A DNA stretch of 45,219 nt. Source: Cryobacterium sp. Lineage in GTDB: Bacteria; Actinomycetota; Actinomycetes; Actinomycetales; Microbacteriaceae. The stretch lies in NCBI RefSeq assembly GCF_025463825.1, contig NZ_JAODBG010000075.1:1-45219 (forward strand), given 5' to 3'. A program made the translations under genes and the position numbers. Positions 1 to 45,219 of the stretch are shown here, piece by piece. Positions within the stretch are counted from its first letter, which is position 1, and each line of letters starts with the position of its first letter. The notes below the pieces were generated by a model. The model had not been told where the DNA came from and did not search any database. It saw only the letters and a list, made by a program, of their open reading frames with translations.

Positions 1-426
1 GTCTCGCTCTACTCCGACCCGGCGAACGAGTCGCAGGGGCTCTGGATCCTCGAGCGCGCCGGCCTGATCACACTGAAGGCGGGCACCACGAAGGGCGACG
101 CGACGATCGCCGACATCGCGACCAACCCGAAGCACCTGAAGTTCCCGCTGCTCGACTTCGCGGCCCAGTCCCGCGCCCTGCCCGACCTGGACGCCGCGGT
201 CGGCTACACCGAGTACTACCTGGCGGCCAAGGTGCCGATCAGCAAGCAGATCTTCGCCCCGGCCGCACCCGACGAGTTCGCCGGGCAGCTCACCATCGGC
301 AGCGACTTCGCCGACACCGAGAACATCAAGAACCTGGTCGCCGCGTTCGCCGACCCGGCCGTGCAGGACTTCCTGGCGACCGACCCCGCCGTTGCGGGCA
401 TCCTGCTGCCCATCGACGCCGAGTAA
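1..426 (+). CDS. MetQ/NlpA-family methionine-binding lipoprotein (5' end outside window)
   Basis: The frame is open from base 1 and encodes the last 141 residues of a substrate-binding protein. NlpA/MetQ family features are visible: an early 'SDPANESQGLWIL' segment followed by 'GLITLK', a central 'AAVGYTEYYLAAK' stretch, and a C-terminal helix region 'NLVAAFADPAVQDFL'. Members bind methionine outside the cell and deliver it to the MetN-MetI ABC importer; the partner genes would lie upstream. The signal peptide and lipobox are outside the window. The gene is followed by a strong hairpin, so it is probably the last gene of its operon. Family call is firm; the exact ligand is inferred from family. 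Confidence 0.85.
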   Translation, partial: VSLYSDPANESQGLWILERAGLITLKAGTTKGDATIADIATNPKHLKFPLLDFAAQSRALPDLDAAVGYTEYYLAAKVPISKQIFAPAAPDEFAGQLTIGSDFADTENIKNLVAAFADPAVQDFLATDPAVAGILLPIDAE

Positions 427-450
427 CACCCCAGCCCAGCCCGCGAGAGA

Positions 451-492
451 GGTCGTGTGGTCACCTCGAATCCCTGAGATGACCACACGACC
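451..492 (+). terminator. Hairpin terminator after the MetQ-like gene
   Basis: Perfect 13-bp inverted repeat: GGTCGTGTGGTCA at 451-463 and its complement at 480-492. CTC/GAG inside the loop can extend the stem after one mismatch. It starts 24 nt after the stop codon. There is no clear T-run, so this is a stem-only (actinobacterial style) terminator candidate. Confidence 0.6.
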
Positions 493-513
493 GCTTTGGT
501 GTGCCCCGAGCAC

Positions 514-543
514 TTGGAATGCAAGCTGACACTTGCATAAAAT
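514..543 (+). promoter_or_regulatory. Promoter and spacer operator of the ArsR-VOC operon
   Basis: A -35-like TTGGAA (514-519) and a -10-like TAAAAT (538-543) are separated by exactly 18 bp. The spacer is itself a perfect dyad, TGCAAG-N6-CTTGCA (520-537). An ArsR-type repressor bound there would cover the spacer and shut the promoter, so autoregulation by the gene downstream is the natural inference. The -10 lies 7 nt before the ATG at 551, which suggests a leaderless mRNA. Confidence 0.6.
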
Positions 544-550
544 GGAGGGC

Positions 551-823
551 ATGGGAGATGTGTTCCGGGCCCTCGCCGATCCGACCCGGCGCCAGATCCT
601 CGACGAACTCGTAATTCGCGATGGCCTGACGCTGTTCGAGATCTGCGCCCGGCTGATGACGGTGCACGGAGTGGCCTCCACCCGCCAAGCCATTTCCCAG
701 CATCTCGCGGTGCTCGAGGAGGCCGACCTGGTGCGCACCCGCCGGGTCGGTCGCACCAAGATCCACGACCTGAACTCTGCGCCCCTCCGCGCGATCACCG
801 ACCGCTGGCCCATCACCCGATAG
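551..823 (+). CDS. ArsR-family winged-helix transcriptional regulator
   Basis: A 90-residue protein opening with 'MGDVFRALADPTRRQILD', the classic N-terminus of metal-independent ArsR repressors. The recognition helix region is around 'STRQAISQHLAVLEEADLV', followed by the wing 'RTRRVGRTKIHDL'. No cysteine metal-binding cluster of the SmtB/ArsR type is seen, so a non-metal signal is likely. The ATG at 551 is chosen because a TAAAAT -10 box sits 7 nt upstream; ATG 542 and TTG 533 are in frame but overlap the -10 or operator. The VOC gene begins 9 nt after the stop, so the two form an operon, and the dyad in the promoter spacer suggests autorepression. The inducer is unknown. Confidence 0.88.
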   Translation: MGDVFRALADPTRRQILDELVIRDGLTLFEICARLMTVHGVASTRQAISQHLAVLEEADLVRTRRVGRTKIHDLNSAPLRAITDRWPITR

Positions 824-832
824 GAGAATCCC

Positions 833-1225
833 GTGCCCATCCGCATCAACCTCACGAGTATTTTCGTCGACGACCAGGCCAAGGCGCTCGCCTTCTACAC
901 CGAGAAGCTCGGCTTCGTGCTGAAGAACGATGTGCCCATCGGCCTGCATCGATGGCTCACCGTTGTCGGCCCGGGGGAGCCCGACGGCGTCGAGCTGCTC
1001 CTCGAACCCGACGAGCACCCCGCAGCGAAGGCGTACCTGGCCGCGCTCGTCGAAGACGGTATCCCGGCCACCTCGTTCGCGGTCGATGACGTGGCGGCCA
1101 CGGTGCGCGAGCTCGAGGCGAACGGAGTGAGAGTCACCCAGCCGGCGACCCCGATGGGCCCGGTGCTGGTGGCCACCATCGACGACACCTGCGGCAACCT
1201 GATCCAGCTGACCAGCCCGGCCTGA
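833..1225 (+). CDS. VOC-family (glyoxalase/bleomycin-resistance fold) protein
   Basis: A 130-residue single VOC protein of normal length. It begins 'MPIRINLTSIFVDDQAKALAFYTEKLGF', the first beta-alpha-beta unit, and ends with 'VATIDDTCGNLIQL', the typical last strands. GTG start at 833 with GGAG 8-10 nt upstream. VOC proteins are metal-dependent isomerases or dioxygenases, or drug-binding resistance proteins; the sequence does not decide which. Pairing directly behind an ArsR-type regulator is a common arrangement and suggests a small inducible response operon. A short hairpin overlaps the stop codon. Confidence 0.85.
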   Translation: MPIRINLTSIFVDDQAKALAFYTEKLGFVLKNDVPIGLHRWLTVVGPGEPDGVELLLEPDEHPAAKAYLAALVEDGIPATSFAVDDVAATVRELEANGVRVTQPATPMGPVLVATIDDTCGNLIQLTSPA

Positions 1226-1237
1226 TCGGCTAGGCCG
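1218..1237. terminator. Hairpin at the end of the VOC gene
   Basis: CGGCCT-N8-AGGCCG (1218-1237) overlaps the stop codon. A second dyad, AATAAGGA (1276-1283) with TCCTTATT (1320-1327), lies in the same convergent gap before panB and includes a short T-run. Both are candidates for termination between the converging VOC and panB transcripts. Confidence 0.4.
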
Positions 1238-1338
1238 AGGCTGAGCAACGCACGCTGAGAAGGAGAACGGTCGCAAATAAGGACATCGTGCGCGATCCAG
1301 TCCTTGTCAGCTCACTTTTTCCTTATTGCGGGGTGCTG

Positions 1339-2184
1339 TTAGAAGGTGTGCTCCGGTGCGGGGAAGGTACCCGCCGTCACCTCGGCCGCGTAGTCCTGGG
1401 CGGCGGTGAGCAACACGGAGTGCATGTCGGCGTACTGCTTGACGAAGCGGGGGAGCCGGCCGGTGCGGAGGCCCACCATGTCCTGCCAGACGAGCACCTG
1501 GGCGTCGCAGCCGTTGCCAGCGCCGATGCCCACGGTGGGGATGCGCAGGGCCGCGGTGATGTCGGCGGCCACGTCACCGGGCACCATCTCCATCAGCACC
1601 GCGAACGCCCCCGCCGCCTCGAGTGCGCGGGCGGCGTCCAGCAGCCGCTCGGCATCCGCGCCGCGTCCCTGCACGCGGTATCCGCCCAGGCTGTGCTCGG
1701 CCTGCGGTGTGAAGCCGATGTGGGCCATCACGGGGATGCCGGAGCGGGCGAGGAGCTCGACCTGCGGAACCATCTCGGCGCCGCCCTCGAGTTTGACCGC
1801 GTGCACGCTCGCCTCCTTCATGAACCGCACCGCGGTGTGGAAGGCTTGCTCGGCAGAGACCTGGTAGGAGCCGAACGGCAGGTCCGCGATCACCAGTGCG
1901 TGCTCGGCGGACCGGGTGACCGCGCGGGCCAGGGGGATCAGTTCGTCCACGGTGACCGGCAGCGAGGTCTGGTTGCCGAACACGTTGTTGGACGCCGAAT
2001 CGCCCACGAGCAGCACCGGGATGCCCGCCTCGTCGAACGTCGCCGCGGTGTACATGTCGTACGCCGTGAGCATCGCCCATTTCTGGCCGCGCTCCTTCAA
2101 CTCCTGCAGGTGGTGGATGCGCACCCGTTTGCGGGTGGCCGGAGCGTTCGCCGCGTTACCGTAGGGAGCAGGTTGCTCATTCAT
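1339..2184 (-). CDS. panB: 3-methyl-2-oxobutanoate hydroxymethyltransferase
   Basis: A 281-residue protein of family length. It transfers a hydroxymethyl group from 5,10-methylene-THF to alpha-ketoisovalerate, giving ketopantoate, the first committed step of pantothenate/CoA synthesis in the cytoplasm. PanB motifs are present: '[18 protein letters not shown]', '[13 protein letters not shown]' (Mg-binding Asp/Ser), '[12 protein letters not shown]', 'VKLEGG', '[10 protein letters not shown]' and '[16 protein letters not shown]'. ATG start at 2184 with GAAAGG upstream. A TAGGGT -10-like box (2220-2215 on this strand) would give a short leader. It stands alone here, divergent from the MaoC remnant; no panC neighbour is seen. 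Confidence 0.95.
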
Positions 2185-2247
2185 GCGTGCCTTTCAGGAT
2201 TCAAGTGACCTTTCACCCTAGGACCGATTGCGTACAGTGAGATCCCT

Positions 2248-2716
2248 ATGGACACCTCCTTCACCGTTCCCCTGGCCGACCGCTATCTGGAGGACTACCG
2301 GCCCGGAATCGTCGCCGAGTACGGGGCGGCGTTGGTCAGCGAAGAGAGCATCGTCGCGTTCGCCGCCGCCTTCGACCCGCACGCGATGCACCTGGACCCG
2401 GCGGCGGCGCTCGCCGGGCCGTTCGGCGGCCTGATCGCCAGCGGGTGGCACACCACCGCCGTGATGATGCGGATCATGGTGGACAACTACCTGAACGAGC
2501 ACCAGCCTGGGCTCCCCGGGCGTGGACGAGCTCCGGTGGATCCTTCCGGTGCGAGCCGGCGACATCCTTTCGGCCCGGTTCACCGTGCTCTCTGCCCGGC
2601 AATCGGCGTCCAAGCCCGATCGTGGCCTCGTGCACACGCGCATCGAGGCGCGGAACCAGTCCGGTGACCTGGTCATGTCCCAGGTGATGATGAACCTGAT
2701 CCGCCGCCGCGCCTGA
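2248..2716 (+). pseudogene. MaoC-like hydratase, single-base frameshift
   Basis: The first frame (from ATG 2248) gives a hot-dog fold MaoC-like start, with 'FAAAFDPHAMHLDP' (the hydratase motif with Asp and His) and 'FGGLIASGWHTTAVMMR'. The match continues in the +1 frame with 'SLGSPGVDELRWILPVRAGD' and ends 'MSQVMMNLIRRRA' at 2716. One extra C near 2502-2505 (GAGCACCAGC) explains the shift. Repaired, the protein would be about 155 residues, normal for this family, acting on enoyl-CoA-type substrates. A TACAGT -10-like box lies 9 nt before the ATG. The lesion could be a sequencing error, since only one base is involved. Confidence 0.8.
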
Positions 2717-2726
2717 TCGCCGAGGA

Positions 2727-3430
2727 CTACTGCGCGGAGTAGCCGCCCGTCGACGAGGTGGTAGCTGCCGGAGATGAATGATGCGGCGTCGCTGAGCAGG
2801 AACAGGGTCAGAGCGGCGACCTCCTTGTCGGTGCCGAGACGGCGGGACGCGTGCTGGGCCTCGAGCGCGGTGAGCGCCTCGGGGGAGAGGCTGGAGCGCA
2901 CCAGCGGGGTGTCGATGAAGCCGGGGCCGACAGCGTTGGTGCGGACGCCATCCGCGGTGTACTCCAGCGCGGCGACCTTGGTGAGTCCGATCAGGGCGTG
3001 CTTGCTCGTCACGTACGCGGCGTTCTCGGCGATGCCGACAGAGCCGAGCACGGAGGCCATGTTGACCGCGGCGCCGCCGCCGGCGGCCACGATGGCGGGC
3101 AGCTGGAACTTCGGGCCGTAGAAGACGCCGTCCAGGTCGACGGCGCGCACGCGGTCCCAGGCGGCGATGTCGTAGTCGCCGATCTTCTGCGGCGCGGCTC
3201 CGATGCCGGCGTTGTTGACGGCCAGGTGCAGGGCGCCGAAGGTTTCCTGGGCGAAGGTGACGGCCGCTTCGGAGTCTTCCCACTTCGCGGTGTTCTGCGT
3301 GAACGCGGCGGCCTTGCCGCCGGCGGCGATGATCTCGTCCGCGACCGCCTGCGCGGCCTCGAGCTTGATGTCGGTAATCACCACGGCGGCGCCTTCCGCG
3401 GCGAGCTCCCGGGAAATCTCGGCGCATTGA
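2727..3430 (-). pseudogene. Short-chain dehydrogenase/reductase, 5'-truncated and frameshifted at the end
   Basis: The body is a clear classical SDR. It has 'LHLAVNNAGIG' (NNAG), 'VNMASVLGSVG' (catalytic Ser), 'YVTSKHALIGLTKVAALEY' (YxxxK) and 'NAVGPGFIDTPLV'. Two lesions are visible. At the 5' end, sequence resembling 'AEISRELAAEGAAVVITDIK' is preserved, but the preceding nucleotide-binding motif TGxxxGIG (about 20 residues) is missing and an in-frame stop lies just upstream. At the 3' end an extra G (GACGGGCGGCTAC) shifts the frame; without it the protein would end 'VDGGYSAQ' at TAG 2727. The loss of the Rossmann Gly motif makes it non-functional as written. Confidence 0.8.
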
Positions 3431-3441
3431 GAATGCTGAAC

Positions 3442-3457
3442 TTATGCGTTCGCATAA
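3442..3457. promoter_or_regulatory. Palindrome TTATGCG-TT-CGCATAA
   Basis: A perfect 7-bp inverted repeat around a 2-nt centre, lying right at the truncated 5' edge of the SDR remnant. It has the size and symmetry of a MarR/TetR-type operator. The gene it served may be the damaged SDR or the dioxygenase operon 110 bp downstream. Confidence 0.4.
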
Positions 3458-3499
3458 AAGCAAACCACGGGTCGGTATTAAGTATTCCACAGCTAATTG

Positions 3500-3538
3500 T
3501 TGCAGCTACAACCATTTGAGGTATGGTTGTAGATACAA
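3500..3538 (+). promoter_or_regulatory. Promoter with dyad operator before the dioxygenase operon
   Basis: CTACAACCAT (3506-3515) and ATGGTTGTAG (3523-3532) form a perfect 10-bp dyad with a 7-bp spacer. The shorter TTGTA-GA-TACAA (3527-3538) overlaps its right arm, and TTGT-N7-ACAA (3497-3511) overlaps its left arm. A -35-like TTGCAG (3500-3505) and -10-like TATGGT (3522-3527), 16 bp apart, are covered by the dyad. The region is markedly more A+T-rich than its surroundings. A MarR-like repressor is the likely binder (inference); no such gene is adjacent. Confidence 0.5.
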
Positions 3539-3568
3539 GCACTTCACCGCGATTCCCGGGAGCCAGTC

Positions 3569-4483
3569 ATGAGCGTCACCACCGACGAGCAGATCCTCAA
3601 CGCCGACACATCAATGGGAGCGGTGACCCTCCGGGTCGGCGACCTCGACACCATGTCGGACTACTACTCGCGGGCATTCGCCATGGAGCCCCTCGAGGAG
3701 CGCAGCCGCTCCCGCGAGGTGCACCGCGTACTCGGGCGCGGCACCACCCCGCTGGTGCGCCTCATTCACACCCCGGACCTGCCCCGCGTCGATCCGCGTC
3801 AGGCCGGCCTGTTCCACACCGCGTTCCTCTTCGAAACCCCCGAAACCCTGGCCGCCACCGTGTACCGCGCCGCGCAAGACCCGCGCAGCCGGTTCGTCGG
3901 CTCCAGCGACCATCTCGTCAGTGAGGCGTTCTACTTCACCGACCCCGAGGGCAACGGTGTCGAGCTGTACACCGACCGGGACCGTGACCGCTGGATCCAC
4001 GACGGTGAAGAAATCCGGATGGCCACCGAATACCTCGACCCCAACTCCTACCTGCAGAACCACCTCAACCAGAGGGTCCTGGATGCCGGCCCCGCCGAGG
4101 CCGGCGCCGTCGGGCACGTGCACCTGCAGGTCGGCGACGTGCAGACGGCCCGCACGTTCTACGTCGACGCGCTCGGCTTCGCAGCCACGCAGACCGGCTA
4201 TCCGGGTGCGCTGTTCGCCTCGGCCGGCGGCTACCACCATCACATCGCCATGAACGTGTGGAACAGCCGCGGCTCCGGACCGCGTGCGGCCAGCCTCGGC
4301 CTCGGCGACGTGGCCGTCACCGTGCCCGACGTCGCCGACCTTGAGTCCCTCACCGCCCGCCTGGCCGCCACGTCCATTCCGTTCGCCGGCGACGGCCGGT
4401 CCGTCACCGTCACCGACCCGTGGGGCACCCAGGTGACCATTGGCCTGCCCGACCTCTCCGTCGACGAGCTGATCGCCCGATGA
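3569..4483 (+). CDS. Two-domain VOC extradiol ring-cleavage dioxygenase (CatE/MhqO-like)
   Basis: A 304-residue protein with two VOC modules. The first, 'MGAVTLRVGDLDTMSDYYSRAF', runs to 'FYFTDPEGNGVELYTDR' with metal-ligand type His/Glu. The second, 'GHVHLQVGDVQTARTFYVDALG', includes 'GYYHHHIAMN'-type residues near position 225. Length and layout match type I extradiol (catechol 2,3-) dioxygenases and the Bacillus MhqO/MhqE group that opens quinol rings. ATG 3569 is preceded by GGGAG. The stop overlaps the start of the hydrolase gene by ATGA, so the pair is translationally coupled, as in the quinone-resistance mhq operons. The substrate is inferred, not proven. Confidence 0.85.
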   Translation: MSVTTDEQILNADTSMGAVTLRVGDLDTMSDYYSRAFAMEPLEERSRSREVHRVLGRGTTPLVRLIHTPDLPRVDPRQAGLFHTAFLFETPETLAATVYRAAQDPRSRFVGSSDHLVSEAFYFTDPEGNGVELYTDRDRDRWIHDGEEIRMATEYLDPNSYLQNHLNQRVLDAGPAEAGAVGHVHLQVGDVQTARTFYVDALGFAATQTGYPGALFASAGGYHHHIAMNVWNSRGSGPRAASLGLGDVAVTVPDVADLESLTARLAATSIPFAGDGRSVTVTDPWGTQVTIGLPDLSVDELIAR

Positions 4484-5130
4484 CCGCGCTGCGGGATGTC
4501 CGCTCGCCCGCCTGGCCAACCGACCCGATGGCCGAGCCGGTCGTGCTGCTCCTGATGCACGGCTACGGATCGAACGAACACGACCTCACCGGGCTGATGC
4601 CCGCCCTCGGACTCGACCTGCCCTGGGCTTCGCTCCGCGCGCCGCTCGATGCCGGCAATGGTGGCGCGGCTTGGTTCGCCATCACGACCCCCGGCAACCC
4701 CGGCGCTCAGCCGGTCGCTGCGGCAACCGAGGCGATCTGGGCCTGGGTCGACGCCAACCTGGCTTCCGGCACCCGGGTGATCCCGATCGGCTTCTCGCAG
4801 GGCGGCCTGATGGCCAGCCAGCTGCTCCGCACCCGGCCGGAGCGGGTGCTGGCCCCGGTCGTGCTGGGCGGCTTCGTGCTCGGTGCGGCCCAGCCCGGCG
4901 ACGACACCCTTGCCGCAGAGCGCCCCGCGCTCTTCTGGGGCCGCGGCGCCGAAGACCGGGTCATCGGCGCGCCCGCGATCGATCGCACGAGCTCGTTCCT
5001 GCCGCTGCACTCCACCCTGGTCGAGCGGGTGTATCCGGGCCTTGCCCACGGGATCAACGCTGCTGAGCTCGGCGACGTGCGCGAATTCGTCACGATCAAC
5101 GCCGGCATCGGGGCCGTGGGCGGCCGCTGA
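4480..5130 (+). CDS. Phospholipase/carboxylesterase-family alpha/beta hydrolase (MhqD-like)
   Basis: A 216-residue hydrolase. The start 'VVLLLMHGYGSNEHDL' carries the oxyanion HGxG motif, the nucleophile elbow is 'GFSQGG' (Ser106), and Asp159 ('GAEDRV') with His190 ('YPGLAHG') complete a visible catalytic triad. Family members cleave carboxyl esters; MhqD-like ones accompany ring-cleaving dioxygenases in quinone detoxification. The ATG at 4480 overlaps the dioxygenase stop (ATGA), which fixes the start; an in-frame start further upstream would lie inside the dioxygenase. With its partner it likely handles hydroquinone-type or catechol stress. The exact ester is unknown. Confidence 0.85.
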   Translation: MTALRDVRSPAWPTDPMAEPVVLLLMHGYGSNEHDLTGLMPALGLDLPWASLRAPLDAGNGGAAWFAITTPGNPGAQPVAAATEAIWAWVDANLASGTRVIPIGFSQGGLMASQLLRTRPERVLAPVVLGGFVLGAAQPGDDTLAAERPALFWGRGAEDRVIGAPAIDRTSSFLPLHSTLVERVYPGLAHGINAAELGDVREFVTINAGIGAVGGR

Positions 5131-5143
5131 GCCCGGCTACGCC

Positions 5144-5172
5144 GTCCGAGATCGGATCTTCACCTTTCGGAC
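5144..5172. terminator. Hairpin between convergent hydrolase and AKR remnant
   Basis: TCCGA (5145-5149) can pair with TCGGA at 5152-5156 (2-nt loop) or with the second copy in TCGGAC (5167-5172, pairing GTCCGA 5144-5149). The two alternative stems sit between the converging stop codons and could end both transcripts. Confidence 0.35.
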
Positions 5173-5976
5173 TGCTCGTCGTTCGCCCGGTACACCTCGA
5201 AGGTGAGCCGCGGCATCCTGGCGAAGTCCGTCTCGGGTTCCCAGCCTTCGACCAGAGCCAGGTTGCGCTCGACCTCCTCCGGCCAGCGCATGCCGACGAT
5301 GCCCGAGGTGACCCGGGTGTCGGACAGCACGAACTTGAGGGCCACCTCATAGAGGTCGTGCGCCGACTGCCAGCCGGGGGCCAGGAACGCTGCTTCGCGC
5401 TGGAAAACCCCGGAGGTCATCGTGCGCATCGAGACGACACCGACGTTCTTCTCGGCGGCCTGGATCAGGAAATGGTTCGCTGCGGCCTGGTAGATGATGT
5501 TGTACGCGACCTGGTAGACCTCGATGGCGTCATGCTCCAGGAACGGCAGGACGGACCAGGGCTCCTCCGTCGTGATCCCGATGTGCCCGATCGTACCCGC
5601 CTCGCGGAGCTCGATCAGGGCGTCGAGCGGGCCGCCCGTCAACACGTGCTCAACGTCGGCGGGGGTGTACATCCGGCCGTGGATCTGCATGAGGTCGATG
5701 CGGTCGGTCTGCAGGCGGTGCAGGCTTTCGTGGACGCTGTCGATGACTCCGTCGTGATCCAGTTCGTACCAGACCTTGCTGGCCAGCACGCAGTCCTCGC
5801 GACGGGATCTCATCACCTCACCGATCAGGGTTTCGCTGTAGCCCTTGCACGACCTTCCGACCTTCCGCTGTCCTCGGGTTCCACCCGGATGACTCCTCGA
5901 CGTAGGCGAACGCCGCTCCGCCGATCGCCAGAGGAGACACCTGCAGACCGGTGCGGCCGAGCTCGCGCTTGTGCAG
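5160..5976 (-). pseudogene. Aldo/keto reductase with internal deletion and no normal start codon
   Basis: Reading down from 5970, one frame encodes an AKR N-terminus ('HKRELGRTGLQVSPLAIGG', then 'GWNPRTAEGRKVVQ'). The match then jumps frame near 5850 to 'GYSETLIGEVMRSRREDCVL' and continues intact through 'VWYELDHDGVI', 'DRIDLMQIHG' and 'GIVGMRWPEEVERNLALVE' to the stop at 5160. What normally lies between is about 20-25 residues with the catalytic Asp and Tyr (DTAPAYG region); it is absent. Upstream of HKREL there is only CTG, with a TAG three codons further back, so the start also appears damaged. The deletion plus frameshift rules out function. Confidence 0.8.
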
Positions 5977-6103
5977 GTGTCGACACTAGGGTGACCCGGC
6001 CCGCGGAGGCAGGCTCTGCCAGTACCTGTAACGACAGGGACTCGCGCGTGGGGCCGCTCGGGCGTTGACTGGAGACCGCTTCTCACCCAGGTAAGGAACC
6101 CCC

Positions 6104-7135
6104 ATGCGAGCAACACTGATGTACGGCGCCGGCGATGTCCGCGTCGAGACCGTGCCCGACCCGATCATCCAGCAGCCCACCGACGCCATCGTGCGCGTCG
6201 TCGCCGGCTGCATCTGCGGCAGCGATCTCTGGCCGTATGCGTCCAAGCCGGCTTCGGAGCACGGCTCGCGGATGGGCCACGAGTTCGTCGGCATCGTCGA
6301 AGAGCTGGGCGGCGACGTGGTCGGCCTCGCGACGGGCGACTTCGTCATTGCGCCGTTCGTCGCCTCCGACGGCACCTGCGACTTCTGCCGCGAAGGCCTG
6401 CAGACCTCCTGCCGGCACGGCGAGCACTGGGGCAGCCCCGGCGACGGCGGCCAGGGCGAATTCGTGCGCGTGCCCCAGGCGGCCGGCACCCTCGTCGTCG
6501 TCCCCGCCGGATTCGACGAGGCACTGATCCCGTCGCTGCTCAGCCTGTCCGACGTGATGTGCACCGGCTACCACGCGGCCAAGAAGGCCCACATCCTGCC
6601 CGGGCAGTCCGTCACCGTGATCGGCGACGGCGCGGTCGGCCTCTCGGCCGTGCTCTCGGCCAAGCTCCTCGGCGCCGGCCAGGTCATCTTGATGGGCCGG
6701 CACCAGGCCCGCACCGACCTGGGCCGTCGGTTCGGTGCCACCGACGTGGTCGCCGAACGGGGCGAGGAGGGTATCGCCAAGGTCAAGGAGCTCACCGGCG
6801 GTGACGGCACCCACGTGGTGCTCGAGGCCGTCGGGCTCAAGTCCGCGATCGAGACGGCCATCGCCGTGGTGCGCGACGGCGGGGTCATCAGCAGGGTGGG
6901 CGCGCCCCAGTTCGGTGAGGTCCCGCTGGGCTTTCCCGAGTTCATGCGCAACATCACCCTGACCGGTGGTGTCGCCCCGGCCCGCGCCTACATCGACGAG
7001 CTGCTGCCGCTGGTGCTGGACGGGACCATCGAACCCGGCAAGGTCTTCGACCGCACCGTCGGCTTCGACGAGGTAGCCGCCGGCTACCGGGCGATGGCCG
7101 ACCGCGAAGCACTCAAAGTGCTCATCCGCCCGTAG
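6104..7135 (+). CDS. Zinc-dependent alcohol dehydrogenase family protein (MDR)
   Basis: A 343-residue medium-chain dehydrogenase. Catalytic zinc ligands are the Cys of 'GCICGSDLWPY' and the 'GHEFVG' His-Glu. 'TCDFCREGLQTSC' is a reduced, three-cysteine version of the structural zinc lobe. The NAD(P) fold shows 'VIGDGAVGL'. ATG at 6104 with AAGGA 9 nt upstream. It lies between two broken redox genes but looks intact itself. A clear paralogue with the same opening (MRAT, ICGSDLWPY/VCGSDLWPY) and the same three-cysteine lobe is at 42484. Substrate unknown; alcohol/aldehyde or S-hydroxymethyl-thiol are both possible. Confidence 0.88.
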   Translation: MRATLMYGAGDVRVETVPDPIIQQPTDAIVRVVAGCICGSDLWPYASKPASEHGSRMGHEFVGIVEELGGDVVGLATGDFVIAPFVASDGTCDFCREGLQTSCRHGEHWGSPGDGGQGEFVRVPQAAGTLVVVPAGFDEALIPSLLSLSDVMCTGYHAAKKAHILPGQSVTVIGDGAVGLSAVLSAKLLGAGQVILMGRHQARTDLGRRFGATDVVAERGEEGIAKVKELTGGDGTHVVLEAVGLKSAIETAIAVVRDGGVISRVGAPQFGEVPLGFPEFMRNITLTGGVAPARAYIDELLPLVLDGTIEPGKVFDRTVGFDEVAAGYRAMADREALKVLIRP

Positions 7136-7142
7136 GCCGCTC

Positions 7143-7482
7143 GTGGACCGACGTGACGTCCTCACCAAAGCGGTGGGAGCCGGTCTCGTGACCGGCGTGC
7201 TCTCCGCCTGCACCCAGGTCGTCGCCGACATGATCGCCACCGCGGTCAGCGTGGACGTGTATCGGATCGAGGCCGCCGCCGCCTATCCGCCCGACTACGA
7301 CGGGATTGTTGCGCGAAACAGCCGCGAACAAGAGGACGACGCCCGCCCCGCAATCGTGAACGGATTGCCCGACCGAGCGGTGTCCCGGCGCGACGATCGG
7401 CGAAGGCCTCGCCGTGCAGGGCGAGGAAGCCGCCGAAGCCCAGGCGGACGTCGAGGCGTGGCTCGGCCGCATCGGCGTGTGA
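7143..7482 (+). pseudogene. Flavodoxin with Tat-lipoprotein signal, two internal deletions
   Basis: The GTG frame starts 'MDRRDVLTKAVGAGLVTGVL' and 'SAC', a twin-arginine signal with a lipobox-like end. It passes abruptly into flavodoxin-like 'TQVVADMIATAVSVDVYRIE', 'YPPDYDGIVARNSREQEDDARPAIVN', and then loses the frame near 7370. In another frame the C-terminus follows: 'CPGATIGEGLAVQGEEAAEA', 'VEAWLGRIGV' and stop at 7482. Missing are the first strand with the phosphate-binding loop (about 20-30 residues) and the whole centre of the fold (roughly 60 residues). It therefore cannot bind FMN. It follows the dehydrogenase stop by only 7 nt, so it was probably its operon partner. Confidence 0.7.
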
Positions 7483-7540
7483 TTGGAAGGAAGACCGAGA
7501 GGGGGACTTACAGGCACTCCCATCCCCAACACCCCCGGAT

Positions 7541-7546
7541 TAGCGT
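7541..7546 (+). promoter_or_regulatory. Leaderless -10 box TAGCGT before AKR
   Basis: TAGCGT followed by exactly 6 nt and the ATG at 7553. Transcription would start at or next to the A of the ATG. The same spacing recurs at several other genes in the window. Confidence 0.55.
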
Positions 7547-7552
7547 AGGAAT

Positions 7553-8434
7553 ATGACTATCGACCTCACTCTCAACAACGGCGTGGTTCTGCCCGCCATC
7601 GGCCTCGGCGTCTTCCAGACCCCGCCCGACGTCACTACGGATGCCGTCGCCACGGCTCTGCAGGCCGGCTACCGGCACATCGACACCGCCGCCGCCTACG
7701 CCAACGAGCGCGAGGTCGGTGAGGGCATCCGCCGCTCCGGCATCGACCGCTCCGAAGTTTTCATCGAGACCAAGGTCTGGATCAGCGACTACGGCTACGA
7801 CCAGACCCTGCACGCCTTCGACAAGAGCGCCGGCAAGCTCGGCGTGGACCAGCTCGACCTGTTCATCCTGCACCAGGCCCTGCCCGGCGACTTCGACAAG
7901 GCCATTCAGGCCTACCGGGCTCTCGAGAAGCTCCTCGCCGACGGGCGTGTGCGCGCCATCGGCGTCAGCAACTTCATGGTCGAGCACCTCGAGACGCTGC
8001 GGAAGGAAAGCACGATCGTGCCCGCGGTGAACCAGATCGAGGTGCACCCGTACTTCTCCCAGCCCGAGGTGCGGAAGGCCAATTCAGACCTCGGCATTCT
8101 CACGCAGGCCTGGTCGCCGATCGGCGGCATCACCTCGTACCGCGGCGACGCCAGCACGAGCACCTTCACCGACCCCGTGATCCTGGGCATCGCCGGCGCC
8201 CACGGCAAGAGCGCCGCGCAGGTCATGCTGCGCTGGCAGCTGCAGCTCGGCCACTCGGTCATCCCGAAGTCGGTGCGCCCTGTGCGCATTCGTGAGAATT
8301 TCGACGTCTTCGACTTCGACCTCACCGCCGACCAGATGAGCGCCATCGACGCCCTCGACACCGGGGTGCGCGGAGGACCGGCTCCCGAGGCGGTCACCCT
8401 CGAGGCTTTCGGCCGGGAGATCCCGGAGGCTTGA
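7553..8434 (+). CDS. Aldo/keto reductase (2,5-diketo-D-gluconate reductase-like)
   Basis: A 293-residue NADPH-dependent reductase of the AKR5-type, intact. The catalytic tetrad is visible: Asp44 and Tyr49 in 'HIDTAAAYANE', Lys74 in 'ETKVW', and His107 in 'FILHQ'. Other family motifs are 'GVSNFMVEHLE', 'VNQIEVHPYFSQ' and 'VIPKSVRPVRIRENFDVFDF'. No ribosome-binding site is needed, as a TAGCGT box 6 nt upstream predicts a leaderless transcript. Such enzymes reduce small carbonyls (methylglyoxal, diketogluconate). It has its own promoter, so it is not part of the damaged flavodoxin operon. Confidence 0.92.
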   Translation: MTIDLTLNNGVVLPAIGLGVFQTPPDVTTDAVATALQAGYRHIDTAAAYANEREVGEGIRRSGIDRSEVFIETKVWISDYGYDQTLHAFDKSAGKLGVDQLDLFILHQALPGDFDKAIQAYRALEKLLADGRVRAIGVSNFMVEHLETLRKESTIVPAVNQIEVHPYFSQPEVRKANSDLGILTQAWSPIGGITSYRGDASTSTFTDPVILGIAGAHGKSAAQVMLRWQLQLGHSVIPKSVRPVRIRENFDVFDFDLTADQMSAIDALDTGVRGGPAPEAVTLEAFGREIPEA

Positions 8435-8455
8435 TTCAGGCGGCGCGGGCGGACC

Positions 8456-8887
8456 TCAGCCCTGGCTGAGGCCGATGACGACGTTCACGACCCCGATGGC
8501 GGCGAGGGGATACGGCCAGAAACGCATCGGGATGAAGAAGAACGTCGACGACGGGCGGGCCCAGATCTGCTGGCCGGTCTCCTGGTTCACCACGGCGACC
8601 GGTCGGTGGGTCACCTTCGCACCGCGTTCATTGACCACCGGTTCGGCCAACGGCTGGTAGACGAACGACGGCTTGGCCTTGTCGAGTTTGGGCAGCAGGT
8701 ACTTCGAAAACGCCCAGAGCGCGGCTGCGCCGAGCAGGAACCCGGTGCCGAGGAACGTGTTGGTCACCGGTGCGTTCGAATCGGCGGCCGGGGCGCCGAG
8801 CGCCTTCAGCGCGAACCCCAGGCCCACCGAGAGACCGAAGGACACAATGACAAGCATTCCCCAGCGGGACGGATGATCTTGGTTCAC
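8456..8887 (-). CDS. Small membrane protein of unknown function
   Basis: A 143-residue protein not recognised by family. GTG start at 8887 is taken ('VNQDHPSRWGMLVIVSFG'). It has two N-terminal hydrophobic segments (about residues 10-28 and 43-60), then a charged stretch with 'FVYQPLAEPVVNERGAKVTH', 'NQETGQQIW' and 'STFFFIPMRFWPYPL', and a final hydrophobic segment. Three membrane helices with a central soluble loop are predicted by eye. The gene converges on the AKR gene. Upstream extension to 8965 is open but lacks membrane-protein character, so the shorter start is preferred. Confidence 0.6.
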   Translation of the reverse strand: MNQDHPSRWGMLVIVSFGLSVGLGFALKALGAPAADSNAPVTNTFLGTGFLLGAAALWAFSKYLLPKLDKAKPSFVYQPLAEPVVNERGAKVTHRPVAVVNQETGQQIWARPSSTFFFIPMRFWPYPLAAIGVVNVVIGLSQG

Positions 8888-8969
8888 CGTAGGAGTCCAG
8901 GATGTCGCGCATCTCCGGCCCACCCCGCCCAGCCCTTGGTGTCGCTCCCGTAAGGGACTTCGCACCCGC

Positions 8970-9529
8970 CTACCCGCGAGCTGCTCGCGCTCGCGCTGTG
9001 ATCGCGAGAATGACGTCGGTCTTGGCGTCCGCGTAGGCGTTCATGTCGTCCCACCGGCGCCGGAGCAGCGATCTCTTGGTGCTCTCGAAGAGAGCGCGAT
9101 CCGCCGCGTTCGAGCGCAGCCAGTCGCGGAGCAGCAGGTACTCGACCACCGCAGGATCACCCTGCTGATAGACGTGCACATGGACGTCGCGGGTTGCGTG
9201 CGCACGAGACGGTGCCCCGGTTCACGGGTCCGCAGTTCGTACCCGGCGCCCAGCAGCGCCTCGAGGTAGTCCTCTTCGGCGGTGATGTCGTCCACCGTGA
9301 CCACGATGTCGATTATCGGTTTTGCTGCCAGCCCGGGGACGGAGGTGGAACCGATGTGCTCGACGCCCACGTTCGCTGCGAGAGCGGTCAGGATCTGGCG
9401 CCGGTGCTCCAGGTAGCGGCCGACCCACCGCTCGTCATGGCTGTGGAGCTCGAGCGTGAGTGGTTCGGGGCCACCGATCAGCTCTACCGCCGAGACGTCC
9501 GGCCGCCGCGCACCGTCGCTTCTCTTCAC
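8970..9529 (-). pseudogene. GrpB/UPF0157 nucleotidyltransferase-like protein, single-base frameshift
   Basis: The first frame carries the GrpB signature: 'GVEHIGSTSVPGLAAKPIID' (GSTS...KPIID, the nucleotidyltransferase-like core), then 'YELRTREPGHRLVRT'. The match continues in the next frame with 'RDVHVHVYQQGDPAVVEYLL', 'RDWLRSN' and 'WDDMNAYADAKTDVI' to the stop at 8970. One base missing in a C-run (ACGCAACCCGCG, near 9195-9205) restores the frame. Family length (about 180 residues) matches the repaired gene. A homopolymer indel is a typical sequencing error, so it may be functional in the cell. Start uncertain; GTG 9529 is used. Confidence 0.75.
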
Positions 9530-9601
9530 CAGAACATGCTCGCATCGGCGAACACCGGCCGACGACCAAGGCGGTAGCGCATCCGGCAACGTGCGTCTAA
9601 A

Positions 9602-9622
9602 CTTGAGTCGCGTCCACTCAAG
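9602..9622 (+). promoter_or_regulatory. HAIR element (HspR operator) before clpB
   Basis: CTTGAGT-N7-ACTCAAG is an exact match to the HspR-associated inverted repeat consensus (established knowledge from Streptomyces and mycobacteria). It ends 20 nt before the clpB ATG. HspR represses dnaK/clpB-type heat-shock genes in actinobacteria, so clpB here should be heat-induced by derepression. Confidence 0.93.
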
Positions 9623-9642
9623 TATTTGCGAAGGATGGTGTG

Positions 9643-11805
9643 ATGGCCAACATGCAGGGTGCCCCCGGAACCGACGAGAAGCAGAAGACCGCGCTGGAGC
9701 AGTACGGCGTGAATCTCACCGAGATCGCCCGGAGCGGCAAGCTCGACCCCGTGATCGGGCGGGATGCCGAGATCCGCCGGGTGAGCCAGGTGCTCACTCG
9801 GCGCACCAAGAACAACCCCGTTTTGATCGGCGAACCCGGCGTCGGCAAGACCGCCGTGGTGGAGGGCCTCGCCCAGCGCATCGTGGCCGGTGACGTGGCC
9901 GACTCCCTCAAGGGCAAGCAGCTGGTGTCGCTCGACCTGGCCGCCCTGGTGGCGGGAGCCAAGTACCGGGGCGAGTTCGAGGAGCGGCTCAAGGCCGTGC
10001 TCAAGGAGATCAATGACGCCGACGGGCAGATCATCACCTTCGTCGACGAGTTGCACACCCTGATGGGCGCCGGCGGCGGCGAAGGCTCCGTGGCCGCATC
10101 CAACATGCTCAAGCCCATGCTCGCCCGCGGGGAACTGCGCCTGATCGGTGCGACCACGCTCAACGAATACCGCGAGTTCATCGAAAAGGACGCCGCGCTC
10201 GAGCGCCGTTTCCAGCCGGTGCTGGTGGACGAACCCAGCGTGGAAGACACCGTCGCCATTCTGCGCGGGCTCAAGGAGAGGTACGAGGCGCACCACAAGG
10301 TGTCCATCGCGGATGCCGCGCTCGTCGCGGCGGCGTCGCTCTCGAACCGCTACATCACCGCCCGGCAGCTTCCGGACAAGGCCATCGACCTCATCGACGA
10401 GGCCGCCAGCCGGCTGCGGATGGAGATCGACTCCTCGCCGGTGGAGATCGACGAACTACGCCGCAGCGTCGACAGGCTCAAGCTCGAGGAACTCGCGCTG
10501 AAGAAGGAGAAGGACGATGCCTCCAAGGCGCGGCTGGAGAAGCTGCGCGATGATCTTGCCGAACGGCAGGAGAAGCTCGGCGAGCTACAGGCCCGCTGGG
10601 ACAAGGAGCGTTCGTCGCTGAATCGGGTCGGCGACCTGCGCAAGCGCCTCGACGACGCGCGCAGTCAGGCGGAAGTGGCCGAACGCCGCGGCGACCTGGA
10701 GAAAGCGTCCCGGCTGCTGTACGGCGACATCCCGGTCATCCAGCGCGAGCTCGCGGAGGCCGAGCAGACCGAGCAGGAGGGGGCCCGGATGGTCGGCGAC
10801 CAGGTCACCGCCGAGGACATCGCCGCGGTGGTCGCCGCGTGGACCGGCATCCCGGTCGGCCGGCTGCTGCAGGGCGAGACGGAGAAGCTGCTCAACCTCG
10901 AGGGCGAGCTCGGCCACCGGCTGATCGGCCAGAAGCAGGCCGTGCGCGCCGTCGCCGACGCCGTGCGCCGCTCGCGGGCCGGCATCTCCGACCCCGCCCG
11001 CCCGACCGGGTCGTTCCTGTTCCTCGGCCCCACCGGCGTGGGCAAAACCGAGCTCGCCAAGGCGCTGGCCGAGTTCCTCTTCGACGACGAAAAGGCCATG
11101 GTGCGCATCGACATGAGCGAGTACGGCGAGAAGTTCTCCGTCTCCCGCCTGGTCGGCGCCCCTCCCGGCTACATCGGCTACGAACAGGGCGGCCAGCTCA
11201 CCGAGGCCGTACGCCGCCGGCCGTACTCGGTGATCCTCTTCGACGAGGTGGAGAAGGCCCACCCCGAGGTGTTCGACGTGCTGCTGCAGGTGCTCGACGA
11301 CGGCCGGCTCACCGACGGCCAGGGCCGCACGGTCGACTTCCGCAACACCATCCTGGTGCTCACCTCCAACCTCGGCTCGCAGTACCTCGTCGACCCGGTG
11401 CTCAGTTGGGAGGAGAAAGAGCGGGCCGTGCAACAGATGGTGCGGCAGGCGTTCAAGCCCGAATTCGTGAACCGGCTCGACGACATCGTGGTGTTCTCGT
11501 CGCTGTCCACCGACGACCTCGCCCAGATCGTGGAGCTCTACGTCGACCGGCTGCAACGCCGCCTGGGCGAACGCCGGCTCGAGCTGGCGGTGACCCCGGA
11601 TGCCCGCGCCTGGCTGGCCGAGCGCGGCTACGACCCGATCTACGGGGCCCGGCCGTTGCGGCGGTTGATGCAGACCGAGATCGACGACCGCCTGGCGACA
11701 GCGCTGCTGGCCGGCAGCATCCGCGACGGTGAAACCGTGCTCGTGGACCTGGCGGCGGATGGTGAGTCGCTCACGGTGGGCTCGACCCCGGTCGGGCATG
11801 CCTAG
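9643..11805 (+). CDS. clpB: ClpB-type AAA+ disaggregase lacking the N-terminal domain
   Basis: A 720-residue two-ring Hsp100 ATPase that threads aggregated proteins together with DnaK in the cytoplasm. AAA-1 has Walker A 'GEPGVGKT' (residues 63-70) and Walker B 'IITFVDELH'; a coiled-coil middle domain runs roughly from 300 to 430; AAA-2 has 'GPTGVGKTE', '[14 protein letters not shown]' and 'VLTSNLGS'. The roughly 140-residue Clp-N repeat domain of full ClpB (about 860 residues) is absent: the protein begins '[15 protein letters not shown]' and enters '[21 protein letters not shown]' at once. ATG 9643 is preceded by AAGGA; a GTG one codon upstream is less likely. A perfect HAIR operator lies upstream. 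The middle domain and the HspR site favour ClpB over ClpC. Confidence 0.93.
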
Positions 11806-11811
11806 CCCAAA

Positions 11812-11858
11812 GTCCCCGTAACGGGGGACATCAGGCCCCGGACCTGCTTGAATGCAGG
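11812..11858 (+). terminator. Tandem hairpins after clpB
   Basis: CCCCG-TAA-CGGGG (11814-11826, flanked by GT/AC) is followed by CCTGC-N6-GCAGG (11843-11858). They begin within 10 nt of the clpB stop. There is no T-run, but two adjacent stems in a convergent gap support termination. Confidence 0.5.
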
Positions 11859-11892
11859 AGAGGGCTGCCACTGAGGCCGAGATGCCTCGCTA

Positions 11893-12096
11893 GCCTACGG
11901 GTTCGCCTGGTGGGACAACCTGCTCGCCAACGCCGTCAAATTCGTCCGGCCGCAGGGCACCGTCAGCCTCAGCGTCGGCCAGGACGGCACCGGTGCCGTG
12001 CTGCGGGTGACCGACGACGGCATCGGGCTCAGCGCCGAAGACCAGCGCCAGGTGTTCACGGTGCGCCTGCCGCTGCAAACCGCGATGGCCGGCTAG
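11893..12096 (+). pseudogene. Histidine kinase catalytic-domain remnant
   Basis: A short open stretch without a start encodes pieces of a HATPase domain. The N-box-like 'DNLLANAVKFVRPQGTVSLS' is followed by the G1-box-like 'VTDDGIGLSAEDQRQVF', then directly by 'TVRLPLQTAMAG' and a stop, the usual last strand of such kinases. The part between (the G2 box with GxGxGL, about 40-50 residues) is missing, as is everything before the N box. The remnant abuts the stop of the minus-strand sulfhydrylase gene. Recognition rests on order and motif, not on alignment. Confidence 0.65.
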
Positions 12097-13415
12097 GAGA
12101 GCGCCCGGTCGAGGTCGTTGATGAGATCTTGGGGGTCTTCGATGCCCACCGAAAGGCGGATCAGGCCGTCGGCGATGCCCAGCCGGTCCCGCAACTCCTG
12201 GCTGAACGACGTGTGCGTTGACGTGGCGGGGTGCAGCGCCATCGACCGGGTGTCACCGATGTTGGTCATGTGGCTGATCACCCGCAATCTGTCGAGGAAC
12301 CGGCCCGCGCCGGCCTCGCCGCCGCGCACGGTGAAGGAGAACACCGACCCGCTGCGGCCGCCGTACAGCCGCTGCGCGAGGTCGAACGCCGGGTTGCCGG
12401 GCAGCCCCGCGTAGTCGACGCTCTCCACTCCCGGATGCTCGGCCAGCCAGGCCGCGATGGTCAGCGAATTCGACAGGTGCCGCTCCATCCGCAGCGACAG
12501 GGTTTCGATGCCCTGGTGCAGCAGGAACGAGTTGAACGGCGACAGCGCCGGGCCGATGTCGTTCACCACGGCCTCCCGGGTGGCCCGGGCGTACGCCGTG
12601 CGACCGAACTTCTGGGCGATCGACGGCAGGCCGCCGGCGGACGCGGTGATCAGCGGGAACGAACGGTCCGCCGCGGCCCAGTCGAAGGTGCCGCCGTCGA
12701 CAATGGTGCCGGAGATCGCGGCGCCGTGACCGCTGAGGAACTTGGTCGAGGAGTGCACCACGACGTCGGCGCCGTGCTCGAACGGGCGGATCAGGAACGG
12801 GGACGCGATGGTGTTGTCCACCACGAACGGGAGGCCGTGCCGTGTGGCCACCGCGGCGACTCGGCCGATGTCGACGATGTCGTTCTTCGGGTTCGGGATG
12901 GTCTCGCTGAAGATGGCCTTGGTGTTCGGAGTGATGACGCGGTCCCACTCGTCGTCGTCGAACTCGTCCCAGACGTAGTCCACGGTGACCCCGAACCGGG
13001 CGAAGCTGCGGCCGAAGAGGATCCGGGTGCCGCTGTAGATGCTCGCCGTGGACACGATGTGATCGCCGGCCTGCGCGATCGACAGCAGCGCCGCGGTGAT
13101 CGCGGCCTGGCCGGACGCGACCACGATGGCCTCGGTGCCGCCCTCCAGCGACGCGATCCGCCGCTCGGCCACCGCCCCGGACGGGTTGCGCTGCCGGGAG
13201 TAGATGAGACCGTCGGCCTCGCCGTTGAACCGGCCCTTGGCATCCGCGAAAGAGTCGAACCGGAACCCGGCGGTCATGTTGATCGGCGGGATCCGGGCCC
13301 CGCTGGTGAGCTCGTCGTATTCGCCGGCGTGCACCTGGCGGGTGTCGAAGGCGTAGCCGTCCCAGTTGTATTCCGGGTCGGCTGCGGCGTCTCTGTTCGT
13401 CGGGGCGGTGGTCAT
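12093..13415 (-). CDS. O-acetylhomoserine sulfhydrylase-type PLP enzyme
   Basis: A 440-residue Cys/Met-metabolism PLP enzyme (fold type I). Motifs: 'SRQRNPSGAVAERRIASLEG' near the N-terminus, 'VVASGQAAITAAL' (cofactor phosphate loop), 'PFVVDNTIASPFLIRPFEHG' (PLP-pairing Asp) and 'VVHSSTKFLSGHGAAISG' (Schiff-base Lys). The length and late 'SMALHPATSTHTSF' fit MetY-type O-acetylhomoserine/O-acetylserine sulfhydrylases, which insert sulfide to give homocysteine. The ATG at 13415 overlaps the stop of the upstream cystathionine-lyase gene (ATGA), so the two are co-translated. This places direct sulfide fixation next to the monooxygenase cluster. Confidence 0.88.
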   Translation of the reverse strand: MTTAPTNRDAAADPEYNWDGYAFDTRQVHAGEYDELTSGARIPPINMTAGFRFDSFADAKGRFNGEADGLIYSRQRNPSGAVAERRIASLEGGTEAIVVASGQAAITAALLSIAQAGDHIVSTASIYSGTRILFGRSFARFGVTVDYVWDEFDDDEWDRVITPNTKAIFSETIPNPKNDIVDIGRVAAVATRHGLPFVVDNTIASPFLIRPFEHGADVVVHSSTKFLSGHGAAISGTIVDGGTFDWAAADRSFPLITASAGGLPSIAQKFGRTAYARATREAVVNDIGPALSPFNSFLLHQGIETLSLRMERHLSNSLTIAAWLAEHPGVESVDYAGLPGNPAFDLAQRLYGGRSGSVFSFTVRGGEAGAGRFLDRLRVISHMTNIGDTRSMALHPATSTHTSFSQELRDRLGIADGLIRLSVGIEDPQDLINDLDRALS

Positions 13416-14605
13416 CGTTGGGGTGTCGCTTTCAGTCGGCGAACGGCTGCGGCCATCTGAAGCACGGCCTGTTCGAGGAGGGGGCGGGGCATGGCGAAGA
13501 TCAGGCGGACATGGTCGCCGAAGCCGCGACCGCAGAGGGACCCGTCGGTCATCGTCACCCCGGCTTCGAGACGGAAGAAGTCGGCGATGGACCCGTCGAT
13601 GCTGAGAGCCGAGCAGTCCAGCCAGGCGATGTAGGTGGCGTCGGGCACGGTGTAGCGCACCTCGGGCAGGTGCTCGGCGAGCAGGTCCTGCAGCACCAGG
13701 CGGTTGCCGTCGAGGTAGTCGATCACGCCGGCCAGCCAGTCGCCGCCCTCCTCGTAGGCGGCGGTGGCGGCGATCACCCCCGGCGTGGAGGCGCCGTGCA
13801 CCACCGTGAAGCCGTAGACCTGGTACACCTCTTCGTCGGCGGGGTTGGTCGTGATGAACTGCGCCGTCTTGAGGCCGGGCAGGTTCCAGGCCTTGGACGC
13901 GGACGTGGCGGTGATGGTGTGCCGGGCGCTCTCCGCGGAGATCGACGCATACGGGATGTGCCGGGTGTCGCCGTAGCGCAAGGGGGCGTGGATCTCATCG
14001 GCGAAGACCCGGCCGCCCCAGCGCTCGACGATCTCGGCGATGCCTTCGAGTTCGGCCAGGGTGAGGGCCGTGCCGGTGGGATTGTGCGGGTTGCACAGCA
14101 CCAGGGTGCGGGCGCCGGCGGCGAAGGCCGCATCGATGGCGGCGAGGTCGTGGGTCCACCGGCCGTCCACGGCCAGGCCGGGAACCTCGAAGATTTCCCG
14201 GCCCAGGGTGGGCGTGAAGCTGAGGAACGGCATGTAGGAGGGGGTGGGCACGATGACGCCGCTTCCGGCCGGCGAGAACCGGCGAACGGTGACATCGAAC
14301 GCGCTCATCACGTCGGACACCGGGTGGATGTTCTCCGGCGGCACCGCCCAGCCGTAGTCATCGAGCAGCCATCCGGCCGTGGCTTCCGCCATCCGGCGGG
14401 TGGTGGTTGGCGCGAGGTAGCCCAGGTCACAGTCGCTCACTGCCTGGTGCAGCGCCGCGGTCACCGCCGGTGCGGTGCCGAAGTCCATCTCGGCGACCCA
14501 GGCACCGATGGTGCCGGGGTGCAGGCTCCACTTGCGGCTGCTGGACCGGCTGAGTTCGTCACGCGTGATCTCGTCGAGACGGGTTGCAAAGGATGTTGTC
14601 GTCAT
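13412..14605 (-). CDS. MalY/PatB-family PLP aminotransferase (cystathionine beta-lyase type)
   Basis: A 397-residue class I/II aminotransferase-fold enzyme. Family motifs are 'SSSRKWSLHPGTIGAWVAEMDF' near the start, 'LVLCNPHNPTGTALTLAEL', 'VFADEIHAPLRY' (PLP-binding Asp/His) and 'TSASKAWNLPGLKTAQ' (Schiff-base Lys). MalY/PatB enzymes cleave C-S bonds of cystathionine and other cysteine S-conjugates, releasing thiols, pyruvate and ammonia. ATG 14605 is preferred over the longer reading because family proteins start near 'ATRLDEITRDEL'. It overlaps the sulfhydrylase gene downstream and is divergent from the first LLM gene. Its C-S lyase activity fits the sulfur theme. Confidence 0.87.
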   Translation of the reverse strand: MTTTSFATRLDEITRDELSRSSSRKWSLHPGTIGAWVAEMDFGTAPAVTAALHQAVSDCDLGYLAPTTTRRMAEATAGWLLDDYGWAVPPENIHPVSDVMSAFDVTVRRFSPAGSGVIVPTPSYMPFLSFTPTLGREIFEVPGLAVDGRWTHDLAAIDAAFAAGARTLVLCNPHNPTGTALTLAELEGIAEIVERWGGRVFADEIHAPLRYGDTRHIPYASISAESARHTITATSASKAWNLPGLKTAQFITTNPADEEVYQVYGFTVVHGASTPGVIAATAAYEEGGDWLAGVIDYLDGNRLVLQDLLAEHLPEVRYTVPDATYIAWLDCSALSIDGSIADFFRLEAGVTMTDGSLCGRGFGDHVRLIFAMPRPLLEQAVLQMAAAVRRLKATPQR

Positions 14606-14769
14606 CTGTAAACTTTCGGCTCTGTGAGGACGGGCAGCTCCTGTCGACCCTAGTAATGGCAAGGCGCGGGGCCGAAACAGATGACGCTTCGCGTCATTCC
14701 TCCTTTACGCCGTGTGTCAGCGTGCGGCGGATTGTTGCGGCCGGCCGCCCCGCTGCGGCGGCCGCGCCC
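14606..14769. promoter_or_regulatory. Divergent control region between the C-S lyase and the first LLM operon
   Basis: Contains a perfect hairpin ATGACGC-TTC-GCGTCAT (14681-14697). On the minus strand there is a TAGGGT -10-like box at about 14652-14647 for the lyase operon, with a leader of about 40 nt. The first LLM has its own box at 14770. No SAM riboswitch fold could be recognised by eye. Confidence 0.4.
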
Positions 14770-14775
14770 TAGCGT
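14770..14775 (+). promoter_or_regulatory. Leaderless -10 box TAGCGT before the first LLM operon
   Basis: TAGCGT, then 6 nt, then the ATG at 14782. Same geometry as at 7541, 19933, 41048 and 42472. Predicts a leaderless mRNA for the LLM-M20-ATP-grasp-GNAT operon. Confidence 0.55.
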
Positions 14776-14781
14776 CGAGGA

Positions 14782-16188
14782 ATGACGACTCGGCAGCTCA
14801 CCCCGCCCGCGACCGAGCCAGACGACCGCCTCATCCTCAGCGCCATGGTGCGCACCCTGGGGGCGTTCCCGTCCGGCTGGCGGTACCCCGGCGCGCACAA
14901 CGACCCCGGAAAGGACGCCGACGCGCTCAAACGGGTGGCCCTAGCGGCGGAGAAGGCCGGTTTTGATTTCCTGTTCCTGGGTGACTGGCTCTCCACCGAC
15001 ACCGACCTGGAGTTCTCCGACCCGCACCTGCTGTCCCGTGCGGATTCGCTGAGCACCGCCTCCTACCTGGCCGCCGCGACCCGGCGGATCGGCATTGTGG
15101 GCACCGTGAACGTCTCCCATTCCGAGCCGTACGCCACCGCTCGGGCCGCGGCTTCCATCGACCGGCTCAGCTCCGGCCGGTTCGGGCTGAACCTCACGGT
15201 GGGCACGGATGCCCGCGGCGCGGCGAATTTCGGCAAGGCCGGGCACGTGCCCGATTTCGACCGCTTCGACGTGGCGGAGGAGTACGTGCAGGTGCTGCAC
15301 GGGCTGTGGGACGGTTGGGACGAGAAGGCCTTCGTACGGAACGCCGCGACCGGCACGCTGATCGACCGGGCCCTGGTGTCGACCCTCGACCACGTCGGCC
15401 GGTCCTACGCCGTGGCCGGGCCGCTCAACGTGCAGCGTCCGGTGCAGGGCCACGTGCCCCTGATGCACGCGGGCACGTCGCGCCGGGCGCAGGAGTTCTC
15501 CGCCGCATCGGCCGACATCTACCTGGTGGCGCCGGCCACTCTCGAGGAGGCGGTGACCCTGTACGCGCAGACGAAACAGCGGGTCACGGCGCTGGGCCGG
15601 CCGGCGGACGCACTGTCGATCGTGGCGCCGATCCTGCCGATCGTGGGGGAGCAGCGCGCCGACGCGTGGGAGGTGTACGACCGGCTGGTGGGACTCTTCC
15701 AGGTGGACGACGGCACCCCGACGGCGGCCGCGCTCGGCCTGCCGACCAACCGGAGCGCGCAAAGCCTGCGGCAGCTGGTGGGTCTGCCCCTGGCCGACCG
15801 GGGCATCGACGACGTGGTGACCGCGCCGACCGCGGCCCGGTTCAACGACACCGGCCGTCGGCTGCTCGCCGTGGTCGCCGAGCGGTCCGGGCGCACCGTC
15901 GGCGGCGACCGCCCGGTCACCTACCGGCACCTGTTGGTGGCGCACCTGGTGCGCTCACCCATCATCGTGGGATCGGCGGCGGACATCGCCGACCAGATGG
16001 AACGCTGGTACCGGGCCGGCGCCGTGGACGGCTTCGGGGTGCTCAGCGCGTTCCTGCACGAGCAGTTCGAAACGTTCACCCGACTCGTGGTGCCCGAACT
16101 CGTGCGCCGCGGCCTGGTGCGGGAGGCCTATTCGGCCAGCACCCTGCGTGGTCACCTCGGGTCGACGGTTCCGGGCCGCAGCCGATGA
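14782..16188 (+). CDS. LLM-class flavin monooxygenase (NtaA/SnaA/DszA family)
   Basis: A 468-residue bacterial-luciferase-fold enzyme of the long NtaA/DszA/SnaA branch. It starts with 'MVRTLGAFPSGWRYPGAHND' around residue 23, then 'GFDFLFLGDWLSTDTDLEFS', 'IGIVGTVNVSHSEPYATARA', 'LSSGRFGLNLTVGTDARGAA' and 'AEEYVQVLHGLWDGWDE'. Such enzymes use FMNH2 from a separate reductase and O2 to oxidise organosulfur or amine substrates, often breaking C-S bonds. It opens a four-gene operon in which every junction is an ATGA overlap (M20, ATP-grasp, GNAT). In Bacillus, LLM plus M20 plus GNAT salvage S-alkylcysteines through N-acetylated intermediates; the same use is inferred here. Confidence 0.9.
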   Translation: MTTRQLTPPATEPDDRLILSAMVRTLGAFPSGWRYPGAHNDPGKDADALKRVALAAEKAGFDFLFLGDWLSTDTDLEFSDPHLLSRADSLSTASYLAAATRRIGIVGTVNVSHSEPYATARAAASIDRLSSGRFGLNLTVGTDARGAANFGKAGHVPDFDRFDVAEEYVQVLHGLWDGWDEKAFVRNAATGTLIDRALVSTLDHVGRSYAVAGPLNVQRPVQGHVPLMHAGTSRRAQEFSAASADIYLVAPATLEEAVTLYAQTKQRVTALGRPADALSIVAPILPIVGEQRADAWEVYDRLVGLFQVDDGTPTAAALGLPTNRSAQSLRQLVGLPLADRGIDDVVTAPTAARFNDTGRRLLAVVAERSGRTVGGDRPVTYRHLLVAHLVRSPIIVGSAADIADQMERWYRAGAVDGFGVLSAFLHEQFETFTRLVVPELVRRGLVREAYSASTLRGHLGSTVPGRSR

Positions 16189-17492
16189 CCGCGCCGAACC
16201 GGTATTACCTCGACGCGGTGGCCGTGGAGACCGAACGGAAGGCCGCGCTCGCCGTGCCGATCCAGTCACCGCACCCGGGCGCCCCAGCCGGCATCGCCGC
16301 CGACGTGCGCGCCGCCCTGGCCCTGCTGCAGCCGGAGCTGCTGACCCTGTCGCACCGCATCTTCGACCACGCCGAGGAGGCGTTCCGGGAGACGAACAGC
16401 GTCGCCGACATCCGTGCCCTGCTGGCCGCGCACGGCATCGCGTCCCACGGCAACGCCTACGGCCTCGCCACGGCGTTCGAGGCGGAGATCGGCGACCCGG
16501 CCGGCCCCACCGTGGCGATCCTCGCCGAGTACGACGCCCTGCCCGGCATCGGCCACGGTTGCGGGCACAACATCATCGCCGCCGCCGCGGTCGGCGCGTT
16601 CCTGGCGCTGGCCGCCGTCGCCGACCGGCTGCCCGGCCGGGTGGTGCTGCTGGGCACCCCCGCCGAGGAGGGCGGCAACGGCAAGGAGCTGCTGGCCCGG
16701 GCGGGCGCGTTCGACCTGGTGGATGCGGCGATCATGGTGCATCCGTTCGGCTACGACGCCGCCGACCATCCGTTCATCGGCCGGCGGATCGTGCGGGTGC
16801 GCTACACCGGGGTGGCCGCGCACGCGTCGGCGAGCCCGTTCATGGGCCGGAACGCCCTGGATGCGGTGGCGCTGAACTACCAGGCGGTCGGGTTCCTGCG
16901 CCAGCATCTGCCGCCGGGCGACCGGATCCACGGGGTGGTGCTGGCCGGCGGTGACCGGCCCAACATCGTGCCCGCGTTCGCCGAACTGGAGTATTACCTG
17001 CGCTCGCCCGCGGTGGAGACGCTCAAGGACCTCAGTCGCCGGGTGGAGGACATCGCCCACGGCAGCGCCTTGTCGACCGGCACCACCGTGGAGGTGGACT
17101 GGGACCCGGCGCCGTACTCCCTGCCGATCCGGTTCAATCAGCCGCTGACCGCGCGCTGGGCCGTGCGGCAGGCGGAACTCGGCCGCACCGTGCTGACCCG
17201 GGCGGTGGTTCCCAGCGAACTGGCGGCCTCCACCGATTTCGGCAACGTCAGCGCCAGGGTGCCGTCGATCCACCCGGTGATCAAGGTGAGCCCGCCCGGG
17301 ATCTCCCTGCACACCACCGAGTTCGCCGACTACGCGAACGGGCCGGAGGGCGACCGGGCAGTGTTCGACGGCGCGGACGGGCTGGCGCTCACCGCCGCCG
17401 ATTTCCTGTTCGACGACGAGCTGCGCCAGGCGGTGTCGGCGGACTTCGCCGCATGCGGTGGGGTGCTGGACGTGGAAGGCTATTTCTCATGA
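16185..17492 (+). CDS. M20-family amidohydrolase/peptidase (PM20D2/AbgB-like)
   Basis: A 435-residue metallo-amidohydrolase. Metal-site motifs: 'LAEYDALPGIGHGCGHN' (about 113-129), 'GTPAEEGGNGKELL' (157-170, catalytic Glu) and 'MVHPFGYDAADHPF'. The lid domain carries 'YTGVAAHASASPF' with the bridging His, and the end has 'STDFGNVSARVPSIHPVI' and 'HTTEFADYA'. The short AEYDALPGIGHGCGHN signature is that of the amidohydrolase/dipeptidase branch rather than ArgE. It would remove an N-acyl group or split a dipeptide. ATG 16185 overlaps the LLM stop and its own stop overlaps the ATP-grasp start, so tight coupling is expected. Confidence 0.9.
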   Translation: MTAPNRYYLDAVAVETERKAALAVPIQSPHPGAPAGIAADVRAALALLQPELLTLSHRIFDHAEEAFRETNSVADIRALLAAHGIASHGNAYGLATAFEAEIGDPAGPTVAILAEYDALPGIGHGCGHNIIAAAAVGAFLALAAVADRLPGRVVLLGTPAEEGGNGKELLARAGAFDLVDAAIMVHPFGYDAADHPFIGRRIVRVRYTGVAAHASASPFMGRNALDAVALNYQAVGFLRQHLPPGDRIHGVVLAGGDRPNIVPAFAELEYYLRSPAVETLKDLSRRVEDIAHGSALSTGTTVEVDWDPAPYSLPIRFNQPLTARWAVRQAELGRTVLTRAVVPSELAASTDFGNVSARVPSIHPVIKVSPPGISLHTTEFADYANGPEGDRAVFDGADGLALTAADFLFDDELRQAVSADFAACGGVLDVEGYFS

Positions 17493-18496
17493 GTTCTCTG
17501 ATTGCCCCCGAGGCCACCCCCGTCGTGCACGTGCTGCACGAGAATCCCGACTGGTTCGGCCCGTTCCAGGCCGCGTTCGAGGCCGCGGGCGTGCCGTACC
17601 GCGAATGGCTGCTCGTGGACGGTGTGCTCGACCTCGACGAGGCGCCGCCGGCCGGCATTTTCTGGTCGCGGATCAGCGCCTCCGCGCACACCCGCGGGCA
17701 CGGACTGTCGAAGGACTACACCCGCAGCGTGCTCAACTGGCTGGACGCGTACGGCGCCCGCACCGTGAACGGCCGCCGCACCATCGAACTCGAGGTCAGC
17801 AAGGTGGACCAGCTCACCCGGCTGCGGGCGCAGGGGTTCGACGTGCCGCGCACCCGCGTGGTCGTCGGCACGCACCGGCTGGTCGAGGCGGCGCAGGGCT
17901 TCCCCACGCCGTTCATCACCAAGCACAACCAGGGCGGCAAGGGCCTGGGCGTGCAGAAGTTCGACAGCGCCGCAGAGCTGGCCGCTGCCATCGACGCCGG
18001 CCGGTACGAGGAGCCGGAGGACGGCATCTCGCTGCTGCAGGAGTTCGTGGTGGCGGCGAAGCCCGAGGTGACCCGGGTGGAGATCGTCGGCGACGAGTTC
18101 ATCTACGCGATCACCGCCGACACCGCCCGCGGCGGCTACCAGCTGTGCCCGGCGGATGCCTGCGCCATCGACCCGACCACCGGTGCGCTGCTGCTGCCGC
18201 CCGGCGCCACCATCCTGCCCGAGGCCGGACAGCAGATCTTCGCCCGCCGGGAGGGGTTCGACTCGCCGATCATCGACCGGTACCGGGCGTTCCTGCGCGC
18301 GGAAGGCATCGAGATCGCCGGCATCGAGTTCATCGAGACCGCCGACGGCCGGCTGGTGACCTACGACGTGAACACCAACACCAACTACAACGCGCAGATC
18401 GAGGCCGACGCCCCGAAGAGCGGCCCCGGGGCGATCGTCGCCTACCTGGCGGGGCTGCTCGCCGAGGTCTACCCCGACGTGCCCGCGGACGCATGA
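17489..18496 (+). CDS. ATP-grasp ligase (RimK-like fold)
   Basis: A 335-residue ATP-grasp protein. The N-terminal part, 'VVHVLHENPDWFGPFQAAFE', is a pre-ATP-grasp domain. 'ELEVSKVDQLTRLRAQGFDVPRT' leads into the ATP-binding region with 'FITKHNQGGKGLGVQKF' (Lys plus glycine-rich loop). 'EITRVEIVGDEFIYAIT'-like residues and 'IEIAGIEFIETADGRLVTYD' with 'VNTNTNYN' supply the Mg-binding Glu/Asn at the end. Such ligases join a carboxylate to an amine or thiol via acyl-phosphate. It lies between an M20 amidohydrolase and a GNAT, each with 4-bp overlap. The substrate is unknown; making or remodelling a small peptide or amide-protected cysteine derivative is a guess. Confidence 0.82.
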   Translation: MSSLIAPEATPVVHVLHENPDWFGPFQAAFEAAGVPYREWLLVDGVLDLDEAPPAGIFWSRISASAHTRGHGLSKDYTRSVLNWLDAYGARTVNGRRTIELEVSKVDQLTRLRAQGFDVPRTRVVVGTHRLVEAAQGFPTPFITKHNQGGKGLGVQKFDSAAELAAAIDAGRYEEPEDGISLLQEFVVAAKPEVTRVEIVGDEFIYAITADTARGGYQLCPADACAIDPTTGALLLPPGATILPEAGQQIFARREGFDSPIIDRYRAFLRAEGIEIAGIEFIETADGRLVTYDVNTNTNYNAQIEADAPKSGPGAIVAYLAGLLAEVYPDVPADA

Positions 18497-19116
18497 GCGG
18501 GCCGGGCCTGACGGGCGTGCGGGTGCGCCCAGCCGCCCCGCACGAGTTCGGGCGGGTGGCCGACCTCGTGGAGCTCGGCTTCCGGAACGGCCCGTACGGG
18601 CACCTCCCGGTGTCGGCGGCCCGCACCGCGCTGGTGCGCGATTCGGCCGGTCGGGCGGCGGCGGGCGCGTTGCTCGTCGCTGTTGATGGGCACAGTGCTG
18701 TCGATGGGCACAGTGCTGTCGATGGGCACAGCGCTGTTGATGCAGCCGATGAGACGGCCGTCGTGCCGCTCCTCGGCACCGCCAGCCTGCTACGCGCCGG
18801 CGCATCCGGCACCCGGTTGGCCCGGCAGGGTGAGGCCGAGCTCCGGCTGATCGCGGTCGACCCGGATGCCCGCGGCCGGGGGATCGGCGAAGCGCTGGTG
18901 CTGCACGCGCTGGCGGTGGCCGCCCAGTGGGGCGTCGACGCCGTGGTGCTCGACACCGGCTCGCTCAATCTGCCGGCGCAGCGGCTCTACGACCGGGTCG
19001 GCTTCACGCTCGTGCATGACCGGGTCCCTGGCGGCCTGGGCGGCCCGGGTTCACCCGACGCGATCCCGCCCGTGGTCTACCGATTCGCGCTGTCCACGCG
19101 GCGGGCCTGTCGGTAG
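18493..19116 (+). CDS. GNAT N-acetyltransferase with VDGHSA tandem repeats
   Basis: A 207-residue GNAT. The acetyl-CoA loop is 'RGRGIG' (127-132), preceded by 'AELRLIAVDPDA' (strand 4) and followed by 'VVLDTGSLNLPAQRLYDRVGF' (motif B). Residues 64-81 are three exact VDGHSA repeats encoded by an 18-bp tandem array, inserted between strands 2 and 3 where GNATs normally have a short loop. The ATG at 18493 overlaps the ATP-grasp stop. As last gene of the LLM-M20-ATP-grasp operon it is a candidate for the N-acetylation step of S-modified cysteine salvage (inference from the yxe/ytm operons). Confidence 0.85.
   Translation: MSGPGLTGVRVRPAAPHEFGRVADLVELGFRNGPYGHLPVSAARTALVRDSAGRAAAGALLVAVDGHSAVDGHSAVDGHSAVDAADETAVVPLLGTASLLRAGASGTRLARQGEAELRLIAVDPDARGRGIGEALVLHALAVAAQWGVDAVVLDTGSLNLPAQRLYDRVGFTLVHDRVPGGLGGPGSPDAIPPVVYRFALSTRRACR
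18682..18741 (+). repeat. 18-bp tandem repeat, 3.3 copies
   Basis: Unit GTYGATGGGCACAGYGCT at 18682-18699, 18700-18717 and 18718-18735, plus a partial fourth copy. Copies differ by one or two silent changes. The unit is a multiple of 3, so copy changes lengthen or shorten the GNAT protein without frameshift. Confidence 0.9.
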
Positions 19117-19123
19117 ACGGCAC

Positions 19124-19129
19124 TATTGT
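19124..19129 (+). promoter_or_regulatory. -10 box TATTGT before the small leader ORF
   Basis: TATTGT, then 6 nt, then an ATG at 19136. This is the leaderless geometry seen elsewhere in the window and suggests that the 14-codon ORF, not the larger gene at 19177, has the first start codon. Confidence 0.45.
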
Positions 19130-19135
19130 CGGACC

Positions 19136-19180
19136 ATGCCATATGAGCGTATCGGCCTTGTCGTTGGGCCGGAGCAGTGA
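19136..19180 (+). CDS. Possible 14-residue leader peptide
   Basis: ATG at 19136, 6 nt after TATTGT, opens MPYERIGLVVGPEQ and stops at TGA 19178-19180. The stop overlaps the GTG start of the membrane protein gene (GTGA). The GGAG near its end lies only 2 nt before that GTG, too close for efficient independent initiation. Translation of this leader could therefore be needed to start the next gene. No coding conservation can be checked here. Confidence 0.35.
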   Translation: MPYERIGLVVGPEQ

Positions 19181-19623
19181 TCATCGGTTTTGCGATCGGG
19201 TGGCTTTTCGCCCCGTGGCGGACGGGGTGCTCGATGGACTGGGCGTGGGTGAGTCTCTTCGTGACGTCTCCCGGCTTCGGTGGTGTTGCAGCGGTCATCG
19301 CCGCTTTGATTGCATTCGCCGCCGCAAGGCAATCCGCCCGCGAGGCAGGCCGGCAAGAAGAACAAAATCGACAGCAGCGAAACGGAGCGGATCGCAAGGC
19401 CCAGTGGTGGGCTCGGGCTCAGTGGGCTCTTGACCTGACTGTGAGCGGTGACACGGACAAAGCTACAATCGGGCACCGAGTCTTGAGTTCACTGGCGGAG
19501 AGCGAATGGGCTGACGAACACGAGGCTGACGTGATCGCCGCGGCAACCGACGAAGCCCTGGAAGCTGTGCCCGAATCCTCGACGGAGGGCCGCCGCTGGG
19601 CCAGAATATGGAGTGGGAGGTAG
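19177..19623 (+). CDS. Small membrane-anchored protein of unknown function
   Basis: A 148-residue protein, not recognised. One or two hydrophobic segments at the N-terminus ('MIIGFAIGWLFAPW', then 'GFGGVAAVIAALIAFAAA' ending near residue 50) are followed by a basic, coiled-coil-like stretch 'RQSAREAGRQEEQNRQQRNG' and an acidic C-terminal half. An N-out membrane anchor with cytoplasmic tail is likely. GTG 19177 overlaps the leader ORF stop; ATG 19234 is an alternative. The next small gene follows after 2 nt. G+C content is lower than in the neighbours, hinting at a different origin. Confidence 0.55.
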   Translation: MIIGFAIGWLFAPWRTGCSMDWAWVSLFVTSPGFGGVAAVIAALIAFAAARQSAREAGRQEEQNRQQRNGADRKAQWWARAQWALDLTVSGDTDKATIGHRVLSSLAESEWADEHEADVIAAATDEALEAVPESSTEGRRWARIWSGR

Positions 19624-19625
19624 AC

Positions 19626-19835
19626 ATGGCGCTCAACAGAAGAAACGCGAAGATGGGCAAGTCCCTCACGCGGGATGCCAAAGCTCCCGCGGGGGATGGG
19701 TATCGCTCAGCGTCATCGGGGAGATACGTTTCTCAGGCTGAACGCGTTGCCGCGGCACGTGCACGGGTGACGGCCGACGCAAAGCGAGGTGTCAAGACGG
19801 CCACGTGGATCGTCGATCTGGCGAAGCAGGCTTAG
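19626..19835 (+). CDS. Small basic protein of unknown function
   Basis: A 69-residue, Lys/Arg-rich protein, not recognised. It opens 'MALNRRNAKMGKSLTRDAK', with 'GYRSASSGRYVSQAERVAAA' in the middle. A strong GGGAGGT 4 nt before ATG 19626 fixes the start and overlaps the previous gene's stop region, so the two small genes form an operon. The 'RSASSGRYVS' stretch resembles short proteins often found beside toxin-antitoxin or mobile genes, but that is impression only. Confidence 0.55.
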   Translation: MALNRRNAKMGKSLTRDAKAPAGDGYRSASSGRYVSQAERVAAARARVTADAKRGVKTATWIVDLAKQA

Positions 19836-19932
19836 CCGCAGGACAATCAGCCGCAGCGCAAGCATCGTTACCGCGTGTTGCGAGTGTGACGCCGCGGGAC
19901 GCATCATCCGTCAATTGCGCGTGGCCGGGCCG

Positions 19933-19938
19933 TAGCGT
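19933..19938 (+). promoter_or_regulatory. Leaderless -10 box TAGCGT before DUF1684 gene
   Basis: TAGCGT, then 6 nt, then ATG 19945. The 109-nt gap from 19836 to 19944 holds this box and nothing else recognisable. Confidence 0.55.
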
Positions 19939-19944
19939 GCAGTC

Positions 19945-20796
19945 ATGAGCACAGAGACGATCAACACAGAGACGATTTCCCCGGCCATCGACCGCGCTGC
20001 ATTCGGATCAGAGTGGGAGGCGTGGCATGCCGCGCACGAGACGCAGCGCGCGTCGGAGCACGGCTTCCTCGCGATCACCGGGCTGCACTTTCTCACCGAG
20101 GAGCCGCAGCGTTTCGAGGATGCGCCCGGCGCCTGGTCGGCCACCGCCGACGGGCCGGTGGTGGAGCTCGCCCAGGGGGAGGAACTCAGCGTCGCCGCCG
20201 GGCCGCTGACCGGCCGGCACGACTTCGGGCCGGTCGCCGAGCGGGACGGCCTCAACGCCGTCGCGGGCGAGACCGTGATCGAGATCGCCAAGCGCGGTGG
20301 CCACATCGTCGTGCGGCCCCGGCACCCCGGCACCGCGTTCCGGGCGGCGTACCCGGGCACACCCACTTACCTGCCGAACCCGCGCTGGTTCGTCGCCGCC
20401 CGGTACCTTCCGTTCGGGACGCCCCGCGAGGTCACCGTCGGTGCCGCGGTCGAGGGCCTGCAGCACGTCTACGAGGCGCCGGGGGAGCTGGAGTTCGAGC
20501 TCCGCGGCGAGACCTTCCGGCTCACCGCGTTCAACGGGCATGCCCCGGACAGCCTGCTCGTGCTGTTCACCGACGCCACGAGCGGCATCACCACGTATGC
20601 GGCCAACCGGGCGTTGTCGGTGGCCGCGCCCGATGCATCCGGCGCCACCACACTGGACTTCAACCGGGCCGTGAACCTGCCCTGCGCGTACACCGATTAC
20701 GCCACCTGCCCGCTGCCGCCGGCGGAGAACCGGCTGCCGATCGGGATCGAGGCGGGGGAGAAGACACCGCTCGACCGCATCACCGTGGAGCTCTGA
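19945..20796 (+). CDS. DUF1684 domain protein
   Basis: A 283-residue protein of the DUF1684 family, biochemically uncharacterised as far as I know. The family end motif is clear: 'LDFNRAVNLPCAYTDYATCP' followed by 'LPPAENRLPIGIEAGEK'. The N-terminal half has the usual 'WEAWHAAHETQR', 'GFLAITGLHFL' and 'PRWFVAARYLPF'. No signal peptide. It precedes an LLM monooxygenase by 3 nt, and in this window it belongs to the LLM-rich island, so it may supply or process a substrate or product for the flavin enzyme. Leaderless start at 19945. Confidence 0.85.
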   Translation: MSTETINTETISPAIDRAAFGSEWEAWHAAHETQRASEHGFLAITGLHFLTEEPQRFEDAPGAWSATADGPVVELAQGEELSVAAGPLTGRHDFGPVAERDGLNAVAGETVIEIAKRGGHIVVRPRHPGTAFRAAYPGTPTYLPNPRWFVAARYLPFGTPREVTVGAAVEGLQHVYEAPGELEFELRGETFRLTAFNGHAPDSLLVLFTDATSGITTYAANRALSVAAPDASGATTLDFNRAVNLPCAYTDYATCPLPPAENRLPIGIEAGEKTPLDRITVEL

Positions 20797-20799
20797 CCC

Positions 20800-21936
20800 G
20801 TGAAGTTCCAGGTTCTCGACATCATCCCGTACCTCACCAACCCGGTCACCGGCCGGATCGTGTCACCCAGCGACCGGTTCGCGCAGACCATCCAGGTGGC
20901 CCGCCGGGCGGAGGAACTGGGCTTCGATGCCTACTCGGTGGGGGAGCGGCACGCTGGGCGCTTCCTGTCCTCGGCGCCGGCCGTGCTGCTCGGCGCGATC
21001 GCGGCAACCACCTCGCGCATCCGGCTGCAGTCCGGCGTGACCGTGTTGTCGCTGCTCGACCCGATCCGGGTGGCCGAGGACTACGCCACCATCGACCAGA
21101 TCTCCCGCGGCCGGCTCGACCTCACCATCGGCAAGGGCAACGAGGCCCAGCATTTCCCGCTGTTCGGGCTGCTCGTGGAGGACCAGTGGGAGCTCGTCGC
21201 CGAGAAGTACGAGCTGCTGCGCCGGCTGTGGCGGGAGACCGGCGTGACCTGGTCCGGTGAGTTCCGGCCCCCGGTCGTCGACATCACCACCCTGCCGCGC
21301 CCGTACGCCGGCGCACCACGGGTGTGGCACGGGTCGGCGACCACGCTGGCCTCGGCCGCGCTGGCCGCCAAGTGGGGCGACCCGCTGTTCACCGCCAACG
21401 CCATTCAGCCACGGCAGAACTACTCGGTGCTGATCGAGCACTACCGCGACGAATACGCACGAAACGGGCACGACCCGCGGTTCGCGTATCTGGGGTCAGG
21501 GTCGGGCAGCACCTTCCTCGCCGACACCACCCAGCAGGCCAAGGAGCAGTACGGGCCGGTCTATGAGGCCATCGTCGCGGCGACCCACGTGCCGGGCAAC
21601 AACACCCCGTTCCGTGACATCGACCACGCCGTGGCGGAGGGCCCGGCGCTGGTGGGCAGCCCGCAGCAGGTGATCGACAAGATCCTGTCGTACCACCAGC
21701 TGTTCCGGCACGACCTGCAGTCGATCAGCCTGCCGACGACGGTGCCGTTCGAACAGCAGCTGGAGATCCTCGAGCGGTTCGCCACCGAGGTGATTCCCAC
21801 GGTGCGCCGCGAGGCCCCCACCACCCTGTGGGGCGACGACGACCCGTACGGCGCCCGCCCGGCCTTCGCCGGCGCCCAGTCAGCGGATGCGGCCGCCGCC
21901 GTCACCGCGGCCTCGCGGCCTCGCGTGCTCGCCTGA
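20800..21936 (+). CDS. LLM-class flavin-dependent oxidoreductase (luciferase-like)
   Basis: A 378-residue enzyme of the shorter luciferase-like branch: 'VARRAEELGFDAYSVGERHA', 'RIRLQSGVTVLSLLDPIRVA', 'SRGRLDLTIGKGNEAQHFPL' and 'PRVWHGSATTLASAALAAKW'. It probably uses reduced flavin and O2 like its relatives. GTG start at 20800, with GGAG 10 nt upstream inside the DUF1684 gene. Paired with DUF1684. It ends in an Ala-rich tail. The next genes are on the opposite strand and converge on it. Confidence 0.88.
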   Translation: MKFQVLDIIPYLTNPVTGRIVSPSDRFAQTIQVARRAEELGFDAYSVGERHAGRFLSSAPAVLLGAIAATTSRIRLQSGVTVLSLLDPIRVAEDYATIDQISRGRLDLTIGKGNEAQHFPLFGLLVEDQWELVAEKYELLRRLWRETGVTWSGEFRPPVVDITTLPRPYAGAPRVWHGSATTLASAALAAKWGDPLFTANAIQPRQNYSVLIEHYRDEYARNGHDPRFAYLGSGSGSTFLADTTQQAKEQYGPVYEAIVAATHVPGNNTPFRDIDHAVAEGPALVGSPQQVIDKILSYHQLFRHDLQSISLPTTVPFEQQLEILERFATEVIPTVRREAPTTLWGDDDPYGARPAFAGAQSADAAAAVTAASRPRVLA

Positions 21937-21959
21937 CCGGCGGGCGTCTCGCGGGTCAG
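21933..21959. terminator. Short dyad between convergent LLM and HHH genes
   Basis: CTGACC (21933-21938) and GGTCAG (21954-21959) flank a GC-rich loop and overlap or touch both stop codons. Possible bidirectional terminator, without T-run. Confidence 0.35.
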
Positions 21960-22576
21960 TAGTCGACGCGACGGCTGAAGCTGCGCTTGGCGCGCGGACG
22001 GGCGGAGCAGAAGGCCTCGGCGCGCAGGCGCACGAGCTCGTGCGGCTGGAGACCGGCCGAGGCCGCGAAGTCCTCGAGGGAGCCGAATCCGCCGCGCCTG
22101 GCGCGGTCGGCGATCACGGTCTTGGCCAGCCCGCGATCCATGCCGGTGAGTCGTGCCAGGGTGCGCTGGTTCGCCGTGTTCACGTCGATCATTTCGGCGG
22201 GGGTGGCCGGCACCGGCGGCGCGGCGGCCGCGGCCTGCTGGCTTTGCTCGGCTCGGCTCGCCCGGCGTCGGCGCGGAGCCGGCGGGGCGTCGGCGAGATA
22301 GTCGGACCTGGCGGTTCCCCTGCCGCCGAGCAGCTTCTGCGCTTCCTCCGGAATCGCCGCCGCGCGCTGCCGCGGACCGGTCGGCGGGCGGTTCCTGGCG
22401 TTGCCCGGGCGCGCGTTGCCGAAGATCGTGAGGCCGTTCTCGCGCCGGCCCCACAGCAGCAGCAGCAGCAGCCACGAGCTGGTGCCGAGGCGCCACCACA
22501 CCGTCGGTCCCGCGTTCGCCTGGGCCGCGCTCGCCTGGACCGCGGTGGCCCGGAAGCGACCTGGAGCGTTTGTCAT
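21956..22576 (-). CDS. Membrane-anchored helix-hairpin-helix (ComEA-like) protein
   Basis: A 206-residue protein. A hydrophobic segment (about 25-42, 'TVWWRLGTSSWLLLLLL') is followed by a low-complexity Pro/Ala linker and a C-terminal HhH domain (129-190): 'IDVNTANQRTLARLTGMDRG', 'AKTVIADRARRGGF', 'SLEDFAASAGLQPHELVRL'. HhH domains bind DNA non-specifically or act as protein modules; ComEA does so in DNA uptake, but this protein stands outside a com operon. It follows the unknown gene by 7 nt and is the last gene of the radical-SAM operon, so it may work with those proteins. Confidence 0.75.
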   Translation of the reverse strand: MTNAPGRFRATAVQASAAQANAGPTVWWRLGTSSWLLLLLLWGRRENGLTIFGNARPGNARNRPPTGPRQRAAAIPEEAQKLLGGRGTARSDYLADAPPAPRRRRASRAEQSQQAAAAAPPVPATPAEMIDVNTANQRTLARLTGMDRGLAKTVIADRARRGGFGSLEDFAASAGLQPHELVRLRAEAFCSARPRAKRSFSRRVDY

Positions 22577-22583
22577 CGGTGCG

Positions 22584-23078
22584 CTACGCCTCGGTGCGGA
22601 CGTTCAGCACCATGGTCACGGCGTCATCCGCCTCCCGGGTCTCCGAGACCAGGTCGAAGCCGGAGCTTTCCCCGCGCAGCCGGATCTTCTGAGCCACGGC
22701 CTGCTGCACCATCAGCGCGTATTCGCCGTCGAGCCGCTGCAGCAGTTCGCTCGCCCGCTCGACGGGGACCTCGCGGCCGTCCAGGCTCTCCACGTGCGCC
22801 TCCCAGGCCGCGTCCTCGGTGAGCGTCATCGTCAGCGAGACGCCGTCGATCTCGGCCGTGACGAGCGTGGCGGACACGTCGACCGCCGTGGCGCCGAGGT
22901 TGGTCAGGGCGGTGGAGAGCAGGGTGCTGTCCTTCATGCGGGTGCGCACCCGGATCTCCGGTGCCGGACCGGAACCGTTCTTGCCCCTGGCGGTCAGAGT
23001 CGCACCGAGCGCGCCGACACCACCGGCGGCGGCGGCAGCGGCCAGGGCGATGGGAAGGAGGATGAGGGTGACACTCAT
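22584..23078 (-). CDS. Unknown protein in radical-SAM operon (DUF1257/Ycf35-like impression)
   Basis: A 164-residue protein. The N-terminus is hydrophobic ('SVTLILLPIALAAAAAAGG', signal-anchor-like). The rest, from 'IRVRTRMKDSTLLSTALTNL' to 'YALMVQQAVAQKIRLRGESS', has the order and length of DUF1257/Ycf35-like proteins as I remember them; this is a weak similarity that needs a profile search. ATG 23078 overlaps the radical-SAM stop (ATGA). In some bacteria DUF1257, DUF2997, a 4Fe-4S protein and an AAA ATPase form a conserved set of unknown function, which would match this neighbourhood. Confidence 0.5.
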   Translation of the reverse strand: MSVTLILLPIALAAAAAAGGVGALGATLTARGKNGSGPAPEIRVRTRMKDSTLLSTALTNLGATAVDVSATLVTAEIDGVSLTMTLTEDAAWEAHVESLDGREVPVERASELLQRLDGEYALMVQQAVAQKIRLRGESSGFDLVSETREADDAVTMVLNVRTEA

Positions 23079-23808
23079 GCGAGTCTCGCTTTCGTTCCAG
23101 GCCGGTCCTGTCGGGGACCGAGGTCATGCAGAAGGTGTTCGAGGGCCGCGTCGTCGGCCCAACCGTTCACGTCGATCCGGCCGTCCGGGTGGATGCGGAT
23201 CTCCAACCGGGCGCGCCCGCCCTCCCGTTCGATCCGGGCGACCTCCTCGGCGTACACCGGGGTGAGCGCGCGGATGCCTGGTTCGTCGAACCGAGCCAGG
23301 GCCGCACCGCGTCCGGCTGGTCGCGGAGGTACGGTCCGTCCACGAGCAGGTCGGTGGCGGCGAGCAGCCGGGCGATGTCCGGGCGGGTGGCCGCCCACCC
23401 GGTGAGTCGGTCCAGGGTGTAACCGGTGAAGGTCATCACGCTCAGCCCGGCGGCGCGGAAAGCCTCGGCGATGGTCGCCAGCCCCGCCGCCTGGTCGAAG
23501 GGTTCGCCGCCGAGGAGGGTGATTCCCAGGGCGCCGGCGCGCTCGGCATCCGCCACAAAACCCACGGCGAGCTCGACCGTGTTCTCGAGCCGGCCCCCGC
23601 TCGCCGCCCACAGGTGCGGGTTGAAACAGCCGGGGCAGCGCACGCTGCAGCCCTACACCCACAGGGCGGCACGCTGGCCTGGGCCTTCGGCGCCCGTGGC
23701 GGGCAGGAACCGCGACCAGCGTAGTTCCGCACCCGCCCGCTCGACAGGCTCGACCGTGCCGAGCTCCGGCGTGGCACCGCGCACCCGGGGAGTGGCGAGC
23801 AAGGTCAC
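23075..23808 (-). pseudogene. Radical-SAM activase-like protein (NrdG-type) with C-terminal extension, amber codon and frameshift
   Basis: The protein would start at GTG 23808 (GTGA overlap with the upstream gene). It shows 'GPGQRAALWV', then a TAG (23653-23655) exactly where the family has Gln, then 'GCSVRCPGCFNPHLWA' with the CxxxCxxC cluster motif. It continues 'GITLLGGEPFDQAAGLATIA' and 'LLVDGPYLRDQPDAVRPWLG', loses the frame near 23280 after 'STNQ', and resumes as 'GIRALTPVYAEEVARIEREG'. The end 'RLEIRIHPDGRIDVNGWADD' resembles a DUF2997-type domain (from memory). A CAG-to-TAG change plus one missing G explain the damage. Two independent lesions argue for a real pseudogene. Confidence 0.78.
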
Positions 23809-25443
23809 CGGGTGCCGTCCCAGTTCTGCGCCGACGTCTCCTGCTCCGCCTTGACCTGGGAGTAGGCGTCGGTGAACGACGACGAGGTCGTCTCCGCCTC
23901 GAGCAGGTTCTCGAGCTCGGCGATGTGATCGAGGCATTCGCTGCCGGACGGAGAAGGTGCGGATGCGCCGGCGGGCGGAGCTCGATACGTGACGCGTCCC
24001 TCTGCTGGAAGGGGTGCCGGTTGCGCCCGCTGCCGGTGCGCGGCCTCCAGCCGGGACCGGCTCACCACCGTGGCGCCGATGAGCAGCGCCAGGCAGACCA
24101 GCAAACCGGCGCGCAGGTCGACAGTGGTGGGCGGGGCTCCGGTTGTGCCCAGGATCAGACCCGTCGCGATGGCCACACAGAACGTGGCCGAGAGGCGTTG
24201 GGTGAGCTGCAGGAACGAGGCGGCGACACCGCGGAAGGCATCCGCAGCAAAGCCCAGCGTGATAGCCCGCAGCGGCGGTTCAACCAGGCCCGCCGTGAGC
24301 CCGGCGGCGACCTCGGTGACCACGATCACCGCGACCAGCGTGTCGCCGGAAAACCACAGGGTGGCCAGGCACAGCGCCGCCAGGGCCAGCACCTGGGAAG
24401 CCAGGCCGATCGTCACGCTCGCTGGGCCCAGCCAGGCGAAGAGCCGCGAGCTGAACCCGGATGCGGCCGGCCGGGCGGCCGCGCTGGGCACCAGGACCGC
24501 CGCGACCAGCAAGGGGGAGAGGCCCTCGCCCTGCAACAGGAAGATCGTCACAATGCCGATGTGCGCGACGACCGCGCCGAACCACAGCAGCGCCACGACG
24601 TTGCCGGCGACGAACCCGGGCGACCGCATCAGGGCAGGAACGAACAGCGGGTTTCTACCCGTCGCCGCGTACCGCCGCTCCCAGAGCACCTGGGCGGCCA
24701 GCAGCAAAACCACGGAGCCCACGACCGCCGCGAGGACTCCGCCGGTGATACCGGGATCGATCACCGGCAGGGTGACGAGCACGACGATCGCGCCCAGTAC
24801 GGTGATGCCGGGCAGATCCAGGTGCGGCCGGCGGCCGGCGGGCGCGCTCGCGCGGCGCCGAGCGCAGCAACCCGGCCAGGAAAACGGTGACGAGCACCGG
24901 GGGCACGCTCAGCAGCACGACGGCCCGCCAGGCGAGCGCATCCGGCAGGGTGGTAAGCACCAGCCCGCAGGCGAGCGGGCCGAAAATGGCGGCGGCGGCG
25001 CCGGCCATCGAGTACAGGGCCAGGGCGCGCACCCGGCCCGGCCCGGCGAACTCGTCCTGGATGATGCCGAGCACCTGTGCGCTGATCAGCCCGGCGCCGA
25101 AGCCCTGCACCAGGCGCCCGGCAACGGCGATCCAGATGGTCGGTGCCAGGCCGGAGGCGAGCGTGCCGAGCACGAAGACGGCCAAGCCAAGGATGAACAG
25201 GCCGCGGCGGCCGTAGGCGTCACCGAGCCGCCCGCCGGGCACCAGACCCAGGCCGAAGCTGAGGGAGTACGCGGCCAGGAACCACTGCACGCCATTGGTC
25301 TCGGCGTGCAACTCGGAGCCCAGGTACGGCACCGTGTAGGTGATGACGGAGGCATCCACCAGGGTGCCGAAGCCGGCGCCCAGGCAGCAGAGCAGCGCGA
25401 GGCGTCGGTGCCGCTGTGAGCGGTTGAGTGCATCCGGTGTCAT
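23805..25443 (-). pseudogene. MFS drug-efflux-type transporter, frameshifted, with a foreign-looking C-terminal tail
   Basis: The first frame encodes DHA2-type MFS helices: 'LGAGFGTLVDASVITYTVPY', 'FLAAYSLSFGLGLVPGGRLG' (motif A region 'GDAYGRR') and 'VQGFGAGLISAQVLGIIQDE'. Near 24850-24870 the frame changes and the remaining helices follow ('LRAITLGFAADAFRGVAASF', 'LLVCLALLIGATVVSRSR'). After the last helix the frame continues into an acidic tail, 'ECLDHIAELENLLEAETTSS' to 'NWDGTR', unlike an MFS end. The tail looks like the C-terminus of a soluble AAA-type protein (inference), so a deletion may have fused two genes. ATG 25443 has GGAGA upstream; ATG 25458 is possible. Confidence 0.72.
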
Positions 25444-25506
25444 CGGTTCTCCGTTCATGGTGACCAAAGAGAAACGCGACAGCAGTTGTCTCGAGAGAGT
25501 GTGGAG

Positions 25507-27138
25507 CTATTCGGCGGCGGTCCAGGCTCCGGTGAGCTGGTCCAGACGCGAGTCCGCGCCGAGGGTCACACCGCCCACATCCGGCTGGGTGGCCAGGATC
25601 GACGTGAGCTCGTGCACCGGGATCTGGTAGTACTGGGACGCGATGCGCTCCTGAGCGTCGGCGAGCACGTCGGCGCGGGCGGCCGGGTCACCGGTGGCGA
25701 GCTGCTCCTGCAGCAGCGCCTCGAGGGTGGGGTCGTCGATGCGCAGGGTGTTCGCCGCGGCGCTGGAGAAGGTGGTGCGCAGCACGTCGCCGTCGGCGCG
25801 GGAGAGGTTCTGCCAGGAGATGTCGAAGTCGCCGCTGGTCTGCTTCTCCAGGAACGACGGCACGTCGCCGCCCTGCAGGGTCAGTTCGATGCCCACGTCC
25901 TTGAGCTGCTGTTGCAGCAGTTCGAGTGAGGTCTGGTTGGGGCCGAAGTTGGTGATCCAGTTCACGACCAGCGAGAGGCGGGTGCCGTCCTTCTCGCGGA
26001 TGCCGTCGTCGCCGAGTTTCCAGCCGGCGCCGTCGAGCAGCTTCGCCGACGTCTTGGGGTCGAACTCGAAGTAGTCGGACTCGTCCGCGTAGCCGGGGGT
26101 CGTGGCGGCGAGGATGCTGGTGCCCACGTTGAACTCGTCGTTCAGAGCGGTGTCGCGGATCTCGGTGGCGTTGGTGGCGTGGGCGATGGCCTCCCGCACC
26201 GCGATGTCGGCGACGATCGGTCGGGACAGGTTGAAGTATTCGCCGAAGCTGACGCCGGGGTTGCCGCGGCTGACCAGCGGGAAGCTGCTCGCGGTGAGTG
26301 TCTCGACGTCGACGGGCTGCACGCCGCCGATCACGTCGACCTGGCCGGAGGTGAGGCTGCCGGTGCGCACGGCCGGCTCGGGCACGATCGGGAACGTGAC
26401 GCTGTCGAGGTAGGCTTCGCCGTCCAGGTCTCGGGATGCGGGGCTCCAGGCGTAGCCGTCGCGCCGGTCCAGCACGGTCTCGACGTCCTTGGTGTAGGTG
26501 TTCAGCACGAACGGGCCGGTTCCCACCACGTCGGCGCCGTTGGCCCGGTCGTCGTAGGGCACCGCGAGGGTGGCGGCACCGACGATGCCCAGCGGCACCG
26601 ATGACGTGGAGTTGGGGAACGCCGAATTCGGCGTGCTGAAGGTGACCTGGACGGTGTAGTCGTCGAGCACCGTGGTCTCCTGGTAGCCGACGAACGAACT
26701 CACGGCCTGGGACTTGGGGCCGGCGGCGATGATGTCGTCGAAGGTGCCCTTCACGTCGGCGGCGGTGAACGGGGTGCCGTCGGAGAAGGTCACGTCGTCC
26801 CGCAACTCGAACGTGAAGACCGTGGCGTCCGCGTTGGCCTCCCAGCTCTTCGCCAGCCACGGCTCGAGCTCGTTGGTGTCGGGGTTCTGGTACAGCAGCG
26901 AGTCCACCAGCTGGCGGGTGACGTACCAGGTGTCGTTGCCCGATCCGGTGCCGGACGGGTTCAGCGAGATCGGGTCGTTGGCGAGGGCGAACGTGAGGTC
27001 GCCGCCCACGGCGGGCTCGGCATCCGTACCCGCAGTGGTGCCGGTGCCGGCCGAGCCGCCCGCGCAGGCGCTGAGGGCGACGGTGAGGGCGAAGGCGGTG
27101 CCGAGGAGGGCGGTTCGCCCCCAGTGGAAGCTGCTCAT
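25507..27138 (-). CDS. ABC importer substrate-binding lipoprotein (peptide/nickel, SBP family 5)
   Basis: A 543-residue extracellular solute-binding protein. The signal with lipobox is 'LTVALSACAGGSAG' (Cys about 25). Family-5 hallmarks are 'DLTFALANDPISLNPSGTGS', 'LAKSWEANADATVFTFELRD', 'VTFSDGTPFTAADVKGTFDD' and 'VREAIAHATNATEIRDTALN'. It binds oligopeptides or other small ligands and hands them to the DppB/DppC channel encoded just upstream. ATG 27138 overlaps the ATPase stop (ATGA), with GGAG 8 nt upstream. Being last in a BCDF-A order is slightly unusual; SBP genes are commonly first. Location in the LLM island suggests a thiol-derived peptide or S-conjugate ligand. Confidence 0.9.
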   Translation of the reverse strand: MSSFHWGRTALLGTAFALTVALSACAGGSAGTGTTAGTDAEPAVGGDLTFALANDPISLNPSGTGSGNDTWYVTRQLVDSLLYQNPDTNELEPWLAKSWEANADATVFTFELRDDVTFSDGTPFTAADVKGTFDDIIAAGPKSQAVSSFVGYQETTVLDDYTVQVTFSTPNSAFPNSTSSVPLGIVGAATLAVPYDDRANGADVVGTGPFVLNTYTKDVETVLDRRDGYAWSPASRDLDGEAYLDSVTFPIVPEPAVRTGSLTSGQVDVIGGVQPVDVETLTASSFPLVSRGNPGVSFGEYFNLSRPIVADIAVREAIAHATNATEIRDTALNDEFNVGTSILAATTPGYADESDYFEFDPKTSAKLLDGAGWKLGDDGIREKDGTRLSLVVNWITNFGPNQTSLELLQQQLKDVGIELTLQGGDVPSFLEKQTSGDFDISWQNLSRADGDVLRTTFSSAAANTLRIDDPTLEALLQEQLATGDPAARADVLADAQERIASQYYQIPVHELTSILATQPDVGGVTLGADSRLDQLTGAWTAAE

Positions 27139-28916
27139 GGTTGTACTCCAGATCGTGTGTGGTGTGAGTGGGAAACGGAGGGGGATACTCTGCTGCCCCG
27201 GCCCGGGATGGCGTCGAGCAGGGCCCGGGTGTAGACGTGCCGGGGCGAGCGGAACACGTCGGTGACAGCACCGACCTCGACGAGTTCACCGAGCCGCATG
27301 ACGCCCACCCGGTGCGCGATCTGGCGCACCACGGCGAGGTCGTGGGAGATGAACAGGTAGCTGAGCCCCAGCGACCGCTGGAGGCTGGCGAGCAGGCCGA
27401 GGATCTGCGCCTGGATGGAGACGTCGAGCGCCGAGACGGGTTCGTCGAGCACCAGCAGTTCCGGGTTCACGGCCAGCGCCCGGGCGATGGCCACCCGCTG
27501 GCGCTGCCCGCCGGACAGCTCGGCCGGGCGGCGGCCGAGCACCGTCGCCGGCAGCGCCACCACGTCCACGAGTTCCGCCGCGCGCCCCTTGCGGTCGGCT
27601 CCGGAGCCCAGGCCGTGCGCGGTGAGCGGGTCGGTGATGATCTGGGCGATGGTCAGGCGCGGGTTCAGCGACGCGTACGGGTTCTGGTGCACCAGCTGGA
27701 TGCGCCGGCGCAGTTCCCGCAGTTCCCGGCCGCGGGCGGCGGTGATGTCGCGGCCGTCGAAGAGCACCTGCCCGCTGGTGGTGTCGTCCAGGCGCAGGGC
27801 GAGCCGCGCCGTGGTGGTCTTGCCGGAACCGGACTCGCCCACCAGGGCGAAGGTCTGGCCGCGCGGCACCGAGAAGCTCACGTCGGCCACGGCCCGGTTC
27901 ACGCCAGTGCCGGCCCCGCGGGGGCCGGGGAAGTCCTTGACCAGGTTGCGCAGCACCAGCACGTCGGCGGCGTGCTTGTCGAAGCCGGTGGCCGCCACCG
28001 GCCGGTCGAGCACGGAGAACGGGTCGCCGGGCGCGCCGCCGAACACCCGGGCGCGGATCTCGTCGGCGAGCGGTTCGAGTGCACGGTCCACGTCGCCGGC
28101 GGCGTTCAGGCTCGGCGCCGCGGCAATCAGGGCGCGGGTGTACGGGTGCGTGGGCGCACCGAGCACCTCGGCGGGGGTGCCCTGCTCCACGACGGTGCCC
28201 TCGCTCATCACCACGATGCGGTCGGCCCGGTCGGCTGCGATGCCCAGGTCGTGCGTGATCAACAGCACGCTCATGCCGGTTTCGGCGGCCAGCTCGTCGA
28301 TGTGGTCGAGGATCTGCCGCTGCACGGTCACGTCGAGCGCGCTGGTGGGCTCGTCGGCGATGATCAGGTCGGGGCCGCCGATGATGGCGATGGCGATGAG
28401 CACCCGCTGGCGCATCCCGCCGGAGAGTTCGTGCGGGTACTGGGCGGCGCGCAGCTCCGGTTCGGGCAGGCCGGCCCGGCGGAGGGCTTCGATCGCGGCG
28501 ATCTCGGCGTTCTTGCGGTCGGCGAGGCCGTGGATGACAAGTACCTCGGCCACCTGCGTGCCGATCCGTTTCACCGGGTTGAGCGACACGGTCGGGTCCT
28601 GCGGCACCAGGCCGATGCGGCGGCCGCGCACGGCGCGGAGGTCCTTGCGGCCGGCGCCGACGAGGTCGGTGCCGTTGAACCGGATGCTGCCGCGCACGAT
28701 GCCGGCCTGCTTCGCGAGCAACTGCACGATGGCGTGCGCGGTGGTGGACTTGCCCGACCCTGACTCGCCGACGATGGCCACGCGTTCGCCGCGCCCGATG
28801 GTCAGGCTCACATCGCGGACGGCGTCGATGGTGCCGGCCGCGGTGCGGTACTGCACCGCCAGGCCGTCGATGTCGAGCACCGGGGTACCCGGTGCGGGGG
28901 CCGTGACGTCGCTCAT
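27135..28916 (-). CDS. Fused dual ATP-binding subunit of dipeptide-type ABC importer (DppD-DppF)
   Basis: A 593-residue protein with two complete ABC ATPase halves. Half one: 'AIVGESGSGKSTTAHAIVQL' (Walker A), 'YPHELSGGMRQRVLIAIAII' (signature), 'DLIIADEPTSALDVTVQRQI' (Walker B). Half two: 'ALVGESGSGKTTTARLALRL', 'PAELSGGQRQRVAIARALAV', 'LLVLDEPVSALDVSIQAQIL'. 'GAPTHPYTRALIAAAP' and 'RSPRHVYTRALLDAIPG' are the usual peptide-transporter ends of each half. ATG 28916 overlaps the DppC stop; a longer in-frame reading upstream is an artefact. It drives import from the cytoplasmic face. Confidence 0.93.
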   Translation of the reverse strand: MSDVTAPAPGTPVLDIDGLAVQYRTAAGTIDAVRDVSLTIGRGERVAIVGESGSGKSTTAHAIVQLLAKQAGIVRGSIRFNGTDLVGAGRKDLRAVRGRRIGLVPQDPTVSLNPVKRIGTQVAEVLVIHGLADRKNAEIAAIEALRRAGLPEPELRAAQYPHELSGGMRQRVLIAIAIIGGPDLIIADEPTSALDVTVQRQILDHIDELAAETGMSVLLITHDLGIAADRADRIVVMSEGTVVEQGTPAEVLGAPTHPYTRALIAAAPSLNAAGDVDRALEPLADEIRARVFGGAPGDPFSVLDRPVAATGFDKHAADVLVLRNLVKDFPGPRGAGTGVNRAVADVSFSVPRGQTFALVGESGSGKTTTARLALRLDDTTSGQVLFDGRDITAARGRELRELRRRIQLVHQNPYASLNPRLTIAQIITDPLTAHGLGSGADRKGRAAELVDVVALPATVLGRRPAELSGGQRQRVAIARALAVNPELLVLDEPVSALDVSIQAQILGLLASLQRSLGLSYLFISHDLAVVRQIAHRVGVMRLGELVEVGAVTDVFRSPRHVYTRALLDAIPGRGSRVSPSVSHSHHTRSGVQP

Positions 28917-29872
28917 CTGCTGCGCCTTTCGTCGGAGTCCAGTGCCCGGGAGAGCGCGTTGGCGGCCAGCACGGTGAGGGCGATCACGATGCCGGGCAGG
29001 GTGGTGAGCCACCAGGCGGTGGTGAGGAAGTTGCGCCCGGTGGAGACCAGGGAGCCCCACTCCGGGGCGGGCGGCTGGGCGCCGTAACCGAGGAAGCTCA
29101 GCGCGGAGATGGCGAGGATGGCGGTGCCGAATTCGAGGGCGGCGAGCACCATCACCGGGCCGGCGGAGTTGGGCAGCACGTGCCGGAAGAGCACCCGCGA
29201 CCAGCGGTTACCCGACGCGAGCGCGGCTTCCACGTAGACGGCGTTGCGCACCCGGATCACCTCGGAGCGCATGATGCGCGACACCGCGGCCACACTGCCA
29301 AGGCCCACGGCGATGGCCACGTTCACGGTGCCGAAACCGAGCACCGTGATCAGCGCCAGCGAGAGCAGCAGGGCGGGGATGGACAGCAGCACGTCGCTGA
29401 TGCGCATGATCACGTCATCCACCCACCGGCCGATGAACCCGGCCAGCAGGCCCAGCAGTGACCCGACCAGCAGGCCGATGCCCACCGCGATGAGCGCGGC
29501 CTGCAGGGTGAGGGCGCTGCCGTAGACCACCCGGGCGAACAGGTCACGGCCGAGCTGGTCGGTGCCGAACCAGTGCGCGGCGGACGGGCCGGTGAGTTTG
29601 TCGGCCGGGACCCCGTCGATCGGGTCCTGGCCGGTGAACAGGCCCGGCGCCAGGGTGGCGACGAGCACCAGCACCAGCCACACGACCGCGAGAACGGTGC
29701 CGGGGTGGCGGCGGAGGTTCAGGACCAGCCGGGCGAGCCGGCCGGCTGCGCCGCGGGCGGTGCCCCCCGGGGCGCGGCGGCGGCTCGCGACGGCGTCGGC
29801 GAAGCGGTTGCCGGCGGTGCCGACGAGACCGTCGGTCGCGGTGCTGGTTTCGGAGGTGCGCGTAGTCGTCAT
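28913..29872 (-). CDS. ABC importer permease, DppC type
   Basis: A 319-residue inner-membrane protein with six predicted helices. The cytoplasmic N-terminal tail ('TSETSTATDG...') is followed by a first helix 'VLAVVWLVLVLVATLAPGLF', the family motif 'HWFGTDQLGRDLFARVVYGS', and the EAA loop region 'RNAVYVEAALASGNRWSRVL' with 'FRHVLPNSAGPVMV'. ATG 29872 overlaps the DppB stop (ATGA), which fixes the start. It pairs with DppB to form the channel for the SBP-5 ligand. Confidence 0.92.
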   Translation of the reverse strand: MTTTRTSETSTATDGLVGTAGNRFADAVASRRRAPGGTARGAAGRLARLVLNLRRHPGTVLAVVWLVLVLVATLAPGLFTGQDPIDGVPADKLTGPSAAHWFGTDQLGRDLFARVVYGSALTLQAALIAVGIGLLVGSLLGLLAGFIGRWVDDVIMRISDVLLSIPALLLSLALITVLGFGTVNVAIAVGLGSVAAVSRIMRSEVIRVRNAVYVEAALASGNRWSRVLFRHVLPNSAGPVMVLAALEFGTAILAISALSFLGYGAQPPAPEWGSLVSTGRNFLTTAWWLTTLPGIVIALTVLAANALSRALDSDERRSR

Positions 29873-30837
29873 GCGGGAACTCCGGTCTGCACGCGGGCCA
29901 CCCGGCGGCGGCCGATCACGATCCGCGGGTCGAGGATGGGGTAGATGAGGTCGACGAGCAGGTTGGTCAGCACGAACACCGCGGCGGCGAACAGCACGAT
30001 GCCCTGCACCAGCGGGATGTCCTGCTGGGCCACCGCCGTCGCGGTGACCCGGCCGAGGCCGGGGCGGGAGAACACGGTCTCGGCCACCACTGTGCCCGAC
30101 AGCAGCTGCCCCACGATCAGGCCGGTGACCGTCAGTGCCGGCAGGGCGGCGTTCCGCAGCGCGTGCCGGAAGTGCACCCGGGCGGGCCCGGCACCCTTGG
30201 CCCAGACGGTGTCGATATAGGGCTCGCGCAGGGTGTTGGCCAGGCTCTTGGACAGCAGCTGGGCGATGGTCGCGCCGGTCGGCAACGCCAGGGTGATGGC
30301 CGGCAGCACTGCGGCGGCGAAACCGACGTTGCCCACGGCGGGAAACAGCGGGATACCGAACGAGAACCACTGGATGAGCAGCAGCGCGAACCAGAACCCG
30401 GGCACGGCCACGCCCAACGGCGGCAGGGCCAGCAGCAGTCGGCCGAGCGCGGCGTTGCGGCTGAAGGTGGCCAGAATCGCCAGACCCGTTCCGAACACGA
30501 TGGCCAGCAGCAGGCCGAGGGCGGCGATCTGGATGGTGGACGGCAGCGCCTCGCCGATCAGTTCGGTGACCGGCCGGCCGGTGGGGATGGACTGGCCGAG
30601 GTCACCGCGAACCAGTGCGACGAGCCGGTCGAAATACTGCACGATCAGCGGTTTGTCGAGGCCGAACTCGGCGCGGAGGGCATCCAGCTGGGCCGGGGTG
30701 ATGTCGGTGGCGTCGGGTCCGGCGATCAGCCGGGCCGGGTCGCCCGGCAGGGCGTAGAGCACGAGGAACGAGACGGTGTAGGCCGCCCACAGCACCCCGA
30801 TCGCCTGGGCCAGGCGGCGGATGATGTATCGGGTCAC
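29869..30837 (-). CDS. ABC importer permease, DppB type
   Basis: A 322-residue permease that begins 'VTRYIIRRLAQAIGVLWAAY', the usual DppB start, followed by 'LPGDPARLIAGPDATDITPA' (periplasmic loop), 'GDLGQSIPTGRPVTELIGEA' and the EAA loop 'YIDTVWAKGAGPARVHFRHA'. GTG 30837 is chosen; TTG 30846 is an alternative. First gene of the five-component importer, all joined by 4-bp overlaps. A TAGCCT -10-like box (30887-30882 on this strand) would give a leader of about 40 nt. It is divergent from the LLM pair at 31034 across a shared control region. Confidence 0.92.
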   Translation of the reverse strand: MTRYIIRRLAQAIGVLWAAYTVSFLVLYALPGDPARLIAGPDATDITPAQLDALRAEFGLDKPLIVQYFDRLVALVRGDLGQSIPTGRPVTELIGEALPSTIQIAALGLLLAIVFGTGLAILATFSRNAALGRLLLALPPLGVAVPGFWFALLLIQWFSFGIPLFPAVGNVGFAAAVLPAITLALPTGATIAQLLSKSLANTLREPYIDTVWAKGAGPARVHFRHALRNAALPALTVTGLIVGQLLSGTVVAETVFSRPGLGRVTATAVAQQDIPLVQGIVLFAAAVFVLTNLLVDLIYPILDPRIVIGRRRVARVQTGVPA

Positions 30838-30881
30838 GGCTGGCAACTTTCTGGTGGGGCGCGAAGAGGAGGGCTGGACAC

Positions 30882-31010
30882 AGGCTAGACAGCGGGTCAA
30901 TCGGCCGGCCGCATTGTTACCCGGCGTTGCGTCCGTGACCTCGTGTTACCGCCCGGTAGGCCTCAAGCCCGGCGGCGTGCCTAGCGTGGGGGAAACCTCA
31001 GTGACATTCC
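30882..31010. promoter_or_regulatory. Divergent promoter region between dpp-type operon and LLM-LLM-rhodanese operon
   Basis: Minus-strand -10 TAGCCT (30887-30882) for the importer; plus-strand -10 TAGCGT (30982-30987) for the LLM pair. Between them lie two TGTTACC copies (30915-30921 and 30944-30950), the small palindrome TACCG-CC-CGGTA (about 30947-30958), and CCGTGAC-N2-CGTG (30933-30945). The block GCCTAGCGTGGGG around the plus -10 recurs identically at 40909-40921. Confidence 0.45.
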
Positions 31011-31033
31011 AGCCACAGCGAAAGGACCACACC

Positions 31034-32311
31034 ATGACCGCACGATTCCACCTCGGTATCGCCCTCGACGGCGCGGGCTGGCATCCGTCGGCCTGGCGTG
31101 AACCGGATGCCCGCCCCACCGAACTCTTCGATTTGGCCTACTGGGTCGACCTGGTGCGGATCGCCGAGGCGGCCGGCATCGACCTGGTCACCTTCGAAGA
31201 CGCCTTCGGGCTGCAGTCCGCCGGCTTCGGCGGCGTCGACGACCGCCACGATGAGGTGCGCGGCCGGCTCGACGCGCTGCTGCTGGCCGCCGCGATCGCG
31301 CCGCACACCAGCCGCATCGGGCTGGTCCCCACCGTCACCACCACGCACACCGAACCGTTCCACGTGGGCACCGCCACCGCCACCCTCGACTACGTCAGCG
31401 AGGGCTGGGGCGGCTGGCGCGTGCAGGTCTCCGGGCGGGCGCACGAGGCCGCGCACGTCGGCCGCCGCACCCTCCCTCCGCTGGACCCCGGCGCTGTCGT
31501 AGCGGGCACCGACCCGGCGCAGACCGCGCTGATCGAGCAGCTCTTCGGCGAGGCCGCCGACACCATCGAGGTGGCGCGCCGGCTCTGGGACAGTTGGGAA
31601 GACGACGCCATCATCCGCGACGAGCCCACCGGCCGCTTCATCGACCGCGACAAGCTGCACTACATCGACTTCGCCGGCGATACCTTCACGGTGAAGGGCC
31701 CGTCGATCACGCCGCGCCCGCCCCAGGGCCAGCCCGTGGTCTTTGCGCTCGCCCACCAGAAGGTGCCGTACGAGCTGGCCACCGCAGCCGCCGACATCGT
31801 GGGGATCACCCCCAAGGACGACGCGCACCTCACCCAGATTCTCGGCGAGCTGGCGGACGCGGCGGCCACCGTCACGCGCACGGCCCCTGAGCCGTTGCGG
31901 GTGTGGAGCGAGGCCGTGATCCTGATCGAAGACAGCCCCCAGGAGGCCCGCGCGGCCCTCGCCCGGCTGGACGCCGCGCACGGCGCGACGTACACCTCGG
32001 ACACCGTCATCCTCGCCGACACCGCCGCGAACGTGGCGGCGCAGCTGCTCGCCTGGCACGATGCCGGCCTCGACGGGGTGCGGTTGCGCCCCGCCCGGCT
32101 GCCCGCCGACCTGGTGCGGATCACCGCCGAGGTGGTTCCCGCGCTCGCCGCCGCCGGGGTGCTCGACCGGCCCGCCGGCGCGGGCACCCTCCGCGAGCGG
32201 CTCGGGCTGGGCGTGCCGGAGAACCGCTACGCCGCATCCGCCGACCCCGCCCCCGGCGCCCTCCGCAACGACCCTGCTGACCACAACCTGATCGGAAGCG
32301 CCCGCTCATGA
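31034..32311 (+). CDS. LLM-class flavin-dependent oxidoreductase
   Basis: A 425-residue luciferase-fold enzyme. It starts 'FHLGIALDGAGWHPSAWREP', then 'DLVTFEDAFGLQSAGFGGVD', 'RIGLVPTVTTTHTEPFHVGT', 'LDYVSEGWGGWRVQVSGRAH' and 'TIEVARRLWDSWEDDAIIRD'. Family members need FMNH2 and O2. ATG 31034 has AAAGGA 8 nt upstream; an in-frame reading further upstream lies in the promoter. The stop overlaps the next LLM gene (ATGA), so two different LLMs are made in tandem, possibly for two substrates or as partner subunits like LuxAB. Confidence 0.9.
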   Translation: MTARFHLGIALDGAGWHPSAWREPDARPTELFDLAYWVDLVRIAEAAGIDLVTFEDAFGLQSAGFGGVDDRHDEVRGRLDALLLAAAIAPHTSRIGLVPTVTTTHTEPFHVGTATATLDYVSEGWGGWRVQVSGRAHEAAHVGRRTLPPLDPGAVVAGTDPAQTALIEQLFGEAADTIEVARRLWDSWEDDAIIRDEPTGRFIDRDKLHYIDFAGDTFTVKGPSITPRPPQGQPVVFALAHQKVPYELATAAADIVGITPKDDAHLTQILGELADAAATVTRTAPEPLRVWSEAVILIEDSPQEARAALARLDAAHGATYTSDTVILADTAANVAAQLLAWHDAGLDGVRLRPARLPADLVRITAEVVPALAAAGVLDRPAGAGTLRERLGLGVPENRYAASADPAPGALRNDPADHNLIGSARS

Positions 32312-33684
32312 CCCTCACCTCCGACGCACCCGCGCGCACCCGCGCAGAGCGACCGCTCAAGCAGGTGCACCTCGCCGCGCACTTCCCCGGCGTGAACAAC
32401 ACCACGGTCTGGCGCGACAACAGCACTGCGGCCAGCCAGATCGCCTTCTCCTCCTTCAAGCACTTCGCCCAGAACGCGGAGAAGGGCAAGTTCGACTTCC
32501 TCTTCCTCGCCGAAGGGCTGCGGCTGCGCGAGCACAAGGGACTCATCCACGACCTCGACGTCGTGGGCCGGCCCAACACCCTCGCGGTGCTCGCCGGAAT
32601 CGCCGCCGTCACATCGCACATCGGCCTGGTCGGCACCCTGAGCAGCACCTTCAACGAGCCCTACGAGCTCGCCCGACAGCTCTCCTCCCTCGACCACCTC
32701 TCGGGCGGCCGGGCCGGCTGGAACATCGTGACCACGTTCGACGCGTTCCACGGCGAGAACTTCCGCCGCGGGAAGTTCCTCGACGGCGCCGACCGGTACG
32801 CCAGGGCCGAAGAGTTCGTGGCCGTGGCCCGCCAACTCTGGGACGCCTGGTCGCCGGACGCCATCGCCGCCGACAAGGCCGGCGGCGACTTCCTCGCCGA
32901 GGACGCGATCGGGCTGGTCGACCATCATGGCCCGCAGTTCGACGTCACCGGGTTCCCGACCCTGCCGCAGAGCCCCCAGGGCCGCCCCGTGATCGTGCAG
33001 GCCGGCGACTCCGCCGACGGGCGCGGCTTCGCCTCCCGCACCGCCGAGGTCATCTTTTCCCGGCACGCCAAGTTCGAGGACGGCCAGAAGTTCTACACCG
33101 ACGTCAAGGGCCGGCTGGCGGCCGTCGGGCGCCACCGCGACTCGCTCAAGATCCTGCCGGCGGCCACCTTCATCCTCGGCGACACCGAGCAGGAGGCGCG
33201 GGAGCGCTCCCGCGAGACCGCGCTGCTGCAGGTGAGCCCGCAGACAGCGATCGCGTTCCTCGAGCAGGTCTGGGGCACCGACCTCGGCGGCTACGACCCG
33301 GACGGACCGCTGCCGGACATCGACCCGGTCAGCACCGACCAGGGCGTCACCCGCGGCCGGGTGCGACACGACTCCGACCCGGCCGCCATCGCCCGCGGCT
33401 GGCGCGCGCTGGCGGAAGCCGAGGGGCTGAGCATCCGGGACCTGGTCATCCGCTTCGCCGCCACCCACACCTTCGTGGGCACCCCGGTGCACGTGGCCGA
33501 GACGATCAACCGGCACGTGCAGGAGGACGCCTCCGACGGCTTCGTCATCGTCGGCAGCTCCAACCCCACCGGGCTCGACGAGTTCGTCGACCGCGTGATA
33601 CCCGAACTGCAGGAGCGCGGCGTCTACCGCACCGAGTACGAGGAGGGCGCGACATTGCGCCGCACCCTCGGCCTGCCGGTCTGA
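32308..33684 (+). CDS. LLM-class flavin monooxygenase (NtaA/SnaA/DszA family)
   Basis: A 458-residue member of the long branch: 'KQVHLAAHFPGVNNTTVWRD', 'GKFDFLFLAEGLRLREHKGL', 'GLVGTLSSTFNEPYELARQL', 'SGGRAGWNIVTTFDAFHGEN', 'AVARQLWDAWSPDAIAADKA' and 'GRPVIVQAGDSADGRGFAS'. This set is shared with nitrilotriacetate, dibenzothiophene-sulfone and S-alkylcysteine monooxygenases. The ATG overlaps the stop of the preceding LLM. A rhodanese gene follows after 36 nt. The context supports a C-S or C-N bond-cleaving role on an imported compound. Confidence 0.92.
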   Translation: MTLTSDAPARTRAERPLKQVHLAAHFPGVNNTTVWRDNSTAASQIAFSSFKHFAQNAEKGKFDFLFLAEGLRLREHKGLIHDLDVVGRPNTLAVLAGIAAVTSHIGLVGTLSSTFNEPYELARQLSSLDHLSGGRAGWNIVTTFDAFHGENFRRGKFLDGADRYARAEEFVAVARQLWDAWSPDAIAADKAGGDFLAEDAIGLVDHHGPQFDVTGFPTLPQSPQGRPVIVQAGDSADGRGFASRTAEVIFSRHAKFEDGQKFYTDVKGRLAAVGRHRDSLKILPAATFILGDTEQEARERSRETALLQVSPQTAIAFLEQVWGTDLGGYDPDGPLPDIDPVSTDQGVTRGRVRHDSDPAAIARGWRALAEAEGLSIRDLVIRFAATHTFVGTPVHVAETINRHVQEDASDGFVIVGSSNPTGLDEFVDRVIPELQERGVYRTEYEEGATLRRTLGLPV

Positions 33685-33720
33685 CCCGCACCCGATCACC
33701 CAACGAAACTGGAGACGCTC

Positions 33721-34107
33721 ATGACCGATCAGACCACCACCACGCCAGCCACCGCCGAGCCGGAGCTCCTGGACGCCGAGGCCGCAGCAGCGTGGGTGCA
33801 TAACGGCGCCGTGCTCATCGATGTGCGCAGCCTGCCCACCCGCGAGCGGGTCGGCGGCATCAGTGGGGCGACCGTGGTCGACCGGGAGCGGCTGCCGGAG
33901 CTGTTCGGGGCGGATTCGCCCGAGCGGCTCACGCAGGTGCACTCCGACGAGCACCCCATCGTGGTGGTCTGCGGTAGCGTGGCCGGCTCCCGCCCGGTCG
34001 CGGACTGGCTCGTCGAGCACGGCCACACCGCCGTCGCCCACGTCGAGGGCGGCTTCGAGGCCTGGAAGGTCGCAGGCCAGCCCACCACTCCCGGCACGGA
34101 GTCCTAA
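33721..34107 (+). CDS. Rhodanese-like single-domain sulfurtransferase
   Basis: A 128-residue rhodanese domain. 'ELLDAEAAAAWVHNGAVLID' leads to 'VRSLPTRERVGGISGATVVD'; the active-site loop is 'VVVCGSVAGSRPVADWL' with Cys84, and 'HVEGGFEAWKVAGQP' is the typical C-terminal motif. Rhodaneses carry a persulfide on the loop cysteine and pass sulfane sulfur to acceptors. As third gene behind two LLMs it could accept sulfur released by C-S cleavage. ATG 33721 has GGAG 9 nt upstream. This is one of the stronger local signs that the island handles sulfur. Confidence 0.9.
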   Translation: MTDQTTTTPATAEPELLDAEAAAAWVHNGAVLIDVRSLPTRERVGGISGATVVDRERLPELFGADSPERLTQVHSDEHPIVVVCGSVAGSRPVADWLVEHGHTAVAHVEGGFEAWKVAGQPTTPGTES

Positions 34108-34115
34108 CCCGGCGT

Positions 34116-34134
34116 GCCAGCGAATATCGCTGGC
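34116..34134 (+). terminator. Hairpin after the rhodanese gene
   Basis: GCCAGCGA-ATA-TCGCTGGC, a perfect 8-bp stem with 3-nt loop, begins 8 nt after the stop. No T-run. It likely ends the LLM-LLM-rhodanese transcript. Confidence 0.55.
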
Positions 34135-34149
34135 GGCAAGAAAGGACAA

Positions 34150-34185
34150 AGGCAGGAAGAAAGGACGGGATTGCTGATTCCGTCC
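34150..34185 (-). terminator. Intrinsic terminator of the amino-acid ABC operon
   Basis: On the minus strand GGACGG (34185-34180) pairs with CCGTCC (34168-34163). An inner AAT/ATT extension gives a stem of about 9 bp and a 5-nt loop. A pyrimidine run TTTCTTCC follows at once. It lies 39 nt beyond the SBP stop, the expected place for a Rho-independent terminator. Confidence 0.7.
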
Positions 34186-34223
34186 TCAAACAGTCACTTC
34201 TTCCATATTTCGAGGTGCCGGAG

Positions 34224-35135
34224 CTACTCGCGCGGCAGGCCGGCCGGGTTGACCTCGGACTCGGAAACGGCCTCGCTGGTCAGGCCCCAGCGCTCCAGGA
34301 CCTCGGCGTACTCGCCGCCCTCGATCGAGGCGTTCAGCGCGAGGGCGACGCCCTCGATCAGGCCGTTGTCCTTGAGGGTTCCCGCGGCGATGTTCGCGTG
34401 CTCCGGGAAGCCGCCGTTGAACGTGCCGACCAGCTTGGTCTCACCGTTCTCGGCCGCGTCGTCGTCGAAGTACTGGTACTGAACCGGGTCGAGGCCCGCG
34501 GCGATGTTCTCTTCATCCCAGGCCTGCAAGATCTTCTCCTGGTTCGTGCCGGAGCCGACGACGACATTGAGGCCGGCGACATCCTTGGCCTCGGTGATCT
34601 CTTTGATCTGCGAGTCGGCCTTCACGTAGAAGCCGAGCAGGTCTTCGCGGTAGCTGGCGAAGTCGTAGAGGTCCTTGCGCTCCTCGGTCACGGTGACGTT
34701 GGAGGTGATGAGGTCGTACTTGCCCGACTGGATGCCGAGGGGCCAGTCCGCCCACGCGGCCGGCTGCAGGTTGAGCTCGAGCCCCAGGCCGTCGGCGATG
34801 AGCTGGGCGATGTCGGTCTCGTTGCCGATCAGGGTGGTGTCATCGTCGGCGTACAGGCCGAGCGGGGCGACGTAGGGGCTCACCACCACGGTGAGCTTGC
34901 CGGCCTCGATGGGCGCGAAACCGCTGGCCTCGATCGCGGCGACGGCTTCGGGAACCTCGTCCTGGCGTACCCGGTCCTGGTCCGGGCCGAGGTTGAAGGC
35001 GAGAGTCTCGCCCGCGGCGGCCGGGGTGGCCTCCGCGCTGTTACTGCTCAGCACCGCGGCGGTGATGCCGCCGGCGACGAGGGCGACGGCCGCGACGCCT
35101 CCAATGAGAACCGCTGTCTTCTTCTTGATAGCCAT
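34224..35135 (-). CDS. Polar amino-acid ABC importer substrate-binding protein (SBP family 3)
   Basis: A 303-residue binding protein. The N-terminal hydrophobic segment 'TAVLIGGVAAVALVAGGITA' follows a basic start and lacks a lipobox cysteine, so it is a secreted or uncleaved-anchor form. Family-3 features: 'GKLTVVVSPYVAPLGLYADD', 'NETDIAQLIADGLGLELNLQ', 'GKYDLITSNVTVTEERKDLY', 'DFASYREDLLGFYVKADSQI' and 'VAGLNVVVGSGTNQEKILQA'. It binds an amino acid or derivative outside the cell. It is the last gene of an operon with ATPase, permease remnant, GNAT and SsuD-like LLM, matching the Bacillus yxe order of functions. Confidence 0.9.
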   Translation of the reverse strand: MAIKKKTAVLIGGVAAVALVAGGITAAVLSSNSAEATPAAAGETLAFNLGPDQDRVRQDEVPEAVAAIEASGFAPIEAGKLTVVVSPYVAPLGLYADDDTTLIGNETDIAQLIADGLGLELNLQPAAWADWPLGIQSGKYDLITSNVTVTEERKDLYDFASYREDLLGFYVKADSQIKEITEAKDVAGLNVVVGSGTNQEKILQAWDEENIAAGLDPVQYQYFDDDAAENGETKLVGTFNGGFPEHANIAAGTLKDNGLIEGVALALNASIEGGEYAEVLERWGLTSEAVSESEVNPAGLPRE

Positions 35136-35150
35136 GATGGGTGGACCTCT

Positions 35151-35903
35151 CTACTGCGTCGGTGATTCGAACACCTGCACGGGAGTGCCGACCTCGAGCA
35201 CGTGGCCGCCGTCGATAAAGACGATGCGGTCGGCCACCTCCCGGGCGAAGCCGGTCTCGTGGGTGACGATGATGAGCGTGGTGCCGAGCTTCGCGAGGTC
35301 ACGGATGACGTCGAGCACCTCGCCGACCAGCTCGGGGTCCAGCGCCGAGGTGGGCTCGTCGAAGAGGAGCACCTTGGGCGTGAGTGCCAGCGCCCGGGCG
35401 ATGGCGACCCGCTGCTGCTGGCCACCGGAGAGCTGCCGGGGGTAGGCATCCGCCTTGTCGGACAGCCCGACCTTGGCCAGCAGGCCCAACGCCAGCTCGC
35501 GGCCGTCGGCCTTGTTCACCCGCTTCAGCGCCACCGGAGCCTTGGCGATGTTCTCGGCCGCGGTGAGGTGCGGGAACAGGTTGAAGTTCTGGAACACCAC
35601 CCCGACCTGGGTGCGGCGTGTGAGGATCTCCTTCTCCTTGAGCTCGAAGAGCCGCTCGCCGCGCTGCTCGTAGCCGATCAGCTGGCCGTCCACGGTCACC
35701 CAACCCGCATCGACGCTCTCGAGGTGGTTGATGGTGCGCAGCAGCGTGGACTTGCCCGAACCGGACGGGCCGAGGATGGCGACCACCTCGCCGGGCTGCA
35801 CGGTGAGGTTCACGTCGTGCAGCACCTCGTGGCCGGAATAGCTCTTGGAGACACCGCGGATCTCGACCAGGCCGCGGGTGGCGGCCTCCGTCGTGGTGCT
35901 CAT
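35151..35903 (-). CDS. Polar amino-acid ABC importer ATPase
   Basis: A 250-residue ABC ATPase of the GlnQ/HisP type. Walker A 'ILGPSGSGKSTLLRTINHLE', Q-loop 'VGVVFQNFNLFPHLTAAENI', signature 'PRQLSGGQQQRVAIARALAL', Walker B 'VLLFDEPTSALDPELVGEVL' and H-loop 'IIVTHETGFAREVADRIVFI' are all intact. ATG 35903 overlaps the permease stop, which rejects the longer upstream start. The ATPase and SBP are intact although the permease between them and the promoter is broken, so the importer may need another permease or be inactive. Confidence 0.93.
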   Translation of the reverse strand: MSTTTEAATRGLVEIRGVSKSYSGHEVLHDVNLTVQPGEVVAILGPSGSGKSTLLRTINHLESVDAGWVTVDGQLIGYEQRGERLFELKEKEILTRRTQVGVVFQNFNLFPHLTAAENIAKAPVALKRVNKADGRELALGLLAKVGLSDKADAYPRQLSGGQQQRVAIARALALTPKVLLFDEPTSALDPELVGEVLDVIRDLAKLGTTLIIVTHETGFAREVADRIVFIDGGHVLEVGTPVQVFESPTQ

Positions 35904-36855
35904 AGTCGGAAGCTCTCTGACTTGGCGTCGAGGCCGGCGCTGGTGGGCGTGCCGGGTTCGTCCAGCCGTGCCCACTGCACGCTGATCCAGCGCCGGGCGG
36001 CCTGGAGCGGGGTGGGTGGCAGCACGCGTTCGGCGCCGCGGGCGAAATGTCGCTCCACGTAGAACTGGCCGATGCTCAGCACGGTGGTGAGGATGATGTA
36101 CCAGATCACCGCAACGAGCAGGAGCGGGATCACCTGCTGGTTGCGGTTGTAGATCACCTGCGCCACGTAGAACAGCTCGCCGAGCGCGATCACCGACACG
36201 ATGGAGGTGCCCTTGAGCAGCCCGATGATCTCGTTGAACGCGTTGGGCAGGATTGACCTGGCCGCCTGCGGCAGGATGATCTGGAGCACCCGCACGTGCC
36301 GGGGGAGGCCCAGGGCTGCGGATGCCTCCAGCTGGCCCTGGTCGACCGAGAGGATGCCGCCGCGGATGATCTCGGCGGAGTAGGCCGCCTGGTGCAGCGA
36401 GAGCCCGAGCACAGCGGCGGCGAACTGGCTGATCAGGGTGATGGTGTCAAAGCCCACCAGGTAGGTGTCGGTGAACGGGATGCCGAAGCCGAGCCGGGGG
36501 TAGAGGTAGCCCAGGTTGTACCAGATCAGCACCTGCACGAGCAGCGGCACGGACCGGAAGAACCAGAAGAACGACCACGACACCGAGTTCAGGATCGGTG
36601 ACTTCGACAGCCGGGCCAGGGCAAGGATCGTGCCGAGCAGGAACCCGAGCGAACCGGCCACCGCGGTGAGGGCGAGGGTGAGGCCCAGGCCCCGCAGAAT
36701 CGCTGCAGCACCACGAACAGCACCAGCGCGCCGAAGATCCAGCGCAGGTAGTGCCGGGTGTGCACCACCGTGAGCGTGTTGAAGTCGGTGCCGCGGTTGA
36801 CCACGACGGGGGTGGCGGATGGTGCGGTGAGCGTTTTTTCGACGGTGCCGGTCAT
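35900..36855 (-). pseudogene. Polar amino-acid ABC permease with internal deletion and frameshift
   Basis: The N-terminal frame (ATG 36855) has the usual tail 'GTDFNTLTVVHTRHYLRWIF' and start of helix 1 'GALVLFVVLQ'. Just after a CTGCAG at about 36700 the frame is lost. The match resumes in another frame with 'ILRGLGLTLALTAVAGSLGF' and the remaining helices, including the HisM-type motif 'GILSVDQGQLEASAALGLPR' and 'FNEIIGLLKGTSIVSVIALG'. Family members have roughly 25 residues between these points (end of helix 1 and the following loop), missing here. It lies 4 nt after the GNAT stop and overlaps the ATPase gene. The missing segment plus frameshift means no functional permease as written. Confidence 0.75.
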
Positions 36856-36859
36856 GGCC

Positions 36860-37480
36860 TCAGTCGCCCTCTGCCGGTGGCACGAAGCCGGGATTCTTCG
36901 CCCGGTGCTCGGCCAGGGCCACCTCGTGGGCCCGGGTGATGCCGGGCACGTCGAGCGGGGTGGCGTCCAGGCTCTTCGCGAAGGCGTGGATGATGACCTC
37001 CTCGGGGGAGAGGGCCGGGTCGAACAGCGGGGTGTACCCGGTGCGCAGGTACAGGTTCTTCGCCTCGGGCTGGCGGGGCCCGGTGGTGAGGAAGACCCGG
37101 TCGTAGCCGCGGCGGCGGGACTCGTGCTCGAGTTCGGCGACTACCAGCCGGGCCAGGCCCTGCCGGCGGTGCGTCGCTGCGGTCCAGATGCGCTTGAGTT
37201 CCGAGGTGTGCTCGTCGAAGCGCTTGAAGGCGCCACCGGCGATGGGTGTGCCGCCGCGCAGCAGCAGCACGAACGCGCCGTGTGGGGCAGCGAACGCCTC
37301 CACCGGATACCGCCGGATCTCGACGGAGGCACTCTCACCGAAGAACGAGCCGTAGCGGGAGTCGTACTCCTGGGCCAGTTCGGTCAGCAGCGGTTCGGCC
37401 AGCGGGTCATCGGCGGACACGTAGACGAAGGTGTCCTCGTCCGTGGCGTTGCCGGTCCGGGGTGGGTCAAGCAGCGTCAC
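36860..37480 (-). CDS. GNAT-family N-acetyltransferase
   Basis: A 206-residue acetyltransferase. 'AELRRY'-like start is absent; instead 'FVYVSADDPLAEPLLTELAQ', then 'AFVLLLRGGTPIAGGAFKRF', 'SELKRIWTAATHRRQGLARL' (acetyl-CoA loop RRQGLA at 105-110) and 'YDRVFLTTGPRQPEAKNLYL' with 'RTGYTPLFD' (motif B). GTG 37480 lies 14 nt inside the LLM gene, so the two overlap and are coupled. In the Bacillus yxe operon a GNAT next to LLM and amino-acid ABC genes acetylates S-substituted cysteine; the same role is inferred. Start codon choice is moderately sure. Confidence 0.85.
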   Translation of the reverse strand: MTLLDPPRTGNATDEDTFVYVSADDPLAEPLLTELAQEYDSRYGSFFGESASVEIRRYPVEAFAAPHGAFVLLLRGGTPIAGGAFKRFDEHTSELKRIWTAATHRRQGLARLVVAELEHESRRRGYDRVFLTTGPRQPEAKNLYLRTGYTPLFDPALSPEEVIIHAFAKSLDATPLDVPGITRAHEVALAEHRAKNPGFVPPAEGD

Positions 37481-38618
37481 GAGAAGACCCCTTCTCGGAA
37501 GCGGAAGCGGAAGCGGAAGCGGATGCGGCGGCGGCGTCGCGCTTGGCAACTTCCTCGCGCACCAGCGGGATGACATAGCGGCCGAAGTCGACGGTGTCGT
37601 CGACGTAGTCGTAACCGCGGGCGGAGATGATGTCCACGCCCAGGTCGATGTAGTCCAACAACGCCGCAGCGACCTGCTCCGGTGTGCCGACGAGGGCGTT
37701 CGAGTTGCCCCGGCCGCCGGCAGCTTTGCCGGCCTTGGTCCACAGGGCCTTGTCGAACCGGTCGCCCTGCTCGGCGATCCGCAGCAACCGCTGCGAGCCG
37801 GCGTTCTCCGGTGAGTGCAGCGCCGCCACCTGCTCGGGGGTGGCGGTCGTGGCGACCCGTTGCTCGATCTTGCCGAGGATGTCCTCCGCCTTTCGCCAGG
37901 CGAGGGCCTCGGTGGCGGCGATGATCGGGCGGAACGCCACCTGGATGCGCGGACGCTCGGTGCGGCCGGCCGCGAGGGCGGCATCCGTGATGGTCTGGAT
38001 CTGCTCGGCCGTGTCGGCGAGCGGTTCACCCCAGAGCGCGAAGATGTCGGCTTCGACCGCGCCGATCGAATAGGCGGCGGGGGACGAGCCGCCGAAGGAG
38101 ATCTGCGGGCGCGGGCTCTGCGCCGGGAAAATGTCGCTGACGAAATCCTCGAACCGGTAGTGGCTGCCGACGAAGCTGAACGCCTCGGTGCTGGTCCAGG
38201 CCTGCTTGAGGATGCGGATGTACTCACCGGTGCGCTCGTACCGGTCGTCCTTGCTGAGGTGGTCGCCCTCGGCGGCCTGGTCGGCGGTGGAGCCGCCGGT
38301 GATGACGTGCAGGTTGACCCGGCCGGCACTGATCTGGTCGAGGGTGGCGACCACCTTGGCCGCGTAGGTGGGGTAGGACACGTTGGGCCGGTGCGCCAGC
38401 AGGATCTTCAGGCTGTCGAGCTTGGCGGCCACGAGCGCGGCGATCGACGCGGGGTCGGGGGAGCCGGAGTGATAGGCGAAGAGCACCCGGTCCCAGCCGT
38501 GGTCTTCGTGCGCCCGGGCCAGGCGCAGCGTGTAGTCCAGGTCGAAACTGGGGCCGGTGCGCGGCTGGGTCTCGCTGCCGTTGTTCAGTGCGGCGATGCC
38601 GAGGAATTCGATGGGCAT
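37467..38618 (-). CDS. SsuD-like LLM alkanesulfonate-type monooxygenase
   Basis: A 383-residue luciferase-fold enzyme. 'EFLGIAALNNGSETQPRTGP' opens; 'WDRVLFAYHSGSPDPASIAA', 'LKILLAHRPNVSYPTYAAKV', 'DQISAGRVNLHVITGGSTAD', 'DHLSKDDRYERTGEYIRILK' and 'PQISFGGSSPAAYSIGAVEA' follow. The HVITGGSTADQ...DDRYERT block is the SsuD/sulfonate-monooxygenase signature. Such enzymes release sulfite from sulfonates with FMNH2 and O2. The C-terminus ends in a Ser-Ala repeat encoded by a hexanucleotide array. ATG 38618 has AAAGGA upstream. First gene of the GNAT/ABC operon and divergent from the FAD protein. Confidence 0.9.
   Translation of the reverse strand: MPIEFLGIAALNNGSETQPRTGPSFDLDYTLRLARAHEDHGWDRVLFAYHSGSPDPASIAALVAAKLDSLKILLAHRPNVSYPTYAAKVVATLDQISAGRVNLHVITGGSTADQAAEGDHLSKDDRYERTGEYIRILKQAWTSTEAFSFVGSHYRFEDFVSDIFPAQSPRPQISFGGSSPAAYSIGAVEADIFALWGEPLADTAEQIQTITDAALAAGRTERPRIQVAFRPIIAATEALAWRKAEDILGKIEQRVATTATPEQVAALHSPENAGSQRLLRIAEQGDRFDKALWTKAGKAAGGRGNSNALVGTPEQVAAALLDYIDLGVDIISARGYDYVDDTVDFGRYVIPLVREEVAKRDAAAASASASASASEKGSSRDAA
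37497..37526 (-). repeat. Hexanucleotide tandem repeat at the end of the LLM gene
   Basis: GGAAGC repeated four times plus a GGATGC variant (plus-strand reading), then GGC triplets. It encodes the Ser-Ala tail of the LLM, about 17 nt before the GNAT start. Copy changes keep the LLM frame. Confidence 0.85.
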
Positions 38619-38649
38619 GTTCTCACGTCCTTTCTCTCCGCGCGCCGGG

Positions 38650-38770
38650 TGTGGCGCATGAGCCGAACGTAAGCGGCGGCATCCCGGCCGGGCAACGATC
38701 CGCCTTCACAATTCGTCACGTCGTCACGGTGAGTCATATTCGCGCCGGATTCGGAGCGGACCGACGAATG
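38650..38770. promoter_or_regulatory. Divergent control region LLM-ABC operon / FAD protein
   Basis: Contains a perfect tandem direct repeat TCGTCACG-TCGTCACG (38713-38728). Read on the minus strand it gives CCGTGAC-N2-CGTGAC, the same CCGTGAC-N2-CGTG found upstream of 31034. TCATATTC nearby (38734-38741) is the most A+T-rich spot and a candidate -10 area. Confidence 0.4.
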
Positions 38771-38777
38771 TTGTGTC

Positions 38778-40880
38778 ATGAGCAGTGCAGATACCACCCC
38801 GGACACCGACAGCTCGCCCCTCTCGGTCGCGGTGATCGGCGCCGGTCCCCGCGGGGCCGGCGTGCTCGAACGGCTGGCCGCCAACCTCGGCACCGAATGG
38901 ACCACCGACCGGCCCCTCGTGCTGCATTTCATCGACCCGTTCCCCGCCGGGCCCGGCCGAATCTGGCGGTTCGACCAGTCCCCACTGCTCAAGCTGAATT
39001 CGATGGCGGCCGACGTCACCATGTTCACCGACGAGTCCTCCGTGATCGACGGCCCGGTGCGGCCCGGCCCGTCGCTGATCGACTGGGTCGACCGGGTACG
39101 CACCGGCAGCATCGAGCTGCCTCCCGTGGATGCGGCGCTCGCCGCGGAGATCAGCGTCCTCACCGGTGCCGACTTTCCCACCCGCCGGCTGCAGAGCCTC
39201 TACCTCGACTGGTTCTTCCGAGCCGCGGCCGACGAGCTGTCGGATGCCGTGGGCGTCGAGGTGCACCCCGCCCGCGCGACGCGGGTCGACGACCTGCCCG
39301 GCGGCGACCAGCTCGTCACGCTCGACGACGACAGCACGATCGTCGCCAACGTGGTGCTGTTCTCGCTCGGCCACAACGGCTCCCAGCCCGAGCCGGCGCA
39401 CGCCGAGCTGGCCGGTTTCGCCGCCCGGCACGGGCGGGTCTACCTGCCGCCGGCGTTCACCGCGGATGCCGACCTGAGCCCGATCACCCCCGGCCAGAAC
39501 CTCATCGTGCGCGGCTTCGGCCTCGCCGCGGTCGACCTCACCGTGCTCCTCACCGAGGGCCGCGGCGGCCGGTTCAGCCACGACGACTCCGGCCGGCTGG
39601 TCTACTCGCCGAGCGGCGACGAACCGCGCCTGTTCCTCGGCTCCCGCCGCGGGGTGCCGTACCGGTCCAAAATCAGCTCCACCCTGGTGGGCGAGCGCCC
39701 GGCGCCGCGGTTCTTCACACCCGAGGTGGCCGCCCGGCTGGAGTCCGGCAGCGAGAGCCTGGACTTCACCGCCGACATCTGGCCGCTGATCGCCCAGGAG
39801 AGCCTGTGGGGCTACTACCGCGAACTCTTCACCGGGCACCCGGAACGGGTGAGCCTGCCCTGGGCGGAGTTCGCCGACCGGTTCGCGGCGATCGACCCGC
39901 GCGCGCTGCCGATCGCGGCCGGCACCCCCGTGGCCGCAGCGGAGCGCCGCTCCAGCCATCCGCTCGTCGAATTCGGATCGGATGCGCCCGCCATCGAGCG
40001 CGACATCACTCGTTTTCGCGACCTGGTCGTCGCGGGGGTGCCCGACCCGCTCGACCGGATCTTCCTGCCCGAGTTCGACCGGCCGCTACACGGCCTGCGG
40101 TTCGGCTCGGCCGAGGATTTGCAGGCGGCGCTGCGGGAGTACATCCAAGGCGACCTCGCCCTGCGCACCCGGCCGGAGCACTCCGCGACGCTGGGCCTGT
40201 TCGTGGCCCTGCTGACCAGCCTGTTCACGCTGTCGGACATCATCGACTCGCCCAAGTGGACGGCCGAATCCCGGGTGCGGGACATCCACGGCTGGTGGCT
40301 GGGCTACTTCAGCTTCATCGCCAGCGGACCGCCCGGGCACCGGCTGGACGAACTCGTGGCGCTGTCCGAGGCCGGGATCGTGGAGTTCCTCGGCGGTGAC
40401 CTGGAGGTTCAGGCCGACGAGGCCACCGGGCTGTTCCGCGCCGGCAGCGCCAACGTCGACCGGGTGGTCACCGCCGCGGCGCTGATCGACGCGCGGCTGC
40501 CCGACACGAGCGTCTCCCGCAGCGACAATGACCTGCTGCGCGCCCTAATCGCCGAGGGCGGCGCAGTGGAGGAGCTGGTGGCCGACGGCGACTACGTCGG
40601 CAGCACCGGCCGGCTGCTGGTGCGCCAGCTGGACACCCGGGTGGTGGACGCGAGCGGCGCCCTGCACGAGCGCCGCTTCGCGATCGGGCCATACACGAAC
40701 TCACCGTTCGTCGGCGCGTTCTCCCGGCCGCGCACCAACGCGATCTCCTTCCGCGAGAACGACAAGGTCGCCCGCGCGCTGCTCCGCCACCTCGCGACCC
40801 TGCACACCCCCGCGCCCGCCACCGCGGAGTGCGAGACGGCCCACGAACGACACACAACGTTACACAGCGTCGAACCGTGA
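38778..40880 (+). CDS. Large FAD/NAD(P)-binding protein
   Basis: A 700-residue protein with an N-terminal Rossmann motif 'VAVIGAGPRGAGVLERLAAN' (about 17-36), then 'FIDPFPAGPGRIWRFDQSPL', 'LKLNSMAADVTMF', 'VVLFSLGHNGSQP' and 'NLIVRGFGLAAVDLTVLLTE'. This is the NAD_binding_9-type (FAD-NAD(P)-binding) family, often 550-700 residues, with poorly known chemistry; relatives resemble N-hydroxylating or S-oxidising flavoenzymes. A C-terminal region 'RRFAIGPYTNSPFVGAFSRP' is also characteristic. No signal peptide. No ribosome-binding site is seen. Divergent from the SsuD-like operon and followed by the tRNA-like gene. A role in oxygenating an organosulfur or amine substrate is inferred from context. 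Confidence 0.85.
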   Translation: MSSADTTPDTDSSPLSVAVIGAGPRGAGVLERLAANLGTEWTTDRPLVLHFIDPFPAGPGRIWRFDQSPLLKLNSMAADVTMFTDESSVIDGPVRPGPSLIDWVDRVRTGSIELPPVDAALAAEISVLTGADFPTRRLQSLYLDWFFRAAADELSDAVGVEVHPARATRVDDLPGGDQLVTLDDDSTIVANVVLFSLGHNGSQPEPAHAELAGFAARHGRVYLPPAFTADADLSPITPGQNLIVRGFGLAAVDLTVLLTEGRGGRFSHDDSGRLVYSPSGDEPRLFLGSRRGVPYRSKISSTLVGERPAPRFFTPEVAARLESGSESLDFTADIWPLIAQESLWGYYRELFTGHPERVSLPWAEFADRFAAIDPRALPIAAGTPVAAAERRSSHPLVEFGSDAPAIERDITRFRDLVVAGVPDPLDRIFLPEFDRPLHGLRFGSAEDLQAALREYIQGDLALRTRPEHSATLGLFVALLTSLFTLSDIIDSPKWTAESRVRDIHGWWLGYFSFIASGPPGHRLDELVALSEAGIVEFLGGDLEVQADEATGLFRAGSANVDRVVTAAALIDARLPDTSVSRSDNDLLRALIAEGGAVEELVADGDYVGSTGRLLVRQLDTRVVDASGALHERRFAIGPYTNSPFVGAFSRPRTNAISFRENDKVARALLRHLATLHTPAPATAECETAHERHTTLHSVEP

Positions 40881-40911
40881 CACGAACCGGGCGCCGGGCC
40901 GCCGACCCGCC

Positions 40912-40917
40912 TAGCGT
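40912..40917 (+). promoter_or_regulatory. -10 box TAGCGT before the tRNA-like gene
   Basis: TAGCGT lies 8 nt before the first base of the cloverleaf at 40926, the right distance for direct transcription of a tRNA. The surrounding GCCTAGCGTGGGG block is identical to that upstream of the LLM at 31034. Confidence 0.5.
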
Positions 40918-40925
40918 GGGGACAT

Positions 40926-40999
40926 CGCGGCGTACCCAAGTGGACCAAGGGACCGGTTTCATATTCCGGTATACGCAGGTTCGAATCCTGCCGTCGCGT
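40926..40999 (+). tRNA. tRNA-like cloverleaf with CAU anticodon (Met or Ile2)
   Basis: Seven-base acceptor stem CGCGGCG (40926-40932) pairs with CGTCGCG (40992-40998, one G-U), then U8-A9. D-arm CCC...GGG has A14, G18-G19 and A21. The anticodon arm CCGGT-TTCATAT-TCCGG has one T-T mismatch next to the loop, with anticodon CAT. The T-arm GCAGG-TTCGAAT-CCTGC is perfect. The discriminator base is T and no CCA is encoded. Total 74 nt, class I with a 5-nt variable loop. A C1-G72 pair and the D-stem argue against an initiator tRNA, leaving elongator Met, Ile2 or a decayed/extra tRNA. The T31-T39 mismatch lowers confidence. Confidence 0.65.
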
Positions 41000-41047
41000 C
41001 GAGCGCCCCACGGGCTCGTGCGACCCGCGCGGATGCCGGAGTGCATC

Positions 41048-41053
41048 TAGGCT
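41048..41053 (+). promoter_or_regulatory. Leaderless -10 box TAGGCT before the sixth LLM
   Basis: TAGGCT, then 6 nt, then the ATG at 41060. Together with the promoter in front of the tRNA-like gene, the LLM may have two promoters. Confidence 0.55.
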
Positions 41054-41059
41054 GCTGGG

Positions 41060-42457
41060 ATGAGTACCCCGAGCGCCGTGAGCACCCCGAAGCGGCTGAT
41101 CCTGAACCTGTTCGAGATGAACACGGTGAGCCACATCACGCACGGCCTCTGGCGCCTGCCCGGCAACAACCGGCACCGCTTCAACGACATCGAGTACTGG
41201 ACCGAGCTGGCCACGATGCTCGAGGCCGGCGGCTTCGACGCGGTGTTCCTGGCCGATGTTGTCGGTGCCTACGATGTCTTCCGGGACGGTTTGGAGACCG
41301 CGCTGCGCGAGGGGCTCCAGATCCCGAGCAGCGACCCGATGCTGGTCATCCCGGCCATGGCGGCGGTCACCACGCACCTCGGCTTCGGCGTCACGTTCTC
41401 CACCAGCTATGAACCGCCGTTCGCGTTCGCCCGCCGGATGAGCACCCTCGACCACCTCACCAAGGGCCGGGTCGCCTGGAACATCGTCACCTCCTACCTG
41501 CCCAATGCCGCCCGCAATTTCGGTCTGGCCGACGAGATCCCGCACGATGAGCGCTACGCGATCGCCGACGAATACCTCGACGTGCTCTACAAACTGTGGG
41601 AGGGCTCCTGGGACGACGACGCGGTTCTCCGCGACACCGAGCACAACGTCTATACCGATCCCACCAAGGTGCGCTACATCAACCACGTGGGGGAGCACTT
41701 CTCGGTGGCCGGGCCGCACCTGACCGAGCCGTCCCGGCAGCGCACCCCGGTGCTGTACCAGGCCACGGCGTCCAGGGCCGGCATCGACTTCGCCGGCCGG
41801 CACGCCGAGGTCGTGTTCACCGGCGGACCCAGCTACGAAAAGGTGCTCGCCGGCATCCAGGCGATGCGGGACGCCGTCGCGGCGAACGGCCGGTCGGCCA
41901 CCGACATCAAGTTCATCGTGCAGGCCGGCATCGTCGTGGGCCGCACCGAGGAGGAAGCCGCCCAGAAGCTCCGCGCCTACCGGGAGCTCGCCAGCGTGGA
42001 GGGGCGTCTCGCGCACCAGAGCGTGCCCTTCGACCCGATGGCGCACGAGCCGGGCACGACGGTCCGGGATGCGTTGATCGCCGAAGGCAAGCAGGATGCG
42101 CCCGGCGCGGCCTTCCTGCCGTTGGAGAAGACCGTGGCCGAGTACCTGGCCGGCCTCAAGGAGTCCTGGGACGAACTGTTCTTCGTCTGCGGCACCCCGG
42201 CCACGGTGGCGGACGCCATCGAGGCCTGGCTCGACGACGTCGGCATCGACGGCATCAACCTGCGCCAGTACCACTCCTTCGGAACCGCCCAGGACTTCAT
42301 CGAACTCGTCGTGCCCGAACTCCGCGCCCGCGGACGCCTGCGCGAGGCCTACGTGGCTGGCGAGACCCTACGGGAGCGCCTCTTCGGCGGTTCCCCGCGC
42401 CTGAGGCATCCGCACCCCGCCACCCGCTACCGAGGCGGCGCCAACCTCCAGGGCTAG
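41060..42457 (+). CDS. LLM-class flavin monooxygenase (NtaA/SnaA/DszA family)
   Basis: A 465-residue long-branch member: 'RLILNLFEMNTVSHITHGLW', 'GFDAVFLADVVGAYDVFRDG', 'GFGVTFSTSYEPPFAFARRM', 'TKGRVAWNIVTSYLPNAARN', 'DEYLDVLYKLWEGSWDDDAV' and 'TPVLYQATASRAGIDFAGRH'. The block 'KGRVAWNIVTSYLPNAARNF' is strongly conserved in the NtaA/DszA group. The transcript is probably leaderless. It stands alone between the tRNA-like gene and an alcohol dehydrogenase 26 nt downstream that has its own box. Substrate unknown; context again suggests an organosulfur or N-containing compound. Confidence 0.92.
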   Translation: MSTPSAVSTPKRLILNLFEMNTVSHITHGLWRLPGNNRHRFNDIEYWTELATMLEAGGFDAVFLADVVGAYDVFRDGLETALREGLQIPSSDPMLVIPAMAAVTTHLGFGVTFSTSYEPPFAFARRMSTLDHLTKGRVAWNIVTSYLPNAARNFGLADEIPHDERYAIADEYLDVLYKLWEGSWDDDAVLRDTEHNVYTDPTKVRYINHVGEHFSVAGPHLTEPSRQRTPVLYQATASRAGIDFAGRHAEVVFTGGPSYEKVLAGIQAMRDAVAANGRSATDIKFIVQAGIVVGRTEEEAAQKLRAYRELASVEGRLAHQSVPFDPMAHEPGTTVRDALIAEGKQDAPGAAFLPLEKTVAEYLAGLKESWDELFFVCGTPATVADAIEAWLDDVGIDGINLRQYHSFGTAQDFIELVVPELRARGRLREAYVAGETLRERLFGGSPRLRHPHPATRYRGGANLQG

Positions 42458-42471
42458 TCGGCTCGGGGGGT

Positions 42472-42477
42472 TAGGCT
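42472..42477 (+). promoter_or_regulatory. Leaderless -10 box TAGGCT before alcohol dehydrogenase
   Basis: TAGGCT, then 6 nt, then ATG 42484. Same geometry as at 41048. Confidence 0.55.
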
Positions 42478-42483
42478 TTTCGG

Positions 42484-43533
42484 ATGCGTGCAACAGTGAT
42501 CTACGGCGAGCGGGATATCCGACTCGAAGAAGTACCCAACCCCGTCCTCTCCACCGGAGGCGACGCCATCGTGCGGGTCGTTGCGGCCTGCGTCTGCGGC
42601 TCCGACCTGTGGCCGTACCGTGGCGTCACCGCCACCAACGAGCCCCACCGGATCGGCCACGAGTTCGTCGGCATCGTCGACGAGATCGGCCCCGACGTCA
42701 GCACCATCAAGGTCGGCGACTTCGTCATCGCACCGTTCTACGACTGCGACAACACCTGCGTGAACTGCCGGAACGGCGTCAGCACCTCCTGCCTGAACGG
42801 CGGCTGGTGGGGCGCGAACGACCGGCTCGGCGGCTTCGCCGACGGCGCCCAGGGCGAGCGCGTGCGGGTTCCGCACGCCGACGGTTCCCTCGTCGCCACC
42901 CCCGTGCAGCCCACGGATGCCCAGGTCCCTGGCCTCCTCACCCTGGCCGATGTCATGGGCACCGGACATCACGCCGCGGTCTCCGCCGGCGTCACCGCCG
43001 GCAGCACCGTCGTCGTGGTCGGCGACGGTGCCGTGGGCCTCTGCGCCATCATCGCCGCCAAGCGCCTCGGCGCCCGGCGCATCGTGGCCATGTCCCGGCA
43101 CGCCGACCGTCAGGCCGTCGCGCGGGAGTTCGGCGCCACCGATATCGTCGAGGAGCGCGGCGACGCGGGCGTCGAACGCATCCACGAGATGTTCGACGGC
43201 GTCGGCGCCGACTGTGTGCTCGAGTGCGTCGGCACCCGGGAATCGATGGACCAGGCGATCCGCTCGGCACGTCCCGGCGGCATGGTCGGCTACGTCGGCG
43301 TGCCCAACGGTGGCGCCGAGCTGCCGATCAAGGCCCTCTTCGGCCGGAACGTCGGCGTGAACGGCGGTGTCGCATCCGTGCGCGCCTACGTGGAAGAGCT
43401 GCTGCCCGAGGTGCTGACCGGTGCGATCAACCCGGGCCGGGTCTTCGACCTGCAGCTGCCGCTGGCCGAGGTGGCGGAAGCCTACGCCGCCATGGACGAG
43501 CGCCGCGCCATCAAGGTGCTGCTGCGCCCGTAG
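42484..43533 (+). CDS. Zinc-dependent alcohol dehydrogenase family protein (MDR), paralogue of 6104
   Basis: A 349-residue enzyme that parallels the dehydrogenase at 6104 along its whole length: 'MRAT', 'DAIVRVVAACVCGSDLWPY', 'GHEFVGIVDEIG', 'NTCVNCRNGVSTSC' (three-cysteine lobe), 'VVVGDGAVGL' and the shared ending 'KVLLRP' versus 'KVLIRP'. Catalytic zinc ligands Cys and His-Glu are present. It has its own leaderless promoter. Both copies look functional. Substrate unknown; within the LLM area it could remove aldehydes released by oxidative C-S cleavage (inference). Confidence 0.88.
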   Translation: MRATVIYGERDIRLEEVPNPVLSTGGDAIVRVVAACVCGSDLWPYRGVTATNEPHRIGHEFVGIVDEIGPDVSTIKVGDFVIAPFYDCDNTCVNCRNGVSTSCLNGGWWGANDRLGGFADGAQGERVRVPHADGSLVATPVQPTDAQVPGLLTLADVMGTGHHAAVSAGVTAGSTVVVVGDGAVGLCAIIAAKRLGARRIVAMSRHADRQAVAREFGATDIVEERGDAGVERIHEMFDGVGADCVLECVGTRESMDQAIRSARPGGMVGYVGVPNGGAELPIKALFGRNVGVNGGVASVRAYVEELLPEVLTGAINPGRVFDLQLPLAEVAEAYAAMDERRAIKVLLRP

Positions 43534-43546
43534 CCGCACCGCACAC

Positions 43547-43582
43547 ACGAACGCCCTTCGCTCGAAGCGAGGGGGCGTTCGT
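43547..43582 (+). terminator. Strong hairpin after the second alcohol dehydrogenase
   Basis: ACGAACGCC (43547-43555) pairs with GGCGTTCGT (43574-43582), and the interior CTTCGCT/AGCGAGG extends the stem to about 16 bp with a very small loop. It starts 13 nt after the stop. It can serve both this gene and the converging nitroreductase. The rest of the 160-nt gap holds nothing recognised. Confidence 0.7.
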
Positions 43583-43693
43583 CGTGCGGCATGCGCGACT
43601 TGCCAGTTCCGGCCCATTGGCGGGCCGGGAGGGGGCCTCAACTGGCTTTTCGCGAGCGGATGTCGGGTGAGATGCCAGTTGGCGCCGGGGTGC

Positions 43694-44269
43694 CTAGTCG
43701 TTGACGAGAACGACGTCGGTGAGGGGCTTGCGGGTGCGCGGGGCGATCTCTCGCGTGAGCAGCTCGGGGGTCAGGTTGTCGGCGTCGCCGAGCACGCCCA
43801 GAACCGTCACGGTGACGGCGTTCTGGTTGGCCTTGAGGTGGAACGCGTCGGCCAGGCCCTTGCGGTCGATGCCGCCGAGCTGGTGGCTGAAGAGGCCCTC
43901 GTGCTGGGCCTGGATGGTGAGGTGGGCGACGGCCTGGCCCAGGTCGTACTCGGCCCAGGCGTTGTCACCCTCGGCGATGTTGAGGATCAGCACTGAGGCC
44001 TTGTCGGCCCACGCCTGGTTGAAGCCCATCAGGTGCTGGTGGATCTTGGTGAAGCTCGCGGAGCCGCGGCGGGCGACGATGAAGCGGGCCGGCTGGTTGT
44101 TGTTGCCCGACGGCGCCCAGCGGGCGGCTTCGAGCACCGTGGTGAGGGTGTCTTCGTCGATCACGGCGGTGGGGTCGAAGCCACGTGGGCTCCAGCGCTC
44201 AGCCATGGCGGGGAGGATCGGCGCCGTGGTGTCGGCGACGCGGCTGTGGGAATCGGTGATGAGGGTCAT
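43694..44269 (-). CDS. Nitroreductase-family FMN protein
   Basis: A 191-residue nitroreductase fold protein. 'PAMAERWSPRGFDPTAVIDE' and 'LEAARWAPSGNNNQPARFIV' (FMN-binding SxNxQPxRF) open it; 'YDLGQAVAHLTIQAQHEGLF' is the usual central helix, with 'HQLGGIDRKGLADAFHLKAN' after. It uses NAD(P)H to reduce nitro compounds or quinones via bound FMN. ATG 44269 is chosen because the upstream in-frame extension has no coding character; a TATAGA -10-like box lies close upstream. It might feed reduced flavin to LLM enzymes, but that is speculation. Confidence 0.88.
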   Translation of the reverse strand: MTLITDSHSRVADTTAPILPAMAERWSPRGFDPTAVIDEDTLTTVLEAARWAPSGNNNQPARFIVARRGSASFTKIHQHLMGFNQAWADKASVLILNIAEGDNAWAEYDLGQAVAHLTIQAQHEGLFSHQLGGIDRKGLADAFHLKANQNAVTVTVLGVLGDADNLTPELLTREIAPRTRKPLTDVVLVND

Positions 44270-44407
44270 GGTGCCCGGCTTTCTATACCAATGAGGTGAA
44301 TCGGATGTGGGGCACCGTTGTCCCAGTGACTCCAACGCGCGGCGCGCGCAGGTATTCCATGCATTCGCATGTGAGTTTGCTCAGGCTCGCCGAGGCAAGC
44401 ACTGGGC

Positions 44408-45219
44408 TCAGCCGGCGGGCGTCTCCGCGGCGGCCAGGCTGTCGCGCACCTGCCGGCGCAGCACCTTGCCCACCAACGACCGGGGCAGGTCGTCGACCTC
44501 GACGATGCGGCGCGGCACCTTGTAGGCAGAGATGCGGGTGCGGCAGTATTCGCGCAGGCCCGCAACGTCGAGGGTGGCGCCAGGTACGAGTACCACCGCG
44601 GCAATCACGTCTTCCCCGCCGGTCTCGGCCTTGAGGCCGACCACGGCGGCATCGGCGATATCGGGGTGAGACAGCAACGCGGCCTCCACCTCGGACGGCG
44701 ACACGTTGAAGCCGCCGGTGATGATGAGTTCCTTGATGCGGTCGACCACGGTGACGAAGCCGTCGGACGACACGGTGACGATGTCACCGGTGCGCAGCCA
44801 GCCATCCGCCAGCAGCACCTGGGCGGTCTCGGTGGGGCGGTCCCAGTAGCCGGAGAAGACCTGCGGGCCGCGCACGAGCAGCTCGCCCTCTTCGTCGAAG
44901 CCGCGGTCCACGGTGGGATCCTTCGGGTCGACGACCCGGATCTCGGTGCTGGGGAATGGAACCCCCACGGTGCCGGGGCGGCGGCTGGGGCCCATCGGGT
45001 TGCCGACCGCGATCGGTGAGCACTCCGTCATGCCGTAGCCCTCGACGAGCAGGCCACCGGTGGCGGTTTCCCACAGTTCCACGGTCGCCAGCGGCAGGCT
45101 CATCGCGCCGGAGATGGCGTACTTGGTGCCGCGCAGGCTGATGCCCTTCTCGTTCGCGGCCTTCACGAGCTTGTCGTAGATCGGCGGCACGGCGGGCAGG
45201 AAGGTGGGCGGGGTGCGCT
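44408..45219 (-). CDS. Long-chain acyl-CoA synthetase/AMP-binding enzyme (N-terminal part outside window)
   Basis: The C-terminal 270 residues of an adenylate-forming enzyme, open to the window edge. Motifs: 'TFLPAVPPIYDKLVKAANEK', 'YAISGAMSLPLATVELWETA', 'LLVEGYGMTECSPIAVGNPM' (GYGMTE, AMP-binding), 'ADGWLRTGDIVTVSSDGFVT' and 'VVDRIKELIITGGFNVSPSE' (hinge), then 'VGKVLRRQVRDSL' with the catalytic Lys near the end. It activates fatty acids as acyl-AMP then acyl-CoA in the cytoplasm or at the membrane. It ends 138 nt before the nitroreductase start, in a gap with no recognised feature beyond promoter-like A+T. Confidence 0.93.
   Translation of the reverse strand, partial: RTPPTFLPAVPPIYDKLVKAANEKGISLRGTKYAISGAMSLPLATVELWETATGGLLVEGYGMTECSPIAVGNPMGPSRRPGTVGVPFPSTEIRVVDPKDPTVDRGFDEEGELLVRGPQVFSGYWDRPTETAQVLLADGWLRTGDIVTVSSDGFVTVVDRIKELIITGGFNVSPSEVEAALLSHPDIADAAVVGLKAETGGEDVIAAVVLVPGATLDVAGLREYCRTRISAYKVPRRIVEVDDLPRSLVGKVLRRQVRDSLAAAETPAG

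What the first reader, a model, noticed from the sequence alone, without database searches (positions are those of the whole stretch)
14782..42457. A 28-kb sulfur-scavenging island built around six different LLM flavin monooxygenases
Seen: six LLM genes (14782, 20800, 31034, 32308, 37467, 41060), two GNATs, one M20 amidohydrolase, an SBP-5 ABC importer, an SBP-3 ABC importer, a rhodanese and a large FAD/NAD(P) protein. They are flanked by an OAH sulfhydrylase, a MalY-type C-S lyase and a MetQ lipoprotein. Known: in Bacillus, yxe and ytm operons combine LLM, GNAT, amino-acid ABC and M20 genes to salvage S-substituted cysteines through N-acetyl intermediates; SsuD-type LLMs desulfonate. Inference: this island imports and desulfurises several classes of organosulfur compound, possibly including mercapturates made from mycothiol conjugates. 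The addition of an ATP-grasp ligase, DUF1684 and the FAD protein has no counterpart in the described operons that I know of.
Basis: partly seen in the sequence, partly recalled or inferred. Interest (0 to 1): 0.78.

Follow-up and report, generated by a model that had tools for sequence, protein, structure and literature searches.

The report
Modular organosulfur-scavenging island in Cryobacterium
This bacterium carries a 30-kb block of genes that probably takes up sulfur-containing organic molecules and cuts the sulfur out of them, using six flavin enzymes plus a kind of oxygenase better known from antibiotic synthesis.

Summary
In detail: six diverged LLM genes (best long pair 29.7% identical) and the listed partners are present. 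Real limits are about 12.1-42.45 kb: OAH sulfhydrylase and MalY are inside, MetQ is a distant fragment, and two inner stretches (19.1-19.85, 21.95-23.9 kb) are variable inserts. Two Cryobacterium genomes keep the order; a third lacks the block between the same flanking genes.

Relatives of the FAD protein (38778-40880) have an LLM within 10 kb in 69 of 80 loci (19 of 23 genera); 0 of 17 control loci do. Two module forms largely exclude each other: FAD protein + GNAT + SsuD-like LLM, or FAD protein + two NtaA-type LLMs + DUF1684. The window holds both.

New: the FAD protein is a class B monooxygenase with the aspartate N-hydroxylase (FzmM) fold but another substrate chamber; DUF1684 has an invariant Cx7C pair; some Streptomyces versions carry cysteine-type leader ORFs, the window does not.

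Best reading: import, N-acetylation, oxygenation, C-S cleavage, thiol reduction, sulfide capture. Substrates and reaction order are inferred. M20 and ATP-grasp look accessory. New variant of a known kind.

The parts
12093..13415 (-). OAHS: O-acetylhomoserine sulfhydrylase-type PLP enzyme
   Evidence: PF01053 1.8e-121; TIGR01326 473.6 bits, just under its cut-off 495.1; in the shared block of G002 and G004; beside MalY and LLM1 in L145-L147
13412..14662 (-). MalY/PatB-type C-S lyase (PLP)
   Evidence: TIGR04350 289.9 bits, under its cut-off 340; PF00155
14782..16188 (+). LLM1, NtaA/DmoA family; nearest solved protein YtnJ
   Evidence: TIGR03860 333.5 bits over cut-off 279.7; PDB 1yw1/6ask 212 bits
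16185..17492 (+). M20 amidohydrolase, nearest solved protein Xaa-Arg dipeptidase; frame given, start codon lies inside
   Evidence: PF01546; TIGR01891 over cut-off; PDB
17453..18496 (+). ATP-grasp ligase, distantly RimK-like; accessory
   Evidence: PF08443 2.4e-4; TIGR00768 64.7 bits, under cut-off 143.4; weak PDB matches
18493..19116 (+). GNAT1 acetyltransferase
   Evidence: PF00583
19945..20796 (+). DUF1684 with invariant Cx7C; proposed thiol relay
   Evidence: PF07920 1.1e-44; C247 and C255 invariant in 18 of 18; model matches Halobacterium Q9HRE7 structures
20800..21936 (+). LLM2, nearest NCBIfam model CE1758 family
   Evidence: TIGR04036 257.6 bits, under cut-off 479.1; PF00296
23805..25467 (-). 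MFS transporter in two overlapping ORFs in different frames
   Evidence: PF07690; MFS next to M20 and ATP-grasp in L150
25507..30900 (-). Opp/Dpp-type ABC importer: SBP-5, fused ATPases, two permeases
   Evidence: PF00496, PF00005, PF00528; SBP nearest TIGR04028, 370.5 bits, under cut-off 468.5
31034..32311 (+). LLM3, NtaA-like
   Evidence: PF00296; TIGR03860 215.5 bits, under cut-off; beside LLM4 on the same strand in 34 cases among 80 loci
32308..33684 (+). LLM4, NtaA/DmoA family; nearest solved protein YtnJ
   Evidence: TIGR03860 422.1 bits over cut-off; PDB 1yw1 280 bits
33721..34107 (+). rhodanese
   Evidence: PF00581; near LLM1 in L150, L155, L160
34224..36661 (-). SBP-3 polar amino-acid ABC importer (binding protein, ATPase, permease)
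   Evidence: PF00497, PF00005, PF00528; nearest NCBIfam models cystine importers, under cut-off; near FADNAD in 63-65 of 80 loci
36860..37474 (-). GNAT2 acetyltransferase
   Evidence: PF00583; near FADNAD in 56 of 80 loci
37467..38618 (-). LLM5, SsuD-like
   Evidence: TIGR03565 199.9 bits, under cut-off 518.2; PDB MsuD 167 bits; near FADNAD in 40 of 80 loci
38778..40880 (+). FADNAD: NADPH/FAD class B-type monooxygenase with the fold of L-aspartate N-hydroxylase FzmM
   Evidence: PF13454; PDB 8cp2 1.4e-85; model pLDDT 89.3, TM 0.78/0.90 to 8cp2
40926..41000 (+). tRNA-Met inside the island, close to the 3' end of FADNAD
   Evidence: also close to FADNAD in G002, G004, G033/L067, L066 and L068
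41060..42457 (+). LLM6, NtaA/DmoA family; nearest solved protein LadA
   Evidence: TIGR03860 471 bits over cut-off; PDB 3b9n 476 bits, DmoA 395 bits

Best explanation
The 12.1-42.45 kb block is a sporadically kept organosulfur-scavenging island made of two otherwise alternative actinobacterial modules plus an accessory unit. Shown here: gene content, conservation and linkage. Inferred: the mechanism. The SBP-3 importer brings in cysteine-type S-conjugates or other sulfur amino acids, the Opp importer larger ones. GNAT2 (or GNAT1) N-acetylates them. FADNAD, a single-component NADPH/FAD monooxygenase, oxygenates the substrate, most likely at sulfur, the job CmoO does in the Bacillus S-alkylcysteine route. 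The FMNH2-dependent LLM1, LLM3 and LLM4 then cut the C-S bond with a flavin reductase encoded elsewhere, while LLM5 (SsuD-like) serves a parallel branch. DUF1684 reduces the sulfenic acid or disulfide product through its Cx7C pair. MalY releases sulfide and OAHS captures it as homocysteine. M20, ATP-grasp and MFS are probably a separate conjugate- or dipeptide-handling unit.
For: Linkage: any LLM in 69 of 80 FADNAD loci, 19 of 23 genera; GNAT2 56, importer genes 63-65, DUF1684 22; in 17 control loci LLM, SBP-3, permease, GNAT2 and DUF1684 0 and ABC ATPase 3. LLM1 loci: 10 of 20 read hold other island genes, among them OAHS-MalY facing LLM1-DUF1684-LLM3-LLM4 (L145-L147) and nearly the full set in L149. 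LLM1 and LLM4 are nearest to YtnJ among solved proteins. An FMN reductase stands between LLM1-like and LLM2-like genes next to FADNAD in L049. Cysteine-type leader ORFs in 13 of 80 loci, one of them 91 bp before LLM3, six before a 368-369 aa ORF that is an NMT1-type binding protein in the one case tested. Cx7C invariant in 18 of 18 DUF1684 and proposed as a thiol relay in PMC9426492 (passages). Acetylation, sulfoxidation, C-S cleavage, reduction, deacetylation is the described Bacillus order (PMC10863075, part 1 of 3 and passages).
Against: No regulatory signal was found in the window itself: no cysteine leader, no McbR-like box (recalled consensus) with 0 or 1 mismatch. 11 of 80 FADNAD loci have no LLM match. 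M20, ATP-grasp, LLM6, MalY and OAHS are rarely or never near FADNAD (0, 0, 1, 2, 2 of 80), and ten of 20 LLM1 loci show weak or no links. LLM5 fails the SsuD cut-off. The only solved relative of FADNAD is an N-hydroxylase, not an S-oxygenase. No flavin reductase is in the window. LLM clusters of unrelated context exist in the same genome. Substrates were not tested.
Confidence: 0.6

Rival explanations
1. N-oxygenation rather than S-oxygenation: FADNAD N-hydroxylates a sulfur-bearing amino acid (for example cysteine sulfinate or cysteate, analogues of aspartate); the activated product loses its sulfur group, or GNAT2 turns it into a hydroxamate.
For: Closest solved relative and fold are L-aspartate N-hydroxylase; residues equivalent to R13 and N62 are invariant in 12 aligned sequences; PMC10404684 reports that sulfate binds in the aspartate site (passages). 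A GNAT beside an N-hydroxylase is also the pattern of hydroxamate siderophore genes (recalled).
Against: Entry-chamber residues R409, R412, N413 and R416 are not kept in the pairwise alignment (alignment uncertain there). None of the island proteins scanned is a nitrosuccinate-lyase type enzyme. LLM partners do not fit hydroxamate synthesis.
Confidence: 0.15
2. The island mainly disposes of electrophile conjugates (detoxification) and sulfur recovery is secondary.
For: S-alkylcysteines arise from electrophile detoxification (PMC10863075); an MFS transporter sits with M20 and ATP-grasp in L150.
Against: OAHS and MalY in the same loci, importers rather than exporters as the commonest partners, cysteine-type leaders in Streptomyces.
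Confidence: 0.12
3. Chance crowding of paralogous LLM genes in an LLM-rich genome (37 matches), with no common pathway.
For: Other LLM clusters in the genome; some island genes are loosely linked elsewhere; M20 and ATP-grasp occur without LLMs in the genus.
Against: Order kept in G002 and G004; the same partners recur in other families and orders with no LLM in 17 control loci.
Confidence: 0.07

Closest known systems
Bacillus subtilis S-alkylcysteine salvage with CmoO and CmoJ (PMC10863075; that CmoJ is YtnJ of the ytm operon is recalled)
   Same: Amino-acid ABC importer, GNAT, LLMs whose nearest solved protein is YtnJ; a reduction step that DUF1684 could serve.
   Different: Adds FADNAD, DUF1684, LLM5, OAHS and MalY; no YxeP-like M20 was found here; no flavin reductase in the window.
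Bacillus yxe (scm) locus for S-(2-succino)cysteine (PMC9706529, part 1 of 6 and passages)
   Same: LLM, GNAT, ABC importer and an M20 in one place.
   Different: M20 is nearest to Xaa-Arg dipeptidase, YxeP only 36 bits; no identity to YxeK itself was measured.
SsuD/MsuD alkanesulfonate monooxygenases; Corynebacterium ssu/seu multi-LLM clusters (seu recalled)
   Same: LLM5 is nearest to MsuD and SsuD; several LLMs in one actinobacterial sulfur cluster has a precedent (recalled).
   Different: LLM5 is far below the SsuD cut-off (199.9 against 518.2 bits); importers are amino-acid and peptide type, not SsuABC, in the window.
L-aspartate N-hydroxylase FzmM/CreE (PDB 8cp2, PMC10404684, part 1 of 6 and passages)
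   Same: Fold, domain order and cofactor-site residues R25 and N74.
   Different: Entry-chamber residues not kept; no nitrosuccinate-lyase type protein among those scanned; linked to LLMs and importers instead.

Membership tests
yxe (scm) locus | YxeP-like N-acetylcysteine deacetylase | tested here: not met
   M20: Xaa-Arg dipeptidase 218 bits, yxeP 36 bits
yxe (scm) locus | YxeK: close homologue (over 50% identity) of the B. subtilis enzyme | not tested
   YxeK sequence was not compared; the nearest solved proteins found were YtnJ, NtaA-like, LadA
yxe (scm) locus | GNAT and ABC importer clustered with an LLM | tested here: met
CmoO/CmoJ pathway | CmoJ-type (YtnJ-like) LLM | tested here: inconclusive
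   LLM1 and LLM4 have YtnJ as best solved match (212 and 280 bits), but NtaA-like 3sdo and DszA-type enzymes score close behind
CmoO/CmoJ pathway | S-alkylcysteine sulfoxidation and C-S cleavage activity | not testable with these tools
   needs enzyme assays
SsuD alkanesulfonate monooxygenase | TIGR03565 equivalog cut-off | tested here: not met
   LLM5 199.9 bits against 518.2
L-aspartate N-hydroxylase (FzmM/CreE) | fold and cofactor-site residues | tested here: met
   TM 0.78/0.90; R25 and N74 invariant in 12 of 12; in the 26-row alignment N74 invariant, R25 90% or more
L-aspartate N-hydroxylase (FzmM/CreE) | aspartate entry chamber (R276, R409, R412, N413, R416, R577) | tested here: not met
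   R409, R412, N413, R416 not kept; R276 equivalent kept only in 3 of 12; R577 equivalent kept in 8 of 12; local alignment uncertain
DUF1684 thiol relay proposal (HVO_1043) | conserved Cx7C | tested here: met
   C247 and C255 invariant in 18 of 18; proposal in PMC9426492 (passages)
TIGR04028 LLM-associated binding protein (KPN_01854) | NCBIfam cut-off | tested here: not met
   370.5 bits against 468.5
Cysteine-regulated operon of Actinobacteria | cysteine-type leader ORF before the operon | tested here: inconclusive
   15 leader-like ORFs in 13 of 80 related loci, none in the window, 0 in reversed sequence

The most novel reading that the evidence does not exclude
A widespread actinobacterial route takes sulfur from amino-acid sulfur compounds with a repurposed aspartate-N-hydroxylase-type monooxygenase: it activates the substrate by NADPH-driven oxygenation (at S, or even at N) and hands it to one of two largely interchangeable LLM branches, a SsuD-like one, or an NtaA-type pair with a DUF1684 thiol relay. 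The Bacillus pathways have no such combination.
Probability: 0.35. Interest if true: 0.75.

Novelty: new variant of a known kind. Interest (0 to 1): 0.55.

Why it matters
If right, many Actinobacteria share a sulfur-salvage module whose central enzyme is annotated only as an FAD/NAD(P)-binding protein. It would give a function to that branch of the FzmM-type enzymes, so far known from biosynthesis, and to DUF1684, and it names genes that can be deleted and assayed to study sulfur cycling in soil, cold and plant habitats.

Tried and rejected
McbR box (consensus recalled): no site with 0 or 1 mismatch in the window; sites with 2 or 3 mismatches are scattered (list cut at 30). Rfam: only the tRNA passes. 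Cysteine-type leader ORFs: in Streptomyces and Umezawaea loci, not in the window. Flavin reductases: none in the window; matches on seven other contigs (C73, C24, C117, C143, C82, C86, C76). Plasmid search with FADNAD: 60 records, all under 60% identity, the 15 listed being Streptomyces at 34-35%; not followed. M20 as mercapturate deacetylase: weakened. LLM6 as part of the core: weakened (1 of 80). Neighbour genes of unclear meaning (helicase, protease, Band_7 and others) were scanned and set aside. All ten paper searches were listings; none showed a description of this module, and the library lacks most subscription papers. PMC7661421 and PMC2580772: passages only; the first reports LLM genes and an N-acetyltransferase expressed with fluorinated sulfonates as sulfur source and has no hit for FAD, NtaA or DUF1684. 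PMC8557817 (passages): NtaA-like proteins and a cystine-type importer listed next to sarcosine oxidase in Rhodococcus under biodesulfurisation; homology to this island not tested. PMC13352529 (passages) gave no lead. PMC4833913 (passages) has no mention of cysteine.

A4 used the window and 17 of the 24 DUF1684 rows (7 partial or split rows left out). Of 21 other genomes with a close LLM1, 20 were read (G088 was not).
Full report
1. The observation. The window is G000 contig C130:1-45219 of a 3.53-Mb draft genome. Its relatives point to Cryobacterium: the G002 contig has the length of a C. arcticum SK-1 contig, the G033 contig that of C. glucosi MDB1-5. All six LLM ORFs pass PF00296. They are diverged: best long pair 29.7% over 427 aa, one 71-aa segment at 36.6%. 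LLM1, LLM4 and LLM6 pass the NtaA/DmoA cut-off; LLM3 does not; LLM2 and LLM5 stay under the cut-offs of their nearest models, CE1758 and SsuD. The other listed genes are confirmed. MetQ is a fragment at 13-384, and another part of a MetQ lies at the start of contig C99. LLM clusters also exist on C100, C99, C73 and C56 of the same genome, one with a ribose-type and one with an NMT1-type transporter beside it, so density alone is weak evidence.

2. Where the island begins and ends. G002 and G004 share the block in order; apart from the ComEA-like and MFS genes the matches are 71-96% identical at protein level. LLM6 is found in G004 but not in the G002 stretch read. In G032 the genes that flank the block here, ClpC and ADH2, lie about 150 bp apart, followed by an ATP-grasp 89% identical to the one in the island. 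So the block from about 12.1 to 42.45 kb, OAHS and MalY included, is present or absent largely as a unit, and the ATP-grasp in G032 may be a remnant. Two inner pieces do not belong: 19.1-19.85 kb has no match in G002 or G004, and 21.95-23.9 kb has none in G004. Without the first, LLM1-M20-ATP-grasp-GNAT1-DUF1684-LLM2 stand in one row on one strand. Of 36 same-genus genomes, 3 have a close FADNAD (70% or more identity; G002, G004, G033), 2 a remote one (G003, G014) and 31 none.

3. Linkage beyond the genus. By tblastn at 1e-10, any LLM is present in 69, ABC ATPase in 65, permease in 63, SBP-3 in 63, GNAT2 in 56, LLM5 in 40, LLM4 in 36, LLM3 in 35, DUF1684 in 22, LLM2 in 19, Opp genes in 10, LLM1 in 5, GNAT1 in 5, MalY in 2, OAHS in 2, LLM6 in 1, rhodanese in 1, M20 and ATP-grasp in 0; 11 have no LLM. 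By genus: any LLM 19 of 23, GNAT2 17, permease 12. As a control I took the 17 loci around ATP-grasp homologues (L028-L044): LLM, SBP-3, permease, GNAT2 and DUF1684 0 of 17, ABC ATPase 3, GNAT1 1, M20 9. The control loci are fewer, and eight of them are shorter than 19 kb. Many of the 80 loci are Streptomyces and not independent.

4. Two module types. LLM5 and LLM3/LLM4 avoid each other within the loci (9 with both, 31 with LLM5 only, 29 with LLM3/4 only, 11 with neither; p 1.4e-5). LLM3 and LLM4 go together (33 with both). DUF1684 goes with LLM3/4 (19 of 22) and rarely with LLM5 (2 of 22). Relatedness and loci cut at 10 kb affect these values. In Arthrobacter (L122, L134, L140) the compact form is LLM4-LLM3-DUF1684-LLM2-SBP3-ABC-permease facing FADNAD-GNAT2. 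In Microbacteriaceae with LLM5, FADNAD and LLM5 lie 162-218 bp apart; in most Streptomyces and Kitasatospora the distance is about 1.5-1.8 kb. The window unites both types.

5. The LLM1 side. Of 199 family genomes (own included) 22 have a close LLM1; 20 of the 21 others were read. Ten hold other island genes. L149: FADNAD, LLM5, GNAT2, importer, LLM1, LLM3, LLM4, OAHS, MalY. L155 and L160: LLM1, rhodanese, importer, FADNAD, in L160 also GNAT2 and LLM5. L151: LLM1, DUF1684, LLM2, SBP-5. L159 and L161: Opp genes and another LLM. The other ten show weak or no links (L148 has a GNAT2 match at 56%, L154 importer matches at 43-52%). M20 and ATP-grasp also occur with an AbgT transporter between them in the genus (L028, L030, L038; PF03806 confirmed for L028), without LLMs, so they look accessory.

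6. FADNAD. Its only solved relative by sequence is 8cp2 (1.4e-85), the L-aspartate N-hydroxylase of PMC10404684 (part 1 of 6 and passages). The model (pLDDT 89.3) matches it at TM 0.78/0.90. Residues equivalent to R13 and N62 are invariant in 12 aligned homologues, R577 in the 8 nearest; R409, R412, N413 and R416 are not kept, R276 only in the 3 nearest. In a 26-row alignment N74, K298 and R650 are invariant and R25 is at 90% or more. I read this as a working NADPH/FAD monooxygenase with another substrate. In L053 the same ORF runs on into a PF03807 NADP-oxidoreductase domain. In L049 an FMN reductase stands between LLM1-like and LLM2-like genes beside FADNAD.

7. DUF1684. The model (pLDDT 85.9) matches Halobacterium Q9HRE7, also solved with mercury. 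C247 and C255 are invariant in 18 of 18. PMC9426492 (passages) proposes a thiol-relay role for a haloarchaeal member with this Cx7C. This would suit the reduction step that PMC10863075 (part 1 of 3 and passages) places after C-S cleavage; the assignment is inference.

8. Sulfur evidence beyond gene names. Leader-like ORFs ending in the pattern (R/K)(H/Y)x(D/E)(L/F)...C: 15 in 13 of 80 loci (12 Streptomyces, 1 Umezawaea), none in the window, 0 in the reversed sequences of the 112 stretches scanned. In L091 one ends 91 bp before the LLM3 match; in six loci (L087, L093, L103, L105, L109, L116) one ends 134-203 bp before a 368-369 aa ORF, which in the one tested (L087) is an NMT1-type binding protein. 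A Streptomyces plasmid has an annotated putative leader peptide between GNAT and the LLM pair, with the amino-acid importer in front. An Agrobacterium plasmid has a GNAT, three LLMs and an Opp-type importer together. Cysteine-codon leaders before actinobacterial cys operons are described in PMC1262725 (passages).

9. Verdict. A role in organosulfur scavenging: about 0.75 likely. The stated order of steps: about 0.3. The combined statement is put at 0.6. It works like the Bacillus acetylate-oxidise-cleave routes; membership in the named families is not shown: the M20 is not YxeP-like, LLM5 fails the SsuD cut-off, FADNAD lacks the aspartate chamber. New variant of a known kind; interest 0.55.

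Noticed in passing
window 13-384 and G000 contig C99:9-179: A MetQ gene seems split between the starts of contigs C130 and C99 (profile 104-227 and 3-56), so C99, with four more LLM matches, may abut the window's left end.
   Followed up: partly
window 19120-19840: About 750 bp with small ORFs of low third-position GC between GNAT1 and DUF1684, without a match in G002 or G004: a recent insert that may separate the operon.
   Followed up: partly
window 23805-25467: The MFS gene lies in two overlapping ORFs in different frames, either a frameshift in the gene or an assembly error; left as found.
   Followed up: no
window 40926-41000; L045, L046, L049, L065-L068: A tRNA-Met gene stands close to the 3' end of FADNAD in the window and in five other Cryobacterium genomes; a possible insertion point for the island.
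   Followed up: partly
L053:8892-11591: FADNAD homologue whose ORF continues into a PF03807 NADP-oxidoreductase (F420-reductase-like) domain.
   Followed up: partly
G000 C100:4392-10552 (L168) and C56:18672-23290 (L171): Other LLM arrays in the same genome, beside a ribose-type and an NMT1-type ABC transporter.
   Followed up: partly
L028:9483-13464, L030, L038: Several Cryobacterium genomes have an M20-AbgT-ATP-grasp row of unknown role, without LLMs.
   Followed up: partly
L093, L103, L105, L109, L116 near 12.1 kb: Conserved leader-like ORF ending LTSRRHID.GRTSSAICR or close to it between FADNAD and a 368-369 aa ORF in Streptomyces.
   Followed up: partly
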